Positions 1 to 64,000 of a stretch of DNA of 64,000 nt are shown here, piece after piece (position 1 is the stretch's first letter; each line of letters begins with the position of its first letter). The stretch is from Mucilaginibacter xinganensis (GTDB lineage Bacteria; Bacteroidota; Bacteroidia; Sphingobacteriales; Sphingobacteriaceae). The DNA is taken from the NCBI GenBank assembly GCA_026225055.1, contig JAMFSA010000226.1:31710-95709 (forward strand). Reading direction: 5' to 3'. The notes under the pieces were generated by a model. It searched no databases and was not told the DNA's origin. It saw only the letters and a list, made by a program, of their open reading frames with translations. The position numbers and the translations under genes are program-made.

Positions 1-1
1 G

Positions 2-136
2 TACCGTATAACGCTAAGCTGGTGGATAATGGCGCTGGCAAGTGTTATTACCATACTTATAGCCCTGCTAACGGTTAGTTATCAGGCAATAAAAGCTGCC
101 CTGGCCAACCCGATTAAAAGTTTGCGTTCGGAATAA
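2..136 (+). CDS. ABC permease of the array, C-terminal fragment (permease 0, cut by window edge)
   Basis: The reading frame is open from the left edge to a TAA at 134-136 and is missing from the ORF track because its start lies outside the window. It encodes the last transmembrane helix of a two-domain FtsX/MacB permease, beginning YRITLSWWIMALA and ending NPIKSLRSE, the tail shared by every permease that follows. This shows that the array extends further left and has at least thirteen members. The only visible difference from the other tails is NPIK instead of NPVK. The gene is cut by the window, so nothing suggests that it is broken. Confidence 0.9.
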   Translation, partial: YRITLSWWIMALASVITILIALLTVSYQAIKAALANPIKSLRSE

Positions 137-254
137 TGTTCATTGGTTCACTGGTTCATTAGTTCATTGGTCTTAGCACTTTGCTTAGATATTCATTTGA
201 CTACCGCTGCATACTAATGAACCAGTGAACCAGTGAACCAATAAACGCGAAGCA
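137..254. repeat. Array spacer IG0: inverted GTTCATT-word repeat
   Basis: Directly after the stop codon comes a run of 8-base words (GTTCATTG, GTTCACTG, GTTCATTA). About 45 bases later the complementary words AATGAACC/AGTGAACC follow, so the two arms can pair. The middle shares a TCTTAGCAC..GCTTAG and ACCGCTG..ATACTAATGAAC block with spacer IG11 (28643-28773). It lies before the regulatory block of permease 1, so it may end the transcript from permease 0. Confidence 0.8.
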
Positions 255-255
255 A

Positions 256-356
256 TGTGTATCATAACCGAACATATAGTGTTTCACTTGCGGACACATG
301 GTATATATTTATCTGTTTTAACTATTTGATTATTAGTTATTTATATTTTGGTATGT
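256..356 (+). promoter_or_regulatory. Composite promoter A (upstream element, IHF-like site, TTTGGTATG core)
   Basis: Three parts align without gaps with the regions at 13166 and 31286. (1) An upstream element, TGTATCATAACCGAAC at 258-273, continues with TGTT at 280-283 and a second CGNAC at 291-295. (2) 319-331 read on the minus strand is AATCAAATAGTTA, matching the IHF consensus WATCAANNNNTTR. (3) A TTTTGGTATG core lies at 346-355. From the CCG of the upstream element to the GG of the core is 80 bases. The layout resembles an enhancer-dependent sigma-54 promoter with TTGGTATG in the -24 position, but a convincing -12 GC element is missing. Assignment to sigma-54 is inference; the conservation itself is seen directly. 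Confidence 0.65.
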
Positions 357-421
357 AATTGGTCATTATTTATCTTGACCTCCTTTTGTAATTAGTAATT
401 ATTGCACTAACAGCCACTATC

Positions 422-2851
422 ATGATAAAAAACTATATAAAAACAGCTTTTCGCTCCCTTACCAAAAACAAGGGCTTTACCGCTATAAACGTTTTAGGCT
501 TGGCATTGGGCCTTGCCACTTGTTTGTTAATTGTTTTTTATGTTTTTGATGAGGTAAGTTATGACAAGTATAATGTAAACGCCGACAGGATCTTCCGTGT
601 AAACGAAGCTATAAAATTTGGCGGTGCCGATAATAAATATGCTGTAAGCCCTGCGCCTATGGCTGCAGCAATGAAAGCCGATTTCCCTGAGATAGACCAG
701 ATTGCAAGGTTTAGGGATCGTGGTGGTTTCCAGGTTAAAAAAGGGGCGCAGAATATCCAGGAAAACTCCATGATATATGCTGATCCTGAAGTGTTTAAGA
801 TATTTACATTGCCTGCCATAAGTGGCAACCCATATGCCGGGTTAAAAGAGCCACATAGTATTGTAATAACTGAGCGCGCCGCTAAAAAGTACTTTAACAG
901 CACCAATGTGGTAGGGCAAATGATGACCTTTAATGATACCGCCCTTTATAAAATAACTGCTGTAATATATAATGTGCCCAAACAATCGCATTTTAATTAC
1001 GACTTTTTTATCTCCATGTCAACCCTTGCTCAAAGTAAGGATGATTCATGGTTCAGCAGCAATTTTAATACCTATATATTGTTAAGGAAAGGAACTGATT
1101 ATAAAAGCCTTGAAGCAAAATTTGGTCAGTTTTTCAAAACGCATGCTGGCCCGCAATTGCAAAGCATCCTGCATTTAACTTTTGATAAGTTTGAGCAGGG
1201 TGGCAACTTTTTCAGGCTTACGCTTATCCCGCTTACCAAAATTCACCTGCAATCAAACATGGTAGGTGAACTGGGATTGAACAGTGATATACAATACGTA
1301 TATATGTTTTCGGCGATAGCCATATTTATATTGCTGATAGCCTGTGTAAACTTCATGAACCTGTCAACCGCCCGCTCCGCAAACCGCGCACGCGAAGTTG
1401 GAGTAAGAAAAGTGCTGGGTTCTCCACGTAAATACCTGATCTTCCAATTCCTGGCCGAATCAATAATGGTTACGCTGGCTGGAGCAGTAATAGCTGTAAT
1501 TGCTGCGTGGCTCTTATTGCCTTTGTTTAATAATATGGCCGATAAGGAACTAACCATTACCCACCAGATATTAGTGTGGTTAATACCTATCTTGTTACTT
1601 ATTATAGTTTTTATCGGTGTACTGGCAGGGTCATATCCAGCTTTCTTTTTATCAGGCTTTCAGCCGATACAGGTGCTTAAAGGCAAACTGTCAGCAGGCT
1701 TTAAAGGTGGAAATTTACGTAGCTTCCTGGTGGTATTTCAGTTTGCTATTTCCATATTCCTCATTATAGGCACATTGGTTATCTATAACCAGCTGAAGTA
1801 TATCCAGAATAAAGATCTCGGCTTTAACCGCAACCATGTGTTTACGGTTTGGGATGTATATACGCTTGGCAATAAAGCCAGCAGCTTTAAAGAGGAAATA
1901 AAGCAACTACCCGGGGTGCAGAGTGCTACACTAACAGGTGCTTTGCCTACAACTAATTATGCTAATAGTTCAACAGTATTTAAAGGCCCGGTTGCAGATC
2001 AGAAAAATGGCGTGTTGTTAACGGAATGGTATGCTGATGAAGATTATGTGCCAACACTTGGATTGAAAATATTAGCAGGCAGAAATTTTTCGCACCAGAT
2101 GGTAACTGATACAGATGCCGTATTGATCAATGAGGCGGCTGCTAAAATGTTTGGTTATGCCAACCCAATTAATCACGTGATCTATGACCCACAGGATCCC
2201 AAAGCTATGGTGTTAAAGCCGTACCACATTATTGGGGTAATGAAGGATTTTAATTATCAATCGCTAAGAAACAACGTAGGCCCTATGGTACTTTTTAGCG
2301 GGCATGATCTGGGTGGATTAACCGTTCGTTCATCAAATACAGCAAATATCACAGCCTTACTAAGCCAGGTGAAAGCTAAATGGGCGGAGTTTTCCCCTAA
2401 TCAAACGCTGAATTATTCATTTATGGATCAGGATTTTGATAAAATGTATCGCTCGGAGCAACGTGTAGGGGGGATAGCTATCGCGTTTACTTCATTGGCA
2501 ATTATCATCGCCTGTCTCGGGTTATTCGGCCTGGCAGCTTATGCAGCAGAACAGCGTACCAAAGAAATAGGTATCCGCAAGGTACTGGGTGCAAGTATGT
2601 CGACCATAGTGGGGATGTTATCACGTGATTTTATAAAACTGGTGCTCATCTCGATAGTTATAGCCTCGCCATTCGCATGGTATTTCATGAACAGGTGGTT
2701 TTTACAGGGTTTTGCCTACCGCCAGGATATACAATGGTGGGTTTTCGCGCTGGCAGCCGTTGCCGCAATACTTATAGCATTTGTAACTATCAGTTTTCAA
2801 TCAATAAAAGCGGCATTAACAAACCCGGTGAAAAGTTTGAGATCGGAGTAG
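422..2851 (+). CDS. Array permease 1, two-domain FtsX/MacB ABC permease
   Basis: An inner-membrane ABC permease of 809 residues with MacB-like periplasmic core and FtsX domains, each present twice. Helix 1 lies near residues 20-42, followed by a periplasmic domain to about 285, helices 2-5 to about 455, a second periplasmic domain to about 680 and three final helices. Coupling motifs are RAREVGVRKVLGS near 321 and RTKEIGIRKVLGAS near 711; the tail is NPVKSLRSE. It is the first gene of unit A behind the composite promoter. By eye its closest relative in the array is permease 4 (shared GLATCLLIVFYV, QSHFNYDFF and SARSANRA-type blocks). The substrate is unknown. The start is ATG with MIKNYIK, as in all members. 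Confidence 0.93.
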   Translation: MIKNYIKTAFRSLTKNKGFTAINVLGLALGLATCLLIVFYVFDEVSYDKYNVNADRIFRVNEAIKFGGADNKYAVSPAPMAAAMKADFPEIDQIARFRDRGGFQVKKGAQNIQENSMIYADPEVFKIFTLPAISGNPYAGLKEPHSIVITERAAKKYFNSTNVVGQMMTFNDTALYKITAVIYNVPKQSHFNYDFFISMSTLAQSKDDSWFSSNFNTYILLRKGTDYKSLEAKFGQFFKTHAGPQLQSILHLTFDKFEQGGNFFRLTLIPLTKIHLQSNMVGELGLNSDIQYVYMFSAIAIFILLIACVNFMNLSTARSANRAREVGVRKVLGSPRKYLIFQFLAESIMVTLAGAVIAVIAAWLLLPLFNNMADKELTITHQILVWLIPILLLIIVFIGVLAGSYPAFFLSGFQPIQVLKGKLSAGFKGGNLRSFLVVFQFAISIFLIIGTLVIYNQLKYIQNKDLGFNRNHVFTVWDVYTLGNKASSFKEEIKQLPGVQSATLTGALPTTNYANSSTVFKGPVADQKNGVLLTEWYADEDYVPTLGLKILAGRNFSHQMVTDTDAVLINEAAAKMFGYANPINHVIYDPQDPKAMVLKPYHIIGVMKDFNYQSLRNNVGPMVLFSGHDLGGLTVRSSNTANITALLSQVKAKWAEFSPNQTLNYSFMDQDFDKMYRSEQRVGGIAIAFTSLAIIIACLGLFGLAAYAAEQRTKEIGIRKVLGASMSTIVGMLSRDFIKLVLISIVIASPFAWYFMNRWFLQGFAYRQDIQWWVFALAAVAAILIAFVTISFQSIKAALTNPVKSLRSE

Positions 2852-3006
2852 GGTTGTTCAGTAGTTCACTGGTTCATTAGTTCATTAGTAATGCAGCTGG
2901 CAATACTGATGAATAAACTGAGGACAAGACGAATGAACCAATGAACATTAACATAGGACAAGACCAATGAACCAATGAACTAATGAGCCAATGAACTAAT
3001 GAACCA
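2852..3006. repeat. Array spacer IG1: inverted GTTCATT-word repeat
   Basis: The first arm (GTTCACTGGTTCATTAG) lies right after the stop. The second side holds two tandem copies of a unit starting AGGACAAGAC and continuing with AATGAAC words, up to six bases before the next ATG. No promoter block is seen, so permease 2 is probably read through from permease 1. Confidence 0.8.
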
Positions 3007-3012
3007 AAATAA

Positions 3013-5403
3013 ATGATAAAGAACTACATAAAGATCGCGTGGCGGAGCTTAACAAAGCAAAAATTGTATAGCCTTATCAATATATCGGGTTTGGCGGTAG
3101 GTTTGGCTGTTTGCATGATGATAATGTTGTATGTAGCCCATGAAATGAGTTACGACCGCTTTCATAAAAATGCAGATCGTATATTTTTGCCGAATGCGCA
3201 CATGAAAATGGGCGATGTTACAACCAGTATGGATTATACCAGCTATGTAACCGGTCCGCTTATCACCCAAAGTCAGCCAACTGTTGAAGAATATATGCGG
3301 ATGCTGACCTATTTCAGGCCGGTGATTGTAAGTGATCCGGCAATGCCATCCAGAAAATTTTCTGAAGATAAACTGCTATTTGCTGATCCCGGATTCTTTA
3401 ATTTCTTTTCCTTTAAACTGATAAATGGTCAGCCTGATGATGTGCTTAAAAAGCCATTTTCGGTAGTTATATCAAGCGATATGGCTAAAAAGTATTTTGG
3501 CAGTTCGGATGCTATTGGCAAAACCATTACTATAAAAACCGACAGTATTTATACCTACCAAGTTACAGGCGTTGCTGAGAGCGCACCTTCAAACTCTACC
3601 ATCCAGTTTAACTTTGTGGTATCAAACTCAAGTTTGCTGGCCATGAAAAACATACCTAATTACATCGGTATGCCAATGGTAGGCCCGGGTTCCTTTAATA
3701 CTTACCTGCTTTTAAAACATGCGTCGGATACCGCTAAATTAAGGCATGGTATGGATCTGATGATGAAAAATAACAAACAATTTTCTTCAGCGAAATTTTC
3801 ACTAACCGCGTTGCCTGCCACCCACCTCAATAGTTTTGGCGATGGCGCAAACCTCAAATATCTTAAAATATTCCCCATCGTAGCTTTGTTAATATTGCTG
3901 CTGGCATTGGTTAATTACATGAGCCTTTCAACAGCACGGGCAACGCTCAGGGCTAAGGAAGTGGGCGTGCGTAAAGTATCCGGCGCGAGCCGTAAAACCA
4001 TAGCCACACAGTTTTATGTAGAGTCGGCATTGTTTACCTGCCTGTCGTTTGGCCTGGGTTATATTTTATGTTATATGTTTAAGCCCTGGTTTTTAAACGT
4101 ATTACAGCTTAAGATTGATAATTCATTTTTATACAGCCCGATAGTTTTGGCGCTGATGTTTGCCTTGCTACTCATAACTGTATTAATAGCAGGCAGCTAT
4201 CCATCACTGGTGTTATCTGCGTTTAAGCCTGTCATCACCTTAAAAGGTAAAATGAGCAAGCAGGCAGGTGGTATTACGGTTCGCAAAGTGTTTACAACGC
4301 TGCAATTTTCCATATCAGTAGGCCTTATTATTTGCGGTATCGTTATCGACCGTCAGCTTTACTTTTTCAGGCATGCCGATATAGGCATTAACCACGATAA
4401 CGTAGTGGATATACCTATTACCAGGAGCTTCGGTGAAAGCTATCCTGCTTTTATAAAAGATGTACAATCACTGGCAGGTATAAGCAGTGTGGCTACCTCA
4501 CAATATGGCATGTTTAAAGGGTTCGATATGTACTCCATAAGTGGCAAACCTAACACCGATGCTGTTATGCTGCCTTCGTTATCGGTAAGCGAACAGTTTA
4601 TACCAACCATGGGTTTAAAATGGGCTATCCCGCCATCAACGGCTACAAGCCTGCTGGGTAAAAATAAAGTGGTGATAAATCAGCTGGCAATTGAAAAACT
4701 GCATCTTCCCGCAAATCCTGTTGGCAGTTACATTCAATCGGGTACACAAAAAGTTGAGGTTGTAGGTGTGGTGAAAAACTTCAATTTCAGTTCGATGGAA
4801 TATGCGCTGGAGCCATTAGGCCTTTTTATAGCGCCCGATACCAGTAAGTTTTGGGCCAGATGGGGTTGTAATTTATCAGTTCGCATTAAGCCGCATACTA
4901 ATTTACCTACGCTACTTGCTGCAATCCAAAATATCTACAAAAAATACGACCAGGAAACACCATTCAGCTATTCATTTATGGATGATGCCTTTAACGCGCA
5001 ATATAAGGCTGAAGACAGGCTGGCATCCATATTCAGCATATTTACCGGTATTACGGTTATACTGGCTACACTGGGATTGTTTGGCCTGGCTGCATTCACC
5101 ATTGAACAACGTACCAAGGAAATAGGTGTACGCAAAATATTAGGTGCAAGCCTTACAGCTATTACCACCCTGCTGTCAAAAGACTTTTTAAAACTGGTAG
5201 TACTGGCAATAATAATTGCTTCGCCAATAGCATGGTGGGCAATGAACAACTGGCTGCAAAACTTTGCTTACCGCATTACCATACACTGGTGGGTATTTGC
5301 CATAGCAGGTTTCATAGCCATATTTACGGCAATTATTACAGTTAGCTACCACGCTATTAAAGCAGCAGTGGCTAACCCGGTTAAAAGCTTACGTTCGGAA
5401 TAG
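3013..5403 (+). CDS. Array permease 2, two-domain FtsX/MacB ABC permease
   Basis: 796 residues with the eight-helix, two-periplasmic-domain layout of permease 1. The first coupling motif is RAKEVGVRKVSGAS near residue 312, with S in place of the usual L; the second is RTKEIGVRKILGAS near 700. The first periplasmic domain starts after DRFHKNADRIF and shares little with permease 1 beyond the family positions (the AKKYFGSSDAIGKTI block). The second, roughly 450-670, contains a VVGVVKNFNFSSM core typical of MacB-like domains. The start follows a repeat arm, CCAAAATAA-ATG, with no Shine-Dalgarno site. Likely co-transcribed with permeases 1 and 3. Substrate unknown. Confidence 0.92.
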   Translation: MIKNYIKIAWRSLTKQKLYSLINISGLAVGLAVCMMIMLYVAHEMSYDRFHKNADRIFLPNAHMKMGDVTTSMDYTSYVTGPLITQSQPTVEEYMRMLTYFRPVIVSDPAMPSRKFSEDKLLFADPGFFNFFSFKLINGQPDDVLKKPFSVVISSDMAKKYFGSSDAIGKTITIKTDSIYTYQVTGVAESAPSNSTIQFNFVVSNSSLLAMKNIPNYIGMPMVGPGSFNTYLLLKHASDTAKLRHGMDLMMKNNKQFSSAKFSLTALPATHLNSFGDGANLKYLKIFPIVALLILLLALVNYMSLSTARATLRAKEVGVRKVSGASRKTIATQFYVESALFTCLSFGLGYILCYMFKPWFLNVLQLKIDNSFLYSPIVLALMFALLLITVLIAGSYPSLVLSAFKPVITLKGKMSKQAGGITVRKVFTTLQFSISVGLIICGIVIDRQLYFFRHADIGINHDNVVDIPITRSFGESYPAFIKDVQSLAGISSVATSQYGMFKGFDMYSISGKPNTDAVMLPSLSVSEQFIPTMGLKWAIPPSTATSLLGKNKVVINQLAIEKLHLPANPVGSYIQSGTQKVEVVGVVKNFNFSSMEYALEPLGLFIAPDTSKFWARWGCNLSVRIKPHTNLPTLLAAIQNIYKKYDQETPFSYSFMDDAFNAQYKAEDRLASIFSIFTGITVILATLGLFGLAAFTIEQRTKEIGVRKILGASLTAITTLLSKDFLKLVVLAIIIASPIAWWAMNNWLQNFAYRITIHWWVFAIAGFIAIFTAIITVSYHAIKAAVANPVKSLRSE

Positions 5404-5587
5404 GGTTGTTCATTAGTTCACTGGTTCATTAGTTCATTGGTAATGAAGCGGCGAACGTAGGATAAGTCCAATGCACAAGATATATATCACATAGGACAAG
5501 ACCAATGAACTAATGAACCACTGAACAAATGAACGTTTACGCAGGACAAGACCAATGAACTAGTGAACAAATGAACTAATGAACCAA
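5404..5587. repeat. Array spacer IG2: inverted GTTCATT-word repeat, long form
   Basis: A GTTCATTAGTTCACTGG arm follows the stop. Next comes a CGAACGTAGGATAAG segment running into ATATCACATAGGACAA, which is shared nearly word for word with spacer IG6 (15777-15916). Two AGGACAAGACC-type downstream arms follow. The last arm ends close to the next ATG. Confidence 0.8.
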
Positions 5588-5592
5588 AGAAA

Positions 5593-7968
5593 ATGATAAG
5601 AAACTACATAAAAACAGCTTACCGCAGCCTTACCAAAAATAAGGCTTACAGCTTTTTGAATATTTTCGGTTTGGCGATAGGGATTGCCTGTGCCGCGCTC
5701 ATTTTTTTATGGGTGGAGGATGAGGTTAATTACGATGCCGTAAACATTAAAAAAGAAAGGCTGTACATGCTGGAAGAAAACCAGAAGTACGATACCTATG
5801 TGTTTACCGAATCATCAACCCCCGGCCTGATGGGTCCGGCCATGAAGGCCGAACTGCCCGGCGTAGCCAACACCTGCCGCAGTACCGAAGGCGGAACCAC
5901 CTTATTATTCGGCAGTGGCGATAAGGCCGTTTTTGCAACGGGTATATATGCTGAAGCATCACTCTTCAGTATGTTTACACTGCCTTTTGTGCAGGGCAAC
6001 GCGACCTCAGTTTTCTCGCAGGTACATTCAATAGTCATCACTGAAAAAGCAGCTAAAAAGTTTTTTGGAAGCGATAAGGATGTTATAGGCAAAACTATCA
6101 GGGTTGACAATAAACAAGACTACGCCGTAAGCGGTGTTATCAAAGATATTCCGGCAAATTCAAGCATACAGTTTGAGTGGGTAATGCCATTTAAGATCTA
6201 CTTTGATCAAAGTCCGTGGTTAACCAATTGGGGCAATCAATCCGTAACTACTTATGTGGAGTTAAAGCCCGGTGTCGACCCGCAAACAGTAAACAAACAA
6301 CTCTATAGTTACATACAAAAGCGCGTACCAACCGCATTGGGCCATGCCTTTTTATTCAGCATGAATGATTGGCATTTGCGCGATGATTTTAAAGACGGCA
6401 AAATGACCGGCGGCGGGCAGATAGAATATGTGCATCTGTTCATGGTTATCGCATGGATCATCCTGTTTATCGCCTGCATCAACTTCATGAACCTCGCCAC
6501 TGCCCGCAGCGAAAAGCGGGCACGCGAGGTAGGGGTACGTAAAGTATTAGGCGCGGGTAAAAACCTGCTCATCATGCAGTTCATCGGCGAAGCTATTTTT
6601 ATGGCTGTTATAGCTGCACTGGTATCCGTATTCATTGTTATACTTGTTTTACCAGCCTTTAATCTACTGGTGCAAAAGCAGCTTACATTAGGGTTGGGTA
6701 ATCCGCTGCACATTATCTCTTTATTACTTATCACCCTGATATGCGGATTGGTTGCGGGCAGTTATCCATCATTCTACCTGTCGTCGTTTAACCCGGTATC
6801 GGTACTTAAAGGGGTGAAGTTAAAAACAGGTGGCGCGGCATTTATCCGTAAGGGTTTGGTGGTAATGCAGTTCAGCGTTTCCATAGTGCTTATCATCAGT
6901 ACAATAATTGTTTACCAGCAGATTCAGCACGTTAAAAGCAGGCAACTGGGTTTCAATAAAGATAACCTCTTAGAAATTCCTTTGCAGGGCGATATGGGTA
7001 AAAATTTCCAGGTAATAAAACAGGACCTGCTCAATACCAGCTATGTAGCTAACGCCGCGCTTGCTGATCATGCGTTGATCTACGGTGGTAACAATACTTC
7101 CGGACTTACCTGGGATGGCAAACCTGCCGGCTCGAAAGTGCTCATATCGCAACGTTATGTATCGCCCGAGTTTATGGAAACAACAGGCTTAAAGATAGTA
7201 GACGGGAGGGGTTTAACGATTAGTGATACCGCCAGGCCGATCCGCATGATCATCACCCAATCATTGGCAAAGTTAATGGGTAAAGGCAGCGCGATAGGGA
7301 AAAGGATCCACGGGGAGGGTGATACCACATCGGCGGTAGTGGTAGGTGTGGTTAATGATTATGTATATGGCAACATGTATGGTCAGCATCCCGATCCGGT
7401 CATGTTTTTCAGCGCCCCGCCGCAGGATGAAACAGTGATGTATGTGCATGTTAAGCAACAGGCTGATATTGAAAAATCAATAGCCGCAATACAAGGTGTT
7501 TTGAAAAAGGATAACCCTGCATACCCATTCGATTATCGCTTTGTTGACGATCAATTTAACCAGATGTTTTTAACTGAGATGCTGGTAAGTAAGCTATCAA
7601 GGGTATTTGCTACGTTGGCGATCATCATCTCCTGTATGGGCCTGTTTGGTTTAGCCGCTTACACTGCCGAACGCCGTACCAAAGAGATTGGAATCCGCAA
7701 AGTGCTTGGCGCAAGTGTATCAGGAATAGCCGCCCTGCTTTCAAAGGACTTTTTACAACTGGTGATCATATCTTGTGCCGTTTCATTTCCGCTGGCCTAC
7801 TGGGCAATGCAGAACTGGCTGAAAAACTACGAGTATCGTATTGGCATAAACGGGTGGATATTTGTAATTGCAGGTATATCGGCTATAATAATCGCGGTGG
7901 TTACGGTCAGCTTCCAATCAATAAAAGCTGCGGTGGCTAACCCGGTTAAGAGCTTACGCTCGGAATAA
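5593..7968 (+). CDS. Array permease 3, two-domain FtsX/MacB ABC permease
   Basis: 791 residues. Helix 1 is unusual in carrying IACAALIFLWVEDEVNYD, where other members have a longer aliphatic run. Coupling motifs are RAREVGVRKVLGAG near 309 and RTKEIGIRKVLGAS near 695. Blocks shared with the family are the SIVITEKAAKKFFGSD strand and the VVGVVNDYVYGNM core in the second periplasmic domain, where most members have KDFN/KDFH at this place. The region of residues 55-110, after the first helix, is unlike its neighbours. It is the middle gene of unit A. The partner ATPase is presumably the one encoded at 31436, since none lies nearer. Confidence 0.92.
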   Translation: MIRNYIKTAYRSLTKNKAYSFLNIFGLAIGIACAALIFLWVEDEVNYDAVNIKKERLYMLEENQKYDTYVFTESSTPGLMGPAMKAELPGVANTCRSTEGGTTLLFGSGDKAVFATGIYAEASLFSMFTLPFVQGNATSVFSQVHSIVITEKAAKKFFGSDKDVIGKTIRVDNKQDYAVSGVIKDIPANSSIQFEWVMPFKIYFDQSPWLTNWGNQSVTTYVELKPGVDPQTVNKQLYSYIQKRVPTALGHAFLFSMNDWHLRDDFKDGKMTGGGQIEYVHLFMVIAWIILFIACINFMNLATARSEKRAREVGVRKVLGAGKNLLIMQFIGEAIFMAVIAALVSVFIVILVLPAFNLLVQKQLTLGLGNPLHIISLLLITLICGLVAGSYPSFYLSSFNPVSVLKGVKLKTGGAAFIRKGLVVMQFSVSIVLIISTIIVYQQIQHVKSRQLGFNKDNLLEIPLQGDMGKNFQVIKQDLLNTSYVANAALADHALIYGGNNTSGLTWDGKPAGSKVLISQRYVSPEFMETTGLKIVDGRGLTISDTARPIRMIITQSLAKLMGKGSAIGKRIHGEGDTTSAVVVGVVNDYVYGNMYGQHPDPVMFFSAPPQDETVMYVHVKQQADIEKSIAAIQGVLKKDNPAYPFDYRFVDDQFNQMFLTEMLVSKLSRVFATLAIIISCMGLFGLAAYTAERRTKEIGIRKVLGASVSGIAALLSKDFLQLVIISCAVSFPLAYWAMQNWLKNYEYRIGINGWIFVIAGISAIIIAVVTVSFQSIKAAVANPVKSLRSE

Positions 7969-8093
7969 TGTTCATTGGTTCACTGGCTCATTAGAGTTCA
8001 TTAGTAATTAGCAAGCGAACAAAAGAACAGCAACATAAAATAACACACGAAGGACAAGACCAATGAACTAATGAACCAGTGAACAAATGAACG
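7969..8093. repeat. Array spacer IG3: inverted GTTCATT-word repeat
   Basis: The left arm (GTTCATTGGTTCACTGG, then CTCATTAGAGTTCATTAG with a two-base insertion) can pair with the right arm AATGAACTAATGAACCAGTG and its continuation. The left arm plus TAATTAGCAAGCGAAC is shared with IG6. Unlike most spacers, 24 bases separate the right arm from the next start codon. Confidence 0.8.
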
Positions 8094-8117
8094 CTAATAA
8101 GCACAAATGAATTAACC

Positions 8118-10514
8118 ATGATAAGGAATTATATTAAAACAGCTTACCGTTCCCTCTTAAAAAATAAGGGCTTTACGGTATTGAATGTGCTGGGGCTATC
8201 CGTTGGGCTGGCAACCTGCTTGCTGATCGTGTTTTATGTGGTTGATGAGTTCAGTTATGATCGCTATAATACCAATGCCGACAGGATCTACCGCATTACC
8301 GAAAATGCAAGGTTAAACGGCAACGAGGGCTCATACGCCGGGACGGAAAAGCCTTTGATGGATGCTTTAAAAAGCTTCCCGCAGATTGAAAAGATGGCGA
8401 GACTGTTCCCTAAGGAAACGCTGTTTCTCTCTTCTCAAAAGTTTAGCATCAGGAAGGGGAATAATAACATCCAGGAAAAGAATGTAGTTTTTGCCGAATC
8501 AAACCTGTTTGATGTTTTTACTTTACCTATGATTTATGGCAGTCCGTCAACCTCACTAACTGAACCACATTCTGCGGTTATAACCGAGAGCACCGCAAAA
8601 AAATATTTCAGCAAAACCGATGTTGTTGGCCAAACGCTTACCATTAACGATACCAGCGTTTATAAAATTACAGGGGTTATAAAGGATATCCCATCGCAAT
8701 CACATTTTAATTACGATTTCTTTTTATCCTATTCATCACTATTCGAAAGCCATGTTATGAGTTGGGGGTATAGCGGTATACATAACTATGTTTTGCTAAA
8801 ACCCGGCACAAATGTTAAGGCCCTTGAAGCGCAGATCCTGAAAGTAGAGCTCAAAAACTCACCCCCGGTATGGACAACCGGCAGTAATTATCTGAAGATA
8901 GTTTTAACACCACTGCTTGATATTCACCTGAGATCAAACAGTCAGTATGAGCTGATGCAGAATGGTAATATTGAGTACGTATACATCTTTTCGGCAATAG
9001 CCATATTGGTATTGCTGATAGCCTGTGTTAATTTCATGAACCTTTCAACCGCGCGTTCGGCAAACCGGGCCAAAGAGGTAGGGGTACGCAAAGTGCTGGG
9101 TTCGGCGCGTAAATATTTGATCGCCCAATTTTTAACGGAATCTATTTTGGTTACGCTGGTGTCGGCCATTATTGCTGTGGCGCTGGCATGGCTGGCAATG
9201 CCGCTGTTCAACCAAATGGCTGATAAGCATTTGGCATTCACACCCCACACTTTCACCTGGTTATTACCTGCATTGCTGATTATTATACTGGTAATAGGTA
9301 TCCTGGCGGGATCATACCCGGCATTTTTCCTATCGGCCTTTCAGCCAATTGAAGTACTAAAAGGCAAAATAGCTTCAGGATTTAAGGGTGGTTTTCTGCG
9401 GAGTTTTTTAGTGGTCTTTCAGTTTTCGATATCTATATTTCTGATTATCGGTACACTGGTTATTTATAACCAGCTGAACTATATCCATACCAAAAGCCTG
9501 GGCTATAACCGCAGCCAGATGCTGGTGATTAAAAACACCAATGTACTCGGCAAACAGGCAAAAATATTAAAGCAAGAGGTAAAGCAAATGCAGGGCGTTG
9601 CAAGCGCCACCATGACCACTTATTTGCCTACCGGCGATGACCGCAATATAACAGGCTTATTTCCTGAATTACCTATCGATATAAAACACGACCTCCTGGC
9701 TGATTTTTGGCCGGTTGATGAAGATTACATCAACACTTTGAGTATAAAACTGATCTCAGGACGCAACTTCTCCCCTCAATTGGCATCAGATTCGGCAGCT
9801 TTAATTGTTAACGAAGCGTTTGTAAGGAAATTTGGCCAGAAGGATCCGCTCAATAAAACCATCTATCGCGATAGCTTTGGGATACAAGCCTTTCACATAA
9901 TTGGTGTGGTTAAAGATTTTCACTATAGCTCCCTGCGCGACGAGATTAAGCCATTGGCATTGGTTTACAACGAGGATAGGGGAGCAATTACGGCCCGTGT
10001 CAGCACTGCAAACCTGCCTGCATTAATGTCGCAGATTAAGGATAAATGGAAGGATCTGTCGCCAAATAGCCAGTTCACATGGTCGTTTATGGATCAGGAT
10101 TTTGATGCTACCTATCGCTCTGAGCAGCGCATAGGAACTATATTTATATCGTTCACGGCTTTAGCTATAGCAATAGCCTGTTTAGGCTTATTCGGCCTTG
10201 CAGCTTATGCTGCCGAACAGCGTAATAAGGAGATCGGCATCCGCAAGGTATTGGGTGCCAGTGTATCAACCATAGTAAGTATGCTCTCCATGGATTTTAT
10301 AAAGCTGGTAGGTATCGCTATATTGATATCGTCGCCACTGGCCTGGTGGGCTATGAACAAATGGCTGCAGGATTTTGCATACAGAATAAATATACAATGG
10401 TGGATAGTAGCAATTGCAGGCTTTACCGCCATATTCATCGCATTTATAACTATAAGCTTTCAATCTATCCGGGCCGCATTGGCAAATCCGGTTAAAAGCT
10501 TGCGTAGCGAGTAA
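8118..10514 (+). CDS. Array permease 4, two-domain FtsX/MacB ABC permease
   Basis: 798 residues, the member most like permease 1 although two other paralogs lie between them. Shared blocks include GLATCLLIVFYV in helix 1, IPSQSHFNYDFF in periplasmic domain 1, the whole helix 2-5 region, and FMDQDF before helix 6. Coupling motifs are RAKEVGVRKVLGS near 318 and RNKEIGIRKVLGAS near 702. The periplasmic domains still differ in many places, for example the KFSIRKGNNNIQEKN stretch near residue 113. The start is the ATG after GAATTAACC, read as MIRNYIKTAYRSL. Confidence 0.92.
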   Translation: MIRNYIKTAYRSLLKNKGFTVLNVLGLSVGLATCLLIVFYVVDEFSYDRYNTNADRIYRITENARLNGNEGSYAGTEKPLMDALKSFPQIEKMARLFPKETLFLSSQKFSIRKGNNNIQEKNVVFAESNLFDVFTLPMIYGSPSTSLTEPHSAVITESTAKKYFSKTDVVGQTLTINDTSVYKITGVIKDIPSQSHFNYDFFLSYSSLFESHVMSWGYSGIHNYVLLKPGTNVKALEAQILKVELKNSPPVWTTGSNYLKIVLTPLLDIHLRSNSQYELMQNGNIEYVYIFSAIAILVLLIACVNFMNLSTARSANRAKEVGVRKVLGSARKYLIAQFLTESILVTLVSAIIAVALAWLAMPLFNQMADKHLAFTPHTFTWLLPALLIIILVIGILAGSYPAFFLSAFQPIEVLKGKIASGFKGGFLRSFLVVFQFSISIFLIIGTLVIYNQLNYIHTKSLGYNRSQMLVIKNTNVLGKQAKILKQEVKQMQGVASATMTTYLPTGDDRNITGLFPELPIDIKHDLLADFWPVDEDYINTLSIKLISGRNFSPQLASDSAALIVNEAFVRKFGQKDPLNKTIYRDSFGIQAFHIIGVVKDFHYSSLRDEIKPLALVYNEDRGAITARVSTANLPALMSQIKDKWKDLSPNSQFTWSFMDQDFDATYRSEQRIGTIFISFTALAIAIACLGLFGLAAYAAEQRNKEIGIRKVLGASVSTIVSMLSMDFIKLVGIAILISSPLAWWAMNKWLQDFAYRINIQWWIVAIAGFTAIFIAFITISFQSIRAALANPVKSLRSE

Positions 10515-10661
10515 TGTTCATTAGTTTATTGGTTCATTAGTTCATTAGTAATGCAGCCGGTGAGACTAATGAATTGATAAACTTGGGTAAGACCAATGAA
10601 TCAGTGAACCAACGTAGGACAAGACCAATGAACTAATGAACCAGTGAACAAATGAACTAAC
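10515..10661. repeat. Array spacer IG4: inverted GTTCATT-word repeat
   Basis: The left arm carries GTTCATTAGTTTATTGG and two further words. The right side holds a degenerate GGTAAGACCAATGAATCAG copy followed by a full GTAGGACAAGACCAATGAAC copy, which ends three bases before the next ATG. The AATGCAGCCGGT loop word recurs in IG1 and IG8 as AATGCAGCTGG and AATGCGGCCGGT. Confidence 0.8.
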
Positions 10662-10664
10662 GTT

Positions 10665-13034
10665 ATGATAAAGAGCTATTTTAAAATCGCCTGGCGGAAT
10701 TTGCTGAAGAGCAAGTTTTACACCGCCATTAACATTGCCGGCCTAACAGTTGGGCTGGCCGTAGGTTTACTTATTTTACTATGGGTAAACGATGAGTTGA
10801 GTTTTGACAAGTTCAATACCAAAGCCGATAATATTTATCGGATGGAAGCGCAGATAGGTGCAGGCAGTACCCAGCAGATCTGGTGCGGTATACAGGCCCC
10901 TGTTGCTTTTTTTGGCCTGAAAGAGGTGCCCGGTGTGGTAAATGCTGTTCGGATGGTATCTAATTGGGACTATTCTTTGTACAAATACCATGATAAATCG
11001 TTGGATGTTGGCGATAATGGCGCGTTTTATACCGATGCATCCTTATTTAAGGTTTTTGACTTTAAATTATTGGAAGGTAATCCAAATAATCCTTTCCCTA
11101 ATAACCAGTCTATCATCATCACCCAAACCACAGCCAAACGGTTTTTTGGCAACGCCGATCCGATAGGGAAAATAATTCAGGCAGATAATCATGATAACTA
11201 TACCGTAGCCGGTATCGCGGCTGATATGCCCGGTAACTCCAGTATTAAGTTTGATATGTTGTTTTCTATCAATGTGCTGGCAAAAAGAAACTATGACGGC
11301 AAAGGCTACTGGAAAACTATGGATAGCGACTGGGGTGATTATTTTTACGATACCTATTTTCAATTGCAGCCGGGTGTTTCGGCACAATCGGTTGCCGATA
11401 AGCTTACACAGATCCACATAAAAAATCAGGCTGGTTCGGGTGGTATAAAATACATACCTCAACCTTTGGATAAAATGCATTTATATAATGCCGATGGTAC
11501 CCCATCAGGCATCCAAACGGTAAGGGTTTTCTTAATTGTGGCCATTCTTATTTTGTTGATAGCCTGTATCAACTATGTAAACCTTTCAACCGCGCGTGCT
11601 ATGCTGAGGGCTAAAGAAGTAAGTGTACGCAAAATAATAGGTGCGGGTAAAAAACAATTGTTTATCCAGTTTGTAGTCGAAACGATTTTGTTTTTCTCCA
11701 TAGCACTGGTACTTGCTTTTGTGCTGATTGAAGTTTTGATGCCTTTATACAACAGTGTATCGGGTAAACAAATGAAGTTTGATTTGTTGGATGCTGGTGT
11801 TTGGAAGGTAGTAGGTATCACTGTAGTGGCTACGCTGGCGGCATCAAGCATTTATCCTGCATTTTTATTGTCGTCGTTTAAGCCTATTAACGCGCTTAAA
11901 GGTAAGCTGTCGCTGGGCGTTGGTAATACTACATTCCGCAAAACACTGGTGGTTTGCCAATTTATATTTTCTATTGGTTTGATCATCGGCACGCTGATCA
12001 TCAACAGCCAACTAAAATATATCAGGGAAAAAGAGTTGGGCTACGATAAATCCTACGTGTTTACATTCGGCATGCGCGATATGCAGAAGAACTATGAATC
12101 AGTACGTGCGCAATTGTTAAATCAACCGGGTATAAAAGATGTTACTACCGCTAGCGATAACATTGTAAGTTTGGGTGGCAGCACTGGTGATACCGATTGG
12201 GATGGCAAAACACCCGGCAGTAACTTTGAGGTTCACCCACTGGGTATCAGCCAAAATTATGTCGACTTTTTTAAACTGAAAATTATAAAGGGCAGTAACT
12301 TTTTAGGCATAAAGGCCGATACCGCGCACTATATCCTGAATGAAACCGCGGTACGTGAGGCCGGTATTAAAGATCCGGTAGGCAAACGCTTTAAATTGCA
12401 CAATCAAAACGGGATCATCATTGGTGTGGTGAAAGATTTTCACTTCGCATCCCTCAAACAAAAAATTGAGCCTACCATATTCTTTTACACCCCCAGCAAC
12501 TGGCGCATGTTTGTAAAAACAACCGGCAAGGATGCCCCGCAAGCGATAGCGGCCGTACAAAAAGCATGGAAACAATATAACCCGGCTTTTCCTTTAGATT
12601 ATACCTTTCTGGATGAAACCTTCAATGAAATGTATAAAGCCGATCAGCGTTCAGGTACATTGTTTAGTTGGTTTACTGGTATAGCTATCCTCATATCATG
12701 CCTCGGTCTGTTTGGTTTGGCAACCTACACCGCGCAGGTGAAGGTGAAAGAAATAGGCATCCGTAAAGTGCTGGGTGCAAGCGTTGCCAATATTACCACG
12801 ATGCTTTCAAAAGACTTTTTAGTGTTGGTAGTGGTATCCATTATTATTGCAACCCCAATAGCCTGGTACGCCATGAATAAATGGTTGCAGGCCTTTGCCT
12901 ACCGGATAGAGATACAGTGGTGGATATTTGCATTAGCCGGCGTACTGGCAATTGTAATAGCCTTTATAACTATAAGTTTTCAGGCCATAAGAGCGGCTAT
13001 TGCCAACCCGGTTAAAAGTTTGCGGTCCGAATAA
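10665..13034 (+). CDS. Array permease 5, two-domain FtsX/MacB ABC permease
   Basis: 789 residues, the shortest full member. The first coupling motif is RAKEVSVRKIIGAG near 315, with S for G at the sixth place. The second is KVKEIGIRKVLGAS near 693, where the usual R-T is K-V. The first periplasmic domain contains tryptophan-rich stretches (IWCGIQAPVAFFG, GYWKTMDSDWGDYFYD) not seen in permeases 1, 2 and 4. It is the last gene of unit A, because a composite promoter lies in the next gap. It shares the N-terminus MIKSYFKIAWRNLLKSK with the rest. Substrate unknown. Confidence 0.92.
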   Translation: MIKSYFKIAWRNLLKSKFYTAINIAGLTVGLAVGLLILLWVNDELSFDKFNTKADNIYRMEAQIGAGSTQQIWCGIQAPVAFFGLKEVPGVVNAVRMVSNWDYSLYKYHDKSLDVGDNGAFYTDASLFKVFDFKLLEGNPNNPFPNNQSIIITQTTAKRFFGNADPIGKIIQADNHDNYTVAGIAADMPGNSSIKFDMLFSINVLAKRNYDGKGYWKTMDSDWGDYFYDTYFQLQPGVSAQSVADKLTQIHIKNQAGSGGIKYIPQPLDKMHLYNADGTPSGIQTVRVFLIVAILILLIACINYVNLSTARAMLRAKEVSVRKIIGAGKKQLFIQFVVETILFFSIALVLAFVLIEVLMPLYNSVSGKQMKFDLLDAGVWKVVGITVVATLAASSIYPAFLLSSFKPINALKGKLSLGVGNTTFRKTLVVCQFIFSIGLIIGTLIINSQLKYIREKELGYDKSYVFTFGMRDMQKNYESVRAQLLNQPGIKDVTTASDNIVSLGGSTGDTDWDGKTPGSNFEVHPLGISQNYVDFFKLKIIKGSNFLGIKADTAHYILNETAVREAGIKDPVGKRFKLHNQNGIIIGVVKDFHFASLKQKIEPTIFFYTPSNWRMFVKTTGKDAPQAIAAVQKAWKQYNPAFPLDYTFLDETFNEMYKADQRSGTLFSWFTGIAILISCLGLFGLATYTAQVKVKEIGIRKVLGASVANITTMLSKDFLVLVVVSIIIATPIAWYAMNKWLQAFAYRIEIQWWIFALAGVLAIVIAFITISFQAIRAAIANPVKSLRSE

Positions 13035-13155
13035 TGTTCATTGGTTCACTGGTTCATTAGTTCATTGGTACTGTCTCCGGTAATATTGATGAACTTTACT
13101 AACACAGGACAAGACCAATGAACTAATGAACCAGTGAACTAATGAACCAATAATG
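13035..13155. repeat. Array spacer IG5: inverted GTTCATT-word repeat
   Basis: A GTTCATTGGTTCACTGG arm follows the stop and a CAGGACAAGACCAATGAAC arm lies about 30 bases later. It ends with CCAATAATGCGAAGC, like the end of IG0. Because a promoter block follows at 13166, this hairpin could act as the transcript end of unit A. Confidence 0.8.
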
Positions 13156-13165
13156 CGAAGCGGGA

Positions 13166-13266
13166 CTGTATCATTACCGTACATATAGTGTTACACTTAC
13201 GTACAGGTTGATTATTTTACGGTGATTTAATTTATTGATAATCAGTATTTTAAATTTTGGTATGGG
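13166..13266 (+). promoter_or_regulatory. Composite promoter B (upstream element, IHF-like site, TTTGGTATG core)
   Basis: Gap-free match to the block before permease 1. The upstream element is TGTATCATTACCGTAC at 13167-13182, with TGTTAC at 13189-13194 and CGTACA at 13200-13205; its outer ends CTGTA and TACAG are complementary. An IHF-like site lies at 13228-13240 (minus strand TATCAATAAATTA) and a TTTTGGTATG core at 13255-13264. CCG to GG is 80 bases, CCG to the IHF-like site 49, and that site to GG 19, as in promoter A. The core predicts a start of transcription near 13284 if it is a -24 element. Confidence 0.65.
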
Positions 13267-13301
13267 TTTTAATTGTATTTGTATGTAACCACCCCCGCAT
13301 C

Positions 13302-15776
13302 ATGATAAAAAACTACTTTAAAATAGCATGGCGTAACCTAATCAGGAACAGGGTTAGCAGTATCATTAATATCAGCGGTTTGGCTATCGGTTTAGCCTGT
13401 GTATTGCTGATAGGCATGTATGTGAAGGATGAGTTAAGCTACGACCGGTTTTTTAAGGATGCGGACAGGATCTATCGTGTAAATACCCATGAAAAAATGG
13501 GCGACGAGGAGTTCACCGCCGGTCATACCCCGCCACCCGTTGGCGCGGCACTGGTAAATAATTTCCCCGACGTTGAAAGCTATACGCGCATATTCAGGCC
13601 CGGTGATGAGATCATCCATTTTGTAAATAACGGTCAGCGTAATTCGCTCACTGAAAAGAATATTCTTTCGGTTGATTCTAATTTCCTGCAATTCTTCAAT
13701 TACCCATTGCTTGAAGGCGACAAGGCCACTTGCTTAAATGGCCCAAATTCAGTTGTGCTGACAGAAAATGCAGCTAAAAAATATTTTGGTAATACATCGC
13801 CGATAGGCAAAAACCTGGTTTTTGATGAATATAAAACGCCGTTTACAGTTACAGCGGTAATCAAAAATCTGCCATCGCAATCGTCATTACAGTTTGATGT
13901 TTTACAATCGAACTTAGGAATGCCGCCTGTTAAGCGTTTTAGCTGGAGCTGGGTTTGGCTACAAATGGGCACTTATGTTAAGCTTCGCGGCAGTGTAGCA
14001 AATGAGGTTGCCATAAAAAATCTGGAAGCCAAATTCCCGCCTATGATCGCGGTACAGGCAGCAAGCGCTTTCAGGCGCCTTGGTCAGCCGTTTGATCAGT
14101 TTATAAAAAAAGGAGGCAAGTATAACCTGGAACTGCAGCCCTTAACCTCGGTACATCTTTACTCACAGAACATAGGGAGCAGGTTTATTACCCAGGGCGA
14201 TGTTAAATACGTTTATATATTTTCGGCCATTGCGCTGTTCATTATATTGCTGGCTTGCGTGAATTTTATGAACCTTGCTACGGCACAATCTGCAAAAAGG
14301 GCAAAAGAAGTCGGCATCCGCAAAGTGCTGGGTTCCGAACGTAAACAGCTCATAGGCCAGTTTCTTGCCGAAGCGTTTTTATATACCTTAGTGGCTACAG
14401 TTATCGCCATCGTACTTGTTGCGCTGAGTTTGCCCGCGTTTAACCAATTATCGGCAAAATCATTAAACCTATACGCGTTTTTTAATATATATACATGGGG
14501 TGGTATTATTGCATTGGTTGCAATAACCACATTGCTGGCAGGTAGTTACCCGGCTTTCTTTCTTACCTCGTTCAAACCTGCGGCAGTATTAAAAGGCAGT
14601 GCTGATCTTAAAACCTCTATCGGTGGCTTTTTTACCCGTAATGCGCTGGTGGTTTTCCAGTTCACGGTATCAACGGTGCTTATTATTTGTACCATAGTGG
14701 TTTATAAACAGCTGCTTTATAACCAGTCTAAAGATCTCGGTTTTAATAAAGAGAACGTACTAATGATAGCCAATGCCGACAGGCTTAACAAGACTGAAGA
14801 AAGTTTCAGGCAAGAGCTGCTTCGTTTGCCGGGTGTGGCTAATGCAACCATATCAACAAGCTTGCCCACCCAAAAATCATTCAGTGATTATTATACGCCG
14901 GAAGCTACCCCCGATAACATAACTGCAGCCGATAAAAATATAACGCTATCGTCTTTTATTGTTGATGAAGCTTTTGTGCCGACCATGAAGCTAAAAATGC
15001 TAAGCGGACGAAATTTCTCCAAAGATTTTACAGATTCAGCATCAGTAATTCTGAATGAAACAGCAGCTAAACAAATAGGGTGGAAGAACGCTATCGGCAA
15101 GAATATTACTTATCCCGGCGGCAACGGTACAAGGTTTAAAGTTGTAGGCGTAGTAGCCGATTTTAATACCGAATCATTACATAACACAGTTGATCCTTTT
15201 GCCTTATTCTACACCACATCAAAAACTTATTACATAGGCTCATCATTTATTGCTGTACGCATTAAACCGGGTAATTATAATGAAGCTATCAGCAGCATTC
15301 AAAATAAGTGGAAAGCCTTTATGCCTGATAACCCGTTTGAGTACAGCTTTTTGGATGAGGAGTTTGATGCCCTGTACCGCACCGATCAAACCATTGGCAA
15401 GGTATTCACAGTGTTTACCTTCCTTTCTATTACAGTGGCATGTTTAGGCCTGCTTGGTTTGGCCATGTATACTGCCGAGCGCCGTACAAAGGAAATAGGC
15501 ATCCGCAAAGTATTGGGCGCATCGGTACAAAACCTGGTGGGGATGTTATCAAAGGATTTTCTAAAACTGGTGTCTATCGCATCGGTAATCGCATTCCCGA
15601 TAGCATGGTGGGCCATGAATAAATGGCTGCAGGATTTTGCCTATCCAACAACTATAAACTGGTGGATATTTGCCCTGGCGGGATTAGTAACATTAATAAT
15701 AGCGCTATTTACAGTAAGTTTTCAATCCATAAAATCGGCATTAATGAACCCTGTGAAGAGTTTGAGATCTGAATAA
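13302..15776 (+). CDS. Array permease 6, two-domain FtsX/MacB ABC permease
   Basis: 824 residues from the ATG at 13302. The ORF track starts at 13257, but those 15 extra codons (MVWVLIVF..) fall inside the promoter core, and MIKNYFKIAWRNL matches all other members. Coupling motifs are RAKEVGIRKVLGS near 334 and RTKEIGIRKVLGAS near 728. It is longer than most because of additional residues in the first periplasmic domain around 215-265 (FPPMIAVQAASAFRRLGQPF). The helix before the second motif has CLGLLGLAMYTAERR, with L for F. The C-terminal loop AYPTTINWW departs from the usual AYRINIQWW. It is the first gene of unit B. Confidence 0.92.
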   Translation: MIKNYFKIAWRNLIRNRVSSIINISGLAIGLACVLLIGMYVKDELSYDRFFKDADRIYRVNTHEKMGDEEFTAGHTPPPVGAALVNNFPDVESYTRIFRPGDEIIHFVNNGQRNSLTEKNILSVDSNFLQFFNYPLLEGDKATCLNGPNSVVLTENAAKKYFGNTSPIGKNLVFDEYKTPFTVTAVIKNLPSQSSLQFDVLQSNLGMPPVKRFSWSWVWLQMGTYVKLRGSVANEVAIKNLEAKFPPMIAVQAASAFRRLGQPFDQFIKKGGKYNLELQPLTSVHLYSQNIGSRFITQGDVKYVYIFSAIALFIILLACVNFMNLATAQSAKRAKEVGIRKVLGSERKQLIGQFLAEAFLYTLVATVIAIVLVALSLPAFNQLSAKSLNLYAFFNIYTWGGIIALVAITTLLAGSYPAFFLTSFKPAAVLKGSADLKTSIGGFFTRNALVVFQFTVSTVLIICTIVVYKQLLYNQSKDLGFNKENVLMIANADRLNKTEESFRQELLRLPGVANATISTSLPTQKSFSDYYTPEATPDNITAADKNITLSSFIVDEAFVPTMKLKMLSGRNFSKDFTDSASVILNETAAKQIGWKNAIGKNITYPGGNGTRFKVVGVVADFNTESLHNTVDPFALFYTTSKTYYIGSSFIAVRIKPGNYNEAISSIQNKWKAFMPDNPFEYSFLDEEFDALYRTDQTIGKVFTVFTFLSITVACLGLLGLAMYTAERRTKEIGIRKVLGASVQNLVGMLSKDFLKLVSIASVIAFPIAWWAMNKWLQDFAYPTTINWWIFALAGLVTLIIALFTVSFQSIKSALMNPVKSLRSE

Positions 15777-15916
15777 AATTGTTCATTGGTTCACTGGCTC
15801 ATTAGTTCATTAGTAATTAGCAAGCGAACGTAGGATAAGGCCGATGCAGAAGATAGATATCACATAGGACAAAACCAATGAACTAATGAACTAATGAACC
15901 AGTGAACTAATGAACG
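15777..15916. repeat. Array spacer IG6: inverted GTTCATT-word repeat, mosaic of IG2 and IG3
   Basis: The left part (GTTCACTGGCTCATTAG, TAATTAGCAAGCGAACG) resembles IG3. The middle (GTAGGATAAG .. ATATCACATAGGACAA) resembles IG2. The right arm is AATGAACTAATGAACTAATG and its continuation, ending next to the following gene. The pattern looks like recombination between spacers. Confidence 0.8.
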
Positions 15917-15923
15917 AAAGAAT

Positions 15924-18338
15924 ATGATAAAGAATTACATAAAGATCACCCTAAGAAATATGTGGAAGTATAAAACTTTCACTTTCATAAATGTTGTAGG
16001 CATGGCTGTGGCTTTTGGCTCGGTGCTGTTGCTGGCGCTTACCGCCTTTTATGAGCTTTCGTATGATGATTTTCACACCAATAAGAACAACATATACGAA
16101 GTATATCTGGAAGAGCATCATGCTAATGATGTAGAGGCCGACGCAGCAATGCCGGTTCCAATTACCCCGGCATTAAAAGCTGAATTTCCTGATGTGGTAC
16201 ACGCCTCGCGCTATGGCGATTTTGGTGGAAGCGTATTGCGTTATGGAAATAAGGAATTTAATTACGATGTAAGGTGTGTAGATCAGGATTTCTTTAAGAT
16301 GTTCACCTTCCCGATTATAAAAGGAAATAACCTGAACCCGCTTGGCGATAAAAATGATGTAGTAATCACTGAAAAAACGGCCAAAAGTATTTTCGGGGAC
16401 GTAAACCCGGTAGGTAAACTTATCGAACTGAAAATTAATAACCAGTGGAAAAGCCTTAATATATCGGCAGTTGCTGCTGATGCTCCGCAAAATTCAAGTC
16501 TGGATTTTAATTTGCTATGCCGTTTTGAACAGCATCCCGATTACGAGGTAGCTAAAACCCTATGGGAACAACGGTTCCACAATGTTTTTGTGCAATTACA
16601 TGCAAATGAAAACCAGGCCAGCTTTGAGCAGAAACTAAAAAGCTTTGTACATAAATACTATGATGGCAACATAAAGCAATTAAGGCATGATGGCGCCCAG
16701 CCTGATAAAGAAGGCGAAGTTTTACGCCTGCGCTTAATACCTATGGACGATGTACACTTTAGCCCCATTGCTTCACAAAATAGGGCGGTTAGCAAATTTT
16801 ACCCATACCTGGTTTTGCTGATCAGTGTATTTATATTATTTATAGCCTGTACCAACTTCATCAACCTGTCATTGGGCCGGGCATTTACACGGGCTAAGGA
16901 AATAGGTGTACGTAAGGTGATCGGTGCCACAAAACAACAGCTCATCACCCAGTTCTGCAGCGAATCATTTGTAATTTGTGGGTTATCGCTGATAATTGGT
17001 GCAATTGCAGCCTATTCGCTTATACCACAATACAAATTGCTGTTTAACCAGCAGCTATCATTAAATGTATTGAGTTCGCCATTAGTTATCCTGTATTTTG
17101 TGGGTGGCTTTGTTTTAATAAGCCTTATTGCAGGTGGTTACCCTGCATGGTTAATGGCTATACAAAATACTTCGCAGGCGGTAAAGGGTAAGGTAGTTGC
17201 AGGCAAGGCAAATGGTTTGCGTAATAGCTTAATGGTGGTTCAGTTTGCTTTATCGGCTTTGCTTATCATTTGTACGGTTATTACCTGGCAACAACTTAAT
17301 TTTATGCGTAACAGGCCTTTGGGTTACGATAAGGCGCAGGTAGTAAGCGTACCGATAGGCAGCAATATTGACCCTGAAAGAGCCCTGCAATTGATGCGTA
17401 CCAGGTTAACAACTTACCCTGATATAGTAAGTGTAACGGGCACGGATATGAACTTAGGCACCGGGCTTGATAACAGCGCATCAACCTCGATTATGACGTT
17501 TAGTTACAAGGGTAAGAATGTTAAAACCAATTGGCTGCGGGTTGATTATGATTATGTGAAAACACTGGGCCTGCAAGTGGTAAATGGGCGTGATTTTTCA
17601 AGGGCATACGGTGCTGACACTGCCGTGGTGCTCATCAACCAAAAAATGGCTGAGCAACTGAACGAAAAGAACCCAATTGGCGCGGTACTCCCTACCGATG
17701 GTGCCAAATTACAGGTTGCAGGAGTTGTTAAGGATTTCAACTTTAAATCGCTACATCAGCAAATAGCCCCGCTTACCATGGTTATACGCCCAAGCTGGCC
17801 GGTAAATTACATACTGGTAAAGGTAAAGCCTGCTAACCTGCCAGCAAGCATGGCACTTATTAATAAAGTATGGAAAGATGTAAATCCGCGCTCGCAGGCC
17901 GAATCATCATTTCTTGATGAAAATGTGGATCGCCAGTATAAAAAGGAAACCAGGCTGTCTAAAATATTCATAACGGGAGCGGTAATGGCTATCGCGATAT
18001 CGTGCATGGGCCTGTTTGCCATAGTGATACTGATCATAACCCAGCGTACCAAGGAGATAGGTATTCGCAAAGTATTGGGTGCAAGTGTAAATAGTATAGT
18101 GTATTTAGTGGCGCAGGACTTTTTGAAATTGGTGTTAATAGCTGTGTGCATAGCCTCGCCAATTGCGTGGTATGCCATGAGCAAATGGCTGCAGGATTTT
18201 GCCTACCGTATAAATATAGAATGGTGGGTGTTTGTAATGGCTGGGGTAATAGCCGTTATAATTGCCTTTATAACCATAAGCTTTCAATCAATTAAAGCGG
18301 CAATTGCAAACCCGGTTAAGAGCTTGCGTAGCGAATAA
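15924..18338 (+). CDS. Array permease 7, two-domain FtsX/MacB ABC permease (divergent helix 6)
   Basis: 804 residues. Helix 6 reads CMGLFAIVILIITQRTKE, while the rest have CLGLFGLAAYxAEQR or similar, so the small-residue and AE pattern before the second coupling motif is lost. The motifs themselves are kept (RAKEIGVRKVIGAT near 323, RTKEIGIRKVLGAS near 708). Helix 2 has ACTNFINLSLGRAF in place of ACVNFMNLSTARS. Helix 1, with VGMAVAFGSVLLLALTAFYE, also departs from the family GLAxGLA. All domain boundaries and the SLRSE tail are intact, so it is likely functional but a separate sublineage. Confidence 0.91.
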   Translation: MIKNYIKITLRNMWKYKTFTFINVVGMAVAFGSVLLLALTAFYELSYDDFHTNKNNIYEVYLEEHHANDVEADAAMPVPITPALKAEFPDVVHASRYGDFGGSVLRYGNKEFNYDVRCVDQDFFKMFTFPIIKGNNLNPLGDKNDVVITEKTAKSIFGDVNPVGKLIELKINNQWKSLNISAVAADAPQNSSLDFNLLCRFEQHPDYEVAKTLWEQRFHNVFVQLHANENQASFEQKLKSFVHKYYDGNIKQLRHDGAQPDKEGEVLRLRLIPMDDVHFSPIASQNRAVSKFYPYLVLLISVFILFIACTNFINLSLGRAFTRAKEIGVRKVIGATKQQLITQFCSESFVICGLSLIIGAIAAYSLIPQYKLLFNQQLSLNVLSSPLVILYFVGGFVLISLIAGGYPAWLMAIQNTSQAVKGKVVAGKANGLRNSLMVVQFALSALLIICTVITWQQLNFMRNRPLGYDKAQVVSVPIGSNIDPERALQLMRTRLTTYPDIVSVTGTDMNLGTGLDNSASTSIMTFSYKGKNVKTNWLRVDYDYVKTLGLQVVNGRDFSRAYGADTAVVLINQKMAEQLNEKNPIGAVLPTDGAKLQVAGVVKDFNFKSLHQQIAPLTMVIRPSWPVNYILVKVKPANLPASMALINKVWKDVNPRSQAESSFLDENVDRQYKKETRLSKIFITGAVMAIAISCMGLFAIVILIITQRTKEIGIRKVLGASVNSIVYLVAQDFLKLVLIAVCIASPIAWYAMSKWLQDFAYRINIEWWVFVMAGVIAVIIAFITISFQSIKAAIANPVKSLRSE

Positions 18339-18434
18339 TGTTCATTAGTTCATTAGTAAGTCGGGTAGGTGAACCAAACCAGATGAACAAATTGCTAAGA
18401 CCAATGAACTAATGAACCAGTGAACTAATAAACC
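18339..18434. repeat. Array spacer IG7: inverted GTTCATT-word repeat, short form
   Basis: The shortest spacer of the array. The left arm is only GTTCATTAGTTCATTAGT; the right arm starts GCTAAGACCAATGAAC and runs to CCAGTGAACTAATAAACC. The stem is correspondingly shorter, but the order of arms is preserved. Confidence 0.78.
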
Positions 18435-18443
18435 AAAGTAAAA

Positions 18444-20840
18444 ATGATAAGGAATTATTTTAAGATCGCCTGGCGAAACATCTGGAAGAACAAGGTTTTT
18501 TCAACAATAAATATTGTTGGCCTTGCTGTGGGTATGGCGGCCTTTATGGTTGTTATGATGTTTGTTTCGTATGAAAAAAGCTTTGATAATTTTCATACGA
18601 AAAATATTTACCGCTTAAATGAGGTGCAAACCATCGGGCAGCAAAATGCTACACAAAAGGTGGCATTGTCCATGTTCCCGATGGGGCCGAGTATGAAGCA
18701 GGAGTTTCCGGAGATAAAGAACTTTACCCGCATCAGGTGGAACCAAAAATACCAGATGACCTATGCTGAAAAGAAAGTATTTCTGCCGCAAGTTTTCTTT
18801 GTCGACTCAACATTTCTGAAAATGTTTGATTTTAAGGTGCTCCGTGGTGATAGGCTTACAGGCCTGTTAAAACCACATACTGCCATGATTACCGAGGAAA
18901 CTGCGCAAAAATTATTTGGCGATACTGATCCAATTGGCAAGGTAATCAACCATTATGGTGACGATACAACCACCTTTACCATAACCGGAATATTAGCCAA
19001 TGTGCCTAAAAACTCGCAACTGCAATTTGATGGCTTGTTCTCATTCAGTACAATTTATAAGCCGTGGATGTTCAATAACTGGGGTGGCAACTGGCTCAAT
19101 ACTTATCTTGAACTCACTCCCGGTGCAAATATAGCCGCGCTTGAAAAAAAGTTCCCCGCATATCTTAAAAGGCATATTGGCGATGGCTGGAAATACTACC
19201 AGTTATTTGTTTTGCCGCTTAAGGATGTACACGCCAACTCGGCCGATATCGGGTTGGATGACATCAACTATCAAAAATTCGATAAAAAATCCACCCAACT
19301 GTTCGCAATTATCGCTTTAATTGTATTGGTTATTGCCTGTGTAAATTTTATCAACCTGTCAACAGCACGCTCAGCCGAGCGGGCTAAGGAAGTAGGGATC
19401 CGTAAATCAATTGGTGCGCACCGTTTTCAATTAGCTATTCAATTTTTGGGTGAAACTATACTGATCTCATTTATTGCATTAATATTAGCGCTGATATTGG
19501 TTGAGCTTGCCTTACCATACATCAATAACCTAAGCGAACGCAGTATTGAACTGCCTTTGTTTAGCAGCTTGGGATTTATCGCCACAATATTCGCAGGGAC
19601 AGTGTTTATCGGGTTAGTCTCAGGTATTTACCCGGCTATTTATTTATCATCCTTTCAGCCTGTAAAGGTGTTGAAAGGGTCGGTTCAGGTTGGTAAAAAC
19701 AAAAGTTCACTACGTAATGTATTGGTGGTTACCCAATTTGCCAGTGCTATCTTTTTAATGATAGCTACCATATTTGTATTGAAGCAATTAAAGTTCATGC
19801 AAAGTCAGGACCCCGGTTATAACCGCGATCAGATCGTAAATATCCCACTGGACGGCGTTACCTCAAAAAAATATAGCTTACTTAAGGATGAATTATCAGG
19901 CAATACGCTCATTTCAGGTGTAACTGCTTCGCAGGATGTTTTGGGCAGTCACCTGGATCAAACAGGCGTTGAGTTTAAACCAGCAAATGGCCCTAAACAA
20001 CAGTTTGGTACAACATTGCTGGTGGTTGATAATAATTACCTCGATCTATATAAGATTAAACTGGCCGCAGGTAAAAATTTCTCGACCGATAAAACGCAGA
20101 ATGGCAGGCAATATATTATTAACGAGGCGCTGGCTAAGGAACTTTTGAAAGATCACCCCAAAGCACCAATGTCATCATTACTTGGCGATCAGTTTGGCTT
20201 TGATTCATTGGGAACCATTACAGGCATTGCTAAAAACTTCAATTTTAACTCCCTGCATTATAAGATAGAGCCTATGTTTATGGTGAGCCAGAATCAACAG
20301 GGTTTCAGAGATGTATCAGTAAAAATTAATGGTGGTAATACAAAAGCCGCAATAGCCTTTATTAAGGCAAAATGGGATAGTTTATATCCTGATTATCCTT
20401 TCGAGTACCAGTTTTTGGATGATCATTTTAACGAAGTGTACAAAGCCGATAACCAGGTGAGCCAAATAGTAGGAATATTGGCAGGTTTAACTATCCTGAT
20501 CTCCTGCCTTGGTCTGTTCGGACTGGCATCATACTCGGCTGAAAAGCGGGTTAAAGAAATAGGTGTAAGGAAGGTGCTGGGCGCATCGGTACAAAACATA
20601 GTGCTGTTGTTGGCCAGTAATTTTATAAAGCTGGTGCTGATAGCAAATTTGATAGCCTGGCCATTAGCATGGTGGGCCATGAATAAATGGCTGCAGGATT
20701 TTGCCTACCGCATAAATATACAATGGTGGGTGTTTTTACTGGCCGGGGGTGCCGCAATTCTGATCGCGTTTTTTACCGTGAGCTTCCAATCGGTTAAGGC
20801 CGCAGTGGCTAACCCGGTTAAGAGCTTGCGGTCGGAATAA
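18444..20840 (+). CDS. Array permease 8, two-domain FtsX/MacB ABC permease
   Basis: 798 residues. Coupling motifs are RAKEVGIRKSIGAH near 313 (S-I-G-A-H instead of V-L-G-S/A) and RVKEIGVRKVLGAS near 701. Periplasmic domain 1 starts after EKSFDNFHTKNIYRL, lacking the usual NADRI stretch, so the first extracellular strand is shorter. The second periplasmic domain has a GIAKNFNFNSL core. The 3' end (KWLQDFAYRINIQWWVF) is nearly the same at the DNA level as in permeases 4 and 7, which hints at gene conversion. Middle of unit B. Confidence 0.92.
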   Translation: MIRNYFKIAWRNIWKNKVFSTINIVGLAVGMAAFMVVMMFVSYEKSFDNFHTKNIYRLNEVQTIGQQNATQKVALSMFPMGPSMKQEFPEIKNFTRIRWNQKYQMTYAEKKVFLPQVFFVDSTFLKMFDFKVLRGDRLTGLLKPHTAMITEETAQKLFGDTDPIGKVINHYGDDTTTFTITGILANVPKNSQLQFDGLFSFSTIYKPWMFNNWGGNWLNTYLELTPGANIAALEKKFPAYLKRHIGDGWKYYQLFVLPLKDVHANSADIGLDDINYQKFDKKSTQLFAIIALIVLVIACVNFINLSTARSAERAKEVGIRKSIGAHRFQLAIQFLGETILISFIALILALILVELALPYINNLSERSIELPLFSSLGFIATIFAGTVFIGLVSGIYPAIYLSSFQPVKVLKGSVQVGKNKSSLRNVLVVTQFASAIFLMIATIFVLKQLKFMQSQDPGYNRDQIVNIPLDGVTSKKYSLLKDELSGNTLISGVTASQDVLGSHLDQTGVEFKPANGPKQQFGTTLLVVDNNYLDLYKIKLAAGKNFSTDKTQNGRQYIINEALAKELLKDHPKAPMSSLLGDQFGFDSLGTITGIAKNFNFNSLHYKIEPMFMVSQNQQGFRDVSVKINGGNTKAAIAFIKAKWDSLYPDYPFEYQFLDDHFNEVYKADNQVSQIVGILAGLTILISCLGLFGLASYSAEKRVKEIGVRKVLGASVQNIVLLLASNFIKLVLIANLIAWPLAWWAMNKWLQDFAYRINIQWWVFLLAGGAAILIAFFTVSFQSVKAAVANPVKSLRSE

Positions 20841-20963
20841 TTTGTTCATTAGTTCATTTGTTCACTGGTTCATTAGTAATGCGGCCGGTAAACAATGAAT
20901 AATTACAAAACGGCACGAAGGACAAGACCAATGAACTAATGAACCAGTAAACAAATGAACTAA
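20841..20963. repeat. Array spacer IG8: best-paired inverted repeat of the array
   Basis: Bases 20849-20877 and 20935-20963 are inverted copies of 29 bases with a single mismatch. The left arm has an unusual word (TTCATTTGTTCACTGG) and the right arm carries its complement (CCAGTAAACAAATGAA), so the two arms changed together. The right arm ends three bases before the ATG of permease 9. Confidence 0.85.
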
Positions 20964-20966
20964 AAG

Positions 20967-23387
20967 ATGATAAAGAACTATTTTAAAATTGCCTGGCGAA
21001 GCTTGTGGAAACATAAGGCTTATTCGTTCATTAACATTGTTGGTTTAAGTATTGGCCTAACTGCGTGCCTTATTGTGGCAACAGTTGTGTTTGATGAACT
21101 ATCATACGATCATCAATGGAAAAAGGCCGATGATATTTACCGGGTACTTTCCGAAAGTAACAATGTTAAAGGCGAGGAGCCTATGCCTATGGCTTTTGCA
21201 GGCTTTGGCCCGGCTGTAAAAAAGGATTTGCCCGAGGTTGAAGATTATTGCAGGATGTCCATGTATCATGAGCGCTTGCAATTGGGGAATAACAAGGAAG
21301 GTATAGCGTTTAACCGCATCTTCGCCGAGCCAACTATTTGGAACGTCCTTGACTTTAAGATCATCGCAGGTAATCCAAAAAAGTATGTTAAGGGTTATAC
21401 CAACATGGTTATCACTAAAAAAATGCAGCAGCAGTATTTTGCCAATCAAAACCCTATCGGCAAAATCATATACACCCAGCCTGATTATGGTAAGCCGCAA
21501 CCATTGTTAATTACAGGTATTATTGATAACATCCCTCAAAACACACACCTGCGGGCCGATTTTATTGCCCTGTTCGAATATCGCGCGGAGGATAACCGGC
21601 TCCCACAAAAAGGAGAGGGCTATTCTTTTTATCCGCAATATGTTTTGTTAAAGCATGGCACCTCAATAACAGCCTTTACTGCTAAGGTTAATCACTGGTA
21701 CCAAAAACAATCGGGCGCTAAATCTGCCGATTATTCTTTCCGGTTTCAATCAATAAAGGATGTTTATTTAAAATCGGACTTTAACGGTGTGCAAAATGTG
21801 CATGGCAGTATTCGTAACGTTTATATATTTTCGGTAGTTGCCGCTTTGCTGTTGATTATTGCCTGTATAAACTTTGTTAACCTAACTGTTTCGAGGGTGT
21901 TCAGCAGGGCAAAAGAAACAGGCATCCGCAAGGTATTAGGTGCCGGAAAATTCCAGTTGATCATTCGCTTTTTATCAGAATCATTGATCTTCTTTATGTT
22001 GTCGTTTGGGTTGGCTATGTTGTTATATCCGCTGTTCATCAAGCCTGTTGAAACCTATCTTGATCATAAACTGGTATTGAATTTATACAACAGTTCGTTC
22101 TTAACTATTGCTATTGGCTGTGTTTTATTGGTGAGCTTACTTACCGGCTTGTATCCGGCCTGGTATTTGTCACGCCCTAAACCTATTGTCATTTTACGAA
22201 ATAAGGTATCATCCGATATACAGTTAAACCTGCTAAAAAAGGGCCTGGTGGTAGGGCAGTTCGTTATATCCATCACCATAATTATGGCCACTATTATTGT
22301 GCATAATCAGCTCAGTTATATTAATAATAAAGACCTTGGTTTTAATAAAAACAACTTGCTGAACATACACTTCACCAATTGGGGGGCAAGCGGCGAGGCT
22401 TTTAAACAATCAATTAAGCAATTACCTGGAGTTGAAAATGCGAGCATCGCCAATTGGGCGCCGACGGAAGGTGCCGGTGGTATGTCGCGCGAGGTTTTGA
22501 TCCCCGGCCAAAAAAGTAAGACCCAGGTTTTTTATATTGAGGGTGATGCCGATTTAACGGCCACTCTGGGTTTCAGGATTAAATCAGGCCGCTTATTAAG
22601 CAATCAATTAGCTACTGATGCGATGAATGCCGATTCATCCATGAGCGGCACTGGCGCAGCAACAAAAGTGCAGCGGAAGATAAGATCGTTAATAGCCACT
22701 AATTATACGGCTGCATTAATGGGCATAAAAATTAATCATACCATTACCGATCTCGACGGTATTCCGGTTGGTGTAGTGGAAGACTTTAACAGTCAATCAT
22801 TGCATGATAAATTGCAGCCTACTTTTATACAGGCGGTAAGCAACCCGCAATATGGCAATATGCTGGTGCGGATAAGGCCAGGTTTTGCAAAACAGGTTTT
22901 GGCGCAGATTAATACCAGTTATAAATCATTTTATGCTGATAAAGCCTTTCAGTATGACTGGGTTAACGATGAGGTTGATGCCCAATACAAAGCTGAACAT
23001 AAGCTACAGCAACTTTTTACCTGCTTCAGTATGTTGATTATTTTTCTGGCTTGTTTAGGCCTGTTTGGATTGGTAAGCTTTACTGCCGAGCAGCGTGTGA
23101 AGGAGATCGGTATCCGTAAGGTGCTTGGTGCCAGCCTGAGCAATATTATTGGGCTGATATCAAAAGATTATTTAGGGTTAGTGATGCTTGCCATCATAGT
23201 GGCGTCGCCAATTGCCTGGTATGCCATGAACAAGTGGCTGGCAGATTATGCGTACCGTATTAACATACAATGGTGGGTATTTGCCATAGCAGGTGTTGCC
23301 GCGTTGCTGATTGCGTTTATAACGGTAAGTTTTCAATCTGTAAAAGCTGCATTGGCTAACCCGGTTAAAAGCTTGAGGTCTGAGTAG
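20967..23387 (+). CDS. Array permease 9, two-domain FtsX/MacB ABC permease
   Basis: 806 residues. Coupling motifs are RAKETGIRKVLGAG near 314 (T for V/I) and RVKEIGIRKVLGAS near 710. The second periplasmic domain holds an extra serine/alanine-rich segment around residues 550-580 (DAMNADSSMSGTGAATKVQ), where other members go directly from the DxxAVLINEAAA strand to the next one. This looks like an insertion in a surface loop. The loop after helix 4 is SRPKPIVILRNK rather than SxFQPxxVLKGK, so the usual glycine is missing. Unit B. Confidence 0.92.
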   Translation: MIKNYFKIAWRSLWKHKAYSFINIVGLSIGLTACLIVATVVFDELSYDHQWKKADDIYRVLSESNNVKGEEPMPMAFAGFGPAVKKDLPEVEDYCRMSMYHERLQLGNNKEGIAFNRIFAEPTIWNVLDFKIIAGNPKKYVKGYTNMVITKKMQQQYFANQNPIGKIIYTQPDYGKPQPLLITGIIDNIPQNTHLRADFIALFEYRAEDNRLPQKGEGYSFYPQYVLLKHGTSITAFTAKVNHWYQKQSGAKSADYSFRFQSIKDVYLKSDFNGVQNVHGSIRNVYIFSVVAALLLIIACINFVNLTVSRVFSRAKETGIRKVLGAGKFQLIIRFLSESLIFFMLSFGLAMLLYPLFIKPVETYLDHKLVLNLYNSSFLTIAIGCVLLVSLLTGLYPAWYLSRPKPIVILRNKVSSDIQLNLLKKGLVVGQFVISITIIMATIIVHNQLSYINNKDLGFNKNNLLNIHFTNWGASGEAFKQSIKQLPGVENASIANWAPTEGAGGMSREVLIPGQKSKTQVFYIEGDADLTATLGFRIKSGRLLSNQLATDAMNADSSMSGTGAATKVQRKIRSLIATNYTAALMGIKINHTITDLDGIPVGVVEDFNSQSLHDKLQPTFIQAVSNPQYGNMLVRIRPGFAKQVLAQINTSYKSFYADKAFQYDWVNDEVDAQYKAEHKLQQLFTCFSMLIIFLACLGLFGLVSFTAEQRVKEIGIRKVLGASLSNIIGLISKDYLGLVMLAIIVASPIAWYAMNKWLADYAYRINIQWWVFAIAGVAALLIAFITVSFQSVKAALANPVKSLRSE

Positions 23388-23519
23388 TCATTGTGTCATT
23401 AGATCATTGTGTCATTAGTTTTATTATAGATGAAAATGATTAATGACAGCGCAGCGAATGACTCAATGACGCGAAGCAAAATGACAGCGTAGCGAAATGA
23501 ATTAATGAACCATTGAACT
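23388..23519. repeat. Array spacer IG9: inverted repeat with GTCATT word
   Basis: This spacer uses a different word. The left arm has TCATTGTGTCATTAG twice and the right side has AATGACTCAATGACG and AATGACAGCG. Linkers GCGCAGCG, GCGAAGC and GCGTAGCG lie between the words. Only the last word before the gene (AATGAACCATTGAAC) is of the GTTCATT type. Both arms are of the new word family. Confidence 0.78.
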
Positions 23520-23526
23520 AAAAGAA

Positions 23527-25986
23527 ATGATAAAAAACTATTTTAAAATTGCATTCCGGGGATTTTGGAAGCATAAATTGTTTACGCTGATCAATGTTAT
23601 AGGCCTTTCAATAGGCATCAGCGCGGCGCTGGTGATTTACCTCATTGTTCATTTTGATTTTACATTTGATAAGTTTCATCCTGATGGCGATCGCATTTAT
23701 CGTGTGGTTACCAACTATTCGTATTCTGGCCAAACAGGGTATAATAGCGGTGTTTGTGGTCCGCTTGCCGGGGCTGTGCGCAGCCAGGTTACAGGTGTTG
23801 AGACCACTGCGCCTTTTTACATGCTGTATCAGCCTAATGTGTTTGTGCCGGGTAAAGGTAATGTGCCCGTTAAGTTTAAGAATGAGGATAATGTGATATT
23901 GGCAGATCAGCAATACTTTAAAATATTTGACTATAAATGGCTGGCCGGATCGGTATCAGCTTTAAACTCACCTAATCATGTAGTGCTTACTTCTGATCAG
24001 GCTAAAAAATATTTCCCGTTGCTGTCGTATGATCAGATGATAGGTAAAATTGTTACTTATGATATCATAAAAACTGCTGTTGCCGGTATTGTGGAAACCA
24101 TAAAGCAAAATACCGATTTTACTTTTCACGATTTTATATCCTATAGTACCAATGCTGCTAACGCTACCATAAAAGATCAGTTGCAATTAGCCAATTGGGG
24201 TTCTACTACATCACAATCACAGTTATTTGTGAAGCTATCAGCCAAAACAAATATTGTGCATGTTGAAAAGCAAATGACAGCCCTGCTTAATAAAAACTTT
24301 AAGGAGGAAAAGGGCAACACCGGTGGTTTTAGTCTGCAGCCATTAAACGACCTGCATTTTAATGAGAAATATGGCGCTTTTGATAGTGAGCACCAGGCCA
24401 ATAAAACAACCTTGTACGGTTTGTTAATTATAGCAGCCTTTTTGTTGATATTAGGTTGTATAAACTTTGTTAACTTAACTACGGCACAGGCAACACAAAG
24501 GGCTAAAGAGATCGGCATCCGTAAAACTATGGGCAGCAGCCGCAAGCAATTGGTTGTACAATTTTTAAGCGAAACATTTTTAATAACACTCATCGCGGTA
24601 ATCATCTCTATAGGGCTTGCACCCATCATCCTGAAACTTTTTACTGATTTTATCCCAGCCGGTATCAAAGTCAGCTTTTTGGCTCAGCCGCATGTTATAT
24701 TGTTTTTGCTGGCATTAACCATTGTGGTTAGCCTATTGTCTGGTTTTTATCCTGCCATATTATTATCGGGTTATAAGCCTTTGTTAGTGCTCAAAAATCA
24801 GGCGAGCTCAAACAGCAGCAAAACAAGGAATGCCTATCTGCGTAAATCATTAACTGTTACCCAGTTTGTTATTGCGCAGTTTTTTATAATGGCTACCATA
24901 TTGGTCAGTAAGCAAATTTATTATGCCATTAATAAGGATATGGGCTTTAAAAAAGATGCTATCCTGATCATCAATACACCATGGAAAGACAGGAGCGTAA
25001 GTAAAAGGGATGTGTTTTTAAATAAGCTGCGATCTATTCCACAAATTGATAAGATAAGCGTAGGAGGCAATACGCCGCCATCATCAAATAATACCAACTC
25101 AACCGAGGCCACTTTTAAGGATGGTAAAAAGGAAATCAAAATAGATCTTCAGGAAAAATACGGCGACGAGAACTATATAAAAGTGTACAATATTAAACTG
25201 TTGGCGGGCCGTAATCTCCGCAGTACCGATACTTCAAAAGCCTTTCTTATTAATGATAATTATGCACGGTTGCTCGGCTTTAAAACCCCTCAGGCTGCTG
25301 TTGGCAAGCAGATAGATAAGTTTAACGGGGATAGAACCATGCAAATTGTTGGCGTAGTGGCCGATTTTAACCAGGGGTCGCTGCATACGCCTATAGTGCC
25401 CATAGCCATACTTACCAGCACTTCGGTATATCAGAATGGTACATTCAATGTTGCCCTAAAACGGGAGACAGCCGGCGGAACGGAATGGAAAAAAGCCATT
25501 GCACAAATGGGGGCCTATTATAAAGAGACTTACCCCGACGATGATTTCGAATACCAGTTTTTTGATGCGAGCATTAAAAAATTCTATGAAAGCGAACAGC
25601 ATACCTCAACCTTGCTGGCATGGGCAACTGGTTTATCTATATTTATTAGCTGCCTGGGCTTATTAGGTTTAGCCATTTATACCACAAACCAGCGCACTAA
25701 GGAGATAGGTGTTCGTAAAGTACTCGGTGCATCAGTAACGCAGATAGTAACCTTACTATCAACCGAAGTAATAATACTTATAGTATTGGCCTTTGTGATT
25801 GTAACCCCTGCCGCATGGTGGGCCATGAATAAATGGATGCAAAGCTTTGCCGACAGGACCTCTATCAGCTGGTGGATATTTGCCGCAAGCGGTGCCGGCA
25901 TGCTGATCCTGGCTGTATTTACATCAGGTTTCCAAACGGTAAAAGCGGCTGTCGCAAATCCGGTAAAAAGCTTGAGATCAGAATAG
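23527..25986 (+). CDS. Array permease 10, two-domain FtsX/MacB ABC permease
   Basis: 819 residues. Coupling motifs are RAKEIGIRKTMGSS near 325 and RTKEIGVRKVLGAS near 724. Helix 6 is CLGLLGLAIYTTNQR, lacking the AE pair. The C-terminal part (ADRTSISWWIFAASGAG, VFTSGFQTVKAAVANP) is the most divergent of the tails but still ends NPVKSLRSE. Periplasmic domain 1 has a SYSGQTGYNSGVCGPLAGAV stretch with a single cysteine, and residues 125-190 contain an extended LLSYDQMIGKIVTYD loop. It is flanked on both sides by spacers of the GTCATT word, unlike permeases 1-8. Confidence 0.92.
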   Translation: MIKNYFKIAFRGFWKHKLFTLINVIGLSIGISAALVIYLIVHFDFTFDKFHPDGDRIYRVVTNYSYSGQTGYNSGVCGPLAGAVRSQVTGVETTAPFYMLYQPNVFVPGKGNVPVKFKNEDNVILADQQYFKIFDYKWLAGSVSALNSPNHVVLTSDQAKKYFPLLSYDQMIGKIVTYDIIKTAVAGIVETIKQNTDFTFHDFISYSTNAANATIKDQLQLANWGSTTSQSQLFVKLSAKTNIVHVEKQMTALLNKNFKEEKGNTGGFSLQPLNDLHFNEKYGAFDSEHQANKTTLYGLLIIAAFLLILGCINFVNLTTAQATQRAKEIGIRKTMGSSRKQLVVQFLSETFLITLIAVIISIGLAPIILKLFTDFIPAGIKVSFLAQPHVILFLLALTIVVSLLSGFYPAILLSGYKPLLVLKNQASSNSSKTRNAYLRKSLTVTQFVIAQFFIMATILVSKQIYYAINKDMGFKKDAILIINTPWKDRSVSKRDVFLNKLRSIPQIDKISVGGNTPPSSNNTNSTEATFKDGKKEIKIDLQEKYGDENYIKVYNIKLLAGRNLRSTDTSKAFLINDNYARLLGFKTPQAAVGKQIDKFNGDRTMQIVGVVADFNQGSLHTPIVPIAILTSTSVYQNGTFNVALKRETAGGTEWKKAIAQMGAYYKETYPDDDFEYQFFDASIKKFYESEQHTSTLLAWATGLSIFISCLGLLGLAIYTTNQRTKEIGVRKVLGASVTQIVTLLSTEVIILIVLAFVIVTPAAWWAMNKWMQSFADRTSISWWIFAASGAGMLILAVFTSGFQTVKAAVANPVKSLRSE

Positions 25987-26129
25987 TCACTGTGTCATTG
26001 GTCATTGAGTCATTAGTTTTATTGCAGATGAGAGTTACTAATGACAGCGCAGCGAATTACCCAATGACCAATGACGCGAAGCAAATGACAGCGTAGCGAA
26101 ATGACTAATGACACGAAGTAAAATGACCA
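25987..26129. repeat. Array spacer IG10: inverted repeat with GTCATT word
   Basis: The left arm TCACTGTGTCATTGGTCATT (start) and the right words AATGACAGCG, CAATGACCAATGACG and AATGACTAATGACACG are complementary. The inner segment TTAGTTTTATTGCAGATGA is shared with IG9 (TTAGTTTTATTATAGATGA). The GCG-A/C/T-AGC linkers appear again. The arm ends a few bases before ATG. Confidence 0.78.
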
Positions 26130-26134
26130 AATAA

Positions 26135-28642
26135 ATGATAAAGACCAACCTGAAATTAGCGATAAGGAATATATTCCGGAACAAATTATATTCAGCAATA
26201 AACATTATTGGGCTTAGCGTGGCCAGCGCGTTTTGCATATTGGTTTACATGTATGTGAAAAACGAGCGTTCGTTTGATAATTTTCATAAGGATAGCGACA
26301 GATTATACAGGGTAGAGGAAACCGATTTCTTTGCGTCATTCAGGAGGGATCAAAAGGACTCAAAGAGTTTCTTTTCTTTTTTAATGAAGGACGAGGAGCA
26401 AAAGAATATGCTCACCACACCGATGATATTAGCAGGTGACCTGAAGACAAACTTTCCGGAGGTTGAAAATGCCGTGCGCATAAAGGAAATGTATGATCCG
26501 ATTGTACGCATCGGTAATCAAAGTTTTAAGGAAAAAGAAGAGAATGCGGCCTATGTTGATCAGGATTTTTTTAAAGCGTTCACTTATCCCTTACTTGAAG
26601 GCAACCCATCATCGGTATTAGCAGAACCTAACAATGTGGTTATTAGTGAACGGCTGGCTAAAAAATATTTCGGCACTACAAACGCGGTTGGCAAAACACT
26701 GAATTTAACCACCGAAAAATTACTGCTGGTTGTAAGCGGTGTTGTTAAGGATTTTCCGCTTAACTCCAGCTTCCGTTTCGATATGCTTGTTCCACGCGCA
26801 TCGGATCCCGGGTATGCCGGCGAAATGAAAAATGGTGTTAATGCTTTCAGCGATCTGTTGGTTATAAAATTGAAACAAGGAACGGATGTGCCAACCTTTC
26901 AAAAGAAAATAGACGAGTTCACGAAAACATATTTTAAAATACTGACCGATGAGATGGCAAAGGATAATCCAAAAACTCGCCCTGCACCGTTTCATGTGTA
27001 TTTAAGGCCTTATGCTGAGGGGCACTATAACCAAAGCCTGGACTGGGGGCATTATACAGATCTGAAGAATATATATCAACTGGTTTGCCTGGCTTTTATA
27101 ATACTGTTAATTGCCTGTGTAAACTATATTTTGCTCACACTTACGAGTGCCATGTCGCGTTCGCAGGATGTAGGGGTACGCAAAACTATTGGTGCAAGCC
27201 GCAAGCAGATCATCTTACAGTATTATGTAGAAACACAGGTACTTGCTTTTATATCGGTAATAGTTGGTTTTATAGTGGCGGTTACCTTCCTGCCTTTCTT
27301 TAACTCCTTAACCGGCAGTGATATCAGGCTGTCATTTTTTCCATTCGGTACACTTGCCTTGGGGTTGTTGGTATTGGGTGTAATACTGGGGCTTTTAGCT
27401 GGCATTTACCCCGCTTTGGCTATGTCGGGCTTAAAGCCGTTAAATATTATGAGCAGTTTTTCCGCTTATCGCCTTAACCCAATTATGTCAAAAGGCCTGG
27501 TAGTTGTGCAATTTGGCATATGTGTGCTGTTGATCATCTCGGCATTGGTTGTTAATAAGCAAATGCACTATATTAACCAAACCAGCATGGGTTTTGATAC
27601 CGACCAGGTAACTCTAATACGGAACCCGTTTGATTGGGAAGACCAGCAAAGTGCCTTGCTTTTAAAGGAACGATTAAGGCAATATGTTGCCAGTCAGCCC
27701 TATTTACAAGGTATGACTACTACCTCGTTTAGCTTTGGAGGATACAATACCAGTGGCCATTTGATAAATGGAAAACGTGTAATGCTACAGGAACTAAATG
27801 TAGATTATGACTACCTGCTATTTAATAAAATCCCCATCCTATTGGGCAGGGATTTTTCAAGAGATATAGCAAGTGATACTGCCAAACTAACGATTACAGC
27901 AGATCAAAAGATAGCGAAGAATTCTACAGTAGGGCGTAATATCATTGTAAATGAAACACTGTATAAACTACTGGGTAAACCCAAACTTGATGTGGTTAAC
28001 CGTGAAATGGGTGGGGTAATTATAGGTGTAAGCAAGGACTACCATACGGATGACCTCACAAAAAAGATTGAGCCTTCGTACCATATAGTTAATGTACACT
28101 ATACAGGTTATTATTGGGTTAAAATAGGGGCAGGGCATAACATACCACAGGCAATGAAAAACCTGCAAGCCTTTTGGAATAAGAATACCGGTAATTTGCC
28201 CTTTAGCTTTACTTTTATGGATCAGGATGTGGCCAAAAGCTATGATGCCTATTTGCGCTGGATGGCTACCATTACTACTGCCTGCGTATTAGCCATTGTA
28301 ATTGCATGTATGGGGCTGTTCGGTTTATCGGGCCTTACCACCATTAATCGTACTAAAGAAATAGGTATCCGCAAGGTGTTAGGCGCTTCCATCTCCAATC
28401 TGTTTCTGCTGCTTAACCGCGGTACATTAATAATGGCTGCTTGTTCATTTGTTATAGCTGCCCCAATAGCTTATTACCTGGTTCACCAATGGCTCGATAA
28501 TTTTGCCTATCGCATAACCCCCGATTGGTTATTATTCGGCTCTGCCGGGCTTATAGCTATGCTCACGGCCATAATTGCGGTAAGCTACCACACTGTAAAA
28601 GCGGCAATGGCTAACCCGGTAAAAAGCTTGCGGTCGGAGTAG
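26135..28642 (+). CDS. Array permease 11, two-domain FtsX/MacB ABC permease (most divergent, longest)
   Basis: 835 residues, the longest member. An insertion near residues 62-95 (RRDQKDSKSFFSFLMKDEEQ) makes the first periplasmic domain highly charged. The first coupling motif is RSQDVGVRKTIGAS near 343, with D for the glutamate found in all others. Helix 2 is ACVNYILLTLTSAM and helix 6 GLFGLSGLTTINR. The second motif RTKEIGIRKVLGAS (near 739) and the tail are conserved. The start is ATG with MIKTNLKLAIRNIFRNK, the only member lacking NY after MIK/MIR. It is probably still active, as no frame break is seen. Confidence 0.91.
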   Translation: MIKTNLKLAIRNIFRNKLYSAINIIGLSVASAFCILVYMYVKNERSFDNFHKDSDRLYRVEETDFFASFRRDQKDSKSFFSFLMKDEEQKNMLTTPMILAGDLKTNFPEVENAVRIKEMYDPIVRIGNQSFKEKEENAAYVDQDFFKAFTYPLLEGNPSSVLAEPNNVVISERLAKKYFGTTNAVGKTLNLTTEKLLLVVSGVVKDFPLNSSFRFDMLVPRASDPGYAGEMKNGVNAFSDLLVIKLKQGTDVPTFQKKIDEFTKTYFKILTDEMAKDNPKTRPAPFHVYLRPYAEGHYNQSLDWGHYTDLKNIYQLVCLAFIILLIACVNYILLTLTSAMSRSQDVGVRKTIGASRKQIILQYYVETQVLAFISVIVGFIVAVTFLPFFNSLTGSDIRLSFFPFGTLALGLLVLGVILGLLAGIYPALAMSGLKPLNIMSSFSAYRLNPIMSKGLVVVQFGICVLLIISALVVNKQMHYINQTSMGFDTDQVTLIRNPFDWEDQQSALLLKERLRQYVASQPYLQGMTTTSFSFGGYNTSGHLINGKRVMLQELNVDYDYLLFNKIPILLGRDFSRDIASDTAKLTITADQKIAKNSTVGRNIIVNETLYKLLGKPKLDVVNREMGGVIIGVSKDYHTDDLTKKIEPSYHIVNVHYTGYYWVKIGAGHNIPQAMKNLQAFWNKNTGNLPFSFTFMDQDVAKSYDAYLRWMATITTACVLAIVIACMGLFGLSGLTTINRTKEIGIRKVLGASISNLFLLLNRGTLIMAACSFVIAAPIAYYLVHQWLDNFAYRITPDWLLFGSAGLIAMLTAIIAVSYHTVKAAMANPVKSLRSE

Positions 28643-28773
28643 GTTGTTCATTAGTTCACTGGTTCATTAGTCTTAGCACGGTGCTTAGTTTGATGCATTT
28701 AATGACCGCTGTATACTAATGAACTAATGAACCAGTGAACTAATGAACCAGTAAACCAGTGAACGACTGAACT
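28643..28773. repeat. Array spacer IG11: inverted GTTCATT-word repeat
   Basis: This spacer returns to the GTTCATT word. It shares TCTTAGCAC..GCTTAG and ACCGCTG-ATACTAATGAAC with IG0, 28 kb upstream, more than with its neighbours IG9 and IG10. The right arm has five AATGAAC/AGTGAAC words, ending just before permease 12. Confidence 0.8.
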
Positions 28774-28780
28774 AAAAGAA

Positions 28781-31192
28781 ATGATAAGAAACTACCTTAA
28801 AACAGCATGGCGTAACCTGCTGCAGAACAAACTAACATCTTTTATAAGCATAGCCGGTTTATCGGTTGGGATAGGTTGTTTTTTGCTGCTTGCAACTTAT
28901 ATATTAAATGAGTTGAGCTATGATAAGTTTAACATAAATGCGGATCGTATAGTAAGAATAGTTCAGCATCTGAAATCGGAAGATAATAACGAAGAATTAA
29001 TAAACGCGGTTACACCCACTGCGCCCGTACCTGTATTTAAACAACAGCTTGCAGAGGTTGCTGACGGTGTGCGTGTTTTTAATTATTCGGATTATAAGCC
29101 CGCGGCGGTTCAGTATCACGATAGGTTGTTTAATGAGCGCAATATGCTGGTTGCTGATGAATCGTTCTTTAAAATATTCAGTTTTAAATTTTTAGAGGGA
29201 AATGCAGCAAACGCGCTCGATCAGGTTAATTCAGTAGTTGTTACTGCCTCCACGGCAAAAAAATACTTTGGTAATGAAGATCCTTTAGGTAAGATATTGA
29301 AGGTGAATGGCAGCAATATGATGGTAGGCGGTGTGATTGAGGATGTGCCCGCTTACTCGCAGATAAAGTTTGATTTGATGGGGAATTACGCCATGCTCAG
29401 CAGGTCAAAAACCCGCAAATGGAATTCCTCTAATGATTATTCATACTTATTACTAAAAACCGGCGTAAGTGTTAAAACCGCTAAAGAGAAAATAAATGCT
29501 TACACAGATAATTTATTTAAGGATGACATAGATAAAGGCCATACGGCGTGGTATACGCTTGAACCACTTACCAGCGTACATTTATACTCAAAAGCCAATG
29601 ATAACCTGGAGCCTTTGGGCAACATAAAATACGTTTACATACTATCATTAATTGCGGTTGTGCTGCTTTTGCTGGCCTGCGTTAACTTTTTAAACCTTGT
29701 TTCGGCAAAATCAATTGAGCGGGCTCATGAAGTAGGTGTGCGTAAAGTAATGGGGGCCTTGCGCGGGCAATTGTTTGTTCAGTTTATTATTGAAGCCGCT
29801 ATTATAACATTAGTCTCGTTAACTGCCGGGGTTTTGCTTGCATGGTTTACTTTTCCATGGTTCAGTAATTTTATAGGGCATCAACTCGGCTTTCAGACCT
29901 GGGATATGAGGTTGTTGCTGCCTTCGCTGCTGGCATTGTTTATTGTGGTTACTTTACTGGCCGGCACTTACCCATCATTATATCTTTCTGCTTTTAAGCC
30001 CGTTACAACCCTGAAAGGGAAGTTGGGTGGAAGCGCCAAAGGGCGCGTATTGCGTAAATCGCTGGTTGTTTTACAGTTTACGGTATCTGTATTTTTCATT
30101 ATCGGCACCATAGTGGCAGGCAGCCAAATGAAATATATTCAGGTTATCAATACCGGTATCAACCGTTCACAGGTTATGGTTTTGGATATTGGAGGGATAC
30201 CCTACACAAAAATGCAAGCCTTTGCAAAGGAGCTGATGCAGCAGCAAACAGTTAGCAATGTAAGTGCTTCGTATGATTCACCGGTGAATGTAAGAGGCGG
30301 CTATAGCATTAACAAGGCGCAGGGTAAAGGAGATAACCTGCACTTAATGATAACCGCTATACCGGTTGAAAGAAACTTTGTAAATACACTCGGCATAAAA
30401 CTAATAGCAGGAAATAATTTTACATTGGGCGATGAACAGCGGGTGCTGGATACCAATAGTGAAAAACGCGTTTACTCATTTATCCTAAATGAATCTGCTG
30501 TGAAAGCGCTGGGCTGGAAACCTGATGAAGCCATCGGTAAACAAATTACAATGGCAGGCCGCCAGGGCGAAATAAGGGGAGTGGCCCGCGATTTTAATTT
30601 CGCATCACTGCACCAGGAGATCACCCCGATCGTCTTATTTCCGCAATATGATTATTTCGGCAAAATGCTCATCAAAACATCTGGCGCTGATATGGTTAGA
30701 TCTGTTAACGATATAAAAAGGAGCTGGAAGTCTTTTTTCCCTGATGCACCTTTTGAGATACATTTTTTGGATCAGGAATATGATGAGTTGTATCAAACCG
30801 ATCAAAAAACCAGTGGCATTTTAACGGTGTTTACATTGGTTACTATTTTTATATCGTGCCTGGGTTTGTTTGGATTGGCCATTTTCAGCACCAAACAACG
30901 GATCCGCGAAATTGGTATCCGTAAGGTTTTAGGTGCCAGTGTAACCAGTATCCTCAGTCTTATTTCATGGGATTTTTTGAAGCTGGTAACCATCTCTGTT
31001 ATTATAGCCTCACCTGCAGCTTACTACATCATGAATAAATGGCTGCAAGACTTTGTATACCGCATACATATACAATGGTGGGTGTTTGCCCTCGCGGGTG
31101 GCCTGGCATTTTTAATTGCCTTTATAACCATTTGTTACCAATCTGTTAAAGCAGCCATGGCCAACCCGGTTAAAAGCTTGAGGTCAGAATAG
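28781..31192 (+). CDS. Array permease 12, two-domain FtsX/MacB ABC permease
   Basis: 803 residues, the last permease and nearest to the ATPase gene. Coupling motifs are RAHEVGVRKVMGAL near 313 (H for K/R) and RIREIGIRKVLGAS near 708, and helix 6 is CLGLFGLAIFSTKQR. The first periplasmic domain begins after DKFNINADRIVRIVQ. The second carries an extra stretch EQRVLDTNSEKRVYSF around residue 568 before the FILNESAVKALGW strand. It ends unit B, since promoter C lies in the following gap. It cannot be told from sequence whether this member is the main partner of the ATPase. Confidence 0.92.
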   Translation: MIRNYLKTAWRNLLQNKLTSFISIAGLSVGIGCFLLLATYILNELSYDKFNINADRIVRIVQHLKSEDNNEELINAVTPTAPVPVFKQQLAEVADGVRVFNYSDYKPAAVQYHDRLFNERNMLVADESFFKIFSFKFLEGNAANALDQVNSVVVTASTAKKYFGNEDPLGKILKVNGSNMMVGGVIEDVPAYSQIKFDLMGNYAMLSRSKTRKWNSSNDYSYLLLKTGVSVKTAKEKINAYTDNLFKDDIDKGHTAWYTLEPLTSVHLYSKANDNLEPLGNIKYVYILSLIAVVLLLLACVNFLNLVSAKSIERAHEVGVRKVMGALRGQLFVQFIIEAAIITLVSLTAGVLLAWFTFPWFSNFIGHQLGFQTWDMRLLLPSLLALFIVVTLLAGTYPSLYLSAFKPVTTLKGKLGGSAKGRVLRKSLVVLQFTVSVFFIIGTIVAGSQMKYIQVINTGINRSQVMVLDIGGIPYTKMQAFAKELMQQQTVSNVSASYDSPVNVRGGYSINKAQGKGDNLHLMITAIPVERNFVNTLGIKLIAGNNFTLGDEQRVLDTNSEKRVYSFILNESAVKALGWKPDEAIGKQITMAGRQGEIRGVARDFNFASLHQEITPIVLFPQYDYFGKMLIKTSGADMVRSVNDIKRSWKSFFPDAPFEIHFLDQEYDELYQTDQKTSGILTVFTLVTIFISCLGLFGLAIFSTKQRIREIGIRKVLGASVTSILSLISWDFLKLVTISVIIASPAAYYIMNKWLQDFVYRIHIQWWVFALAGGLAFLIAFITICYQSVKAAMANPVKSLRSE

Positions 31193-31282
31193 TCATTGGT
31201 CATTGTGTCATTAGTCTTACACGGAACTTCAATGACTCAATGACGCGCAGCATAATGACAGCGCAGCGAAATGACCAATGGC
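31193..31282. repeat. Array spacer IG12: inverted repeat with GTCATT word
   Basis: TCATTGGTCATTGTGTCATT forms the left arm. The words AATGACTCAATGACGCG, AATGACAGCG and AATGACCAATGG form the right side. It sits between permease 12 and promoter C and may mark the end of the permease transcript. Confidence 0.78.
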
Positions 31283-31285
31283 TAA

Positions 31286-31387
31286 TGTGTATCATAACCG
31301 TACGCTCCATGTTACGTAAGCGAACAGTTTTTAGTTGAAGAGTATCTTTTAATATGTTGATAATTAGCAATTTATAACTTTGGTATG
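31286..31387 (+). promoter_or_regulatory. Composite promoter C for ATPase-tolC
   Basis: The third copy of the composite block. The upstream element is TGTATCATAACCGTAC at 31288-31303, with TGTTAC at 31310-31315 and GCGAACA at 31320-31326. An IHF-like site lies at 31350-31362 (minus strand TATCAACATATTA) and the core CTTTGGTATG at 31378-31387. CCG to GG is 82 bases. Here the core also contains TAACTTTG, a perfect match to the Bacteroidota -7 box TAnnTTTG, so a housekeeping promoter cannot be excluded. The presence of the same block before the ATPase ties this gene to the permease units. Confidence 0.65.
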
Positions 31388-31435
31388 TTATTCATACAAA
31401 TCTCTGTAAATTCAGGAAATCAAATAAATAATTAA

Positions 31436-32113
31436 ATGTTATCACTTCAGCATATTTCAAAATACTACCAAACCGGCGGAAACAAGAACTTTGTAATTAA
31501 TGATATCAGTCTTGATATTGATGAGGGTGAGTTTGTTTCTATCATGGGCCCATCAGGTTCGGGTAAATCAACGCTTTTAAACATCATCGGCATGCTTGAT
31601 GAGCCATCAGATGGTTATCATTATTTTGTGAATGAGTCCGTTCATCAGCTTAAAGATAAACAGCGCTCGGCCCTGTATAAAAAGTATATAGGTTTCGTTT
31701 TCCAGGCTTACCATTTAATTGATGAGCTTACAGTATATGAAAATATCGAAACTCCGCTTATTTACCAGGATTTTAAAGGCGCTGAACGGAAAGCCATGGT
31801 GGCCGATATGCTTGATCGTTTCCAGATAGTTGGTAAAAAAGATCTGTTCCCGGCACAATTATCAGGCGGGCAACAGCAACTGGTTGGCATAGCCCGTGCA
31901 TTGATAGCCAAACCTAAATTATTACTGGCCGATGAGCCTACCGGTAACCTTAACTCGAAACAGGGCGAGGAGATCATGGAGCTATTCAGGAAATTAAATA
32001 AGGAAGATGGTGTAACCATTATACAGGTAACCCACTCTGAAAAAAATGCAGAATACGGTAGCCGAATCATCAATCTTTTAGACGGCAGGATAGAGTCATC
32101 AAAAAAATTCTGA
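31436..32113 (+). CDS. ABC transporter ATP-binding protein (LolD/MacB type)
   Basis: A 225-residue cytoplasmic ATPase of the MacB/LolD subfamily that powers FtsX-type permeases. Walker A GPSGSGKST lies at 38-46, the Q-loop FVFQAYHLIDELTVYEN near 90, signature LSGGQQQ near 141, Walker B LLLADEPTGNL near 161 and the H-loop QVTHSE near 200. The signature has QQQL in place of the common QQRV. It is the only ATPase gene in the window, so it is the obvious partner for the thirteen permeases. It lies 27 bases before the tolC-like gene and shares the composite promoter type of the array. It is not fused to a permease, unlike E. coli MacB. Confidence 0.93.
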   Translation: MLSLQHISKYYQTGGNKNFVINDISLDIDEGEFVSIMGPSGSGKSTLLNIIGMLDEPSDGYHYFVNESVHQLKDKQRSALYKKYIGFVFQAYHLIDELTVYENIETPLIYQDFKGAERKAMVADMLDRFQIVGKKDLFPAQLSGGQQQLVGIARALIAKPKLLLADEPTGNLNSKQGEEIMELFRKLNKEDGVTIIQVTHSEKNAEYGSRIINLLDGRIESSKKF

Positions 32114-32140
32114 GCAATTAATAATATATCAAACATAAAA

Positions 32141-33463
32141 ATGTCATTCCGTAACTACATCATATTTTTTTTACTGGCACTGGGTTTTAGCGCGCATGCG
32201 CAGCAACAAGGTAATTTAATAACACTGCAGCAGTGTTTGGATACTGCTATAAAAAATAATTTAACCGTACAGCAAACTGCTATAACCGCCGAACGGGCAC
32301 GTATAGGTTATGTACAGGCAAAAGATAACCTGATACCAACAGTAAGCGGCGGCATATCGCGCGAGTTAAGCACAGGTCGTGCAATTAACCCTGTTACTAA
32401 TACTTATATAAATCAGGCGGTTACGTCTGATAATTATGGCTTATCAGGTGGTGTAACTGTGTTTAATGGTCTGGCGCTTCAGAGCGCTATTAAACAGGCC
32501 TCGTTAGCTTATCAATCTGGTAAAATGGCATACCAGGCAGCAAAGGATATAATTACTGTGACGGTTATCACCAGTTATCTGCAGGTGTTGGATGCCGAGG
32601 CTATATTAAACCAAACAAAAAGCCAGCTTTCAGTTGCCAAAGAAGGTGCAGACAGAATTGAAACTTTGGAAAAAGAAGGTGCTAATAAATTAGCTTCGGA
32701 TGTGTACGATCAGCGGGGCTTATTGCAGGCGAGCAATGTTAATGTGGTAACCGCTCAAAATTCATTTAGTTCAGCGATGCTGAATTTGTTCCAAATAATG
32801 AATGTACCTTATAATCGTAACGCGGAACTGCAACCATTGAATGCTGAGGACCTGAGAGGCGACAAAGATGTATTGCCCGACCAGGTATACCAAACAGCAT
32901 TAGAACAACTGGCCGATGTTAAAGCTGCTACACTAATGCGCCAAAGCGCCGAAAAAGAAGTAAAATATTATAAGGGTTTATTATACCCGTCATTAGCGCT
33001 TCAATACGGAATAAATACAAACTATACCAATTCAAATCCGATCAGCTACTCCGATCAGTTTAAAAACAACTATGGTACCTATGTGCAGTTAGGTTTAAGT
33101 ATCCCTATATTCACCAATCATTTTAGGAAGAACCAGGTATCATTAGCCAAACTTGATCTGTTGAACTATCAATATGTTGAAGAAAATACAAAAATAACGT
33201 TAAGGCAAAACGTTGAGCAGGCCTATTATAACATGATGGCGGCTTATAACAAATATCAGGCACTTGATGGAGAATCAAAAGCTTATACCGAAAGCTTCAG
33301 GATCTCAAAAATACGTTACGAGGCGGGTGTACTTACATCTGTTGATTATATCACCTCAAAAAATAATATGGATGCTGCCAACCTAAACCTTATCAGTGCC
33401 CGTTACGACTACTTTATTTATAGTAAAGTACTGGATTATTACCAGGGTAAATTATCTTTTTAA
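32141..33463 (+). CDS. TolC family outer-membrane efflux protein
   Basis: 440 residues with a signal peptide (about 1-21, ending SAHA-QQQG) and two OEP repeats. It is rich in long amphipathic helices (residues 135-215 and 340-430) with the conserved LDLLNYQYVEENTKITLRQNVEQAY-type second repeat. It forms the outer-membrane channel of tripartite export systems. It directly follows the ATPase gene and is probably co-transcribed with it from promoter C. The length is usual for Bacteroidota TolC homologs. No periplasmic adaptor gene accompanies it in the window, so an adaptor must be encoded elsewhere or the permease periplasmic domains contact it directly; that is inference. Confidence 0.9.
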   Translation: MSFRNYIIFFLLALGFSAHAQQQGNLITLQQCLDTAIKNNLTVQQTAITAERARIGYVQAKDNLIPTVSGGISRELSTGRAINPVTNTYINQAVTSDNYGLSGGVTVFNGLALQSAIKQASLAYQSGKMAYQAAKDIITVTVITSYLQVLDAEAILNQTKSQLSVAKEGADRIETLEKEGANKLASDVYDQRGLLQASNVNVVTAQNSFSSAMLNLFQIMNVPYNRNAELQPLNAEDLRGDKDVLPDQVYQTALEQLADVKAATLMRQSAEKEVKYYKGLLYPSLALQYGINTNYTNSNPISYSDQFKNNYGTYVQLGLSIPIFTNHFRKNQVSLAKLDLLNYQYVEENTKITLRQNVEQAYYNMMAAYNKYQALDGESKAYTESFRISKIRYEAGVLTSVDYITSKNNMDAANLNLISARYDYFIYSKVLDYYQGKLSF

Positions 33464-33528
33464 TTTTTTTAAATTTTGTATTTGTATTAATTAAAAAAGT
33501 ATACATTTATCGCAGATTTTACATCCAG

Positions 33529-33570
33529 ATATCCGGTTTATGTTAATGACTTTTAACATGAACCGGATAT
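33529..33570 (+). terminator. Hairpin after the ATPase-tolC unit
   Basis: ATATCCGGTTTATGTTAA and TTAACATGAACCGGATAT form an 18-base stem with one mismatch around a short loop, followed by TTCCATTTTAT. It lies about 65 bases after the tolC stop, and its position fits a transcript end. Confidence 0.65.
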
Positions 33571-33667
33571 TTCCATTTTATAACGGTTTATTATCCAGCA
33601 TGATAATTTATATCGTTAGTTAAACACAAAAATCCCAATATCTTCGTTATTGTATAAAATCTATCTT

Positions 33668-34279
33668 ATGAAAAAAATCATACTTACGCTACTTATCTGT
33701 TCAGTTTTTACAGGTTTTGTCTCGGCGCAAACTATACCAAATTTTCAGTTTGGCCTTAAAGGCGGTATTAATTTAGCCGCGTTTCCCGAAAATGGGGTTT
33801 TTAGTAACAGTAATCAGGCTGGTTATGTTGGCGGTGTGTGGGCCCGTTTTGGCGCGTTAGGCTTTAACTTTCAACCGGAGCTATACCTTACCGGCAAGGA
33901 TGTAAATACTTCCTATACCGATAATAACCAGGTATATACCAACAAGGTAAGGTTTACCAGCCTCGATCTGCCTTTATTGTTTGGCGGTAAAATAGGCGCT
34001 TTCGGTTTTGGCGCCCGGTTTTACACCGGTCCGGTAGTATCATTTGCTGTCAATAAAGATCAAACACTTTCTGATGCTGCGCATAATGCAGGCACGTTGG
34101 AGTTTAAAAATCAAAACTATGCATGGCAATTTGGTGGCGGTGTTGACATCCAAAACCTGTCGATAGATCTGCGTTACGAAGCCGGCATGAATAAGATAGC
34201 GTACGGTGCGGCTGATGATTCGCATACACGGATCAACCTGTTTAGCCTTACGCTGGCTTACAAACTATTCTCGCTTTAA
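33668..34279 (+). CDS. Outer membrane beta-barrel protein (PorT-like fold)
   Basis: 203 residues from the ATG at 33668. The track start at 33650 adds six codons (MYKIYL) before the natural signal peptide MKKIILTLLICSVFTGFVSA. The mature part begins QTIPNFQFGLKGGINLA and alternates short amphipathic strands with turns, ending in an aromatic-rich last strand INLFSLTLAYKLFSL, as in eight-stranded barrels of the outer membrane beta-barrel domain family of Bacteroidota. The function is unknown. It stands alone with its own upstream region, separated by hairpins from tolC, and has no partner gene next to it. Confidence 0.8.
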   Translation: MKKIILTLLICSVFTGFVSAQTIPNFQFGLKGGINLAAFPENGVFSNSNQAGYVGGVWARFGALGFNFQPELYLTGKDVNTSYTDNNQVYTNKVRFTSLDLPLLFGGKIGAFGFGARFYTGPVVSFAVNKDQTLSDAAHNAGTLEFKNQNYAWQFGGGVDIQNLSIDLRYEAGMNKIAYGAADDSHTRINLFSLTLAYKLFSL

Positions 34280-34360
34280 GGCTGATATTTTCTTAATTGG
34301 TAGACGGTTTGTTCTGGTGATAAATAAAATGTAATACATACAGTTAATGTAAATAATTAT

Positions 34361-34368
34361 TACATTTG
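34361..34368 (+). promoter_or_regulatory. Candidate -7 box of the GH53 gene
   Basis: TACATTTG matches the Bacteroidota -7 consensus TAnnTTTG, 45 bases before the start codon of the galactanase gene. A clear -33 TTG at the right distance is not evident (GTTAATG is the nearest), so this is a moderate call. Confidence 0.45.
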
Positions 34369-34413
34369 TATTAACCGTTTATACCAATTATTAAACAAAT
34401 ATTCTCCTGAGAA

Positions 34414-35475
34414 ATGAAAAAAGCTGCATGGATTAGTGCCGTTGTATTGCTGTACTTGAATGTTGGATGTTCGAAAAGTAGCAGCCCTGTAAGAAACACC
34501 ACTGTTAATACTACTATAACAACTTATAAAGCGCCGGTTGTTGCCTCAACTTTTGCTAAAGGGGCGGATATAAGCTGGGTTACCCAGATGGAGGCATCAA
34601 ACTACAAGTTTTACGATAAAACAGGCAAACAGCAGGATCTTTTTGCGCTGATGAAAAGCCTTGGTATGAACTCCATTAGGCTAAGGGCATGGGTGAACCC
34701 AACAGGTGGCTGGTGCAATACAGCTGATTTAGTAGCGAAAGCGGTTCGTGCCAAAAATGCTGGTATGAAGATATTGATCGATTTTCATTACAGTGATACC
34801 TGGGCCGATCCCGGCGACCAAAACAAACCCGCCGCATGGGCGAATCTTTCTTTCCCTGACCTGGTGACCGCCTTGCATGATTATACAGTGCATGTAATGG
34901 ATACCCTGCAAACCAATGGCATAACGCCCGACTGGGTGCAGATAGGCAACGAAACAAGTAACGGTATGCTTTGGGAAGATGGCAAGGCATCAACCAATAT
35001 GGCAAATTTTGCAGCGTTGGAACTCAGTGGATATAATGCTGTTAAATCGGTAAGCAGTACCACAAAGGTTATTGTACATTTAGCGAATGGCTATGATAAT
35101 ACTACGTATGAGTGGTTGTTCGACGGTTTAAAAGCAAATGGTGCCAAATGGGATATCATCGGCATGTCTTTATACCCAACAACTGCCAACTACGGCACTT
35201 TAGATGCCCAGTGCTTAACTAATATTAATACGATGATATCACGGTATAGCACCCCGGTAATGATAGTAGAGGTAGGTATGGAAGCCGACCACCCGCAAAC
35301 CACCCGCGATTTTTTAACAGATATTATCACCAAAGTAAACGGCGTTGCTAACGGGCAAGGTCTGGGCGTATTTTACTGGGAGCCGGAAGCTTACAACTGG
35401 CAAAGTTATGGTCTTGGCGCTTTTGATACCACAGGAAAACCCACTATTGCTTTAGACGCGTTTGGCAACAATTAA
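34414..35475 (+). CDS. Arabinogalactan endo-beta-1,4-galactanase (GH53), lipoprotein
   Basis: 353 residues. The N-terminal signal ends in LNVGC-SKSSS, a lipobox, so the enzyme is probably anchored to the outer membrane. A TIM-barrel GH53 domain starts near residue 48 (FAKGADISWVTQME). Conserved blocks are SIRLRAWVNP, ILIDFHYSDTWADP, the acid/base glutamate in WVQIGNETSNGMLW, and the nucleophile glutamate in MIVEVGMEADH. The reaction is endo-cleavage of beta-1,4-galactan side chains of pectin. No SusC/SusD pair is next to it, so it is not part of a recognisable polysaccharide utilisation locus here. Its stop overlaps the stop of the convergent DUF3667 gene. Confidence 0.92.
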   Translation: MKKAAWISAVVLLYLNVGCSKSSSPVRNTTVNTTITTYKAPVVASTFAKGADISWVTQMEASNYKFYDKTGKQQDLFALMKSLGMNSIRLRAWVNPTGGWCNTADLVAKAVRAKNAGMKILIDFHYSDTWADPGDQNKPAAWANLSFPDLVTALHDYTVHVMDTLQTNGITPDWVQIGNETSNGMLWEDGKASTNMANFAALELSGYNAVKSVSSTTKVIVHLANGYDNTTYEWLFDGLKANGAKWDIIGMSLYPTTANYGTLDAQCLTNINTMISRYSTPVMIVEVGMEADHPQTTRDFLTDIITKVNGVANGQGLGVFYWEPEAYNWQSYGLGAFDTTGKPTIALDAFGNN

Positions 35476-36524
35476 GCCAGGATCGCGGTAATTAAAAAAG
35501 CCACCGTAACACAGGCTGTAAAGGCTATCATATACATAAATGATGCCCCTATCAGTTTGGTAATTGTGCGTAATGTACTACGCTGGTAAACAACTTTTAA
35601 CGATTTGTATATATACCAGATGATTGCAATTGTTGCTAATAAATTAAGCCAGCTTGTTACACCTCGCCAGTTTGCAGGATACAACCATTCCAGTATCATT
35701 AAAATGGTAAGGAAAAGGAATAAAAAGCAATGCAGGTGAAATGAATAGATCAGGTATTCAACATAATATTTTCGGTTGTTCCAGAATGCTATCATCAGTA
35801 TTAATGCGCACAAGGGCAGCATCAGGAACATCATTTTAGGGATGTTGTGTTTAAATTGTTCAAGGATTACCTCCTTGGTGCGTTCGCCGTATTCTGCTTT
35901 GTAGGCGAATGCCTTTTTATTATATAACTGTAAAAAAAAACTATCTTTCTTGTTTTCCGGGAGCTTTTTCTGGGTTACTAAATAAGCATTGTAGCTGGTA
36001 TCGTTACCTGTAGGGGATAAGAAATATTTTGATGAGTTGGCGTCATCATCAGTAACAGTAATTACACCATCCTTCTGGTTGTCTTTTTTTAACTCACTAA
36101 TAGCTTTTTCTTTTAAAAAGGTGGGGATATCCGGATCTTTTTCAATGGAATCGATCAGCAACTTAACATCAGTTGATTTGCCCGGGATCGCATGATTTAC
36201 TTTAACAGGGTTATGCCCGGTTTGAAAAAGCACAATAAAGTAAACCAAACTTATAAAAATGTACATTTTTACCGGGTGCAGGTAGCGCGCACGGCGGCCT
36301 GCTAAGTATTCGGCAGTAAGAAAACCCGGTTTTAGGAAGAGTGGTTTTAGTGTGTGGAAAAACTGATCGTCGAAGTGGAAATAATCGCTTATGGTATGGC
36401 TCATCATGTGGCCAAAGCTTTCTTTTATTTCCAGGTTTTCCTGGCCGCACTTATAACAGAATTTGCCTTGCAGAATAGTTCCGCAGTTAAGGCAATCGTT
36501 CTCTTTACGGTAATGTTTTTTCAT
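35472..36524 (-). CDS. DUF3667 membrane protein with N-terminal zinc ribbon
   Basis: 350 residues. The N-terminus has two CxxC pairs (CLNCGTILQGKFCYKCGQ, residues 10-27), which form a zinc ribbon. This is followed by the DUF3667 signature with FHFDDQFFHTLKPLFLKPG and GRRARYLHPVKMYIF. One membrane helix lies near 90-110 and about four in the C-terminal half (residues 228-350), with a soluble, lysine-rich stretch in between. The function is unknown; the family is common in Bacteroidota. It is eight bases from the stop of the upstream nupG-like gene, so the two are likely co-transcribed. Confidence 0.85.
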   Translation of the reverse strand: MKKHYRKENDCLNCGTILQGKFCYKCGQENLEIKESFGHMMSHTISDYFHFDDQFFHTLKPLFLKPGFLTAEYLAGRRARYLHPVKMYIFISLVYFIVLFQTGHNPVKVNHAIPGKSTDVKLLIDSIEKDPDIPTFLKEKAISELKKDNQKDGVITVTDDDANSSKYFLSPTGNDTSYNAYLVTQKKLPENKKDSFFLQLYNKKAFAYKAEYGERTKEVILEQFKHNIPKMMFLMLPLCALILMIAFWNNRKYYVEYLIYSFHLHCFLFLFLTILMILEWLYPANWRGVTSWLNLLATIAIIWYIYKSLKVVYQRSTLRTITKLIGASFMYMIAFTACVTVAFLITAILA

Positions 36525-36531
36525 GGTTTAG

Positions 36532-37791
36532 TTAAGCGTGTTGTATGGCATGCTCAAGCGCTGCATTGTGTTTATACCTGAATACAAATGGAAATATAAT
36601 AGCTATTACCAACGCATAAGCCGCGAAGCAAAGCCATATACCCTGCCAGTTTTTGGTATGATCGGGTAGGGTAAAGAATTTATCAATTAATACCCCACTT
36701 GTAAAACTGCCGAACAACGCCCCAAAACCATTCACCATCATCATAAATAAACCCTGCGCACTGCCCCTGATTTCGGGAGTTGTTTGTGTTTCAACAAATA
36801 ATGAACCTGAAATATTAAAGAAATCAAAGGCCATACCGTACACGATACATGATAAAATGATCATCCATAAACCGCCGGCCGGGTTACTGAAAGCAAAAAG
36901 GCCAAAACGCAATACCCATGCCAGCATACTGAACAGCATGACATATTTAATACCGAATTTGCGCAGAAAGAACGGAATAGCCAGGATAAACAAAGTTTCA
37001 GATACCTGCGATATAGACATAATTATAGCCGGGTATTTTACAGCGATCAAGCCTTGGTAGGCAGGTACATTTTTAAAATCATGGATGAAGGTATCGCCAT
37101 AAGCATTTGTAAGCTGTAAAGCCGCACCCAATAGGAGGGAGAATGCAAAGAAGATGGCAAATTTAGGGACCTTAAATAATGCAAAAGCGTTTAAACCTAA
37201 TAGGTTGATGAATGATTTGTTGCTTACCTTAGTTAAAAGCGGTGGGCATTTCGGCAAAGTAAAGGAATAAAGGCCCAAAGCCAGCGCAACTGCCGATGCA
37301 ATATAAAACTGATTTACTGATGTTTCATTATGTGAAAGGCTTACCACCCAAAGTGCCGCAATAAAGCCAATGGTGCCCCAGATGCGTATAGGAGGGTAAT
37401 CTATCACCACATCCTTATTGCTGCCTTTTAAAGCTGAATATGCCACTGTTATGGATAACGACAGCGTTGGCATGTAAAAGATCATATTCAGCAATATCAC
37501 CCAAAAAAATGTAGTTGGATCTTTTACCAATGGCAGGCTGGATAAGGTTAGCGCACCTAAAATGTGCAGTATGCCGTATAATTTTTCAGCATTTATAAAT
37601 CTATCGGCAATAATACCGGTAAGGGCGGGCATAAATATGGCAGAAATACCCATGGTAGAGAAAATAGCCCCAAATTGCGCGCCCGACCAGCCCTTATTTT
37701 GGAACCAATAGGCCCCGATGGTAAGTAACCAGGCTCCCCATATAAAAAATTGCATGAAATTCATCAGTATTAAGCGAAACTTAATATTCAT
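36532..37791 (-). CDS. MFS nucleoside permease (NupG-like)
   Basis: 419 residues from ATG at 37791; the ORF track uses a GTG nine bases earlier (MPH-). About twelve membrane helices are seen. The N-terminal helix NFMQFFIWGAWLLTIGAYWF and the loop MPALTGIIADRFINAEKLYG match the nucleoside:H+ symporter branch of the major facilitator superfamily. Further support is the ALKGSNKDVVIDYPPIRIWGTIGF segment. It probably imports nucleosides across the inner membrane. It follows the bifunctional nuclease gene, the usual neighbour in related genomes, although a 140-base gap with a hairpin lies between. The exact substrate cannot be read from sequence. Confidence 0.8.
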   Translation of the reverse strand: MNIKFRLILMNFMQFFIWGAWLLTIGAYWFQNKGWSGAQFGAIFSTMGISAIFMPALTGIIADRFINAEKLYGILHILGALTLSSLPLVKDPTTFFWVILLNMIFYMPTLSLSITVAYSALKGSNKDVVIDYPPIRIWGTIGFIAALWVVSLSHNETSVNQFYIASAVALALGLYSFTLPKCPPLLTKVSNKSFINLLGLNAFALFKVPKFAIFFAFSLLLGAALQLTNAYGDTFIHDFKNVPAYQGLIAVKYPAIIMSISQVSETLFILAIPFFLRKFGIKYVMLFSMLAWVLRFGLFAFSNPAGGLWMIILSCIVYGMAFDFFNISGSLFVETQTTPEIRGSAQGLFMMMVNGFGALFGSFTSGVLIDKFFTLPDHTKNWQGIWLCFAAYALVIAIIFPFVFRYKHNAALEHAIQHA

Positions 37792-37875
37792 ATGGGGCAC
37801 AGTTTAATAAAATCTTGTTCAGTTAAAAATTAATGCGGGAAAATAGAGAAATTATTTGATACTTTTAAAACGCGG

Positions 37876-37925
37876 TGATTTGAAGATTTGAAAATCATGA
37901 CTTTCATTTTCAAACCTTCAAATCA
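37876..37925. repeat. Word-repeat hairpin (GATTTGA family) between bfn and the permease gene
   Basis: TGATTTGAAGATTTGAAAAT and its inverted copy at 37906-37925 form a 20-base stem with one mismatch and a 10-base loop. The arms are built from the repeated word GATTTGAA. The same word pair returns at 63902-63916 before the last terminator of the window. Confidence 0.7.
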
Positions 37926-37939
37926 TCCGATCATCAAAT

Positions 37940-38551
37940 TTAAGAAGCTTTTCTTCTGTTCAGTTCATCGCGGATCTTGGCCGCTTTTTCATAAGCCTCT
38001 TCAAAAAGAGCTTCTTGTAATTTTGATTTCAGCTCATCAGTGCTTAGCGAATTAAAGCCACCTGTAGCGCCTCCACCGGTTGCTGTAACTGTTTTTTCTT
38101 CTGGCGTTTCGTTAATGTTTTCCAGGTAAACAAAGTCGTTACCCTCAATCACTATACCCGCTGTTGAAAGGATAAATTCGTAAGTATATATCGGGCAGTC
38201 AAACCTTACCGCTACCGCTATGGCATCAGATGTGCGGGCATCAATCTCCACTGTTTTTTTACCGTCAGAGCAAATTAATTTTGAATAGAAAATACCATCA
38301 ACCAAATTGTAAATGATAATTTCCTGTATATTAATGTGGTAAGCATCGGCAAAGCTCTTAAACAGGTCATGCGTAAGCGGCCTGCTTGGTGTCATTTTCT
38401 CAATTTCAATAGCTATGGCCTGGGCCTCAAAAGCGCCTATAATAATAGGCAACCTACGGCGGCCACTGATCTCACCTAAAACCAAAGCATACGCGCCGGA
38501 TTGGGTCTGACTGTATGACAACCCAACTATATCCAGCTTAATTTTTTTCAT
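37940..38551 (-). CDS. Bifunctional nuclease family protein with UvrB/C-like tail
   Basis: 203 residues from the ATG at 38551 (MKKIKLDIVGLSYSQTQSG), the start typical of the family. The longer form from 38593 would add 14 residues (MNFKIKGSVVMGNN). The BFN domain covers residues 1-135, with LGEISGRRRLPIIIGAFEAQAIAIEIE, EIDARTSDAIAVAVRF and CPIYTYEFIL. The C-terminal ELKSKLQEALFEEAYEKAAKIRDELNRR is a UVR motif. The biochemical role in Bacteroidota is unclear; nuclease activity is known only for distant plant and bacterial relatives. In related genomes the gene sits behind etfB-etfA; here only a remnant of etfB remains upstream. Confidence 0.85.
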   Translation of the reverse strand: MKKIKLDIVGLSYSQTQSGAYALVLGEISGRRRLPIIIGAFEAQAIAIEIEKMTPSRPLTHDLFKSFADAYHINIQEIIIYNLVDGIFYSKLICSDGKKTVEIDARTSDAIAVAVRFDCPIYTYEFILSTAGIVIEGNDFVYLENINETPEEKTVTATGGGATGGFNSLSTDELKSKLQEALFEEAYEKAAKIRDELNRRKAS

Positions 38552-38652
38552 ATTATTGCCCATCACAACAGATCCTTTTATTTTGAAGTTCATGTCTTTT
38601 AACTAATGCTGATTTTGATATTAAGTCAAAATCATAGCTAAAAAATGTTGCT

Positions 38653-38904
38653 TCAGTATTTTTTTATTTTTGAAGAATTGATCTTCGCCGGGAACGTTTT
38701 TACTCCCGGAATTTCTATTGCAATATACAAATTTGCGCCGATTGAAATATCAGTTTGTGCAACATGTTCAGTATGTAGTCGCGTACAATAATACGGATTC
38801 AATATAAATTGCTGCGTGATAGTATTAAATTGCGTGTTATTATTAGTAAAGGCTATTTTTGTGACGGAATCAGGAACATTACTCATACATACCATAATCT
38901 TCAT
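38653..38904 (-). pseudogene. Remnant of etfB (electron transfer flavoprotein beta subunit)
   Basis: An 83-codon ORF starting MKIMVCMSNVPDSVTKIAFT and continuing to QFILNPY. This matches the invariant N-terminus of EtfB (MKILVCISNVPDTTTKI..., QFIINPYDE) over about 38 residues. After NPY the similarity stops, and the remaining 45 codons (YCTRLHTEHV..) resemble nothing I recognise. Intact EtfB has about 245 residues and would be followed by etfA. Only 100 bases separate this ORF from the nuclease start, so the rest of etfB and all of etfA are missing, probably by deletion. It could in principle encode a short peptide, but the flavoprotein function is lost here. Confidence 0.75.
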
Positions 38905-39025
38905 CGCAAATGGTTTTTAAAAGGTAAATGTTAACACCCTGTATAAATTGTCCGTTTTTGTATGCTATGCGGATATGTTATGCAGCAAGTTTGTACAAAT
39001 TTAGTTAAAAAAGAGAAAGTTTAAA

Positions 39026-39367
39026 ATGCAGAGCAGCAGATTAGAAAAGCTACTGGAATTTATTAAAAATGAGCCTGAAGACGAGTTTTTAAAGTATGCC
39101 CTGGCAACCGAATACCTTCGCCTTAATGATACCGCTAAATCGTTGGAATACTATGAGAATCTGGTAAATAACCACCCCGGCTATGTGGGTACTTACTATC
39201 ATTTAGGTAAGTTATATGAGGCGCTTAACCGTAAGGAAGATGCCATTGCCACTTACGAAAAGGGAATTAAAACCGCTCGTGAAAAACGCGACAATCATGC
39301 GTTGTCAGAATTGCAGGCGGTTTATAATGAACTGGCAGGGTTTGATGAGGACGACGACGATTATTAA
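39026..39367 (+). CDS. Small tetratricopeptide repeat protein
   Basis: 113 residues, cytoplasmic, no signal. At least two TPR units are visible: residues 17-50 (DEFLKYALATEYLRLNDTAKSLEYYENLVNNHP) and 51-84 (GYVGTYYHLGKLYEALNRKEDAIATYEKGIKTA). The tail is very acidic (DEDDDDY). It probably acts as a protein-interaction scaffold; the partner is unknown. It is divergent from the etfB remnant and lies upstream of the chromate transporter gene, from which it is separated by a small GTCATTGCG element. Confidence 0.85.
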   Translation: MQSSRLEKLLEFIKNEPEDEFLKYALATEYLRLNDTAKSLEYYENLVNNHPGYVGTYYHLGKLYEALNRKEDAIATYEKGIKTAREKRDNHALSELQAVYNELAGFDEDDDDY

Positions 39368-39372
39368 TAAAC

Positions 39373-39401
39373 TGTCATTGCGACCGGAGGGAGAAATGAC
39401 A
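39373..39401. repeat. Short GTCATTGCGA-type palindromic element
   Basis: TGTCATT and AATGACA are seven-base inverted ends enclosing GCGACCGGAGGGAGA. It resembles the common GTCATTGCGA..AATGACA dispersed elements of Bacteroidota genomes, in a short form. It lies between the TPR gene and the chrA gene. Confidence 0.55.
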
Positions 39402-39430
39402 ATAGGGGTTAAAGTTTAAACGAATTTACC

Positions 39431-40630
39431 TTGAGCAAACGGGAACTTTTATTCATCCGCGATTCCATCATCTACACCTTCACCTCTTTTGGTGGTCCGC
39501 AGGCGCATATTGCTATTTTGCTGCGCGAATTTGTTGAAAAGCGTAAATACATAAACGAAGAAGAATTGATGGAACTGCTGGCGCTTAGTCAGCTGCTGCC
39601 TGGCCCGTCATCTACCCAAACCCTGGTAGGCATTGCATGGAAAGTAGGAGGGTTGCGCCTGGCCATTATTACTTTTTTAATATGGATACTGCCATCGGCT
39701 ACGGTGATGTGTTTGGCGGCAATTAGCTATGAGATGTTTGCCGGTAGGGCTAAATTTGCTGAGGTATTGCGTTTTATCCAGCCTATAGCGGTTGGTATTG
39801 TAGCTTACGCCACATATACATTTGCAACCAAATTTCTGCAATCAAAAGTGAGCGTAATGCTGGCCGTAGGGTCGCTCATTGTTACGCTGATACTGGAGAA
39901 TCCTTACGCGTTTCCCATATTGATCTTATTAGGCGGTATTATATCATCAGCCATGGAAACCCAGCCGCAGGAAAATGAGTTACGGACGCGATTGTTTGCC
40001 AACGTTAACCCGAATAAAGTGGCTTATTTTATTGGTATTCTGCTGTTATTCGCCGTGTTGGGCGCTATCATCAACCAAACCTCGCCATTCAGTTTACCTA
40101 TACGTTTGTTCGAGAACTTTTACCGTAACGGCATCCTTATTTTTGGTGGCGGACAAGTACTGGTGCCACTCATGTATACCGAGTTTGTTGGTGTAAAACA
40201 TTATTTAAGCAGTTCCGAATTTCTTTCGGGATACGCTCTCCAACAGGCTTTGCCCGGCCCTACATTTTCCTTTACATCATTTTTAGGCGGAATTACACTT
40301 GGTAATAAAGGCTACGGTATTGGCGGACAAATAATAGGAAGTATTGTGGCTGTTATAGGTATTAATCTCCCCGGGTTGATATTGATCTTATTTATTGTTC
40401 CGTTTTGGGATGATCTTAAAAAAATTACACTGATAAAAAACTCGCTAAGCGGTATTAACTCCGTCGCTGTAGGATTTATGGCAACCGCGTTTATTCTTTT
40501 AGCAAGGCCCTTTGGCACGGATTGGCTGGCTTATGTGTTGATGCTGGGCACGGGTTTATTGCTATATTTCACTAAAATAAAAACACCGGTAGTTATTATT
40601 ATTGGGATAGTGTTGGGGTTGATATTTTAG
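39431..40630 (+). CDS. chrA: Chromate transporter family protein (long two-domain form)
   Basis: 399 residues with two CHR domains in tandem. Each has a glycine-rich motif (FGGPQAHIA near 20, FGGGQVLVP near 238) and a PGP motif (LLPGPSSTQ near 54, ALPGPTFSF near 275). About ten to twelve membrane helices are seen. Members of the family export chromate, with sulfate-related transport as another possibility. The start is TTG at 39431, chosen because MSKRELLFIRDSIIYTFTSFGG fits the family and no ATG is near. No chrB or chrR neighbour is seen, so the true substrate is uncertain. Confidence 0.85.
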   Translation: MSKRELLFIRDSIIYTFTSFGGPQAHIAILLREFVEKRKYINEEELMELLALSQLLPGPSSTQTLVGIAWKVGGLRLAIITFLIWILPSATVMCLAAISYEMFAGRAKFAEVLRFIQPIAVGIVAYATYTFATKFLQSKVSVMLAVGSLIVTLILENPYAFPILILLGGIISSAMETQPQENELRTRLFANVNPNKVAYFIGILLLFAVLGAIINQTSPFSLPIRLFENFYRNGILIFGGGQVLVPLMYTEFVGVKHYLSSSEFLSGYALQQALPGPTFSFTSFLGGITLGNKGYGIGGQIIGSIVAVIGINLPGLILILFIVPFWDDLKKITLIKNSLSGINSVAVGFMATAFILLARPFGTDWLAYVLMLGTGLLLYFTKIKTPVVIIIGIVLGLIF

Positions 40631-40644
40631 GCCGGATAAGTTGC

Positions 40645-40690
40645 AAACTCTCATGATCTATAGGCTTTCAGTCGCAGACTGAGGTCTGAG
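40645..40690. repeat. Dispersed intergenic element, copy 1
   Basis: AAACTCTCATGATCTATAGG followed by CTTTCAGTCGCAGACTGAGG is similar over about 42 bases to 52932-52973. The centre TCAGTCGCAGACTGA is a short hairpin. The two copies lie after unrelated genes. Confidence 0.65.
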
Positions 40691-40785
40691 TTAAAGCAGA
40701 AACTTAAATAACCATAAGAGAGGAATTTCGATAACAGATCACATATTTTAATATATTTTCGCCTCCGAAAGCCTTAATTGCATTT

Positions 40786-41814
40786 ATGAACAAATTATTG
40801 CTATGTATTGCATTTACCTTTTTTGGTTGCATAAACCTGTATGCCCAAAAAATCTACAATTTTAAACTCGACCCTCCACAAACTAAAATAGCTAACAGCC
40901 TTTACAATTCACTCTCTGTACTTGATTATAGAGGCGATACTACATCAATCGGATTTATATTTGAAGGAATAATGGATAGGTATGCTATAGTGAAGCCAGC
41001 TACGCCGGTATCAGACCAGTTTAAAACCTTGTTCAATTCTGTTATTGATAGTACGGCAACTCAGGGGAAGTTATTATTACAAATTACAAGGTTAGTTTTT
41101 GCAGAGCGGGAGAATACAATGGATTATGATGCTTATTTCAATCTTAGAGCTAATCTTTATTCAAAAATTGGCGAAAATTATCAATTAGTTAGCACTATAG
41201 ATACACTAATTGATAAAAGATCGTTTAGTAGTCCTGCTAACGAGCTATTAAAATCCGCGAATGAAGTAATGTCTGATTTTATTATCAAAAATCTTTTAGT
41301 AAAGTCCTCCGGGCAAATACTTACCTATTATGATGTTTTACACATCAGTAATATTGAAAAAAACAAGATAGCCTTATACAAAACAGCTGAGTATACCGAT
41401 GGATTATATTTGACTTACCAATCTTTTAGGAACCAGATGCCCGACAGACAAATTATTGTTGATAGTGCCGATCTGAATTCGGGAGATATAAGAACCATTG
41501 AGGGAGGAGGCGTTACAAAAAAAGTGAAGGCAAATGACATTTACGCCATAGTTTATCGTGGTCGTCCCTATATTGCATCAGAAGGCCATTATTACGCCTT
41601 AAATAAAATGAAGAATGACTTTTTTTTCGTTGGCAAAGCAACAATTTCTTATGATCTGGTTTCGGCAATAGCTGGGGAGAAAACAAAAAGTTTAGGCATT
41701 AATTTGCCAAAAGCCACGTTTGAAATAGAAATCGATTATAAAAGCGGCATGTTTATCCGTTTAAAAAAAGTTCCTGATGCTAAGCCTGCTGCCAAAGCGC
41801 AATCAAGTAACTAG
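40786..41814 (+). CDS. Exported protein of unknown function
   Basis: 342 residues. The signal peptide MNKLLLCIAFTFFGCINLYAQ is probably cleaved after YAQ; the cysteine at 15 does not sit in a normal lipobox. The mature part is mixed alpha/beta, with no membrane helix. A central stretch (residues 190-290) contains TDGLYLTYQSFRNQMPDRQ and IYAIVYRGRPYIASEGHYYALNKM, a pattern seen in other uncharacterised Bacteroidota secreted proteins. I do not recognise a catalytic motif. It is convergent with dnaB and ends at a CCCCCT/AGGGGG hairpin. Codon use looks native. Confidence 0.75.
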   Translation: MNKLLLCIAFTFFGCINLYAQKIYNFKLDPPQTKIANSLYNSLSVLDYRGDTTSIGFIFEGIMDRYAIVKPATPVSDQFKTLFNSVIDSTATQGKLLLQITRLVFAERENTMDYDAYFNLRANLYSKIGENYQLVSTIDTLIDKRSFSSPANELLKSANEVMSDFIIKNLLVKSSGQILTYYDVLHISNIEKNKIALYKTAEYTDGLYLTYQSFRNQMPDRQIIVDSADLNSGDIRTIEGGGVTKKVKANDIYAIVYRGRPYIASEGHYYALNKMKNDFFFVGKATISYDLVSAIAGEKTKSLGINLPKATFEIEIDYKSGMFIRLKKVPDAKPAAKAQSSN

Positions 41815-41824
41815 TATAAAAGTT

Positions 41825-41846
41825 CCCCCTTCAGAGTGTTAGGGGG
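41825..41846. terminator. Hairpin between convergent genes (unknown exported protein and dnaB)
   Basis: CCCCCT and AGGGGG enclose a ten-base loop, immediately beyond both stop codons. The TTCCCCCTTCAG word is repeated at 52982-52993. No T-run follows, so termination is inferred from position. Confidence 0.5.
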
Positions 41847-41847
41847 C

Positions 41848-43410
41848 TTAAAACGGCGCTTCATCATCCATATCATCCATACGCGATGGCCTGATGATAA
41901 AGTTGCTTGGCTTGTCAAAATCCTGTGATGGGTTTAAGCCCGCAAACGGACTTGCTGCCGCCGGGAAACCATCCATACCCTGGTCAAGATCGACGAACTT
42001 AACAAATTTGCCCACAAATTTTAAGCGTACGGTGCCTGTCTCACCATTACGGTGTTTGGCTATAATTACTTCGCCTACGCCTTGTGTTGGCTGGCCATTT
42101 TCATCTTCGGTTAATCCGTAATATTCAGGGCGGTACAAAAACAATACCATATCCGCATCCTGCTCAATTGAGCCCGATTCACGCAAATCCGATAGCATTG
42201 GCTTTTTAGAGCCTCCCGGCCTGCTTTCAACCGCACGGCTTAATTGCGAAAGTGCAATAACCGGTACGTTCAATTCTTTGGCGACAGATTTCAGCGCTCT
42301 TGATATACTACCAATTTCCTGCTCACGGTTACCTCCACCTTTACTATCAGCAGACTTGCCATGCATCAACTGCAGGTAATCGATGATGATTAGCTGGATA
42401 TCATGTTGTGATTTTAAACGGCGGCATTTTGCCCTGAACTCAAATATGTTTAATGCCGGGGTATCATCAAGTATCAGTGGGGCCTGTTCAAGCCTGCCTA
42501 TTTTGGAGTGGATCTGCTGCCATTCCCATTCCTCTAAAGTTCCTTTACGTATTTTTTCTTGTTCAATTTCGGTTTCACCGGATATTAAACGATTAACCAA
42601 CTGAACCGACGACATCTCGAGCGAGAACACTACAACTGGTTTATCAAACTCAACGGCGGCATTACGGGCGCAGGTAAGTACAAAAGCCGTTTTACCCATC
42701 GCAGGGCGGGCAGCTATAATTACCAGGTCGGATTTTTGCCAGCCCGACGTCATACGGTCTAGATCGGTAAAGCCCGAAGGCACACCTGTTAACCCGTCTT
42801 TTTTATCTTTTAGTGCTTCAATCTCCTTTAAAGTTTCATGCATCAGGTCGTCCATCTTGCGCGAATCGCGGCGCAGGTTGTTTTGGGCGATCTCGAAAAG
42901 ATTTTTCTCTGCTTTATCTAACAGGTCAAGTACATCAGTAGTATCCTCATATGCACTTTGGATAACTTCGGTCGAGATCCGGATCAGTTCACGCTGTATG
43001 AATTTTTGAATAATGATACGCGCGTGGAACTCGATATTTGCTGCTGATGCAACACGGTTGGTAAGCTCGGTTATATAATAAGCGCCGCCTATCATCTCCA
43101 ATTCGCCTAACTGGCGCAGGTGGGCGGTAACGGTAAGGATATCAACAGGGGATGATTTTTCAAACAACTGGTGTATGGCGTGGAATATCTTCTGGTGTTT
43201 ATCTACATAAAAAACTTCTGGTTTTAATATGTCAATAACAGATGATAGGGCATCCTTTTCCAGCATTAATGCACCTAATACAGCCTCCTCTAAATCTATT
43301 GCCTGTGGGGGTAATTTTCCCAGTCCGCTAAAGGGTGTAGGATTAGTGGGGCGGCCTCTGCGTTCGCCGGTGTTCTGATTGTAATTAGGTTTATCGTTCT
43401 CAAAAATCAT
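41848..43410 (-). CDS. dnaB: Replicative DNA helicase
   Basis: 520 residues. The N-terminal DnaB domain starts near residue 33 (LPPQAIDLEEAVLGALMLEKDAL), with the RecA-like helicase domain from about 190. Walker A is ARPAMGKTAF near 235, and Walker B is LIIIDYLQLM near 340. Further blocks are the SLEMSSVQLVNRLISGE motif, LSQLSRAVESRP and LSDLRESGSIEQDADMVLFLYRPEYY. It unwinds DNA at the replication fork as a hexamer. The C-terminal 40 residues (GLNPSQDFDKPSNF...DDEAPF) form an acidic tail that ends like single-strand-binding-protein tails. It is divergent from rlmB across a 405-base gap. Confidence 0.96.
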   Translation of the reverse strand: MIFENDKPNYNQNTGERRGRPTNPTPFSGLGKLPPQAIDLEEAVLGALMLEKDALSSVIDILKPEVFYVDKHQKIFHAIHQLFEKSSPVDILTVTAHLRQLGELEMIGGAYYITELTNRVASAANIEFHARIIIQKFIQRELIRISTEVIQSAYEDTTDVLDLLDKAEKNLFEIAQNNLRRDSRKMDDLMHETLKEIEALKDKKDGLTGVPSGFTDLDRMTSGWQKSDLVIIAARPAMGKTAFVLTCARNAAVEFDKPVVVFSLEMSSVQLVNRLISGETEIEQEKIRKGTLEEWEWQQIHSKIGRLEQAPLILDDTPALNIFEFRAKCRRLKSQHDIQLIIIDYLQLMHGKSADSKGGGNREQEIGSISRALKSVAKELNVPVIALSQLSRAVESRPGGSKKPMLSDLRESGSIEQDADMVLFLYRPEYYGLTEDENGQPTQGVGEVIIAKHRNGETGTVRLKFVGKFVKFVDLDQGMDGFPAAASPFAGLNPSQDFDKPSNFIIRPSRMDDMDDEAPF

Positions 43411-43815
43411 TGGACAACAAAAATATGTAAAATGTTATAGGTATTGTTTTTTTAAGAAGTTAATATCTGTTTTCGTGAGTAATAGTCGTCATTAACAACT
43501 ACATAAATTTGAGCATTGGTAATTAACAAAGCTTGTTAGTAAAAACACTTTTATAAACAGCGGATTGTTAATAAAGTGTTAATGTGTTGCACGGGGCTTT
43601 GATTGTCAATCACTTAAAACCATGTGAATAAAGATACAGAATGTTAATTAAATAAAAAAAACCAAAATGGCTGGATAGTTCAATAAGTGCTTAATCAATA
43701 AATATAGCTACTTTTGGGGGTTAAACAGATGGGAAATGCAGGATTCAGGATGTGAAAAAATAGTGGATATTTTTGACTCCTGTCTGATATCTCCCATCTC
43801 AAATCTAAAAAAGAA
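43411..43815. promoter_or_regulatory. Divergent gap dnaB/rlmB
   Basis: A 405-base AT-rich gap without a gene. Candidate -7 boxes are TACTTTTG at 43709-43716 (+, for rlmB) and TATTTTTG read on the minus strand at 43418-43425 (for dnaB, giving an almost leaderless transcript). The rlmB leader contains an imperfect hairpin of short words (AGATGGGAAATG .. GATATCTCCCATCT, about 43727-43799). The rest, 43430-43700, shows nothing else that I can name. Confidence 0.45.
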
Positions 43816-44583
43816 ATGACATTTAATTCGAGGCCTGTACGCGAGAGCAACCAGATGGTTTTTGGTATCCGCGCGGTTGTTGAGGCTATCCGTTCGGGTA
43901 AGGAAATTGAGGCTTTGTACATACAAAGAGGTATTGGAGGCAGCCTGCTAAATGAGTTAAGGGAACTTACCATTGAGTATAATATTACACCCCAGCAGGT
44001 ACCGGTTGAAAAGCTGAACCGCCTTACCATGAAAAACCACCAGGGGGTGGTTGCCTTTATTTCGCCAATCATTTATCAAAAGATTGAAGATATTATACCA
44101 CAGGTATTTGAGAAAGGGGAGGTGCCTTTAATTCTGGTGCTTGATGCCATTACCGATGTACGCAACATGGGCGCTATTGCCCGCACTGCGGAATGTGCTG
44201 GTGTACATGCCATTGTTATACCGGCGAAAGGTTCGGCGCAGATCAATCCTGACGCAATAAAAACGTCGGCAGGAGCTTTATATAAGATACCTGTTTGCAG
44301 GCATGATAACTTTATGCAAACGGTAAAATTTTTACAGGAATCAGGCCTGCAACTGGTATGTTGTACCGAGAAAACTCAGGACGATATTTATAATCCCGAT
44401 TATACTTCACCCACTGCCATTATTATGGGGTCGGAGGAAGACGGCATTCGTAACGAGATCATTAGAATTTCCGATCACCTGGCTAAGATCCCTATGTTTG
44501 GCGAGATTGAATCGCTGAATGTGTCGGTATCAACCGGCGTGATTTTATATGAGGCGATAAGGCAGCGTGGGTTAGTTAAGTAG
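43816..44583 (+). CDS. rlmB: 23S rRNA 2'-O-methyltransferase (RlmB/SpoU family)
   Basis: 255 residues. An N-terminal substrate-binding domain (QMVFGIRAVVEAIRSGKEIEALYIQ) is followed by the knotted SpoU methyltransferase domain from about residue 100. SPOUT motifs are LDAITDVRNMGAIARTAECAG, IMGSEEDGIRNEIIRISD and IESLNVSVSTGVILYEAIRQR. It methylates a ribose in 23S rRNA (G2251 in E. coli) with S-adenosylmethionine. The second motif reads GSEEDG where many have GSEGEG, a common variant. The start is the ATG at MTFNSRPVRESNQ. It is convergent with the manC-type gene across an 18-base-stem hairpin. Confidence 0.92.
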   Translation: MTFNSRPVRESNQMVFGIRAVVEAIRSGKEIEALYIQRGIGGSLLNELRELTIEYNITPQQVPVEKLNRLTMKNHQGVVAFISPIIYQKIEDIIPQVFEKGEVPLILVLDAITDVRNMGAIARTAECAGVHAIVIPAKGSAQINPDAIKTSAGALYKIPVCRHDNFMQTVKFLQESGLQLVCCTEKTQDDIYNPDYTSPTAIIMGSEEDGIRNEIIRISDHLAKIPMFGEIESLNVSVSTGVILYEAIRQRGLVK

Positions 44584-44589
44584 TGATCA

Positions 44590-44630
44590 GAGATTAGTGA
44601 TTAGTTAGGCTTTAACTAATCACTAATCTC
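44590..44630. terminator. Perfect word-repeat hairpin between convergent genes (GATTAGT family)
   Basis: GAGATTAGTGATTAGTTA and TAACTAATCACTAATCTC are perfect 18-base inverted copies with a five-base loop. More copies of the words flank it (TAATCACTAACCTC at 44639-44652). It lies exactly between the stops of rlmB and the guanylyltransferase gene, so it may end both transcripts. There is no T-run. Confidence 0.65.
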
Positions 44631-44649
44631 CAACCTCTAATCACTAACC

Positions 44650-45735
44650 TCAAATATACTTTGTTCCAAACTTCTGTTTCACATCGGCCACTACCTGTTT
44701 AATATTTTGCTCCTGATCGCGGGGGCAGATCAACAGGGTGTTGTTTGATTCTACAACAATATAATCGTGCAGGCCCTGTAATATCACCAGTTTTTCGCCG
44801 GGAACATTAACCATGCAGTTTGATGAATCGTACATGATTACTTTTTCGGCCGGAATAACTGCGTTACCTACGTAATCCTTATCGGCGAGTTCATAAATGG
44901 ACGCCCAGGTACCCAGGTCGCTCCAGCCAAATTCTGATGGTAAAACGTACACGTTATCAGCTTTTTCCATAATGCCGTAGTCGATAGATATATTGGTGCA
45001 TTGTTGGTAAGCAGTATGGATATGTTTTTTCTCATTCTCGCCATTGTAAAATGTTCGCGCTTCAACAAAGATTTCATTCATATCAGGCAAATACTGGCCA
45101 AACGCTTTAACAATAGATTTGGCCGACCATACAAATATGCCCGCGTTCCATAAAAAATCACCGCTTTGTAAAAAGGTTTTGGCTATTTCAAGAGTTGGCT
45201 TTTCGGTAAAGGTTTTTACTTTATGAAAATCGTTATTAATGGTTTTATCAGTGTATTGTATGTATCCGTAACCGGTATCGGGCCTTGATGGTTTTATACC
45301 CAGCGTTATCAGGTAATCGTGCCCGGTTGCTGCCTCTAATGCTTTTTCAATAGTGCTTATAAACGCCGGTTCATCTAAAATTAAATGGTCTGAAGGTGCA
45401 ACTACTATGGCAGCATCGGGGTTAAGACTTTCAATTTTAAAACAACCATAGGCTATGCACGGGGCTGTATTGCGCATTACCGGCTCAGTTAATATCTGGT
45501 TGTCTGCCATATCGGGCAACTGGCTTTTTACAAGGTTGGTGTAGGTTTCGTTGGTAACTACATAAATATTTTCTTTGGGGCAAATTTTTAAGAAACGATC
45601 ATACGTATTCTGTATTAAGGTTTTACCGGTGCCCAATATGTCAATAAATTGTTTTGGGTGAGATGTTCTGCTGATTGGCCAAAAACGGCTTCCAATACCC
45701 CCAGCCATAATTATGGCATAATAATTTTTATTCAT
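44650..45735 (-). CDS. Mannose-1-phosphate guanylyltransferase
   Basis: 361 residues. The nucleotidyltransferase domain opens with AIIMAGGIGSRFWPISRTSHPKQF (GxGxR and PKQ motifs), followed by VVAPSDHLI, DTGYGYIQY, FTEKPTLE and WNAGIFVWSA. The C-terminal 60 residues include SNCMVNVPGEKLVILQGLHDYIVVE. It makes GDP-mannose from mannose-1-phosphate and GTP, for glycan synthesis. It lacks the fused isomerase (cupin) domain of long ManC proteins. No polysaccharide cluster is adjacent, so it is probably a general supply enzyme. Divergent from recQ. Confidence 0.92.
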   Translation of the reverse strand: MNKNYYAIIMAGGIGSRFWPISRTSHPKQFIDILGTGKTLIQNTYDRFLKICPKENIYVVTNETYTNLVKSQLPDMADNQILTEPVMRNTAPCIAYGCFKIESLNPDAAIVVAPSDHLILDEPAFISTIEKALEAATGHDYLITLGIKPSRPDTGYGYIQYTDKTINNDFHKVKTFTEKPTLEIAKTFLQSGDFLWNAGIFVWSAKSIVKAFGQYLPDMNEIFVEARTFYNGENEKKHIHTAYQQCTNISIDYGIMEKADNVYVLPSEFGWSDLGTWASIYELADKDYVGNAVIPAEKVIMYDSSNCMVNVPGEKLVILQGLHDYIVVESNNTLLICPRDQEQNIKQVVADVKQKFGTKYI

Positions 45736-45970
45736 ATGTAGTAGAGAATTTTAATTGCTAAAGTGGTGGCAAATTTGAACAATATTTTGTAAAATAAATA
45801 TTAAATAAAATAAAATGGATTAAAAGTTGAATCTGCCACTCTTTTAAATAAATAATTGCTTAAAATGTTTTTTGAGTTTTATCATTTTTATCTAAAATTT
45901 TAAAGTAAACTCATCGTTAATTGATAAAAAAATGTTATTTTTAATTTTATTCTAAGAAATTGATAAGTAG

Positions 45971-48166
45971 ATGATAGAGACCAAGAAGTCGCTTTTTGAT
46001 AATCTCCAGAACTTTTTTGGGTTTGATAACTTTAAAGGGGAACAGGAAGCGATTATAACTAATATTTTAGCGGGGAACGATACATTTGTGATAATGCCTA
46101 CAGGTGGCGGAAAATCCATGTGTTATCAACTGCCCGCGTTAATGAGTGAAGGAACAGCGATTGTGATCTCGCCATTAATTGCATTAATGAAGAACCAGGT
46201 TGATCAGTTAAGAGCATTCGGCGGATCAGACAGCATAGCGCATTTTTTAAATTCGTCATTAACCAAGGCCGATATTGCCAGGGTTAAAGAGGATGTTTTA
46301 AGTGGTGTTACCAAATTGTTATACGTTGCACCGGAATCATTAACCAAACAGGAAAATATTGATTTTTTACGCCTTAACCATGTGTCATTCGTGGCTGTTG
46401 ATGAGGCGCACTGTATATCAGAGTGGGGGCATGATTTTCGCCCTGAATACCGTAAAATAAGGCAGGTTATCAGCAATATCGGTGATAATATACCTATCAT
46501 CGCTTTAACAGCAACCGCTACCCCAAAAGTTCAGCAGGATATTCAAAAGAACCTGCAAATGAACAACGCCACTATTTACAAATCATCGTTTAACCGTGCC
46601 AACCTATTTTACGAAGTACGTGCAAAGCGTAACGTAATTAAGGAGATAGTTAAGTTTGTTAAGCAAAATCAAGGTAAATCAGGTATTATTTATTGCCTTA
46701 GCCGTAAAAAGGTTGAGGAAGTTGCCGAAGTGCTGAGCCTTAACGGCGTTAAAGCATTGCCGTACCATGCCGGTTTGGATCCAAAAGTAAGGGCCGATAC
46801 GCAGGATAAATTCCTGATGGAGGATGTGGATGTAATTGTTGCAACCATAGCCTTTGGTATGGGCATTGATAAGCCCGATGTGCGTTACGTAATACACCAC
46901 GATGTGCCCAAAAGCATGGAAGGTTATTACCAGGAAACCGGTCGTTCCGGTCGTGATGGGGGCGAGGGTGTTTGTGTAGCTTTCTATTCGCAAAAGGATA
47001 TTGATAAGCTGCAAAAATTCATGAAAGATAAGCCGGTTTCGGAACGTGAAATCGGTACCCAGATATTAAAGGAAGTTATTGATTACGCCGAGTCATCAGT
47101 ATGTCGCCGCAAGCAATTACTGCACTATTTTGGCGAGAATTTTAACGAAGCAGGTTGTAACTGCATGTGCGATAATTGCAGCACCCATAAAGAACATTTT
47201 GATGGTGAAGAGCAACTGCACAGGGCATTGAGCCTGATTAAGCAGATAGGTGAGAAATTCGATGATCACCACATCATCAGTGTTTTGATGGGGCAGGATA
47301 ACCCGCAGGTGCACAATTATGGTCACCATTTGATAGATGCGTTCGGATCGGGCAAGGCTGATGGTGAAAACCTATGGAACTCGTTATTAAGGCAGGCTTT
47401 GCTGGATAACTTCCTGTCAAAAGATATTGACCAGTATGGCCTGCTACGCTTAACCCGTACCGGTCATGCATTTTTGGATAACCCGTACAGCATTCGGTTT
47501 GTATTAAACACGCCTATTGAGGTCGCGGATGATGATGATTCAGAAGACGGGCCAAAACAGGGCGGTGGTGCTTTGGATACAGAGCTGCTGCAAATGCTGA
47601 AAGATCTGCGTAAAAAGCTGGCCAAGCAAAAGGGTTTACCGCCATTCGTTATCTTCCAGGACCCATCTTTAGAAGAGATGTGCACGCATTACCCTATCAA
47701 TACCGAAGAGTTGAAACAGATCTCAGGTGTTGGAGCAGGCAAGGCGCTGAAATTTGGTGCCCCGTTTGTTGATCTGATCAAGAAATATGTTGAGGATAAT
47801 GATATAGATCGCCCTATTGATATGGTGATCAAGAGCGCCGCTAATAAATCAGCGCTTAAGGTTTACATTATCCAGAATATCGACAGGCACTTGAACCTGG
47901 AAGACATTGCAGCTTCAAAAGGGTTGAGCTACGAAGAGATACTAAAAGAGATTGAGACCATAGTAAACTCCGGTACCAAACTTAACCTCAATTACTACAT
48001 TGACGAGGTAATTGATGAAGATAAGCAGGAAGAAGTATTTGATTACTTCCGCGCCGCCGAGATCGATTCCATTGATGATGCGTTAGTTGAACTGGGCAGC
48101 GATGATTACACCCGCGAAGAAGTTCAGTTGATGCGCATAAAATTTATGTCGGAACTGGGGAACTAA
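45971..48166 (+). CDS. recQ: ATP-dependent DNA helicase RecQ
   Basis: 731 residues. Helicase domain: Walker A MPTGGGKSMCYQLP near 44, VDEAHCISEWGHDFRPEYR near 140, LTATATPKVQQDI and QETGRSGRDGG. The RecQ-specific zinc site has the cysteines CRRKQLLHYFGENFNEAGCNCMCDNC near 378-403. A winged-helix RQC domain follows (residues 420-510), and an HRDC domain lies near 545-615 (RKKLAKQKGLPPFVIFQD). An additional C-terminal helical domain (residues 630-731, LNLEDIAASKGLSYEEILKEIE) is typical of Bacteroidota RecQ. It unwinds DNA in recombination and fork repair. Ends at a strong terminator. Confidence 0.95.
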   Translation: MIETKKSLFDNLQNFFGFDNFKGEQEAIITNILAGNDTFVIMPTGGGKSMCYQLPALMSEGTAIVISPLIALMKNQVDQLRAFGGSDSIAHFLNSSLTKADIARVKEDVLSGVTKLLYVAPESLTKQENIDFLRLNHVSFVAVDEAHCISEWGHDFRPEYRKIRQVISNIGDNIPIIALTATATPKVQQDIQKNLQMNNATIYKSSFNRANLFYEVRAKRNVIKEIVKFVKQNQGKSGIIYCLSRKKVEEVAEVLSLNGVKALPYHAGLDPKVRADTQDKFLMEDVDVIVATIAFGMGIDKPDVRYVIHHDVPKSMEGYYQETGRSGRDGGEGVCVAFYSQKDIDKLQKFMKDKPVSEREIGTQILKEVIDYAESSVCRRKQLLHYFGENFNEAGCNCMCDNCSTHKEHFDGEEQLHRALSLIKQIGEKFDDHHIISVLMGQDNPQVHNYGHHLIDAFGSGKADGENLWNSLLRQALLDNFLSKDIDQYGLLRLTRTGHAFLDNPYSIRFVLNTPIEVADDDDSEDGPKQGGGALDTELLQMLKDLRKKLAKQKGLPPFVIFQDPSLEEMCTHYPINTEELKQISGVGAGKALKFGAPFVDLIKKYVEDNDIDRPIDMVIKSAANKSALKVYIIQNIDRHLNLEDIAASKGLSYEEILKEIETIVNSGTKLNLNYYIDEVIDEDKQEEVFDYFRAAEIDSIDDALVELGSDDYTREEVQLMRIKFMSELGN

Positions 48167-48194
48167 GTTTGAATTGATGATTTATTTAATATTG

Positions 48195-48226
48195 AAGGCC
48201 TTTAAATTAATTTAAAGGCCTTTTTT
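48195..48226 (+). terminator. Intrinsic terminator of recQ
   Basis: AAGGCCTTTAAAT-TA-ATTTAAAGGCCTT is a perfect 13-base stem followed by a run of T, 29 bases after the recQ stop. Confidence 0.9.
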
Positions 48227-48236
48227 GTGTTTTAAT

Positions 48237-48347
48237 AATATTGCGCTCGTCTACGACGAGTGCTTAACATGTTTTGGCTATCGCATCGCCATTCGCGTTA
48301 CAAACGCTAACCCAGTTTGAGCACTCGTCGCAGACGAGCGCAATATT
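48237..48347. mobile_element. MITE/REP-like element with 28-base inverted ends
   Basis: A 111-base element with terminal inverted repeats 48237-48264 and 48320-48347 that differ at one of 28 bases. The ends start AATATTGCGCTCGTC; each arm also contains the inner palindrome CTCGTCTACGACGAG or CTCGTCGCAGACGAG (imperfect). The interior has further small inverted words (GCGTTACAAACGC). No ORF. It looks like a non-autonomous element of the kind mobilised by REP-associated or IS200-like transposases, but no transposase lies in the window. No target duplication is evident. Confidence 0.7.
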
Positions 48348-48377
48348 TTTTCATAATTTTAGATAAATATTACCATC

Positions 48378-48785
48378 ATGGCAGGCTACTCAAGCACCCC
48401 ACTGGCAAAAAAATTAGGCATCAAGCCCGGCTTTAATATCAGCCTGGTTAATGCACCTGATTATTATTTTGAATTGTTTACCGATCTGCCTGCCAACCTC
48501 ACATTCGCCGATAAGGACAAGAACTTTAAAAGAGACTTTATACATTTCTTTACCCAGCTAAAAGATGAATACCTGGCTAACCTGCCATTACTAAAACAAC
48601 AGCTTAAACCCGACGGCATGATATGGGTATCGTGGCCCAAGAAGGCATCAAAAGTTATTACTGATATCACAGAGGATATCATCAGGAACTATGCCTTAGA
48701 AGTAGGCCTGGTAGATATTAAAGTCTGCGCGGTTGATGAGGTATGGTCGGGTTTAAAATTGGTTATCCCGGTTAAGGACCGTTGA
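48378..48785 (+). CDS. DUF3052 family protein
   Basis: 135 residues, cytoplasmic. It begins MAGYSSTPLAKKLGIKPGF and contains the family strand PDGMIWVSWPKKASKVITDITEDIIRNYALEVGLVDIKVCAVDEVWSGLKLV. The family is small and uncharacterised; the fold resembles a truncated Rossmann-like methyltransferase without an SAM motif. It stands alone after the mobile element, with 30 bases between that and its ATG, so its promoter would have to lie within or next to the element. That is worth noting but not proven. Confidence 0.8.
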   Translation: MAGYSSTPLAKKLGIKPGFNISLVNAPDYYFELFTDLPANLTFADKDKNFKRDFIHFFTQLKDEYLANLPLLKQQLKPDGMIWVSWPKKASKVITDITEDIIRNYALEVGLVDIKVCAVDEVWSGLKLVIPVKDR

Positions 48786-48889
48786 TTTTCAGAATAATAT
48801 CATCTTTACCCAAAAAAAACATAGAGCAGGCTTAAAGCCCATGCTATAATCATACAAATAGCTAACTTAGCTTATTATTAATATTTGTT

Positions 48890-49318
48890 ATGCCTAAAAT
48901 AGAACTTGCGCGCGTTAACGGCGATTACGGCTTTGTAGCTACAGATGAAAACGGACACTCGGTTAAAATGGACAGTAACCCGCAAAGCGGCGGCCTTGAT
49001 TTTGGCGTACGCCCAATGCAAATGCTGTTAATGGGTTTAGGCGGCTGCTCGGCTATTGATGTGATCGGCATACTTAAAAAACAGCGCCAGGAAGTAAAAG
49101 ATTATAAAATGATCATCAATGGCGATCGCGAAGCTGGCAAAGAGCCTTCTTTGTGGAGCAATATTGATATTGAGTTTCACCTTTATGGTAATATCGACCC
49201 AGATAAAGCCCAGAAAGCTGTCGAACTATCAGTGGATAAATACTGCTCGGTTGCTGCTACTTTAGAAAAAGCCGGTGCTGAAATTAAATACAAGGTGTTT
49301 GTGCACCCGGCTGCATAA
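48890..49318 (+). CDS. OsmC/Ohr family protein
   Basis: 142 residues. OsmC fold with the catalytic-type cysteine in LLMGLGGCSAIDVIGILKKQRQ near residue 53 and a second in VDKYCSVAATL near 123, the two-cysteine arrangement of peroxide-reducing OsmC/Ohr proteins. The N-terminal arginine position is not clear. It probably reduces organic hydroperoxides or acts in sulfur relay (YhfA-like branch); sequence alone does not decide. Monocistronic, followed by a hairpin at 49357. Confidence 0.88.
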   Translation: MPKIELARVNGDYGFVATDENGHSVKMDSNPQSGGLDFGVRPMQMLLMGLGGCSAIDVIGILKKQRQEVKDYKMIINGDREAGKEPSLWSNIDIEFHLYGNIDPDKAQKAVELSVDKYCSVAATLEKAGAEIKYKVFVHPAA

Positions 49319-49709
49319 ATTTTTAAATAACATCCAATATTTTATTGCTGATTTACAAATACATAATAGAGCTATAGGCTCTAATATGTATTTGGTATGT
49401 AATTTATCAAAATCATAATTTTATTATGAAATTTTGATGAAATTCGCAATAATGGTACAGAAGTGTATGGTTTTAAATCCATATCAACACTTGCCAAACA
49501 CTCCCCAATTTTTTAACTAAATATATATTTACAGGTCGTTTTATAACGAACGATATCTGTTGCCTGTCAGTGTTTTATCATCAAAAATCAACAATTATTT
49601 AACATTGTAAACCATGGCTAAAAGTATTTGATGGCATTAATGTTGCCCATGAGGGAGAAGTTATGTCCGATTAAAATCATAAAGACAGAACTTACTTAAA
49701 TACATTATT
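49319..49709. other. 391-base gap OsmC to OmpA with two hairpins
   Basis: No gene seen. 49357-49393 forms a stem (AAATACATAATAGAGC against GGCTCTAATATGTATTT, one mismatch) that may end the OsmC transcript. 49409-49438 forms a weaker stem (TCAAAATCATAAT .. ATTATGAAATTTTGA). The remaining 270 bases before the OmpA gene probably hold its promoter and a long leader; I find no clear TAnnTTTG box with a -33 partner. Confidence 0.5.
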
Positions 49710-51053
49710 ATGAAATCAAATTTAAAAAAGGCCTCTCTACTACTTACAGGAATGATGGTAGGTGGCACATTATTCGCCCAAACTCCTGATAGTATTTCGA
49801 CAAAAAATTATGTAAAACCATTTTCAGATGGCAGCGCGTTCCGCACGTGGTCAATCGGTATTAATGGTGGTGTACTTACCCCATACACTATTTTCGGAGT
49901 TAAAAAGCAGGATTTTCAGTCGCCGCATAATCAAATAGGGTACGGTGGTTATATTAAAGATCAAATCTTACCGTCATTTGGTTTACAAGCCGATTTCCTT
50001 GCCGGTAAGGTAGCAGGCGCAGTTACACCAGCCGATCAGGTGAATGGAACTTATACCAGCTTTAACACTAAAATAAACTATTCGGTTGATTTGGCTGCTA
50101 ACTTTACTTTAGCCAACATTAGCTGGAGGCACGAACAAGGGTCTATACAGCCTTACTTAACAGTGGGTGGTGGTTATATTGCTTATACGCCAACCCTAAC
50201 AACTGCAAGCGGCCCGAATAATGAAGGCAAACAACACGATTTCTTTATCCCGGTAGGCGCAGGTTTGAAATTTAACGTGGCCAGCGGTGTAAACATCGAT
50301 TTAGGTTACCAGGTTAATTTTGTTAATGCTGACGACTTTGATGGCAGCGTACAAGGATCAACAAACGACAGGTTCGGTTACGGACACATCGGTTTGGAAT
50401 TTGCCCTTGGAAGCAGCAAAAAACCACAGTTAGCTACACACAACCCGGTAGCATCAATGCGTACAGAATATTTAATGGATGAACAACGACTACAAATACA
50501 AGTAAACCAACAGCAAGCTGCAAATCAACAGTTAAGAAGCGACTTGAACACTACCAATGCTAACTTAGCTAAGTTAACAATTGACTCTGATGGTGATGGT
50601 GTACCTGATGTTTATGACAAATGCCCTAACACACCTGCAGGTACTCCTGTTGATGGTTCTGGTTGCCCATTAAAGAAACCAGAAGTTAAGGTTTATGTAA
50701 CGCAACAGGATAAAGAAGTTGTAAATCAGGCTGTAAAAAATCTTGAGTTTGATTTTGGTAAATCAACTATACGTGAACATTCAAACGAAAGCTTGAATAA
50801 ATTAGCACAACTTTTAGTTGCTAAAGGTTTTAACCTGAAACTTGCAGGTTATACTGATAACGTAGGTTCAGTTGCGGCTAACTTAAAATTATCAAAAGAA
50901 CGTGCAGAAGCTGTTAAAACATACCTTGCACAACAAGGTGCTGATGCATCAAAAATACAAGCTGATGGTTTTGGTAAAGCAAACCCTATAACTACTAATA
51001 AAACTGATGCCGGCCGTCAAATAAACCGCCGTGTTGAATTCAGTATCTATTAA
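49710..51053 (+). CDS. OmpA family outer-membrane porin
   Basis: 447 residues. Signal peptide 1-23 (MMVGGTLFA-QTPDS), then an eight-stranded barrel to about residue 245 (WSIGINGGVLTPYT.., GLEFALGSS). A helical linker follows (RLQIQVNQQQAANQQLRSDL), then a thrombospondin-3 calcium motif DSDGDGVPDVYDKCPNTPAG near 291. The OmpA C-terminal peptidoglycan-binding domain spans 335-447 (LEFDFGKSTIREHS, LAGYTDNVGS, GFGKANPITTN, NRRVEFSIY). It links outer membrane and peptidoglycan. This is a standard architecture for Bacteroidota major OmpA proteins, and the long leader suggests high expression. Ends at a perfect palindromic terminator. Confidence 0.94.
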   Translation: MKSNLKKASLLLTGMMVGGTLFAQTPDSISTKNYVKPFSDGSAFRTWSIGINGGVLTPYTIFGVKKQDFQSPHNQIGYGGYIKDQILPSFGLQADFLAGKVAGAVTPADQVNGTYTSFNTKINYSVDLAANFTLANISWRHEQGSIQPYLTVGGGYIAYTPTLTTASGPNNEGKQHDFFIPVGAGLKFNVASGVNIDLGYQVNFVNADDFDGSVQGSTNDRFGYGHIGLEFALGSSKKPQLATHNPVASMRTEYLMDEQRLQIQVNQQQAANQQLRSDLNTTNANLAKLTIDSDGDGVPDVYDKCPNTPAGTPVDGSGCPLKKPEVKVYVTQQDKEVVNQAVKNLEFDFGKSTIREHSNESLNKLAQLLVAKGFNLKLAGYTDNVGSVAANLKLSKERAEAVKTYLAQQGADASKIQADGFGKANPITTNKTDAGRQINRRVEFSIY

Positions 51054-51060
51054 TAGCTGG

Positions 51061-51118
51061 ATTCTTATAAAAAACGAAAAGCCGCTCAATTGAGCGGCTT
51101 TTCGTTTTTTATAAGAAT
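51061..51118. terminator. 58-base perfect palindrome, bidirectional terminator
   Basis: From ATTCTTATAAAAAACGAAAA through GCCGCTCAATTGAGCGGC to the mirrored end, all 58 bases are self-complementary. With the A-run and T-run on either side of the GC-rich stem, it works as an intrinsic terminator in both directions, ending the OmpA gene (+) and the SRPBCC gene (-). Confidence 0.92.
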
Positions 51119-51123
51119 TTTGA

Positions 51124-51504
51124 TTACAAACTGAAAAACTCAAACAGCGAACCAAAGTAAGCATCGTTCCAACCTTCAATCATATCTTCATAATCGCTTT
51201 CGGGTATATTGGTATGCCTTAACTCTGCTGATGTGCCGTTTTTATCCGGGTGCAATTTTATGGTAACGATGGATTCAGCTTCGTGGCCATCAAAATACCA
51301 TTGTTGTACTATCTTTTTGTTTTCTTCAAACTCAATGTTCTTGCCCACAATGCTGCCATCCCACATGGAGAATTCTGATCCAGGTTCGGTTGTCATTTCC
51401 GCAGGTTCGCCTGTCCATAGCTCAATAGTTAGCGGATTGGTTAGCGCGGTATAAATTTCTTCGGGAGCCGCCGGAAGAACGTAATATTTTTTAAAATCTT
51501 TCAA
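51124..51504 (-). CDS. SRPBCC/START-like (AHSA1-type) protein
   Basis: 126 residues. The hydrophobic-pocket fold is shown by YYVLPAAPEEIYTALTNPLTIELWTGEPA, MWDGSIVGKNIEFEENKKIVQQWYF and the C-terminal helix SDYEDMIEGWNDAYFGSLFEFF. It resembles the activator of Hsp90 ATPase homolog 1-like family, small ligand-binding proteins of mostly unknown role. Soluble, no signal. It lies between the OmpA terminator and the SatP-like gene on the same strand; the 17-base gap suggests co-transcription with SatP. Confidence 0.85.
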   Translation of the reverse strand: MKDFKKYYVLPAAPEEIYTALTNPLTIELWTGEPAEMTTEPGSEFSMWDGSIVGKNIEFEENKKIVQQWYFDGHEAESIVTIKLHPDKNGTSAELRHTNIPESDYEDMIEGWNDAYFGSLFEFFSL

Positions 51505-51521
51505 GCTGCAAAGCTAATAAT

Positions 51522-52118
51522 TTATGATTGTACAGTGCCTATCGGCAATACAGTTTTTCCATAAAGTTCATTTAGTAAATTAGCAATACCGGTATATATG
51601 GCTGATGCACCACAGATGATCCCTTCATAACCTGCAATCTGCCCTAAGCCTTTATTGCCTGTGCCATCGCTTATAGCTAATAAAATAAACAGTATAGTTA
51701 GCGAGCCAAAAACAAATTGTAATGCGCGGTTTAGTTTCAGGGTGCCAAAAAACATCAGAAATGTAAACAATCCCCACATGCCCAGGAACGCGCTCATGGC
51801 AGCTTCAGATGGTTTTGGGATCCAACCGAATGACGGTATAACTATCAGCCCTACCAGCGATAGCCAAAAGAAGCCATAAGAGGTGAAGGCAGTTAAACCG
51901 AAGGTATTATTCTTTTTAGCCTCGATTATACCGGCTATTACTTGTGCCAATCCGCCATAAAAAATACCCATAGCCAGTATCATGGAGTTGATCTCGATAA
52001 AGCCGGCGTTTTTAAAGTTTAGTAATACGGTGGTCATACCAAAGGCGCAAAGGCCCAGTGGCGCAGGATTGGCAATGTTATCCTTTACGGTAACAGGTGC
52101 CTGTACAGTTGGAATCAT
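51522..52118 (-). CDS. satP: Acetate/succinate transporter (GPR1/FUN34/YaaH family)
   Basis: 198 residues with six membrane helices. The family signature NPAPLGLCAFGMTTVLL (residues 17-33) is intact, together with FYGGLAQVIAGIIEAKKNNTFG and FTSYGFFWLSLV. It forms inner-membrane channels for acetate and succinate. The length is that of bacterial SatP. Likely co-transcribed with the SRPBCC gene. Divergent from gpmA across a 107-base gap. Confidence 0.88.
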   Translation of the reverse strand: MIPTVQAPVTVKDNIANPAPLGLCAFGMTTVLLNFKNAGFIEINSMILAMGIFYGGLAQVIAGIIEAKKNNTFGLTAFTSYGFFWLSLVGLIVIPSFGWIPKPSEAAMSAFLGMWGLFTFLMFFGTLKLNRALQFVFGSLTILFILLAISDGTGNKGLGQIAGYEGIICGASAIYTGIANLLNELYGKTVLPIGTVQS

Positions 52119-52225
52119 GATGTTAAGAGGTTTTAATTGGGTTTATATCTGCAATTTATGGGTTTAAATCTATTTAGCAAATTTTTTTACAAACCGATAT
52201 AGTAAATTAGCGTTAAACAATAGCT

Positions 52226-52915
52226 ATGCAAAAACTCGTATTGATACGCCACGGCGAAAGTGTTTGGAACCAGGAAAACCGCTTCACCGGGTGGACGGAT
52301 GTTGACTTATCGCCCGAAGGCATGGAGCAGGCCAAAAGGGCCGGGCAACTGCTGCTAAAGCATGGCTATAATTTTGATGAAGGCTTTACATCGTTACTAA
52401 AACGATCAATAAAAACGCTGCATATTTTATTGGAAGAACTGGATCACCTTTGGATCCCGGTGCAAAAATCGTGGCGGTTGAATGAACGTTTTTATGGCGC
52501 TTTGCAGGGTTTAAATAAGGATGAAACGACAGCCCAATACGGTGCGGAGCAAGTTCAAAAATGGAGGAGAGATCCTAATGCATTTCCGCCTGCTATAACT
52601 AAGGAAGATCCCCGTTATCCCGGCCATGATATCCGTTATAAAAACTTAACAGAGCGGGAACTGCCACTAACCGAAAACCTGAGCGTTACCATGGATAGGG
52701 TGCTGCCATTTTGGAATGAAAGTATTGTTGACTCCATCCGCAAAAATCAAAAAGTGATCGTATGCGGGCATGGCAACAGCTTGCGGGCGCTGATAAAATA
52801 TATAGATAATCTGAGCGATGAGGAAGTTACCCAGCTCGATTTGCCAACCGGTGTACCGCTGGTTTATGAGTTGGATGAGGGCTTGAACAGGATCAGGCAT
52901 TATTATTTGGAATAA
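52226..52915 (+). CDS. gpmA: 2,3-bisphosphoglycerate-dependent phosphoglycerate mutase
   Basis: 229 residues. Phosphohistidine motif [24 protein letters not shown] near 7, the substrate residues [17 protein letters not shown] and [23 protein letters not shown], and the second histidine in [16 protein letters not shown] near 180. It interconverts 3- and 2-phosphoglycerate in glycolysis. The second conserved block reads SLLKRSIKT where most enzymes have SVLKRAIRT, a mild variant. Complete and of the usual length. Followed by the dispersed element copy 2 and the convergent chitinase gene. Confidence 0.95.
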
Positions 52916-52931
52916 CCATCATGGAAGTTAT

Positions 52932-52973
52932 AAACTTTCATAATCTGTAGGCTTCAGTTCACAGACTGAAGCC
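52932..52973. repeat. Dispersed intergenic element, copy 2, with hairpin
   Basis: Similar to 40645-40690. At 52950-52973, GGCTTCAGT and ACTGAAGCC form a nine-base perfect stem. It lies between the convergent gpmA and chitinase genes and may serve as a transcript end. A TTCCCCCTTCAGGGGGC hairpin follows at 52982. Confidence 0.65.
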
Positions 52974-52997
52974 AGTAATGTTCCCCCTTCAGGGGGC

Positions 52998-54005
52998 TTA
53001 GGGTGCATACGGTTTCATATTCCCGCAACTGCAAGCGCAATTCGGATCACTCACTCCCAGTTTCTTTAAAAAGTGCTGGTAAAAGCCAATGCGGTCGTTC
53101 ATGCTGCTCATATTATCGCCCTTATTGCATTCAATTTGCCCGTTTATAATATTGATGGTCATGCCGAAGCCCGGTGTGCGGCCTTTAGCTTTATCAGCGG
53201 TGCTGGGCTGCCATTTTCCGGTCATTACATCATGTGCCGATGGTTTTGGCGGCTGCGGCGTCATCCAAAAATAAATGGCGGTTTTAAAGGCTACAACCGG
53301 GTCTTTCTCAACCAGCTCCGGGTTGTTCAGCAGTACTTTCTTATCGCCAAAAATACAATCAGAGGCATAGCCATAATTGCCGTTATAGCTTATTTGCATT
53401 GGCCCGCGACCATAATATTTTTTGCCTTTAACAGCTGGATACATATCATTGTCGGCAGTGTACGCCTGTGTGGTATCATATTCATGGATAAACATCAGGC
53501 CATCGTTGTATTTTCCATCCTCGCCGTGGCGGGTTTCGTGCGATATTTCCGCGAAAAAAGCTGCCAGTTCTTTTTTATTGGTTTGCGCGTCTGAAGCTGT
53601 ACAGAAGTTGCCATAATCAACTATATAAACTGAATCGGGTTTAGCTTTTGCCCAGGCCTGGTTCCAATCAGCATCCTGGCGAATAGTGGTGGCTTTGCCT
53701 GTAGTTTTATCGGTGCGTATAAATTGGTATATCCAGGTTGAGCGCTTGCTTACTTGTAATTTTACCTGCCCCAGTTCATCAACTGCTTTTATAAATGCTT
53801 TATAACTATAAAACTTATCGTGCATCGGGAAAAGGTCATTGAACTGTTGCTCGCTTAAAATGCTGGCTATACTTACTTTTTTTACAGCGGGCGGATTATT
53901 GCCTGATGCATTATTACTGCTTGCGTTGCCGCAATTAAAGCTTAGTAAAGCAATGGTAACTAATAAAATGCAGATAAATTTCGTTGATAATAGGACTGAT
54001 CTCAT
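52998..54005 (-). CDS. GH19 chitinase, secreted
   Basis: 335 residues. The signal sequence [25 protein letters not shown] ends with cysteine at 25; the box LSFNC is not a standard lipobox, so lipidation is uncertain. A linker ([13 protein letters not shown]) precedes the GH19 domain. Catalytic region [28 protein letters not shown] near 150, then [19 protein letters not shown] and [23 protein letters not shown]. It cleaves chitin or related N-acetylglucosamine polymers by inversion. The C-terminus is cysteine-rich (CACSCG), probably disulfide-bonded. No chitin-binding domain. Confidence 0.9.
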
Positions 54006-54103
54006 TATTGTATAACAGATATATTGATTGACAGTTTAACTTTCAACAAGTTTAATTAAAACATTTTAAAATGTATTTTTATAAAAAATGATAAATCCAT
54101 ATT

Positions 54104-54194
54104 TGTCATCCCGAACTATAGTGAGAAAACTTCTTCGACCTGCATTGTTGCATTGCATATTTAAGAAGATTTCTCTCTATGGTCGAAGTGATAA
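54104..54194. repeat. GTCATCCCGA-type REP/MITE-like hairpin element
   Basis: TGTCATCCCGAACTATAGTG and the following GAGAAAACTTCTT pair imperfectly with AAGAAGATTTCTCTCTATGG and TCGAAGTGATA at the other end, leaving a loop of about 25 bases. It resembles dispersed GTCATCCCGA elements found in many Bacteroidota. It lies just upstream of the adenosyltransferase gene, with no ORF inside. Confidence 0.6.
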
Positions 54195-54218
54195 TAAGAA
54201 GGAAAAGCGATCAGCAAA

Positions 54219-54767
54219 ATGAAAATTTATACTAAAACTGGTGATAAGGGTTTTACCTCATTAATAGGAGGTACGCGTGTGCCCAAACATCACCTGCGTA
54301 TTGAGAGTTATGGCACGGTTGATGAACTTAACTCGTACATAGGGCTCATTCGCGACCAGGATATAAGCATACATGATAAGGAAATACTGAAGCATATTCA
54401 GGACAGATTGTTCACCATTGGGTCGTCATTGGCGGCTGATCCTGAAAAATCAAGAATGGTTATTCCTGACCTGCACCTGGCGGATATTGAGTTGCTGGAA
54501 AAGGAAATGGATAGCATGGATGCGCAATTGCCACAGTTAAAACATTTTATTTTGCCGGGTGGCAGTAATACCATTTCCTTTTGCCATATTGCACGATGTG
54601 TATGCCGCAGGGCTGAAAGGATCACCGTGCACCTTGCAGAGGAAAGTACGGTTGATGATAAGGTAAGTATTTATCTTAACCGACTAAGTGATTACCTGTT
54701 TGTACTGGCACGTAAGATAGGTAGTGAACATAAAATACCTGAAAATGAATGGATTCCAAGAATTTAA
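54219..54767 (+). CDS. Cob(I)yrinic acid a,c-diamide adenosyltransferase (PduO type)
   Basis: 182 residues. The family N-terminus MKIYTKTGDKGFTSLIGGTRVPKHHLRIESYGTVDELNSYIG is the ATP-binding strand-loop region. Further motifs are IQDRLFTIGSSLAADP, FILPGGSNTISFCHIARCVCRRAER and the C-terminal LNRLSDYLFVLARK. It transfers the adenosyl group of ATP to cobalamin, giving adenosylcobalamin. No other cobalamin gene is near, and no cobalamin riboswitch is seen upstream. Confidence 0.92.
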   Translation: MKIYTKTGDKGFTSLIGGTRVPKHHLRIESYGTVDELNSYIGLIRDQDISIHDKEILKHIQDRLFTIGSSLAADPEKSRMVIPDLHLADIELLEKEMDSMDAQLPQLKHFILPGGSNTISFCHIARCVCRRAERITVHLAEESTVDDKVSIYLNRLSDYLFVLARKIGSEHKIPENEWIPRI

Positions 54768-54785
54768 AAAAATAGAAAAAAAATA

Positions 54786-54817
54786 TTGATAATCCATTTA
54801 AAAATATTATACTTTTG
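54786..54817 (+). promoter_or_regulatory. Bacteroidota-type promoter of the DUF2795 gene
   Basis: TTG at 54786-54788 and TACTTTTG at 54810-54817 are separated by 21 bases, matching the Bacteroidota consensus (TTTG, 17-23 bases, TAnnTTTG). The start codon lies 41 bases downstream of the -7 box. Confidence 0.65.
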
Positions 54818-54858
54818 CGAAAAAGTAATTTAGTAAAAAATTATTATAAAAATAAGAT

Positions 54859-55080
54859 ATGTACTGGACACTTGAACTAGCATCTCACCTTGAAGATGCA
54901 CCATGGCCCGCAACAAAAGATGAATTAATTGATTATGCCATTCGTTCCGGCGCACCTGTTGAGGTTATAGAAAACCTACAGGCATTGGAAGATGATGGTG
55001 AACCTTATGAAAATATAGAAGAGATCTGGCCGGATTATCCGACTAAAGACGACTTCTTTTTTAATGAGGACGAATATTAA
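54859..55080 (+). CDS. DUF2795 family protein
   Basis: 73 residues, strongly acidic. MYWTLELASHLEDAPWPATKDELIDYAIRSGAPVEVIENLQAL matches the DUF2795 fold (a small helical domain with PWPATKxELIDYA), and the tail is FNEDEY. The function is unknown; the family is short and widespread. A strong promoter upstream and a terminator downstream make it a monocistronic, probably well expressed gene. Confidence 0.88.
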   Translation: MYWTLELASHLEDAPWPATKDELIDYAIRSGAPVEVIENLQALEDDGEPYENIEEIWPDYPTKDDFFFNEDEY

Positions 55081-55101
55081 TTGAAGCAACCCGAAATAAA
55101 G

Positions 55102-55128
55102 AGCCCTGTACAAAACAGGGTTTTTTTA
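55102..55128 (+). terminator. Intrinsic terminator of the DUF2795 gene
   Basis: CCCTGT-ACAAA-ACAGGG stem followed by seven T, 22 bases after the stop. Confidence 0.9.
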
Positions 55129-55196
55129 TTTGAGAACATTTTGGAATGATTTTAGTTATTGATAAAAATATATTCATCAACTAAAACTTTAACAAA

Positions 55197-55343
55197 ATGA
55201 GAGGTCTATTGTATATCATTGCCGTTATCCTGATAATAGGATGGGCATTAGGAGTGTTTCTTTATTCAGCAACGGGTTTAATACACGTGCTGTTGGTAAT
55301 AGCAATTATTGCTTTACTTTTGGGTTTGATCAGGCGGGCGTAG
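55197..55343 (+). CDS. Small membrane protein, lmo0937 family-like
   Basis: Not in the ORF track (48 residues). It starts MRGLLYIIAVILIIGW and ends LLLGLIRRA. Two hydrophobic helices (residues 4-21 and 28-45) are separated by a short loop FLYSATGLI. This resembles the small lmo0937 (DUF5670) family of stress-associated membrane peptides. It has its own ATG, preceded by CTTTAACAAA. The role is unknown. Terminator-like sequence after the stop is weak (AAGCCATTTGTC...CAGATGGCTT at 55368-55399, near the end of ispD). Confidence 0.75.
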   Translation: MRGLLYIIAVILIIGWALGVFLYSATGLIHVLLVIAIIALLLGLIRRA

Positions 55344-55383
55344 CTCTTAATTATCAATAATTTATTTAAGCCATTTGTCTTTT

Positions 55384-56100
55384 TCAGGCAGATGGCTTTT
55401 TGTTTAATATGGCCTCTGCAATGGCAATGTCCTCGGGGAAGGTGATCTTGATATTTTTATAATTGCCCTCTATTAAATTTATGGCTATGCCCGATCGCTC
55501 AACAACGCTGGCATCATCTGTAAAGATAGCATCATAGCCATGCTCATATGCTTTTTTGAGCTGCTCCAGACCGAATGTTTGCGGTGTTTGGATCAAGTAG
55601 ATATCGTCGCGTAACAAACTAACTGAATGACCGTTCTGCAACTGACGGATAGAGTCGCGGCTTTTTACGGCTGCAATGGCGTTGCCATGTTCAAAAGCGT
55701 AAGTGAACGAAGCGTCAATGATCTCCTTGTCTGTCAATGGTCTTACGGCATCCTGTACGGCTACTACAGCATCAGTATCATAAGTTATAGTGTCCAGTCC
55801 ATTTTTAACGGAGTGGAAGCGGGTTTCGCCGCCTTTTATTAATTGATGGGGGATGGTGAAATTATGATCGGCACATAGCTGATGCCAGTAGGTATGAAAA
55901 TCAGCATGTAAAACTAATAGGATATGGGGTTGTGCTACGCAATTATGAAATGCCTCAATGGTATGCATTAAAACCGGCTTGCCATTCAATAATAGAAATT
56001 GTTTAGGAATTGCCGAACCCATGCGCGTGCCCGAGCCACCAGCAACTATGATGGCGTAATTTTTAGATGTTAGATGTGAGATATGAGATGTGAGATCCAT
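55384..56100 (-). CDS. ispD: 2-C-methyl-D-erythritol 4-phosphate cytidylyltransferase
   Basis: 238 residues from ATG at 56100. It makes CDP-methylerythritol in the non-mevalonate isoprenoid pathway. Motifs: AIIVAGGSGTRMGSAIPKQFLLLNGKPVL, VAVQDAVRPLTDKEII, SLLRDDIYLIQTPQTF, FTDDASVVERSG and NIKITFPEDIAIAEAIL. The track start at 56151 runs through a terminator hairpin and is rejected. From 56100 the first 13 residues (MDLTSHISHLTSK) are encoded by the repeated word of the adjacent intergenic DNA; the normal protein begins at about NYAIIVAGG. No closer ATG exists, so the repeat appears to have become part of the gene. Confidence 0.88.
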   Translation of the reverse strand: MDLTSHISHLTSKNYAIIVAGGSGTRMGSAIPKQFLLLNGKPVLMHTIEAFHNCVAQPHILLVLHADFHTYWHQLCADHNFTIPHQLIKGGETRFHSVKNGLDTITYDTDAVVAVQDAVRPLTDKEIIDASFTYAFEHGNAIAAVKSRDSIRQLQNGHSVSLLRDDIYLIQTPQTFGLEQLKKAYEHGYDAIFTDDASVVERSGIAINLIEGNYKNIKITFPEDIAIAEAILNKKPSA

Positions 56101-56120
56101 TTGCATCTGTAAAAATCGTA

Positions 56121-56158
56121 TAAAAAAAATGAGATTTGAGGATAGTCTCAAATCTCAT
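56121..56158 (-). terminator. Intrinsic terminator of queA
   Basis: On the minus strand ATGAGATTTGAG and CTCAAATCTCAT form a perfect 12-base stem with a six-base loop, followed by T8. It lies 22 bases after the queA stop. The arms are built from the GAGATTTGAG word, which continues toward ispD. Confidence 0.85.
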
Positions 56159-56179
56159 GTCTAATATCTCAAATCTAAA

Positions 56180-57229
56180 TTAGATTATCAGCATAGCGTC
56201 GCCGTAGCTGTAGAAACGATATTTTTCTTTTACCGCAACTTCATAAGCGTTCATGACGTTCTCATAACCACCAAACGCGCATATCATCATCAATAAAGTT
56301 GACTCAGGCGTGTGGAAGTTTGTTACCATAGAGTTAGCAATGCTGAAATCGTATGGAGGGAAGATGAATTTGCTGGTCCAGTCGTTAGCAGCCTTTAAAG
56401 TTTTATTGGCCGATACTGCTGATTCAATAGTACGCATTGATGTGGTACCAATAGCGCAAATGCGTTTCTTTCTTTCAATACCCCTGTTTACAATATCGGC
56501 TTGTTTTTGCTCGATGATGAATTGCTCGGAATCCATTTTGTGTTTGGTCAGATCCTCAACCTCAACCGGGCGGAAAGTGCCTAACCCTACGTGCAGGGTA
56601 ACTTCAGCAAATTCGATACCTTTAAGTTCAAGGCGTTTCATCAGCTCGCGGCTAAAGTGTAAGCCTGCAGTTGGTGCTGCAACAGCGCCTTCGTGCTTAG
56701 CGAAAATGGTTTGGTAACGCTCTTTATCTTCGGCAGTAGCTTTACGTTTAATGTATTTTGGCAGTGGTGTTTCGCCCAGGATCTCCACATTGCGGCGGAA
56801 CTCCTCGTCGGTACCATCAAACAAAAAGCGGATGGTACGGCCACGTGAGGTAGTGTTGTCAACAACTTCGGCAATTAACAAATCGTCATCGCCAAAATAT
56901 AATTTGTTGCCAACGCGTATTTTACGGGCAGGGTCAACCAATACATCCCAAAGGCGTAATTCTTTGTTTAATTCGCGAAGTAAAAAAACTTCAATAGTAG
57001 CGCCGGTCTTTTCTTTATTGCCGTACATACGGGCCGGGAATACCTTTGTATTATTAAGGATCATTACATCCTGATCATCATAATAATCTAATATATCCTT
57101 AAATATTTTATGCTCAATTTTACCTGAATCCTTGTGCAAGACCATTAAACGGGCTTCGTCACGTGCCAGGGCAGGCGTGTTAGCTATTAATGAATCAGGT
57201 AAATTGAATTTGAATTGCGATAATTTCAT
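56180..57229 (-). CDS. queA: S-adenosylmethionine:tRNA ribosyltransferase-isomerase
   Basis: 349 residues from ATG at 57229 ([19 protein letters not shown]), the family N-terminus; the track start adds ten codons. Motifs: [72 protein letters not shown] and [24 protein letters not shown]. It converts preQ1 in tRNA to epoxyqueuosine using the ribosyl group of SAM. Usual length. A TACATTTG -7 box on the minus strand lies upstream at 57257-57264. Located between divergent transcription from the ABC permease gene and the ispD gene. Confidence 0.95.
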
Positions 57230-57256
57230 GCTTGTATATATGAATTTTTCAGGGCG

Positions 57257-57264
57257 CAAATGTA
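57257..57264 (-). promoter_or_regulatory. Candidate -7 box of queA
   Basis: Minus strand TACATTTG, a perfect TAnnTTTG, 27 bases from the start codon. No convincing -33 TTG at the usual distance. Confidence 0.5.
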
Positions 57265-57489
57265 AGGTTTTTTTTGCTTATTCCATTAATTATTTTAAGG
57301 AGGTATGCTGCCACCTTATAATCGCGCCGATTATTTTACAATTGGTTACGGATATTGTTTTAAGTTTACGCCTAATGTAATTATTAAATATACTTAATTA
57401 AAATAATACTGTAACTTAAGTGTAGTGTTATCGTCTAAACTATAGCAGCTCCAATAATCAGGCTATCACCGGTGTAATAAATTAACGAT

Positions 57490-58737
57490 ATGATATTTTT
57501 AAAACTTTTTAGGGAAAGCTTTTTGTTTGCTTATGATGCTTTACGGCAGAACAAGCTGCGAACCATGCTTTCGTTACTGGGAGTAACTATCGGTATTTTT
57601 ACAATTATTACAGTACGGTCGGCGGTTGATACTTTGCGGAATAACCTGCAGGAAAGCGTAAATAAATTAGGGAGCAACAGTATATATATACAAAAATGGC
57701 CATGGATATTTGACGGCGATTTTCCATGGTGGAAATATATGCAAAGGCCGGTACCAACCCTGCGCGAGTTTGATCAGCTGCAAAAACGCAGCACCCTGGC
57801 TTTCGGCATATCGTATGAAATAGCTTTTAGCAGCCGTACCATAAAATACAAAAGCAATACAATTGAAGGTACTTACATTAATGCCGTAATGCAGGATCAT
57901 GACAAGGTTTGGAATTTCGATTTGTCGCAAGGACGGTATTTTACCGATATAGAATCAAAAACCGGCGCGCCAGTGGCAGTTATTGGCTTTGATATAGCGC
58001 AGCACCTTTTCCCCGATGGTACAGCAGTTGGTAAACAATTGAAAGTAATGGGCCGCTATGTAAACATTATTGGTGTATTCTCAAAAGAAGGCGACGATAT
58101 GCTGGGTAACAGCGACGACAAGAATGTGCTGATACCGATAAACTTTGCTAAAGATGTTATAGATGTGCAAAGTGAAAATTACCAGCCACAAATTGTTGTG
58201 CGTGGTAAAGATGGTGTAAGTGATGAGGAACTGGAAAGTGAATTGCACATGCTCATGCGTTCTATAAGGCGGTTAAAGCCTGATGCTGATGATAACTTCT
58301 CGCTCAATAAAACAACCATGCTTTCCGATCAGCTTTCAAAAGTGTTTAGCGTGCTTGATATTGGTGGTATAATTATAGGTGGCTTTTCGGTATTGGTAGG
58401 TGGCTTTGGTATTGCCAATATAATGTTCGTATCGGTAAAAGAACGTACCAATATTATAGGTATCCAAAAATCATTAGGCGCCAAAAACTACTTTATATTG
58501 TTGCAATTCATGATCGAGTCGGTTATTCTTTGTCTGGTAGGGGGGATAATAGGTTTATCGTTCGTCTTCCTCGGCACACTGGCCATAAAGGGTATGTTTG
58601 ATGTAAAGGTGGTGCTTGGCGCGAGCAATATTATCAGGGGGATGAGTATTTCGATAGGTATTGGCATCATATCCGGTATTATCCCGGCTTATTCGGCCTC
58701 ACGACTTAACCCGGTTGAGGCTATCCGGTCAAATTAA
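57490..58737 (+). CDS. ABC transporter permease, conventional MacB/FtsX type
   Basis: 415 residues with four membrane helices and one periplasmic MacB core domain, half the size of the array permeases. N-terminus FLFAYDALRQNKLRTMLSLLGVTIGIFTIITV; coupling motif RTNIIGIQKSLGAKNYFIL near 325; tail SRLNPVEAIRSN, the standard FtsX/MacB ending rather than the SLRSE tail of the array. It probably works as a homodimer with a separate ATPase that is not encoded here. Divergent from queA, followed by citrate synthase after 214 bases. Substrate unknown. Confidence 0.9.
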   Translation: MIFLKLFRESFLFAYDALRQNKLRTMLSLLGVTIGIFTIITVRSAVDTLRNNLQESVNKLGSNSIYIQKWPWIFDGDFPWWKYMQRPVPTLREFDQLQKRSTLAFGISYEIAFSSRTIKYKSNTIEGTYINAVMQDHDKVWNFDLSQGRYFTDIESKTGAPVAVIGFDIAQHLFPDGTAVGKQLKVMGRYVNIIGVFSKEGDDMLGNSDDKNVLIPINFAKDVIDVQSENYQPQIVVRGKDGVSDEELESELHMLMRSIRRLKPDADDNFSLNKTTMLSDQLSKVFSVLDIGGIIIGGFSVLVGGFGIANIMFVSVKERTNIIGIQKSLGAKNYFILLQFMIESVILCLVGGIIGLSFVFLGTLAIKGMFDVKVVLGASNIIRGMSISIGIGIISGIIPAYSASRLNPVEAIRSN

Positions 58738-58924
58738 ATTTTCTGTCTGCTTATCTCAGATTTGTTTAATATCTGTTATCGATTGCTATTATCAACGGTT
58801 ATAATTTAACGCAGTTTTGTTGTTGAATTAACAAATTGATAAAATAGCGGGTGATAATGTCAGATGGAGTTAAATTTTTACAATTAACAGCGGTAAAATC
58901 CGGCTAATAATAAGGTAGATTTAC

Positions 58925-58932
58925 TACATTTG
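58925..58932 (+). promoter_or_regulatory. Candidate -7 box of citrate synthase
   Basis: TACATTTG (perfect TAnnTTTG) 19 bases before the ATG, implying a very short leader. No clear -33 TTG at the usual distance. Confidence 0.5.
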
Positions 58933-58951
58933 TTGCAAATACAAATATTCT

Positions 58952-60238
58952 ATGTCAGAAATAGCTCAATTAATAATTGGCGATAAAACTTACGAACTTC
59001 CTGTTATTGAAGGTTCGGAAGGTGAGAAGGCCATTGATATATCAAAACTAAGAGATCAAACAGGTTACGTAACTTTAGACATCGGTTATAAAAACACTGG
59101 CGCCACGCAAAGCGCTATCACATTTTTAGATGGCGAACTGGGGATACTTAAATACAGGGGTTATCCAATTGAGCAACTGGCCGCAAAATCATCATTTATT
59201 GAGGTAGCTTATTTACTCATCTATGGCGAATTGCCAACCGAAGAACAGATCACTAAATTCAACTTTGATTTAAGTCACCATACCTTAGTACATGAGGATA
59301 TGAAGAAGTTTTTTGATGGTTTCCCGTCAAAATCTCACCCAATGGGTCAGCTTTCTTCACTGGTATCTTCACTGTCGGCTTTCTACCCTGAATCATTAAA
59401 GCCAAACCAGACTGCCGAAGAGCTTAATTTAAGCATCATCAAGGTGCTGGCTAAAATGCCGACCATAGTATCATGGATCTATAAAAAATCATTAGGGCAT
59501 CCATACATCTACCCGCAAAATAAATACGACTATGTAACCAACTTCCTGAACATGACCTTTGGTCAGCGTACTGAGGTTGTGGAGATAGACCCGGTAGTTG
59601 TTAGCGCCATGAACACCTTATTAATACTGCATGCCGATCACGAGCAGAATTGCTCAACATCAACTGTGCGTATAGTAGGTTCATCGGCATCAAATATTTA
59701 TGCATCGGTATCTGCAGGTATATCGGCACTTTGGGGCCCGCTGCATGGCGGCGCTAACCAGGAGGTTATCGAGATGCTGCAAAAGATACAGGAAGATGGC
59801 GGCGATACCGACAAATGGATCGCGAAAGCAAAAGATAAGAACGATCCGTTCCGTTTAATGGGCTTTGGCCACAGGGTTTATAAAAACTTTGACCCACGCG
59901 CCAAGATCATTAAAAAGGCTTGTGACGATATATTAGAAAAATTAGGTATTGATGATGAAGTACTTGAAATAGCTAAAAAGCTGGAAGAAGTAGCATTGAA
60001 AGATCCTTATTTTATCGAACGTAAATTATACCCTAACGTTGACTTTTACTCAGGTATTATTTACCGCGCATTAGGTTTCCCAACTGATATGTTTACGGTA
60101 TTGTTTGCCCTGGGTCGTTTACCGGGATGGATAGCGCAGTGGAAAGAGATGAAGGTTCACAAGGAGCCAATCGGTCGCCCGCGCCAGATTTATACCGGTG
60201 CAACTAATCGGGATTATGTTGATATAAAGGATAGATAA
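58952..60238 (+). CDS. gltA: Citrate synthase
   Basis: 428 residues, type II (hexameric bacterial) length. Catalytic residues sit in the histidine of LWGPLHGGANQEVIEML near 265, the histidine of GFGHRVYKNFDPRA near 305 and the aspartate of YPNVDFYSGIIYRALG near 363. N-terminal strands GYVTLDIGYKNTGATQSAITFLDGE and YRGYPIEQLA are typical. It condenses oxaloacetate and acetyl-CoA at the entry of the citric acid cycle. Monocistronic, ending at an intrinsic terminator. Confidence 0.97.
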   Translation: MSEIAQLIIGDKTYELPVIEGSEGEKAIDISKLRDQTGYVTLDIGYKNTGATQSAITFLDGELGILKYRGYPIEQLAAKSSFIEVAYLLIYGELPTEEQITKFNFDLSHHTLVHEDMKKFFDGFPSKSHPMGQLSSLVSSLSAFYPESLKPNQTAEELNLSIIKVLAKMPTIVSWIYKKSLGHPYIYPQNKYDYVTNFLNMTFGQRTEVVEIDPVVVSAMNTLLILHADHEQNCSTSTVRIVGSSASNIYASVSAGISALWGPLHGGANQEVIEMLQKIQEDGGDTDKWIAKAKDKNDPFRLMGFGHRVYKNFDPRAKIIKKACDDILEKLGIDDEVLEIAKKLEEVALKDPYFIERKLYPNVDFYSGIIYRALGFPTDMFTVLFALGRLPGWIAQWKEMKVHKEPIGRPRQIYTGATNRDYVDIKDR

Positions 60239-60252
60239 GCTATCGAAAATAT

Positions 60253-60279
60253 AAAGGCCCCGTTTATCGGGGCTTTTTT
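60253..60279 (+). terminator. Intrinsic terminator of gltA
   Basis: GCCCCG-TTTAT-CGGGGC stem followed by T6, 18 bases after the stop. Confidence 0.9.
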
Positions 60280-60291
60280 GTAAACTTAAAA

Positions 60292-61431
60292 ATGATAAAA
60301 AAACTGGCTATAATCGTATTTCTGTTGTTTTGCAAAACATTAATATTTGCACAGGTTACAGTTACGTTTAAAACAGATAAAATCCCCCAAGCTAAAACAG
60401 CAGAAAAAGCTATTTTTTTAGCCGGAGATTTTAACGGCTGGGGCCCTGCAGCCACAGCATGGCAATTACAGGCAGATCAAGCTGGCGAATACCAGCTTGT
60501 GAAAAATATCCCTAAGGGGAATTACAGTTTTAAGGCAACAAGGGGCACCTGGGGTACAGTGGAGTGCAATACTGGCGGTAAGGATATAGATAACCGCAGC
60601 ATCAGTATTGTACATGATACTACTATACTATTAAACATTGCCGACTGGAAAGATAATTACGGCCCCGTTGAAAAGAAGCACACCGCCAGCGCCAATGTCC
60701 ATATCATCAACGAAAAATTTGATATGCCCCAGTTAGGCAGGCAACGCAGAGTATGGATCTACCTGCCTGCGGATTATGCCTCATCAAACAAAAAATACCC
60801 GGTTATATATATGCACGATGGGCAAAACCTTTTTGATGAATATACCTCCGGCTATGGTGAGTGGGGGATTGATGAGCTCATGGATAAAATGCCCGCTGCG
60901 CAGCAATGTATTATTGTAGGGATAGACCATGGCGGTGATTATCGTATTACAGAATATGACCCATATGATTCTAACTACGGTAAAGGCAGGGGTGTTGATT
61001 ATGTGGAGTTTTTGGTGAAGACATTAAAACCTTATATCGATAAAAATTATCGCACTAAAAAGGATGCCCGGCATACCACTATTGCAGGCAGCTCGATGGG
61101 AGGATTGATATCTATGTACGCCGTACTGAAATACCCTGATGTATTTGGCAATGGCGGGATTTTTTCACCCGCGTTTTGGATAGCACCGGATATATTCAAT
61201 TATGCGCAACAACAGCAATTGCCCGTTAAAATCCGTTTTTATTTTGTTTGCGGCGATGCTGAGAGTGATGCCATGACTGGCGACTTACAGAAAATGGCGG
61301 ATATTATACAAACTAAAGGTATAAGCAAGCAAAATACACCCACAGTAATTGTAAAAGGGGCCAAGCATAACGAAACACAATGGAACGGCGACTTCCCCGC
61401 TTTTTACAATTGGCTAAATAGTGGGTATTAA
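60292..61431 (+). CDS. Secreted esterase with N-terminal CBM48-like domain
   Basis: 379 residues. Signal peptide MIKKLAIIVFLLFCKTLIFA. Residues 22-115 form an E-set (glycogen-binding/CBM48-like) domain with AIFLAGDFNGWGPAATAWQL and GNYSFKATRGTW. The alpha/beta-hydrolase esterase D domain runs 135-379: RRVWIYLPADY, YPVIYMHDGQNLFD, nucleophile serine in TIAGSSMGGLISMY near 267, and the C-terminal histidine in GAKHNETQWNGDF. Related proteins hydrolyse acyl, feruloyl or enterobactin esters; the substrate is open. The start is only 12 bases beyond the gltA terminator. Confidence 0.88.
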   Translation: MIKKLAIIVFLLFCKTLIFAQVTVTFKTDKIPQAKTAEKAIFLAGDFNGWGPAATAWQLQADQAGEYQLVKNIPKGNYSFKATRGTWGTVECNTGGKDIDNRSISIVHDTTILLNIADWKDNYGPVEKKHTASANVHIINEKFDMPQLGRQRRVWIYLPADYASSNKKYPVIYMHDGQNLFDEYTSGYGEWGIDELMDKMPAAQQCIIVGIDHGGDYRITEYDPYDSNYGKGRGVDYVEFLVKTLKPYIDKNYRTKKDARHTTIAGSSMGGLISMYAVLKYPDVFGNGGIFSPAFWIAPDIFNYAQQQQLPVKIRFYFVCGDAESDAMTGDLQKMADIIQTKGISKQNTPTVIVKGAKHNETQWNGDFPAFYNWLNSGY

Positions 61432-61461
61432 GTTATTTATACTGACTAAATACATACTAAT

Positions 61462-62325
61462 ATGAATGAAGAAAAAGGAATAAAAAAAGACGAAAGGATC
61501 GTTAACCAGGCAAAGGAGGTTGAGGAAGTTCAAAGTCCGGTAAGGGCAGGCCTTAAAACCAAGGAAGCCATAGTTGCCAACTGGTTGCCACGTTATACCG
61601 GTCGCAACCTGGAAGATTTTGGTAAATACATTATCCTTACCAATTTTTCAAAATACATACAGCTGTTTTCTCAATGGAATGATAACGCACCGGTTATGGG
61701 CCTTGAGAAGCCTATGCAGAGCGTTACTGCCAACGGAATAACCATTATTAACTTTGGTATGGGCAGTTCGGTAGCAGCTACGGTAATGGACCTGCTGACG
61801 GCTATCAGCCCTAAAGCAGTTATATTTTTAGGCAAATGCGGCAGCCTGAAAAAGAGGGTAAACGTAGGCGATCTGATATTGCCTATAGCAGCTATTAGAG
61901 GCGAGGGTACATCAAATGATTATATGCCTGCCGCGGTGCCTGCATTGCCTGCATTCGCCTTACAGAAGGCTATATCAACTACTATCCGTGATTTCTCACG
62001 TGACTACTGGACAGGCACCTGCTACACCACCAACCGCCGTGTTTGGGAGCACGATAAAGTATTCAAAAAATACCTGAAGGAATTAAGAGCCATGGCTGTG
62101 GACATGGAAACGGCTACCATATTTGTAACGGGTTTTGCTAATAAAATCCCTACCGGGGCATTGCTACTGGTTTCTGATCAGCCAATGATACCTGAAGGTG
62201 TTAAAACAAGTGAAAGTGATTCAAAGGTTACCGAGCAGTATGTGGAAACGCATCTTCATATCGGTATTGAATCATTAAAACAGCTGATAAATAACGGGTT
62301 AACGGTGAAGCACTTGAAGTTCTAG
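61462..62325 (+). CDS. amn: AMP nucleosidase (short form)
   Basis: 287 residues. Phosphorylase/nucleosidase fold (PNP_UDP_1): ITIINFGMGSSVAATVMDLL, AVIFLGKCGSLKKRVNVGDLILPIAAIRGEGTSNDYMP, and the base-binding AVDMETATIFVTGFANKIPTGALLLVSDQPM. It splits AMP to adenine and ribose-5-phosphate. It lacks the large N-terminal regulatory domain of the E. coli enzyme, as Bacteroidota homologs do. The N-terminal 45 residues are lysine- and glutamate-rich. 30 bases after the esterase gene, so possibly co-transcribed. Confidence 0.88.
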   Translation: MNEEKGIKKDERIVNQAKEVEEVQSPVRAGLKTKEAIVANWLPRYTGRNLEDFGKYIILTNFSKYIQLFSQWNDNAPVMGLEKPMQSVTANGITIINFGMGSSVAATVMDLLTAISPKAVIFLGKCGSLKKRVNVGDLILPIAAIRGEGTSNDYMPAAVPALPAFALQKAISTTIRDFSRDYWTGTCYTTNRRVWEHDKVFKKYLKELRAMAVDMETATIFVTGFANKIPTGALLLVSDQPMIPEGVKTSESDSKVTEQYVETHLHIGIESLKQLINNGLTVKHLKF

Positions 62326-62333
62326 TTGGGGAA

Positions 62334-62412
62334 AGAATCAGGAATTAAGAGTTAGGAATCAAGAAAAACAATATAAAAGAATCCTGACTCCTGACTCTTG
62401 TCTCTTGATTCT
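62334..62412. repeat. Word-repeat hairpin (GACTCCT/AATCAAGA family)
   Basis: AGAATCAGGAATTAAGAGTT and AGGAATCAAGA face TCCTGACTCCTGACTCTTGT and CTCTTGATTCT with several mismatches, across a 16-base AT-rich loop. It lies between the amn stop and the next gene and may be its transcript end. Confidence 0.6.
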
Positions 62413-62526
62413 ATTTTTAGACTTTGTAAGTTTAAAAAATATTTAATTGCGGGATATTCAAGTAAGAAAGTTAATTTTGGGCATAATCCCGGCTTAATAT
62501 ACCGGATTAATAGGCAATAGAATATT

Positions 62527-63885
62527 ATGTGGTATAACAATATATTGGAAACTATTGGTAACACGCCAATGGTTAAATTAAACAAGATAACTAAGGATAT
62601 CCCGGCTACGGTTTTAGCTAAAATTGAAACCAGCAACCCCGGCAACTCTATTAAGGACCGTATGGCCCTTAAAATGATTGAGGATGCCGAGAAGAATGGT
62701 AAACTTAAACCCGGGGGGACTATTATTGAAGGTACATCTGGCAATACAGGTATGGGCCTGGCCATTGCCGCGGTTATAAAAGGTTACAAGTGTATTTTTA
62801 CCAGTACTGATAAACAATCGAAAGAAAAGTTTGATGCCCTGCGTGCTTTCGGCGCCGAGGTTATTGTGTGCCCCACCAATGTGGAACCGGAAGATCCGCG
62901 TTCATACTATTCTGTTTCATCACGTTTGGAGCGTGAGGTTCCTAACTCGTGGAAACCGAACCAGTACGATAACTTATCGAACTCACAGGCACATTATGAG
63001 TCGACAGGGCCGGAGATTTGGGAACAAACTGAAGGCAAGATCACACATTTAGTGGCAGGTGTGGGTACAGGTGGTACTATATCAGGCATTGCAAGATACC
63101 TGAAAGAGCAAAACCCCAACATCAAAGTTTTAGGTATTGATACTTACGGATCAGTGTTCAAAAAATATAAGGAAACCGGTGAGTTTGATAAAAATGAGAT
63201 CTACCCATATATCACCGAAGGTATTGGCGAAGACTTTTTACCGGCCAACGTTAATTTCGATCTGATAGATCATTTTGAAAAGGTATCAGATAAAGATGCT
63301 GCCTTAATGACCCGTGAGATCGCCCGTAAGGAAGGTATTTTCGCCGGTAACTCAACAGGTTCAGCTATTGCCGGGGTTATACAAATGAAGGATATGTTTA
63401 AAGAAGGTGATGTGGTTGTGGTGGTATTTCCCGACCATGGCACACGTTATTTAGGCAAGATGTATAATGACGACTGGCTGCGCGACCGCGGATTTTTAAA
63501 GGATGGCAAGCTTACCGCCCAGGATATCATCTCAAAAAAAGAAAGTACAGAGATCATTACTATTGATCTGGATAAATCTGTTTTAGAAGCTATCAATACC
63601 ATTAAATCACTGAACATATCACAAATTCCGGTTACTCAAAAAGGTATGGTGATAGGTAAAATAACCGAGAGCGATATATTAGGCGCGCTACTGGAAAACC
63701 CATCGCTGAAATCTCAGCCTATAAAAAACATCACTACCGCTCCGTTCCCATTTGTGGATCTGAATACTTCTATCGATAGGATCTCAGCTATGATAAATAA
63801 GGATAACATTGCTGTACTGGTAGAAGATAATGGCAAGATCGAAATCATTACGCAGTATGATATTATAAACGCAATATCGGCTTAA
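62527..63885 (+). CDS. Cystathionine beta-synthase (PLP enzyme with CBS domain pair)
   Basis: 452 residues. Fold-type II PLP domain to about 330: lysine 43 in SNPGNSIKDRMALKMI binds PLP, EGTSGNTGMGLA binds substrate and AGVGTGGTISGIARYL near 177 binds the phosphate. Two CBS modules cover about 335-452 (SLNISQIPVTQKGMVIGKITESDILGAL, DNIAVLVEDNGKIEIITQYDIINAI) and probably sense adenosyl compounds. It joins serine and homocysteine, or acts as a cysteine synthase; the CBS pair favours the former. Ends at a terminator. Confidence 0.9.
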   Translation: MWYNNILETIGNTPMVKLNKITKDIPATVLAKIETSNPGNSIKDRMALKMIEDAEKNGKLKPGGTIIEGTSGNTGMGLAIAAVIKGYKCIFTSTDKQSKEKFDALRAFGAEVIVCPTNVEPEDPRSYYSVSSRLEREVPNSWKPNQYDNLSNSQAHYESTGPEIWEQTEGKITHLVAGVGTGGTISGIARYLKEQNPNIKVLGIDTYGSVFKKYKETGEFDKNEIYPYITEGIGEDFLPANVNFDLIDHFEKVSDKDAALMTREIARKEGIFAGNSTGSAIAGVIQMKDMFKEGDVVVVVFPDHGTRYLGKMYNDDWLRDRGFLKDGKLTAQDIISKKESTEIITIDLDKSVLEAINTIKSLNISQIPVTQKGMVIGKITESDILGALLENPSLKSQPIKNITTAPFPFVDLNTSIDRISAMINKDNIAVLVEDNGKIEIITQYDIINAISA

Positions 63886-63916
63886 TAAGGCTGAAAATCT
63901 GTGATTTGAAGATTTG

Positions 63917-63957
63917 AAAAAAGGTGTTGGGTGATGAATCCAACACCTTTTTTATTT
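63917..63957 (+). terminator. Intrinsic terminator at window end
   Basis: AAAAAAGGTGTTGG and CCAACACCTTTTTT form a perfect stem with a nine-base loop and a T-run. It is preceded by GATTTGAAGATTTGAA words. Confidence 0.88.
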
Positions 63958-64000
63958 TCTGCCAATTTCATTTATTCCTTTGCGTAATTTGAATAACAAA

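Follow-up and report, generated by a model that had tools for sequence, protein, structure and literature searches.

Organization of the permease array

The DNA analyzed here (the window) is a 64,000-nucleotide stretch from the genome of a soil-dwelling Mucilaginibacter. Between positions 422 and 31192, the window holds twelve complete tandem permease ORFs on the + strand, encoding proteins of 789-835 amino acids; Pfam identified MacB_PCD and FtsX halves in the array permeases, none of which contains an internal stop. A sequence-only reading of the window had described one partial and twelve full permease genes, followed by one stand-alone ATPase gene and one TolC-like gene, and this is indeed what the window contains. 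Its count of at least thirteen permeases is extended by the contig (C112): the 5′ window edge falls within the array, and three permeases precede P04, the third running into the window, so that the total is 15 two-domain genes, all different. A second ATPase gene also lies on the contig, and the array is therefore flanked by two (LolD1 and LolD2) rather than served by one as had been thought. The same flank, proposed earlier as the place to search for the array start, an adaptor and a regulator, supplied P01-P03, LolD1, an HlyD adaptor, a response regulator and a histidine kinase. The full gene order is a divergent histidine kinase and sigma54-type regulator, HlyD, LolD1, permeases P01-P15, LolD2 and TolC, with the following features:

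Upstream of window, divergent from HlyD: sigma54-type response regulator and histidine kinase
C112:22302-23564, upstream of window: HlyD adaptor
C112:23625-24302, upstream of window: ATPase LolD1
C112:24444-26789, upstream of window: permease P01
C112:26911-29307, upstream of window: permease P02
C112:29476-31845 (whole gene; 3′ end at window 1..136), +: permease P03
Window 258..295, +: direct-repeat box before P04, 22-bp period
Window 422..2851, +: permease P04, 809 aa (modeled with AlphaFold2)
Window 3013..5403, +: permease P05, 796 aa; not in the sister species X5P1, with 65-70% identical types in G014, G008, G010 and G004
Window 5593..7968, +: permease P06, 791 aa
Window 8118..10514, +: permease P07, 798 aa; the X5P1 slot holds a different permease, with no ortholog
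Window 10665..13034, +: permease P08, 789 aa
Window 13167..13204, +: direct-repeat box before P09
Window 13299..15776, +: permease P09, 825 aa from ATG
Window 15924..18338, +: permease P10, 804 aa
Window 18444..20840, +: permease P11, 798 aa
Window 20967..23387, +: permease P12, 806 aa
Window 23527..25986, +: permease P13, 819 aa
Window 26135..28642, +: permease P14, 835 aa; the most divergent
Window 28781..31192, +: permease P15, 803 aa
Window 31288..31325, +: direct-repeat box before LolD2
Window 31436..32113, +: ATPase LolD2, 225 aa
Window 32141..33463, +: TolC-type outer-membrane channel, 440 aa, OEP x2
Window 33650..34279, +: outer-membrane beta-barrel (OMP_b-brl_2)

For P09, the ATG at 13299 is a more probable start than the TTG at 13257 given in the ORF list. 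The beta-barrel gene, which follows TolC in several relatives too, is a possible accessory of the system. Rfam and tRNA scans of the window returned nothing relevant. The gaps between permeases in the window carry strong palindromic repeats (median z −7.6), possibly colonizing repeats or recombination points. Intergenic hairpins were rejected as a working part: gaps in the array of the relative E4BP6 measure 12-30 nt and have no hairpins, and the repeat family in the P10 gap is not the same in the window and in X5P1.

Permease structure and conservation

We modeled P04 with AlphaFold2 and obtained 8 transmembrane (TM) helices and two periplasmic domains, with coupling helices at residues 323-331 and 713-721, between TM2-3 and TM6-7. 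Foldseek matched this model best to YbbP (9ge6, the top match), MacB and LolE, and BceB was likewise similar in fold. Together, Pfam, AlphaFold2 and Foldseek place the permeases with type VII (MacB-like) ABC transporters, in which each 4-TM half has a MacB-type periplasmic domain following TM1, and its coupling helix separates TM2 from TM3. Both coupling helices are kept in 15/15 array permeases. Mean identity within the 15 permeases was 0.24-0.25 in the periplasmic domains, 0.58 and 0.65 in the coupling helices and 0.97 in the C-tail; the helices predicted to face the ATPase are thus conserved while the periplasmic domains diverge.

No pair of permeases in the array reached 60% identity, and the best in-array match had a median of 39%, versus 93% to the sister species. 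In ten ortholog pairs, dN/dS was 0.03-0.06. The array permeases are old and distinct types, and the purifying selection acting on them is strong.

Occurrence and turnover in relatives

The frame HK-RR/HlyD-LolD1-(P)n-LolD2-TolC is constant among relatives while n varies: 6 in E4BP6 and in G011, 7 in G001, 12 in G008, 15 in this genome and in X5P1, 21 in G004 and about 22 in G013. Overall, array sizes ranged from about 2 to about 22 permeases, with Mucilaginibacter frames at about 6-22. The earlier impression of an unusually long array is right in that 15 lies in the upper range, but longer ones exist. The HlyD adaptor was found in 58 of 121 family genomes, as a single copy in each, and in 17 of 22 genera. 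Our search for literature on such permease arrays, among open-licence PMC papers, found no paper.

The frame is collinear with that of X5P1, and entire permeases have been gained or lost between the two. Clustering the permeases of Mucilaginibacter arrays at 55% identity gave 51 clusters, 34 of them multi-species; no single-species cluster had more than one member. These groupings indicate that permease types are gained, lost and reassorted among species and are not recent copies, and in this evolutionary sense the suggestion that the array is an exchangeable set was borne out. P12 is 77% identical to its X5P1 counterpart (neighbors, 91-98%) with dS saturated, and is probably a gene replaced in one lineage. 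No close relative of P14 was present in any Mucilaginibacter array read, and the P15 type stands at the LolD2 end or one place away in four other species. Among relatives, the frame stays and the heads are exchanged, so that the locus looks like one pump chassis with inherited exchangeable heads.

LolD1, LolD2 and a proposed common motor

The motifs of LolD1 are canonical. LolD2 has intact Walker A, Walker B and H-loop motifs but reads LSGGQQQL in place of LSGGQQQR at the signature and NLNS in place of NLDS in the D-loop. In Bacteroidota and Balneolota, LolD2 has the signature LSGGQQQ[L/I/V] and, with few exceptions among those read, the D-loop NL[N/H]S. Across the genus, identity was 94.6% for LolD1, 88% for LolD2, 59-70% for permease orthologs, 68% for HlyD and 52% for TolC. 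HlyD and TolC are thus evolving faster than the motor, which counts against the shared exporter proposed below. The high conservation of LolD1 might be taken to show that it has many partners; this argument was weakened by a control, as other LolD-type ATPases in the genus are 75-92% identical and LolD1 is only moderately above them. One of these, class "a" (88-92%), may be the housekeeping LolD.

Genomes contained 8 to at least 39 permeases versus 4-7 LolD-type ATPases (E ≤ 1 × 10−40). For the 13 permeases of this genome that are unlinked to the array, no LolD or HlyD of the array system was present beside them in the stretch read. On the gene counts and the neighborhoods read, we rejected a dedicated ATPase for each permease, which would have spoken against sharing. 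With the conserved coupling surfaces, these counts and neighborhoods suggest that the permeases use a common motor, as had been proposed from the window.

LolD2 might instead be no motor subunit but an ATPase that has decayed or serves a separate use and lies at the array end by chance, which we consider unlikely though worth weighing. The arginine lost after the signature and the aspartate lost in the D-loop fit such decay, and some arrays have no LolD2 beside them, so that it is dispensable, at least in cis. However, its conservation across the genus and its intact nucleotide-binding motifs argue against decay, identical residue changes occur in Sphingobacteriaceae and Balneola, and LolD2 has its own copy of the direct-repeat box.

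Regulation

A 38-bp direct-repeat box occurred with zero mismatches at only 4 sites in the 6.6-Mb genome (before HlyD, P04, P09 and LolD2), compared to 0 perfect sites in the reversed control, and it was present at HlyD of every Mucilaginibacter frame scanned. Diverged versions of the box precede the unlinked permeases. The response regulator combines a sigma54-interaction domain with a Fis HTH, and RpoN was found in the genome. A clean sigma54 −24/−12 promoter was rejected: in a −24-like element nothing but the GG is constant, and the −12 element is not clean. Regulation probably runs via the box: the histidine kinase and sigma54-type activator would bind this putative site at the array head, twice within the array and ahead of LolD2-TolC, and would switch on the whole permease set together.

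Proposed function of the array

We propose that the locus encodes a tripartite type VII ABC exporter resembling DarBCD and MacAB-TolC, in which 15 permeases share a motor, an adaptor and TolC, with a single two-component system inducing them together (probability roughly 0.6). Each permease is a fused pair of MacB-type halves with one ATPase expected under each half. The motor is likely LolD1 paired either with LolD2 or with a second LolD1, and LolD2, given its altered residues, may act as a regulatory half. We infer that motor, adaptor and channel are physically shared, that the system exports, and that substrates are distinct: the periplasmic head is particular to each permease type and conserved within it, and each type therefore probably handles a different substrate from the periplasm or membrane. 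The repertoire changes as whole permease genes are gained, lost or replaced. At slightly less than even odds, we further propose a modular exporter in which a conserved asymmetric motor of LolD1 and motif-altered LolD2 swaps partners, together with a single adaptor and a single channel, among up to about 22 co-regulated heads; the heads would form a genus-wide pool of cassettes that are reassorted by species.

Alternatively, the array may be a Bce/Lia-like set for envelope-stress or antimicrobial-peptide detoxification and sensing, binding and dislodging membrane-active compounds or feeding the histidine kinase, with only some of the permeases, or none, exporting via TolC. This is rather unlikely in our estimation, though a divergent two-component system heads most arrays and the permease fold resembles BceB. 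In addition, secreted Toastrack-type genes (DUF4097, DUF2807) lie within arrays of at least 7 Mucilaginibacter genomes, with a related gene in an Adhaeribacter array, and hint at envelope stress; the Toastrack domain is linked to PSP/Lia stress and to HAAS-FtsX/MacB fusions (PMC11237479). However, no Toastrack homologue of that kind was detected in this genome (by a search run without a positive control), the frame includes a MacA-type adaptor and TolC, both absent from Bce systems, and the model has 8 TM helices and two periplasmic domains where a Bce-type permease has 10 and one large extracellular domain.

We regard as very unlikely a LolCDE-like or YbbAP-like extraction of lipids or lipoproteins from the inner membrane, with handover to adaptor and outer membrane. 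The nearest folds include LolE and YbbP, the LolD-type ATPases are separate, and Bacteroidota are rich in outer-membrane lipoproteins; however, the class "a" ATPase may already serve as LolD, the adaptor is of the RND/MacA type with TolC adjoining, and the array contains no lipoprotein substrate gene. Recent dosage amplification of functionally alike copies, which the one-strand tandem order and regular gaps might suggest, was rejected on the in-array identities and the 55% grouping.

If the shared-motor exporter is correct, the locus is a naturally occurring example of a Gram-negative envelope in which many ABC permeases run on a single set of ATPases. Duplicated MacB-type permeases occur by the dozen per genome in Bacteroidota and Acidobacteriota; to our knowledge, no function or motor has been assigned to them so far. 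This locus connects such permeases with a particular motor pair as well as with an adaptor, a channel and a regulator, and its heads are old, individually conserved and exchanged among species. Orphan-permease function thus becomes testable via deletion of one motor or regulator gene, and the conserved box is a handle for finding inducers.

Comparison with known systems

The darobactin ABC exporter DarBCD (NCBIfam NF038008, NF038010, NF038007) likewise has a fused two-half permease, a separate LolD-type ATPase and an HlyD-type adaptor, and among NCBIfam models DarC fitted the adaptor best and DarD both ATPases here. All scores fell below the cut-offs: permeases 68-168 of 700 bits, adaptor 153 of 450, and LolD1 299 and LolD2 253 of 375. 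Unlike DarBCD, with one permease and one ATPase, the array has 15 permeases, two ATPases and a dedicated two-component system. Neither a radical SAM enzyme nor a precursor peptide was found among the Pfam-scanned neighbors or the ORFs next to the array that are 100 aa or longer, a size limit that a short precursor could escape.

With MacAB-TolC, the array shares the tripartite layout, the MacB-type fold of each half and a MacA-like adaptor. The adaptor scored 135.8 against RND_mfp TIGR01730 (cut-off 94.9) and had MacA matches in the PDB, and TolC is an OEP protein; by its genes, the locus thus combines an MFP adaptor and TolC as tripartite pumps do. In contrast, MacB is a homodimer with the ATPase fused N-terminally to a 4-TM permease, whereas here the ATPase genes are separate, two 4-TM halves are fused and one adaptor accompanies many permeases. 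YbbAP(-TesA) similarly pairs a fused two-half permease, our top Foldseek match, with two separate ATPases, in a 2:1:1 stoichiometry and with coupling helices at TM2-3 and TM8-9 (PMC12646458). YbbP differs in having 10 TM helices including a linker pair (8 in our model), in binding TesA and in lacking an adaptor and TolC.

The best full-length family model for the array permeases was ADOP (acidobacterial duplicated orphan permease, TIGR03434), with scores of 216-352 bits against a cut-off of 622.3, which 0 of 41 matches in the genome exceeded. ADOP genes are defined, in the model text, by the absence of adjacent ATPases; here, LolD-type ATPases lie on both array flanks, and the arrays are linked to an adaptor, TolC and a regulator as well. 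The likeness is that the MacB/FtsX halves are duplicated and the paralog families are large: RAST annotates 28 and 33 Dyadobacter genes as ADOP (PMC11573002), and a single acidobacterial MAG has 102 ADOP genes (PMC10564751).

Architecture of the permease array

Reading the whole contig (C112, 95.7 kb, of a 6.64 Mb genome), of which the window covers bases 31710-95709, revealed an array already running at the window start. A sequence-only reading had described at least thirteen tandem permeases served by one ATPase; the tandem arrangement stands, while the full number is 15 two-domain permeases (P01-P15, 781-835 aa), and the single ATPase gives way to two, LolD1 and LolD2. The permeases lie on a single strand with no internal stops and with gaps of 105-285 nt. 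The flanks, proposed earlier as a place to seek adaptor or regulator genes, contained both:

Upstream of P01, divergent: histidine kinase
Upstream of P01, divergent: response regulator (receiver, sigma54-interaction domain, Fis HTH)
5' of P01: HlyD-type adaptor
5' of P01: LolD1, ATPase
3' of P15: LolD2, second ATPase
3' of P15: TolC
3' of P15: outer-membrane beta-barrel

The window also encodes, at 57490-58737, a MacB/FtsX permease of 415 aa with a single half, which adjoins citrate synthase and has no neighbouring ATPase. In a second, compact system elsewhere in this genome (L150, G000:C221:66000-75000), LolD, two separate half-permeases, a response regulator and a kinase follow one another, and a weak adaptor match lies upstream of them.

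A fixed frame and a variable repertoire

We compared array size among relatives, as had been suggested, and found the frame constant and the permease repertoire variable, from 2 to about 22. Among Mucilaginibacter genomes, the frame holds 6 permeases in E4BP6 and G011, 7 in G001, 12 in G008, 15 in this genome and its sister species X5P1, 21 in G004 and about 22 in G013; in G010 it is split between distant loci, the head end carrying 11 permeases and the LolD2 end 3. Further afield are Sphingobacterium faecium (14), Balneolaceae ih13 (10), Adhaeribacter aquaticus (about 7) and Balneola EhC07 (6). The same frame with two permeases occurs in Eilatimonas milleporae (L134), an alphaproteobacterium, a host that suggests horizontal transfer. 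Of the 121 family genomes sampled, 58 had the adaptor, always as one copy, and they covered 17 of 22 genera; the twenty of them that were read over 40 kb showed 2-13 permeases. In G004, 6.7 kb of ordinary genes (L061-L065, G004:C1:1288485-1295152; tryptophan synthesis, RecR, K+ channel-like protein, glycosyltransferase) splits the array, so unrelated DNA is able to invade arrays.

X5P1, the closest named relative found (adaptors 98% identical), shares 11 collinear permease orthologs at 91-98% identity, except P12 at 77%, with four private permeases on each side. Order is fully kept between the two (rho 1.0) and less so with growing distance among Mucilaginibacter genomes. Ten ortholog pairs had dN/dS of 0.03-0.06, periplasmic domains included; synonymous sites of the P12 pair were saturated, pointing to a replaced gene. 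At 55% identity, 186 permeases from 12 Mucilaginibacter genomes formed 51 groups, 34 of which span species, and no multi-member group among the 51 was restricted to one species. Permease turnover looks cassette-like.

Many permeases, few motors

We counted 4-7 LolD-type ATPases (E ≤ 1e-40) in each of six genomes whose permeases of this type number from 8 to at least 39. Thirteen further permeases at 12 unlinked loci in this genome had no neighbouring LolD or adaptor of this kind, several of these loci being near contig ends. Identity between the 15 permeases of the array is 24-25% in the periplasmic domains, 58% and 65% in the coupling helices and 97% in the C-terminal tail, NP[V/I]KSLRSE. Genus-wide, mean identity is 94.6% for LolD1, 88% for LolD2, 87% for the regulator, 59-70% for permease orthologs, 68% for HlyD and 52% for TolC. 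Other LolD-type ATPase classes, taken as a control, are 75-92% identical in the genus (97% between X5P1 and this genome), so LolD1 is the most conserved by a margin that is not wide. We infer a tripartite exporter in which many permeases would share one motor set.

LolD1 has canonical motifs (GPSGCGKS, LSGGQQQR, ADEP, NLDS, THS). In LolD2, Walker A, Walker B and the H-loop are intact, but the signature reads LSGGQQQ[L/I/V] and the D-loop NLNS or NLHS in the copies from Mucilaginibacter, Sphingobacterium and Balneola. The altered motifs recur in nine further family genomes; the D-loop pattern of a tenth was not read. Because the changed residues contact the partner ATPase and the change is conserved, an asymmetric LolD1/LolD2 pair is suggested. 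Several arrays have no adjoining LolD2, which therefore cannot be obligatory in cis.

A direct-repeat box and candidate regulon

A 38-bp direct repeat, or box (TGTATCATAACCGTAC, 6 bp, TGTNACANNAGCGTAC; period 22 bp), lies upstream of HlyD in all Mucilaginibacter frames scanned and of LolD2 in six. Most arrays of the genus also have it ahead of between one and four internal permeases, and its distance to the start codon is usually 120-180 bp. Boxes scored 36-63 (shuffled maximum, 9.6). All four perfect genome-wide matches fall within this array, and the one single-mismatch copy is upstream of an unlinked permease. Diverged boxes beating every shuffle were found 92-144 bp upstream of 4 of 13 unlinked permeases, suggesting that the regulon reaches beyond the array:

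L141, contig C3: unlinked permease with diverged box
L142, contig C97: the same
L139, contig C39: the same
L146, contig C249: the same

The boxes would delimit the units HlyD-P03, P04-P08, P09-P15 and LolD2-TolC, and array permeases would be co-regulated. At all four perfect sites a TGG element begins 91-93 bp from the box start; no clear -12 element was found. RpoN is present in the genome, and the neighbouring response regulator presumably binds the box.

Toastrack genes and intergenic repeats

At least seven Mucilaginibacter genomes (L056-L095; G013, G004, G014, G010, G008, G006, G011) have secreted DUF4097/DUF2807 (Toastrack) genes with TSGGSI repeats inserted singly in their arrays, and a related gene lies in the Adhaeribacter array (L127); none was found among the array genes of this genome or X5P1. 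Toastrack is linked to envelope stress of the PSP/Lia type, a functional hint in that direction, and HAAS-FtsX/MacB fusions are reported (PMC11237479). Toastrack is predicted intracellular in that work, whereas the array-borne proteins start with signal-peptide-like sequence.

Nearly all permease gaps (window 2852-31435) contain a long palindrome of 7-8-nt units (GTTCATTAGTTCATTGG... / CCAATGAACTAATGAAC...) that stretches from right after the stop codon to right before the next start (RNA fold, median z -7.6); the unit differs in the gaps preceding P13, P14 and LolD2. One 18-mer has 49 matches genome-wide, 23 in this array. At the orthologous P10/X11 gap (window 15777-15923; L120 in X5P1), the two species have different repeat families, so palindrome replacement is independent of the genes.

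Comparison with known systems

Array permeases scored 216-352 bits against the ADOP model (cut-off 622) and lower against DarB. The top NCBIfam model was DarC for the adaptor and DarD for both ATPases, each below cut-off. The predicted P04 structure (pLDDT 85.9, pTM 0.79; 57 sequences) shows eight TM helices along with a pair of periplasmic domains and a pair of coupling helices. The best Foldseek match was YbbP (E 4.5e-19); next came MacB and LolE, then permease domain 3is6 from P. gingivalis, then BceB. YbbP, with ten TM helices against eight in the P04 model, forms a 2:1:1 complex with its ATPase and TesA in the solved structure (PMC12646458), which supports the earlier expectation that each two-half permease would bind two ATPases. 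DarBCD is an exporter, or annotated exporter, of a peptide antibiotic and is dispensable for its production (PMC9055067). We regard the array system as a putative many-permease relative of MacB/DarBCD-type exporters.
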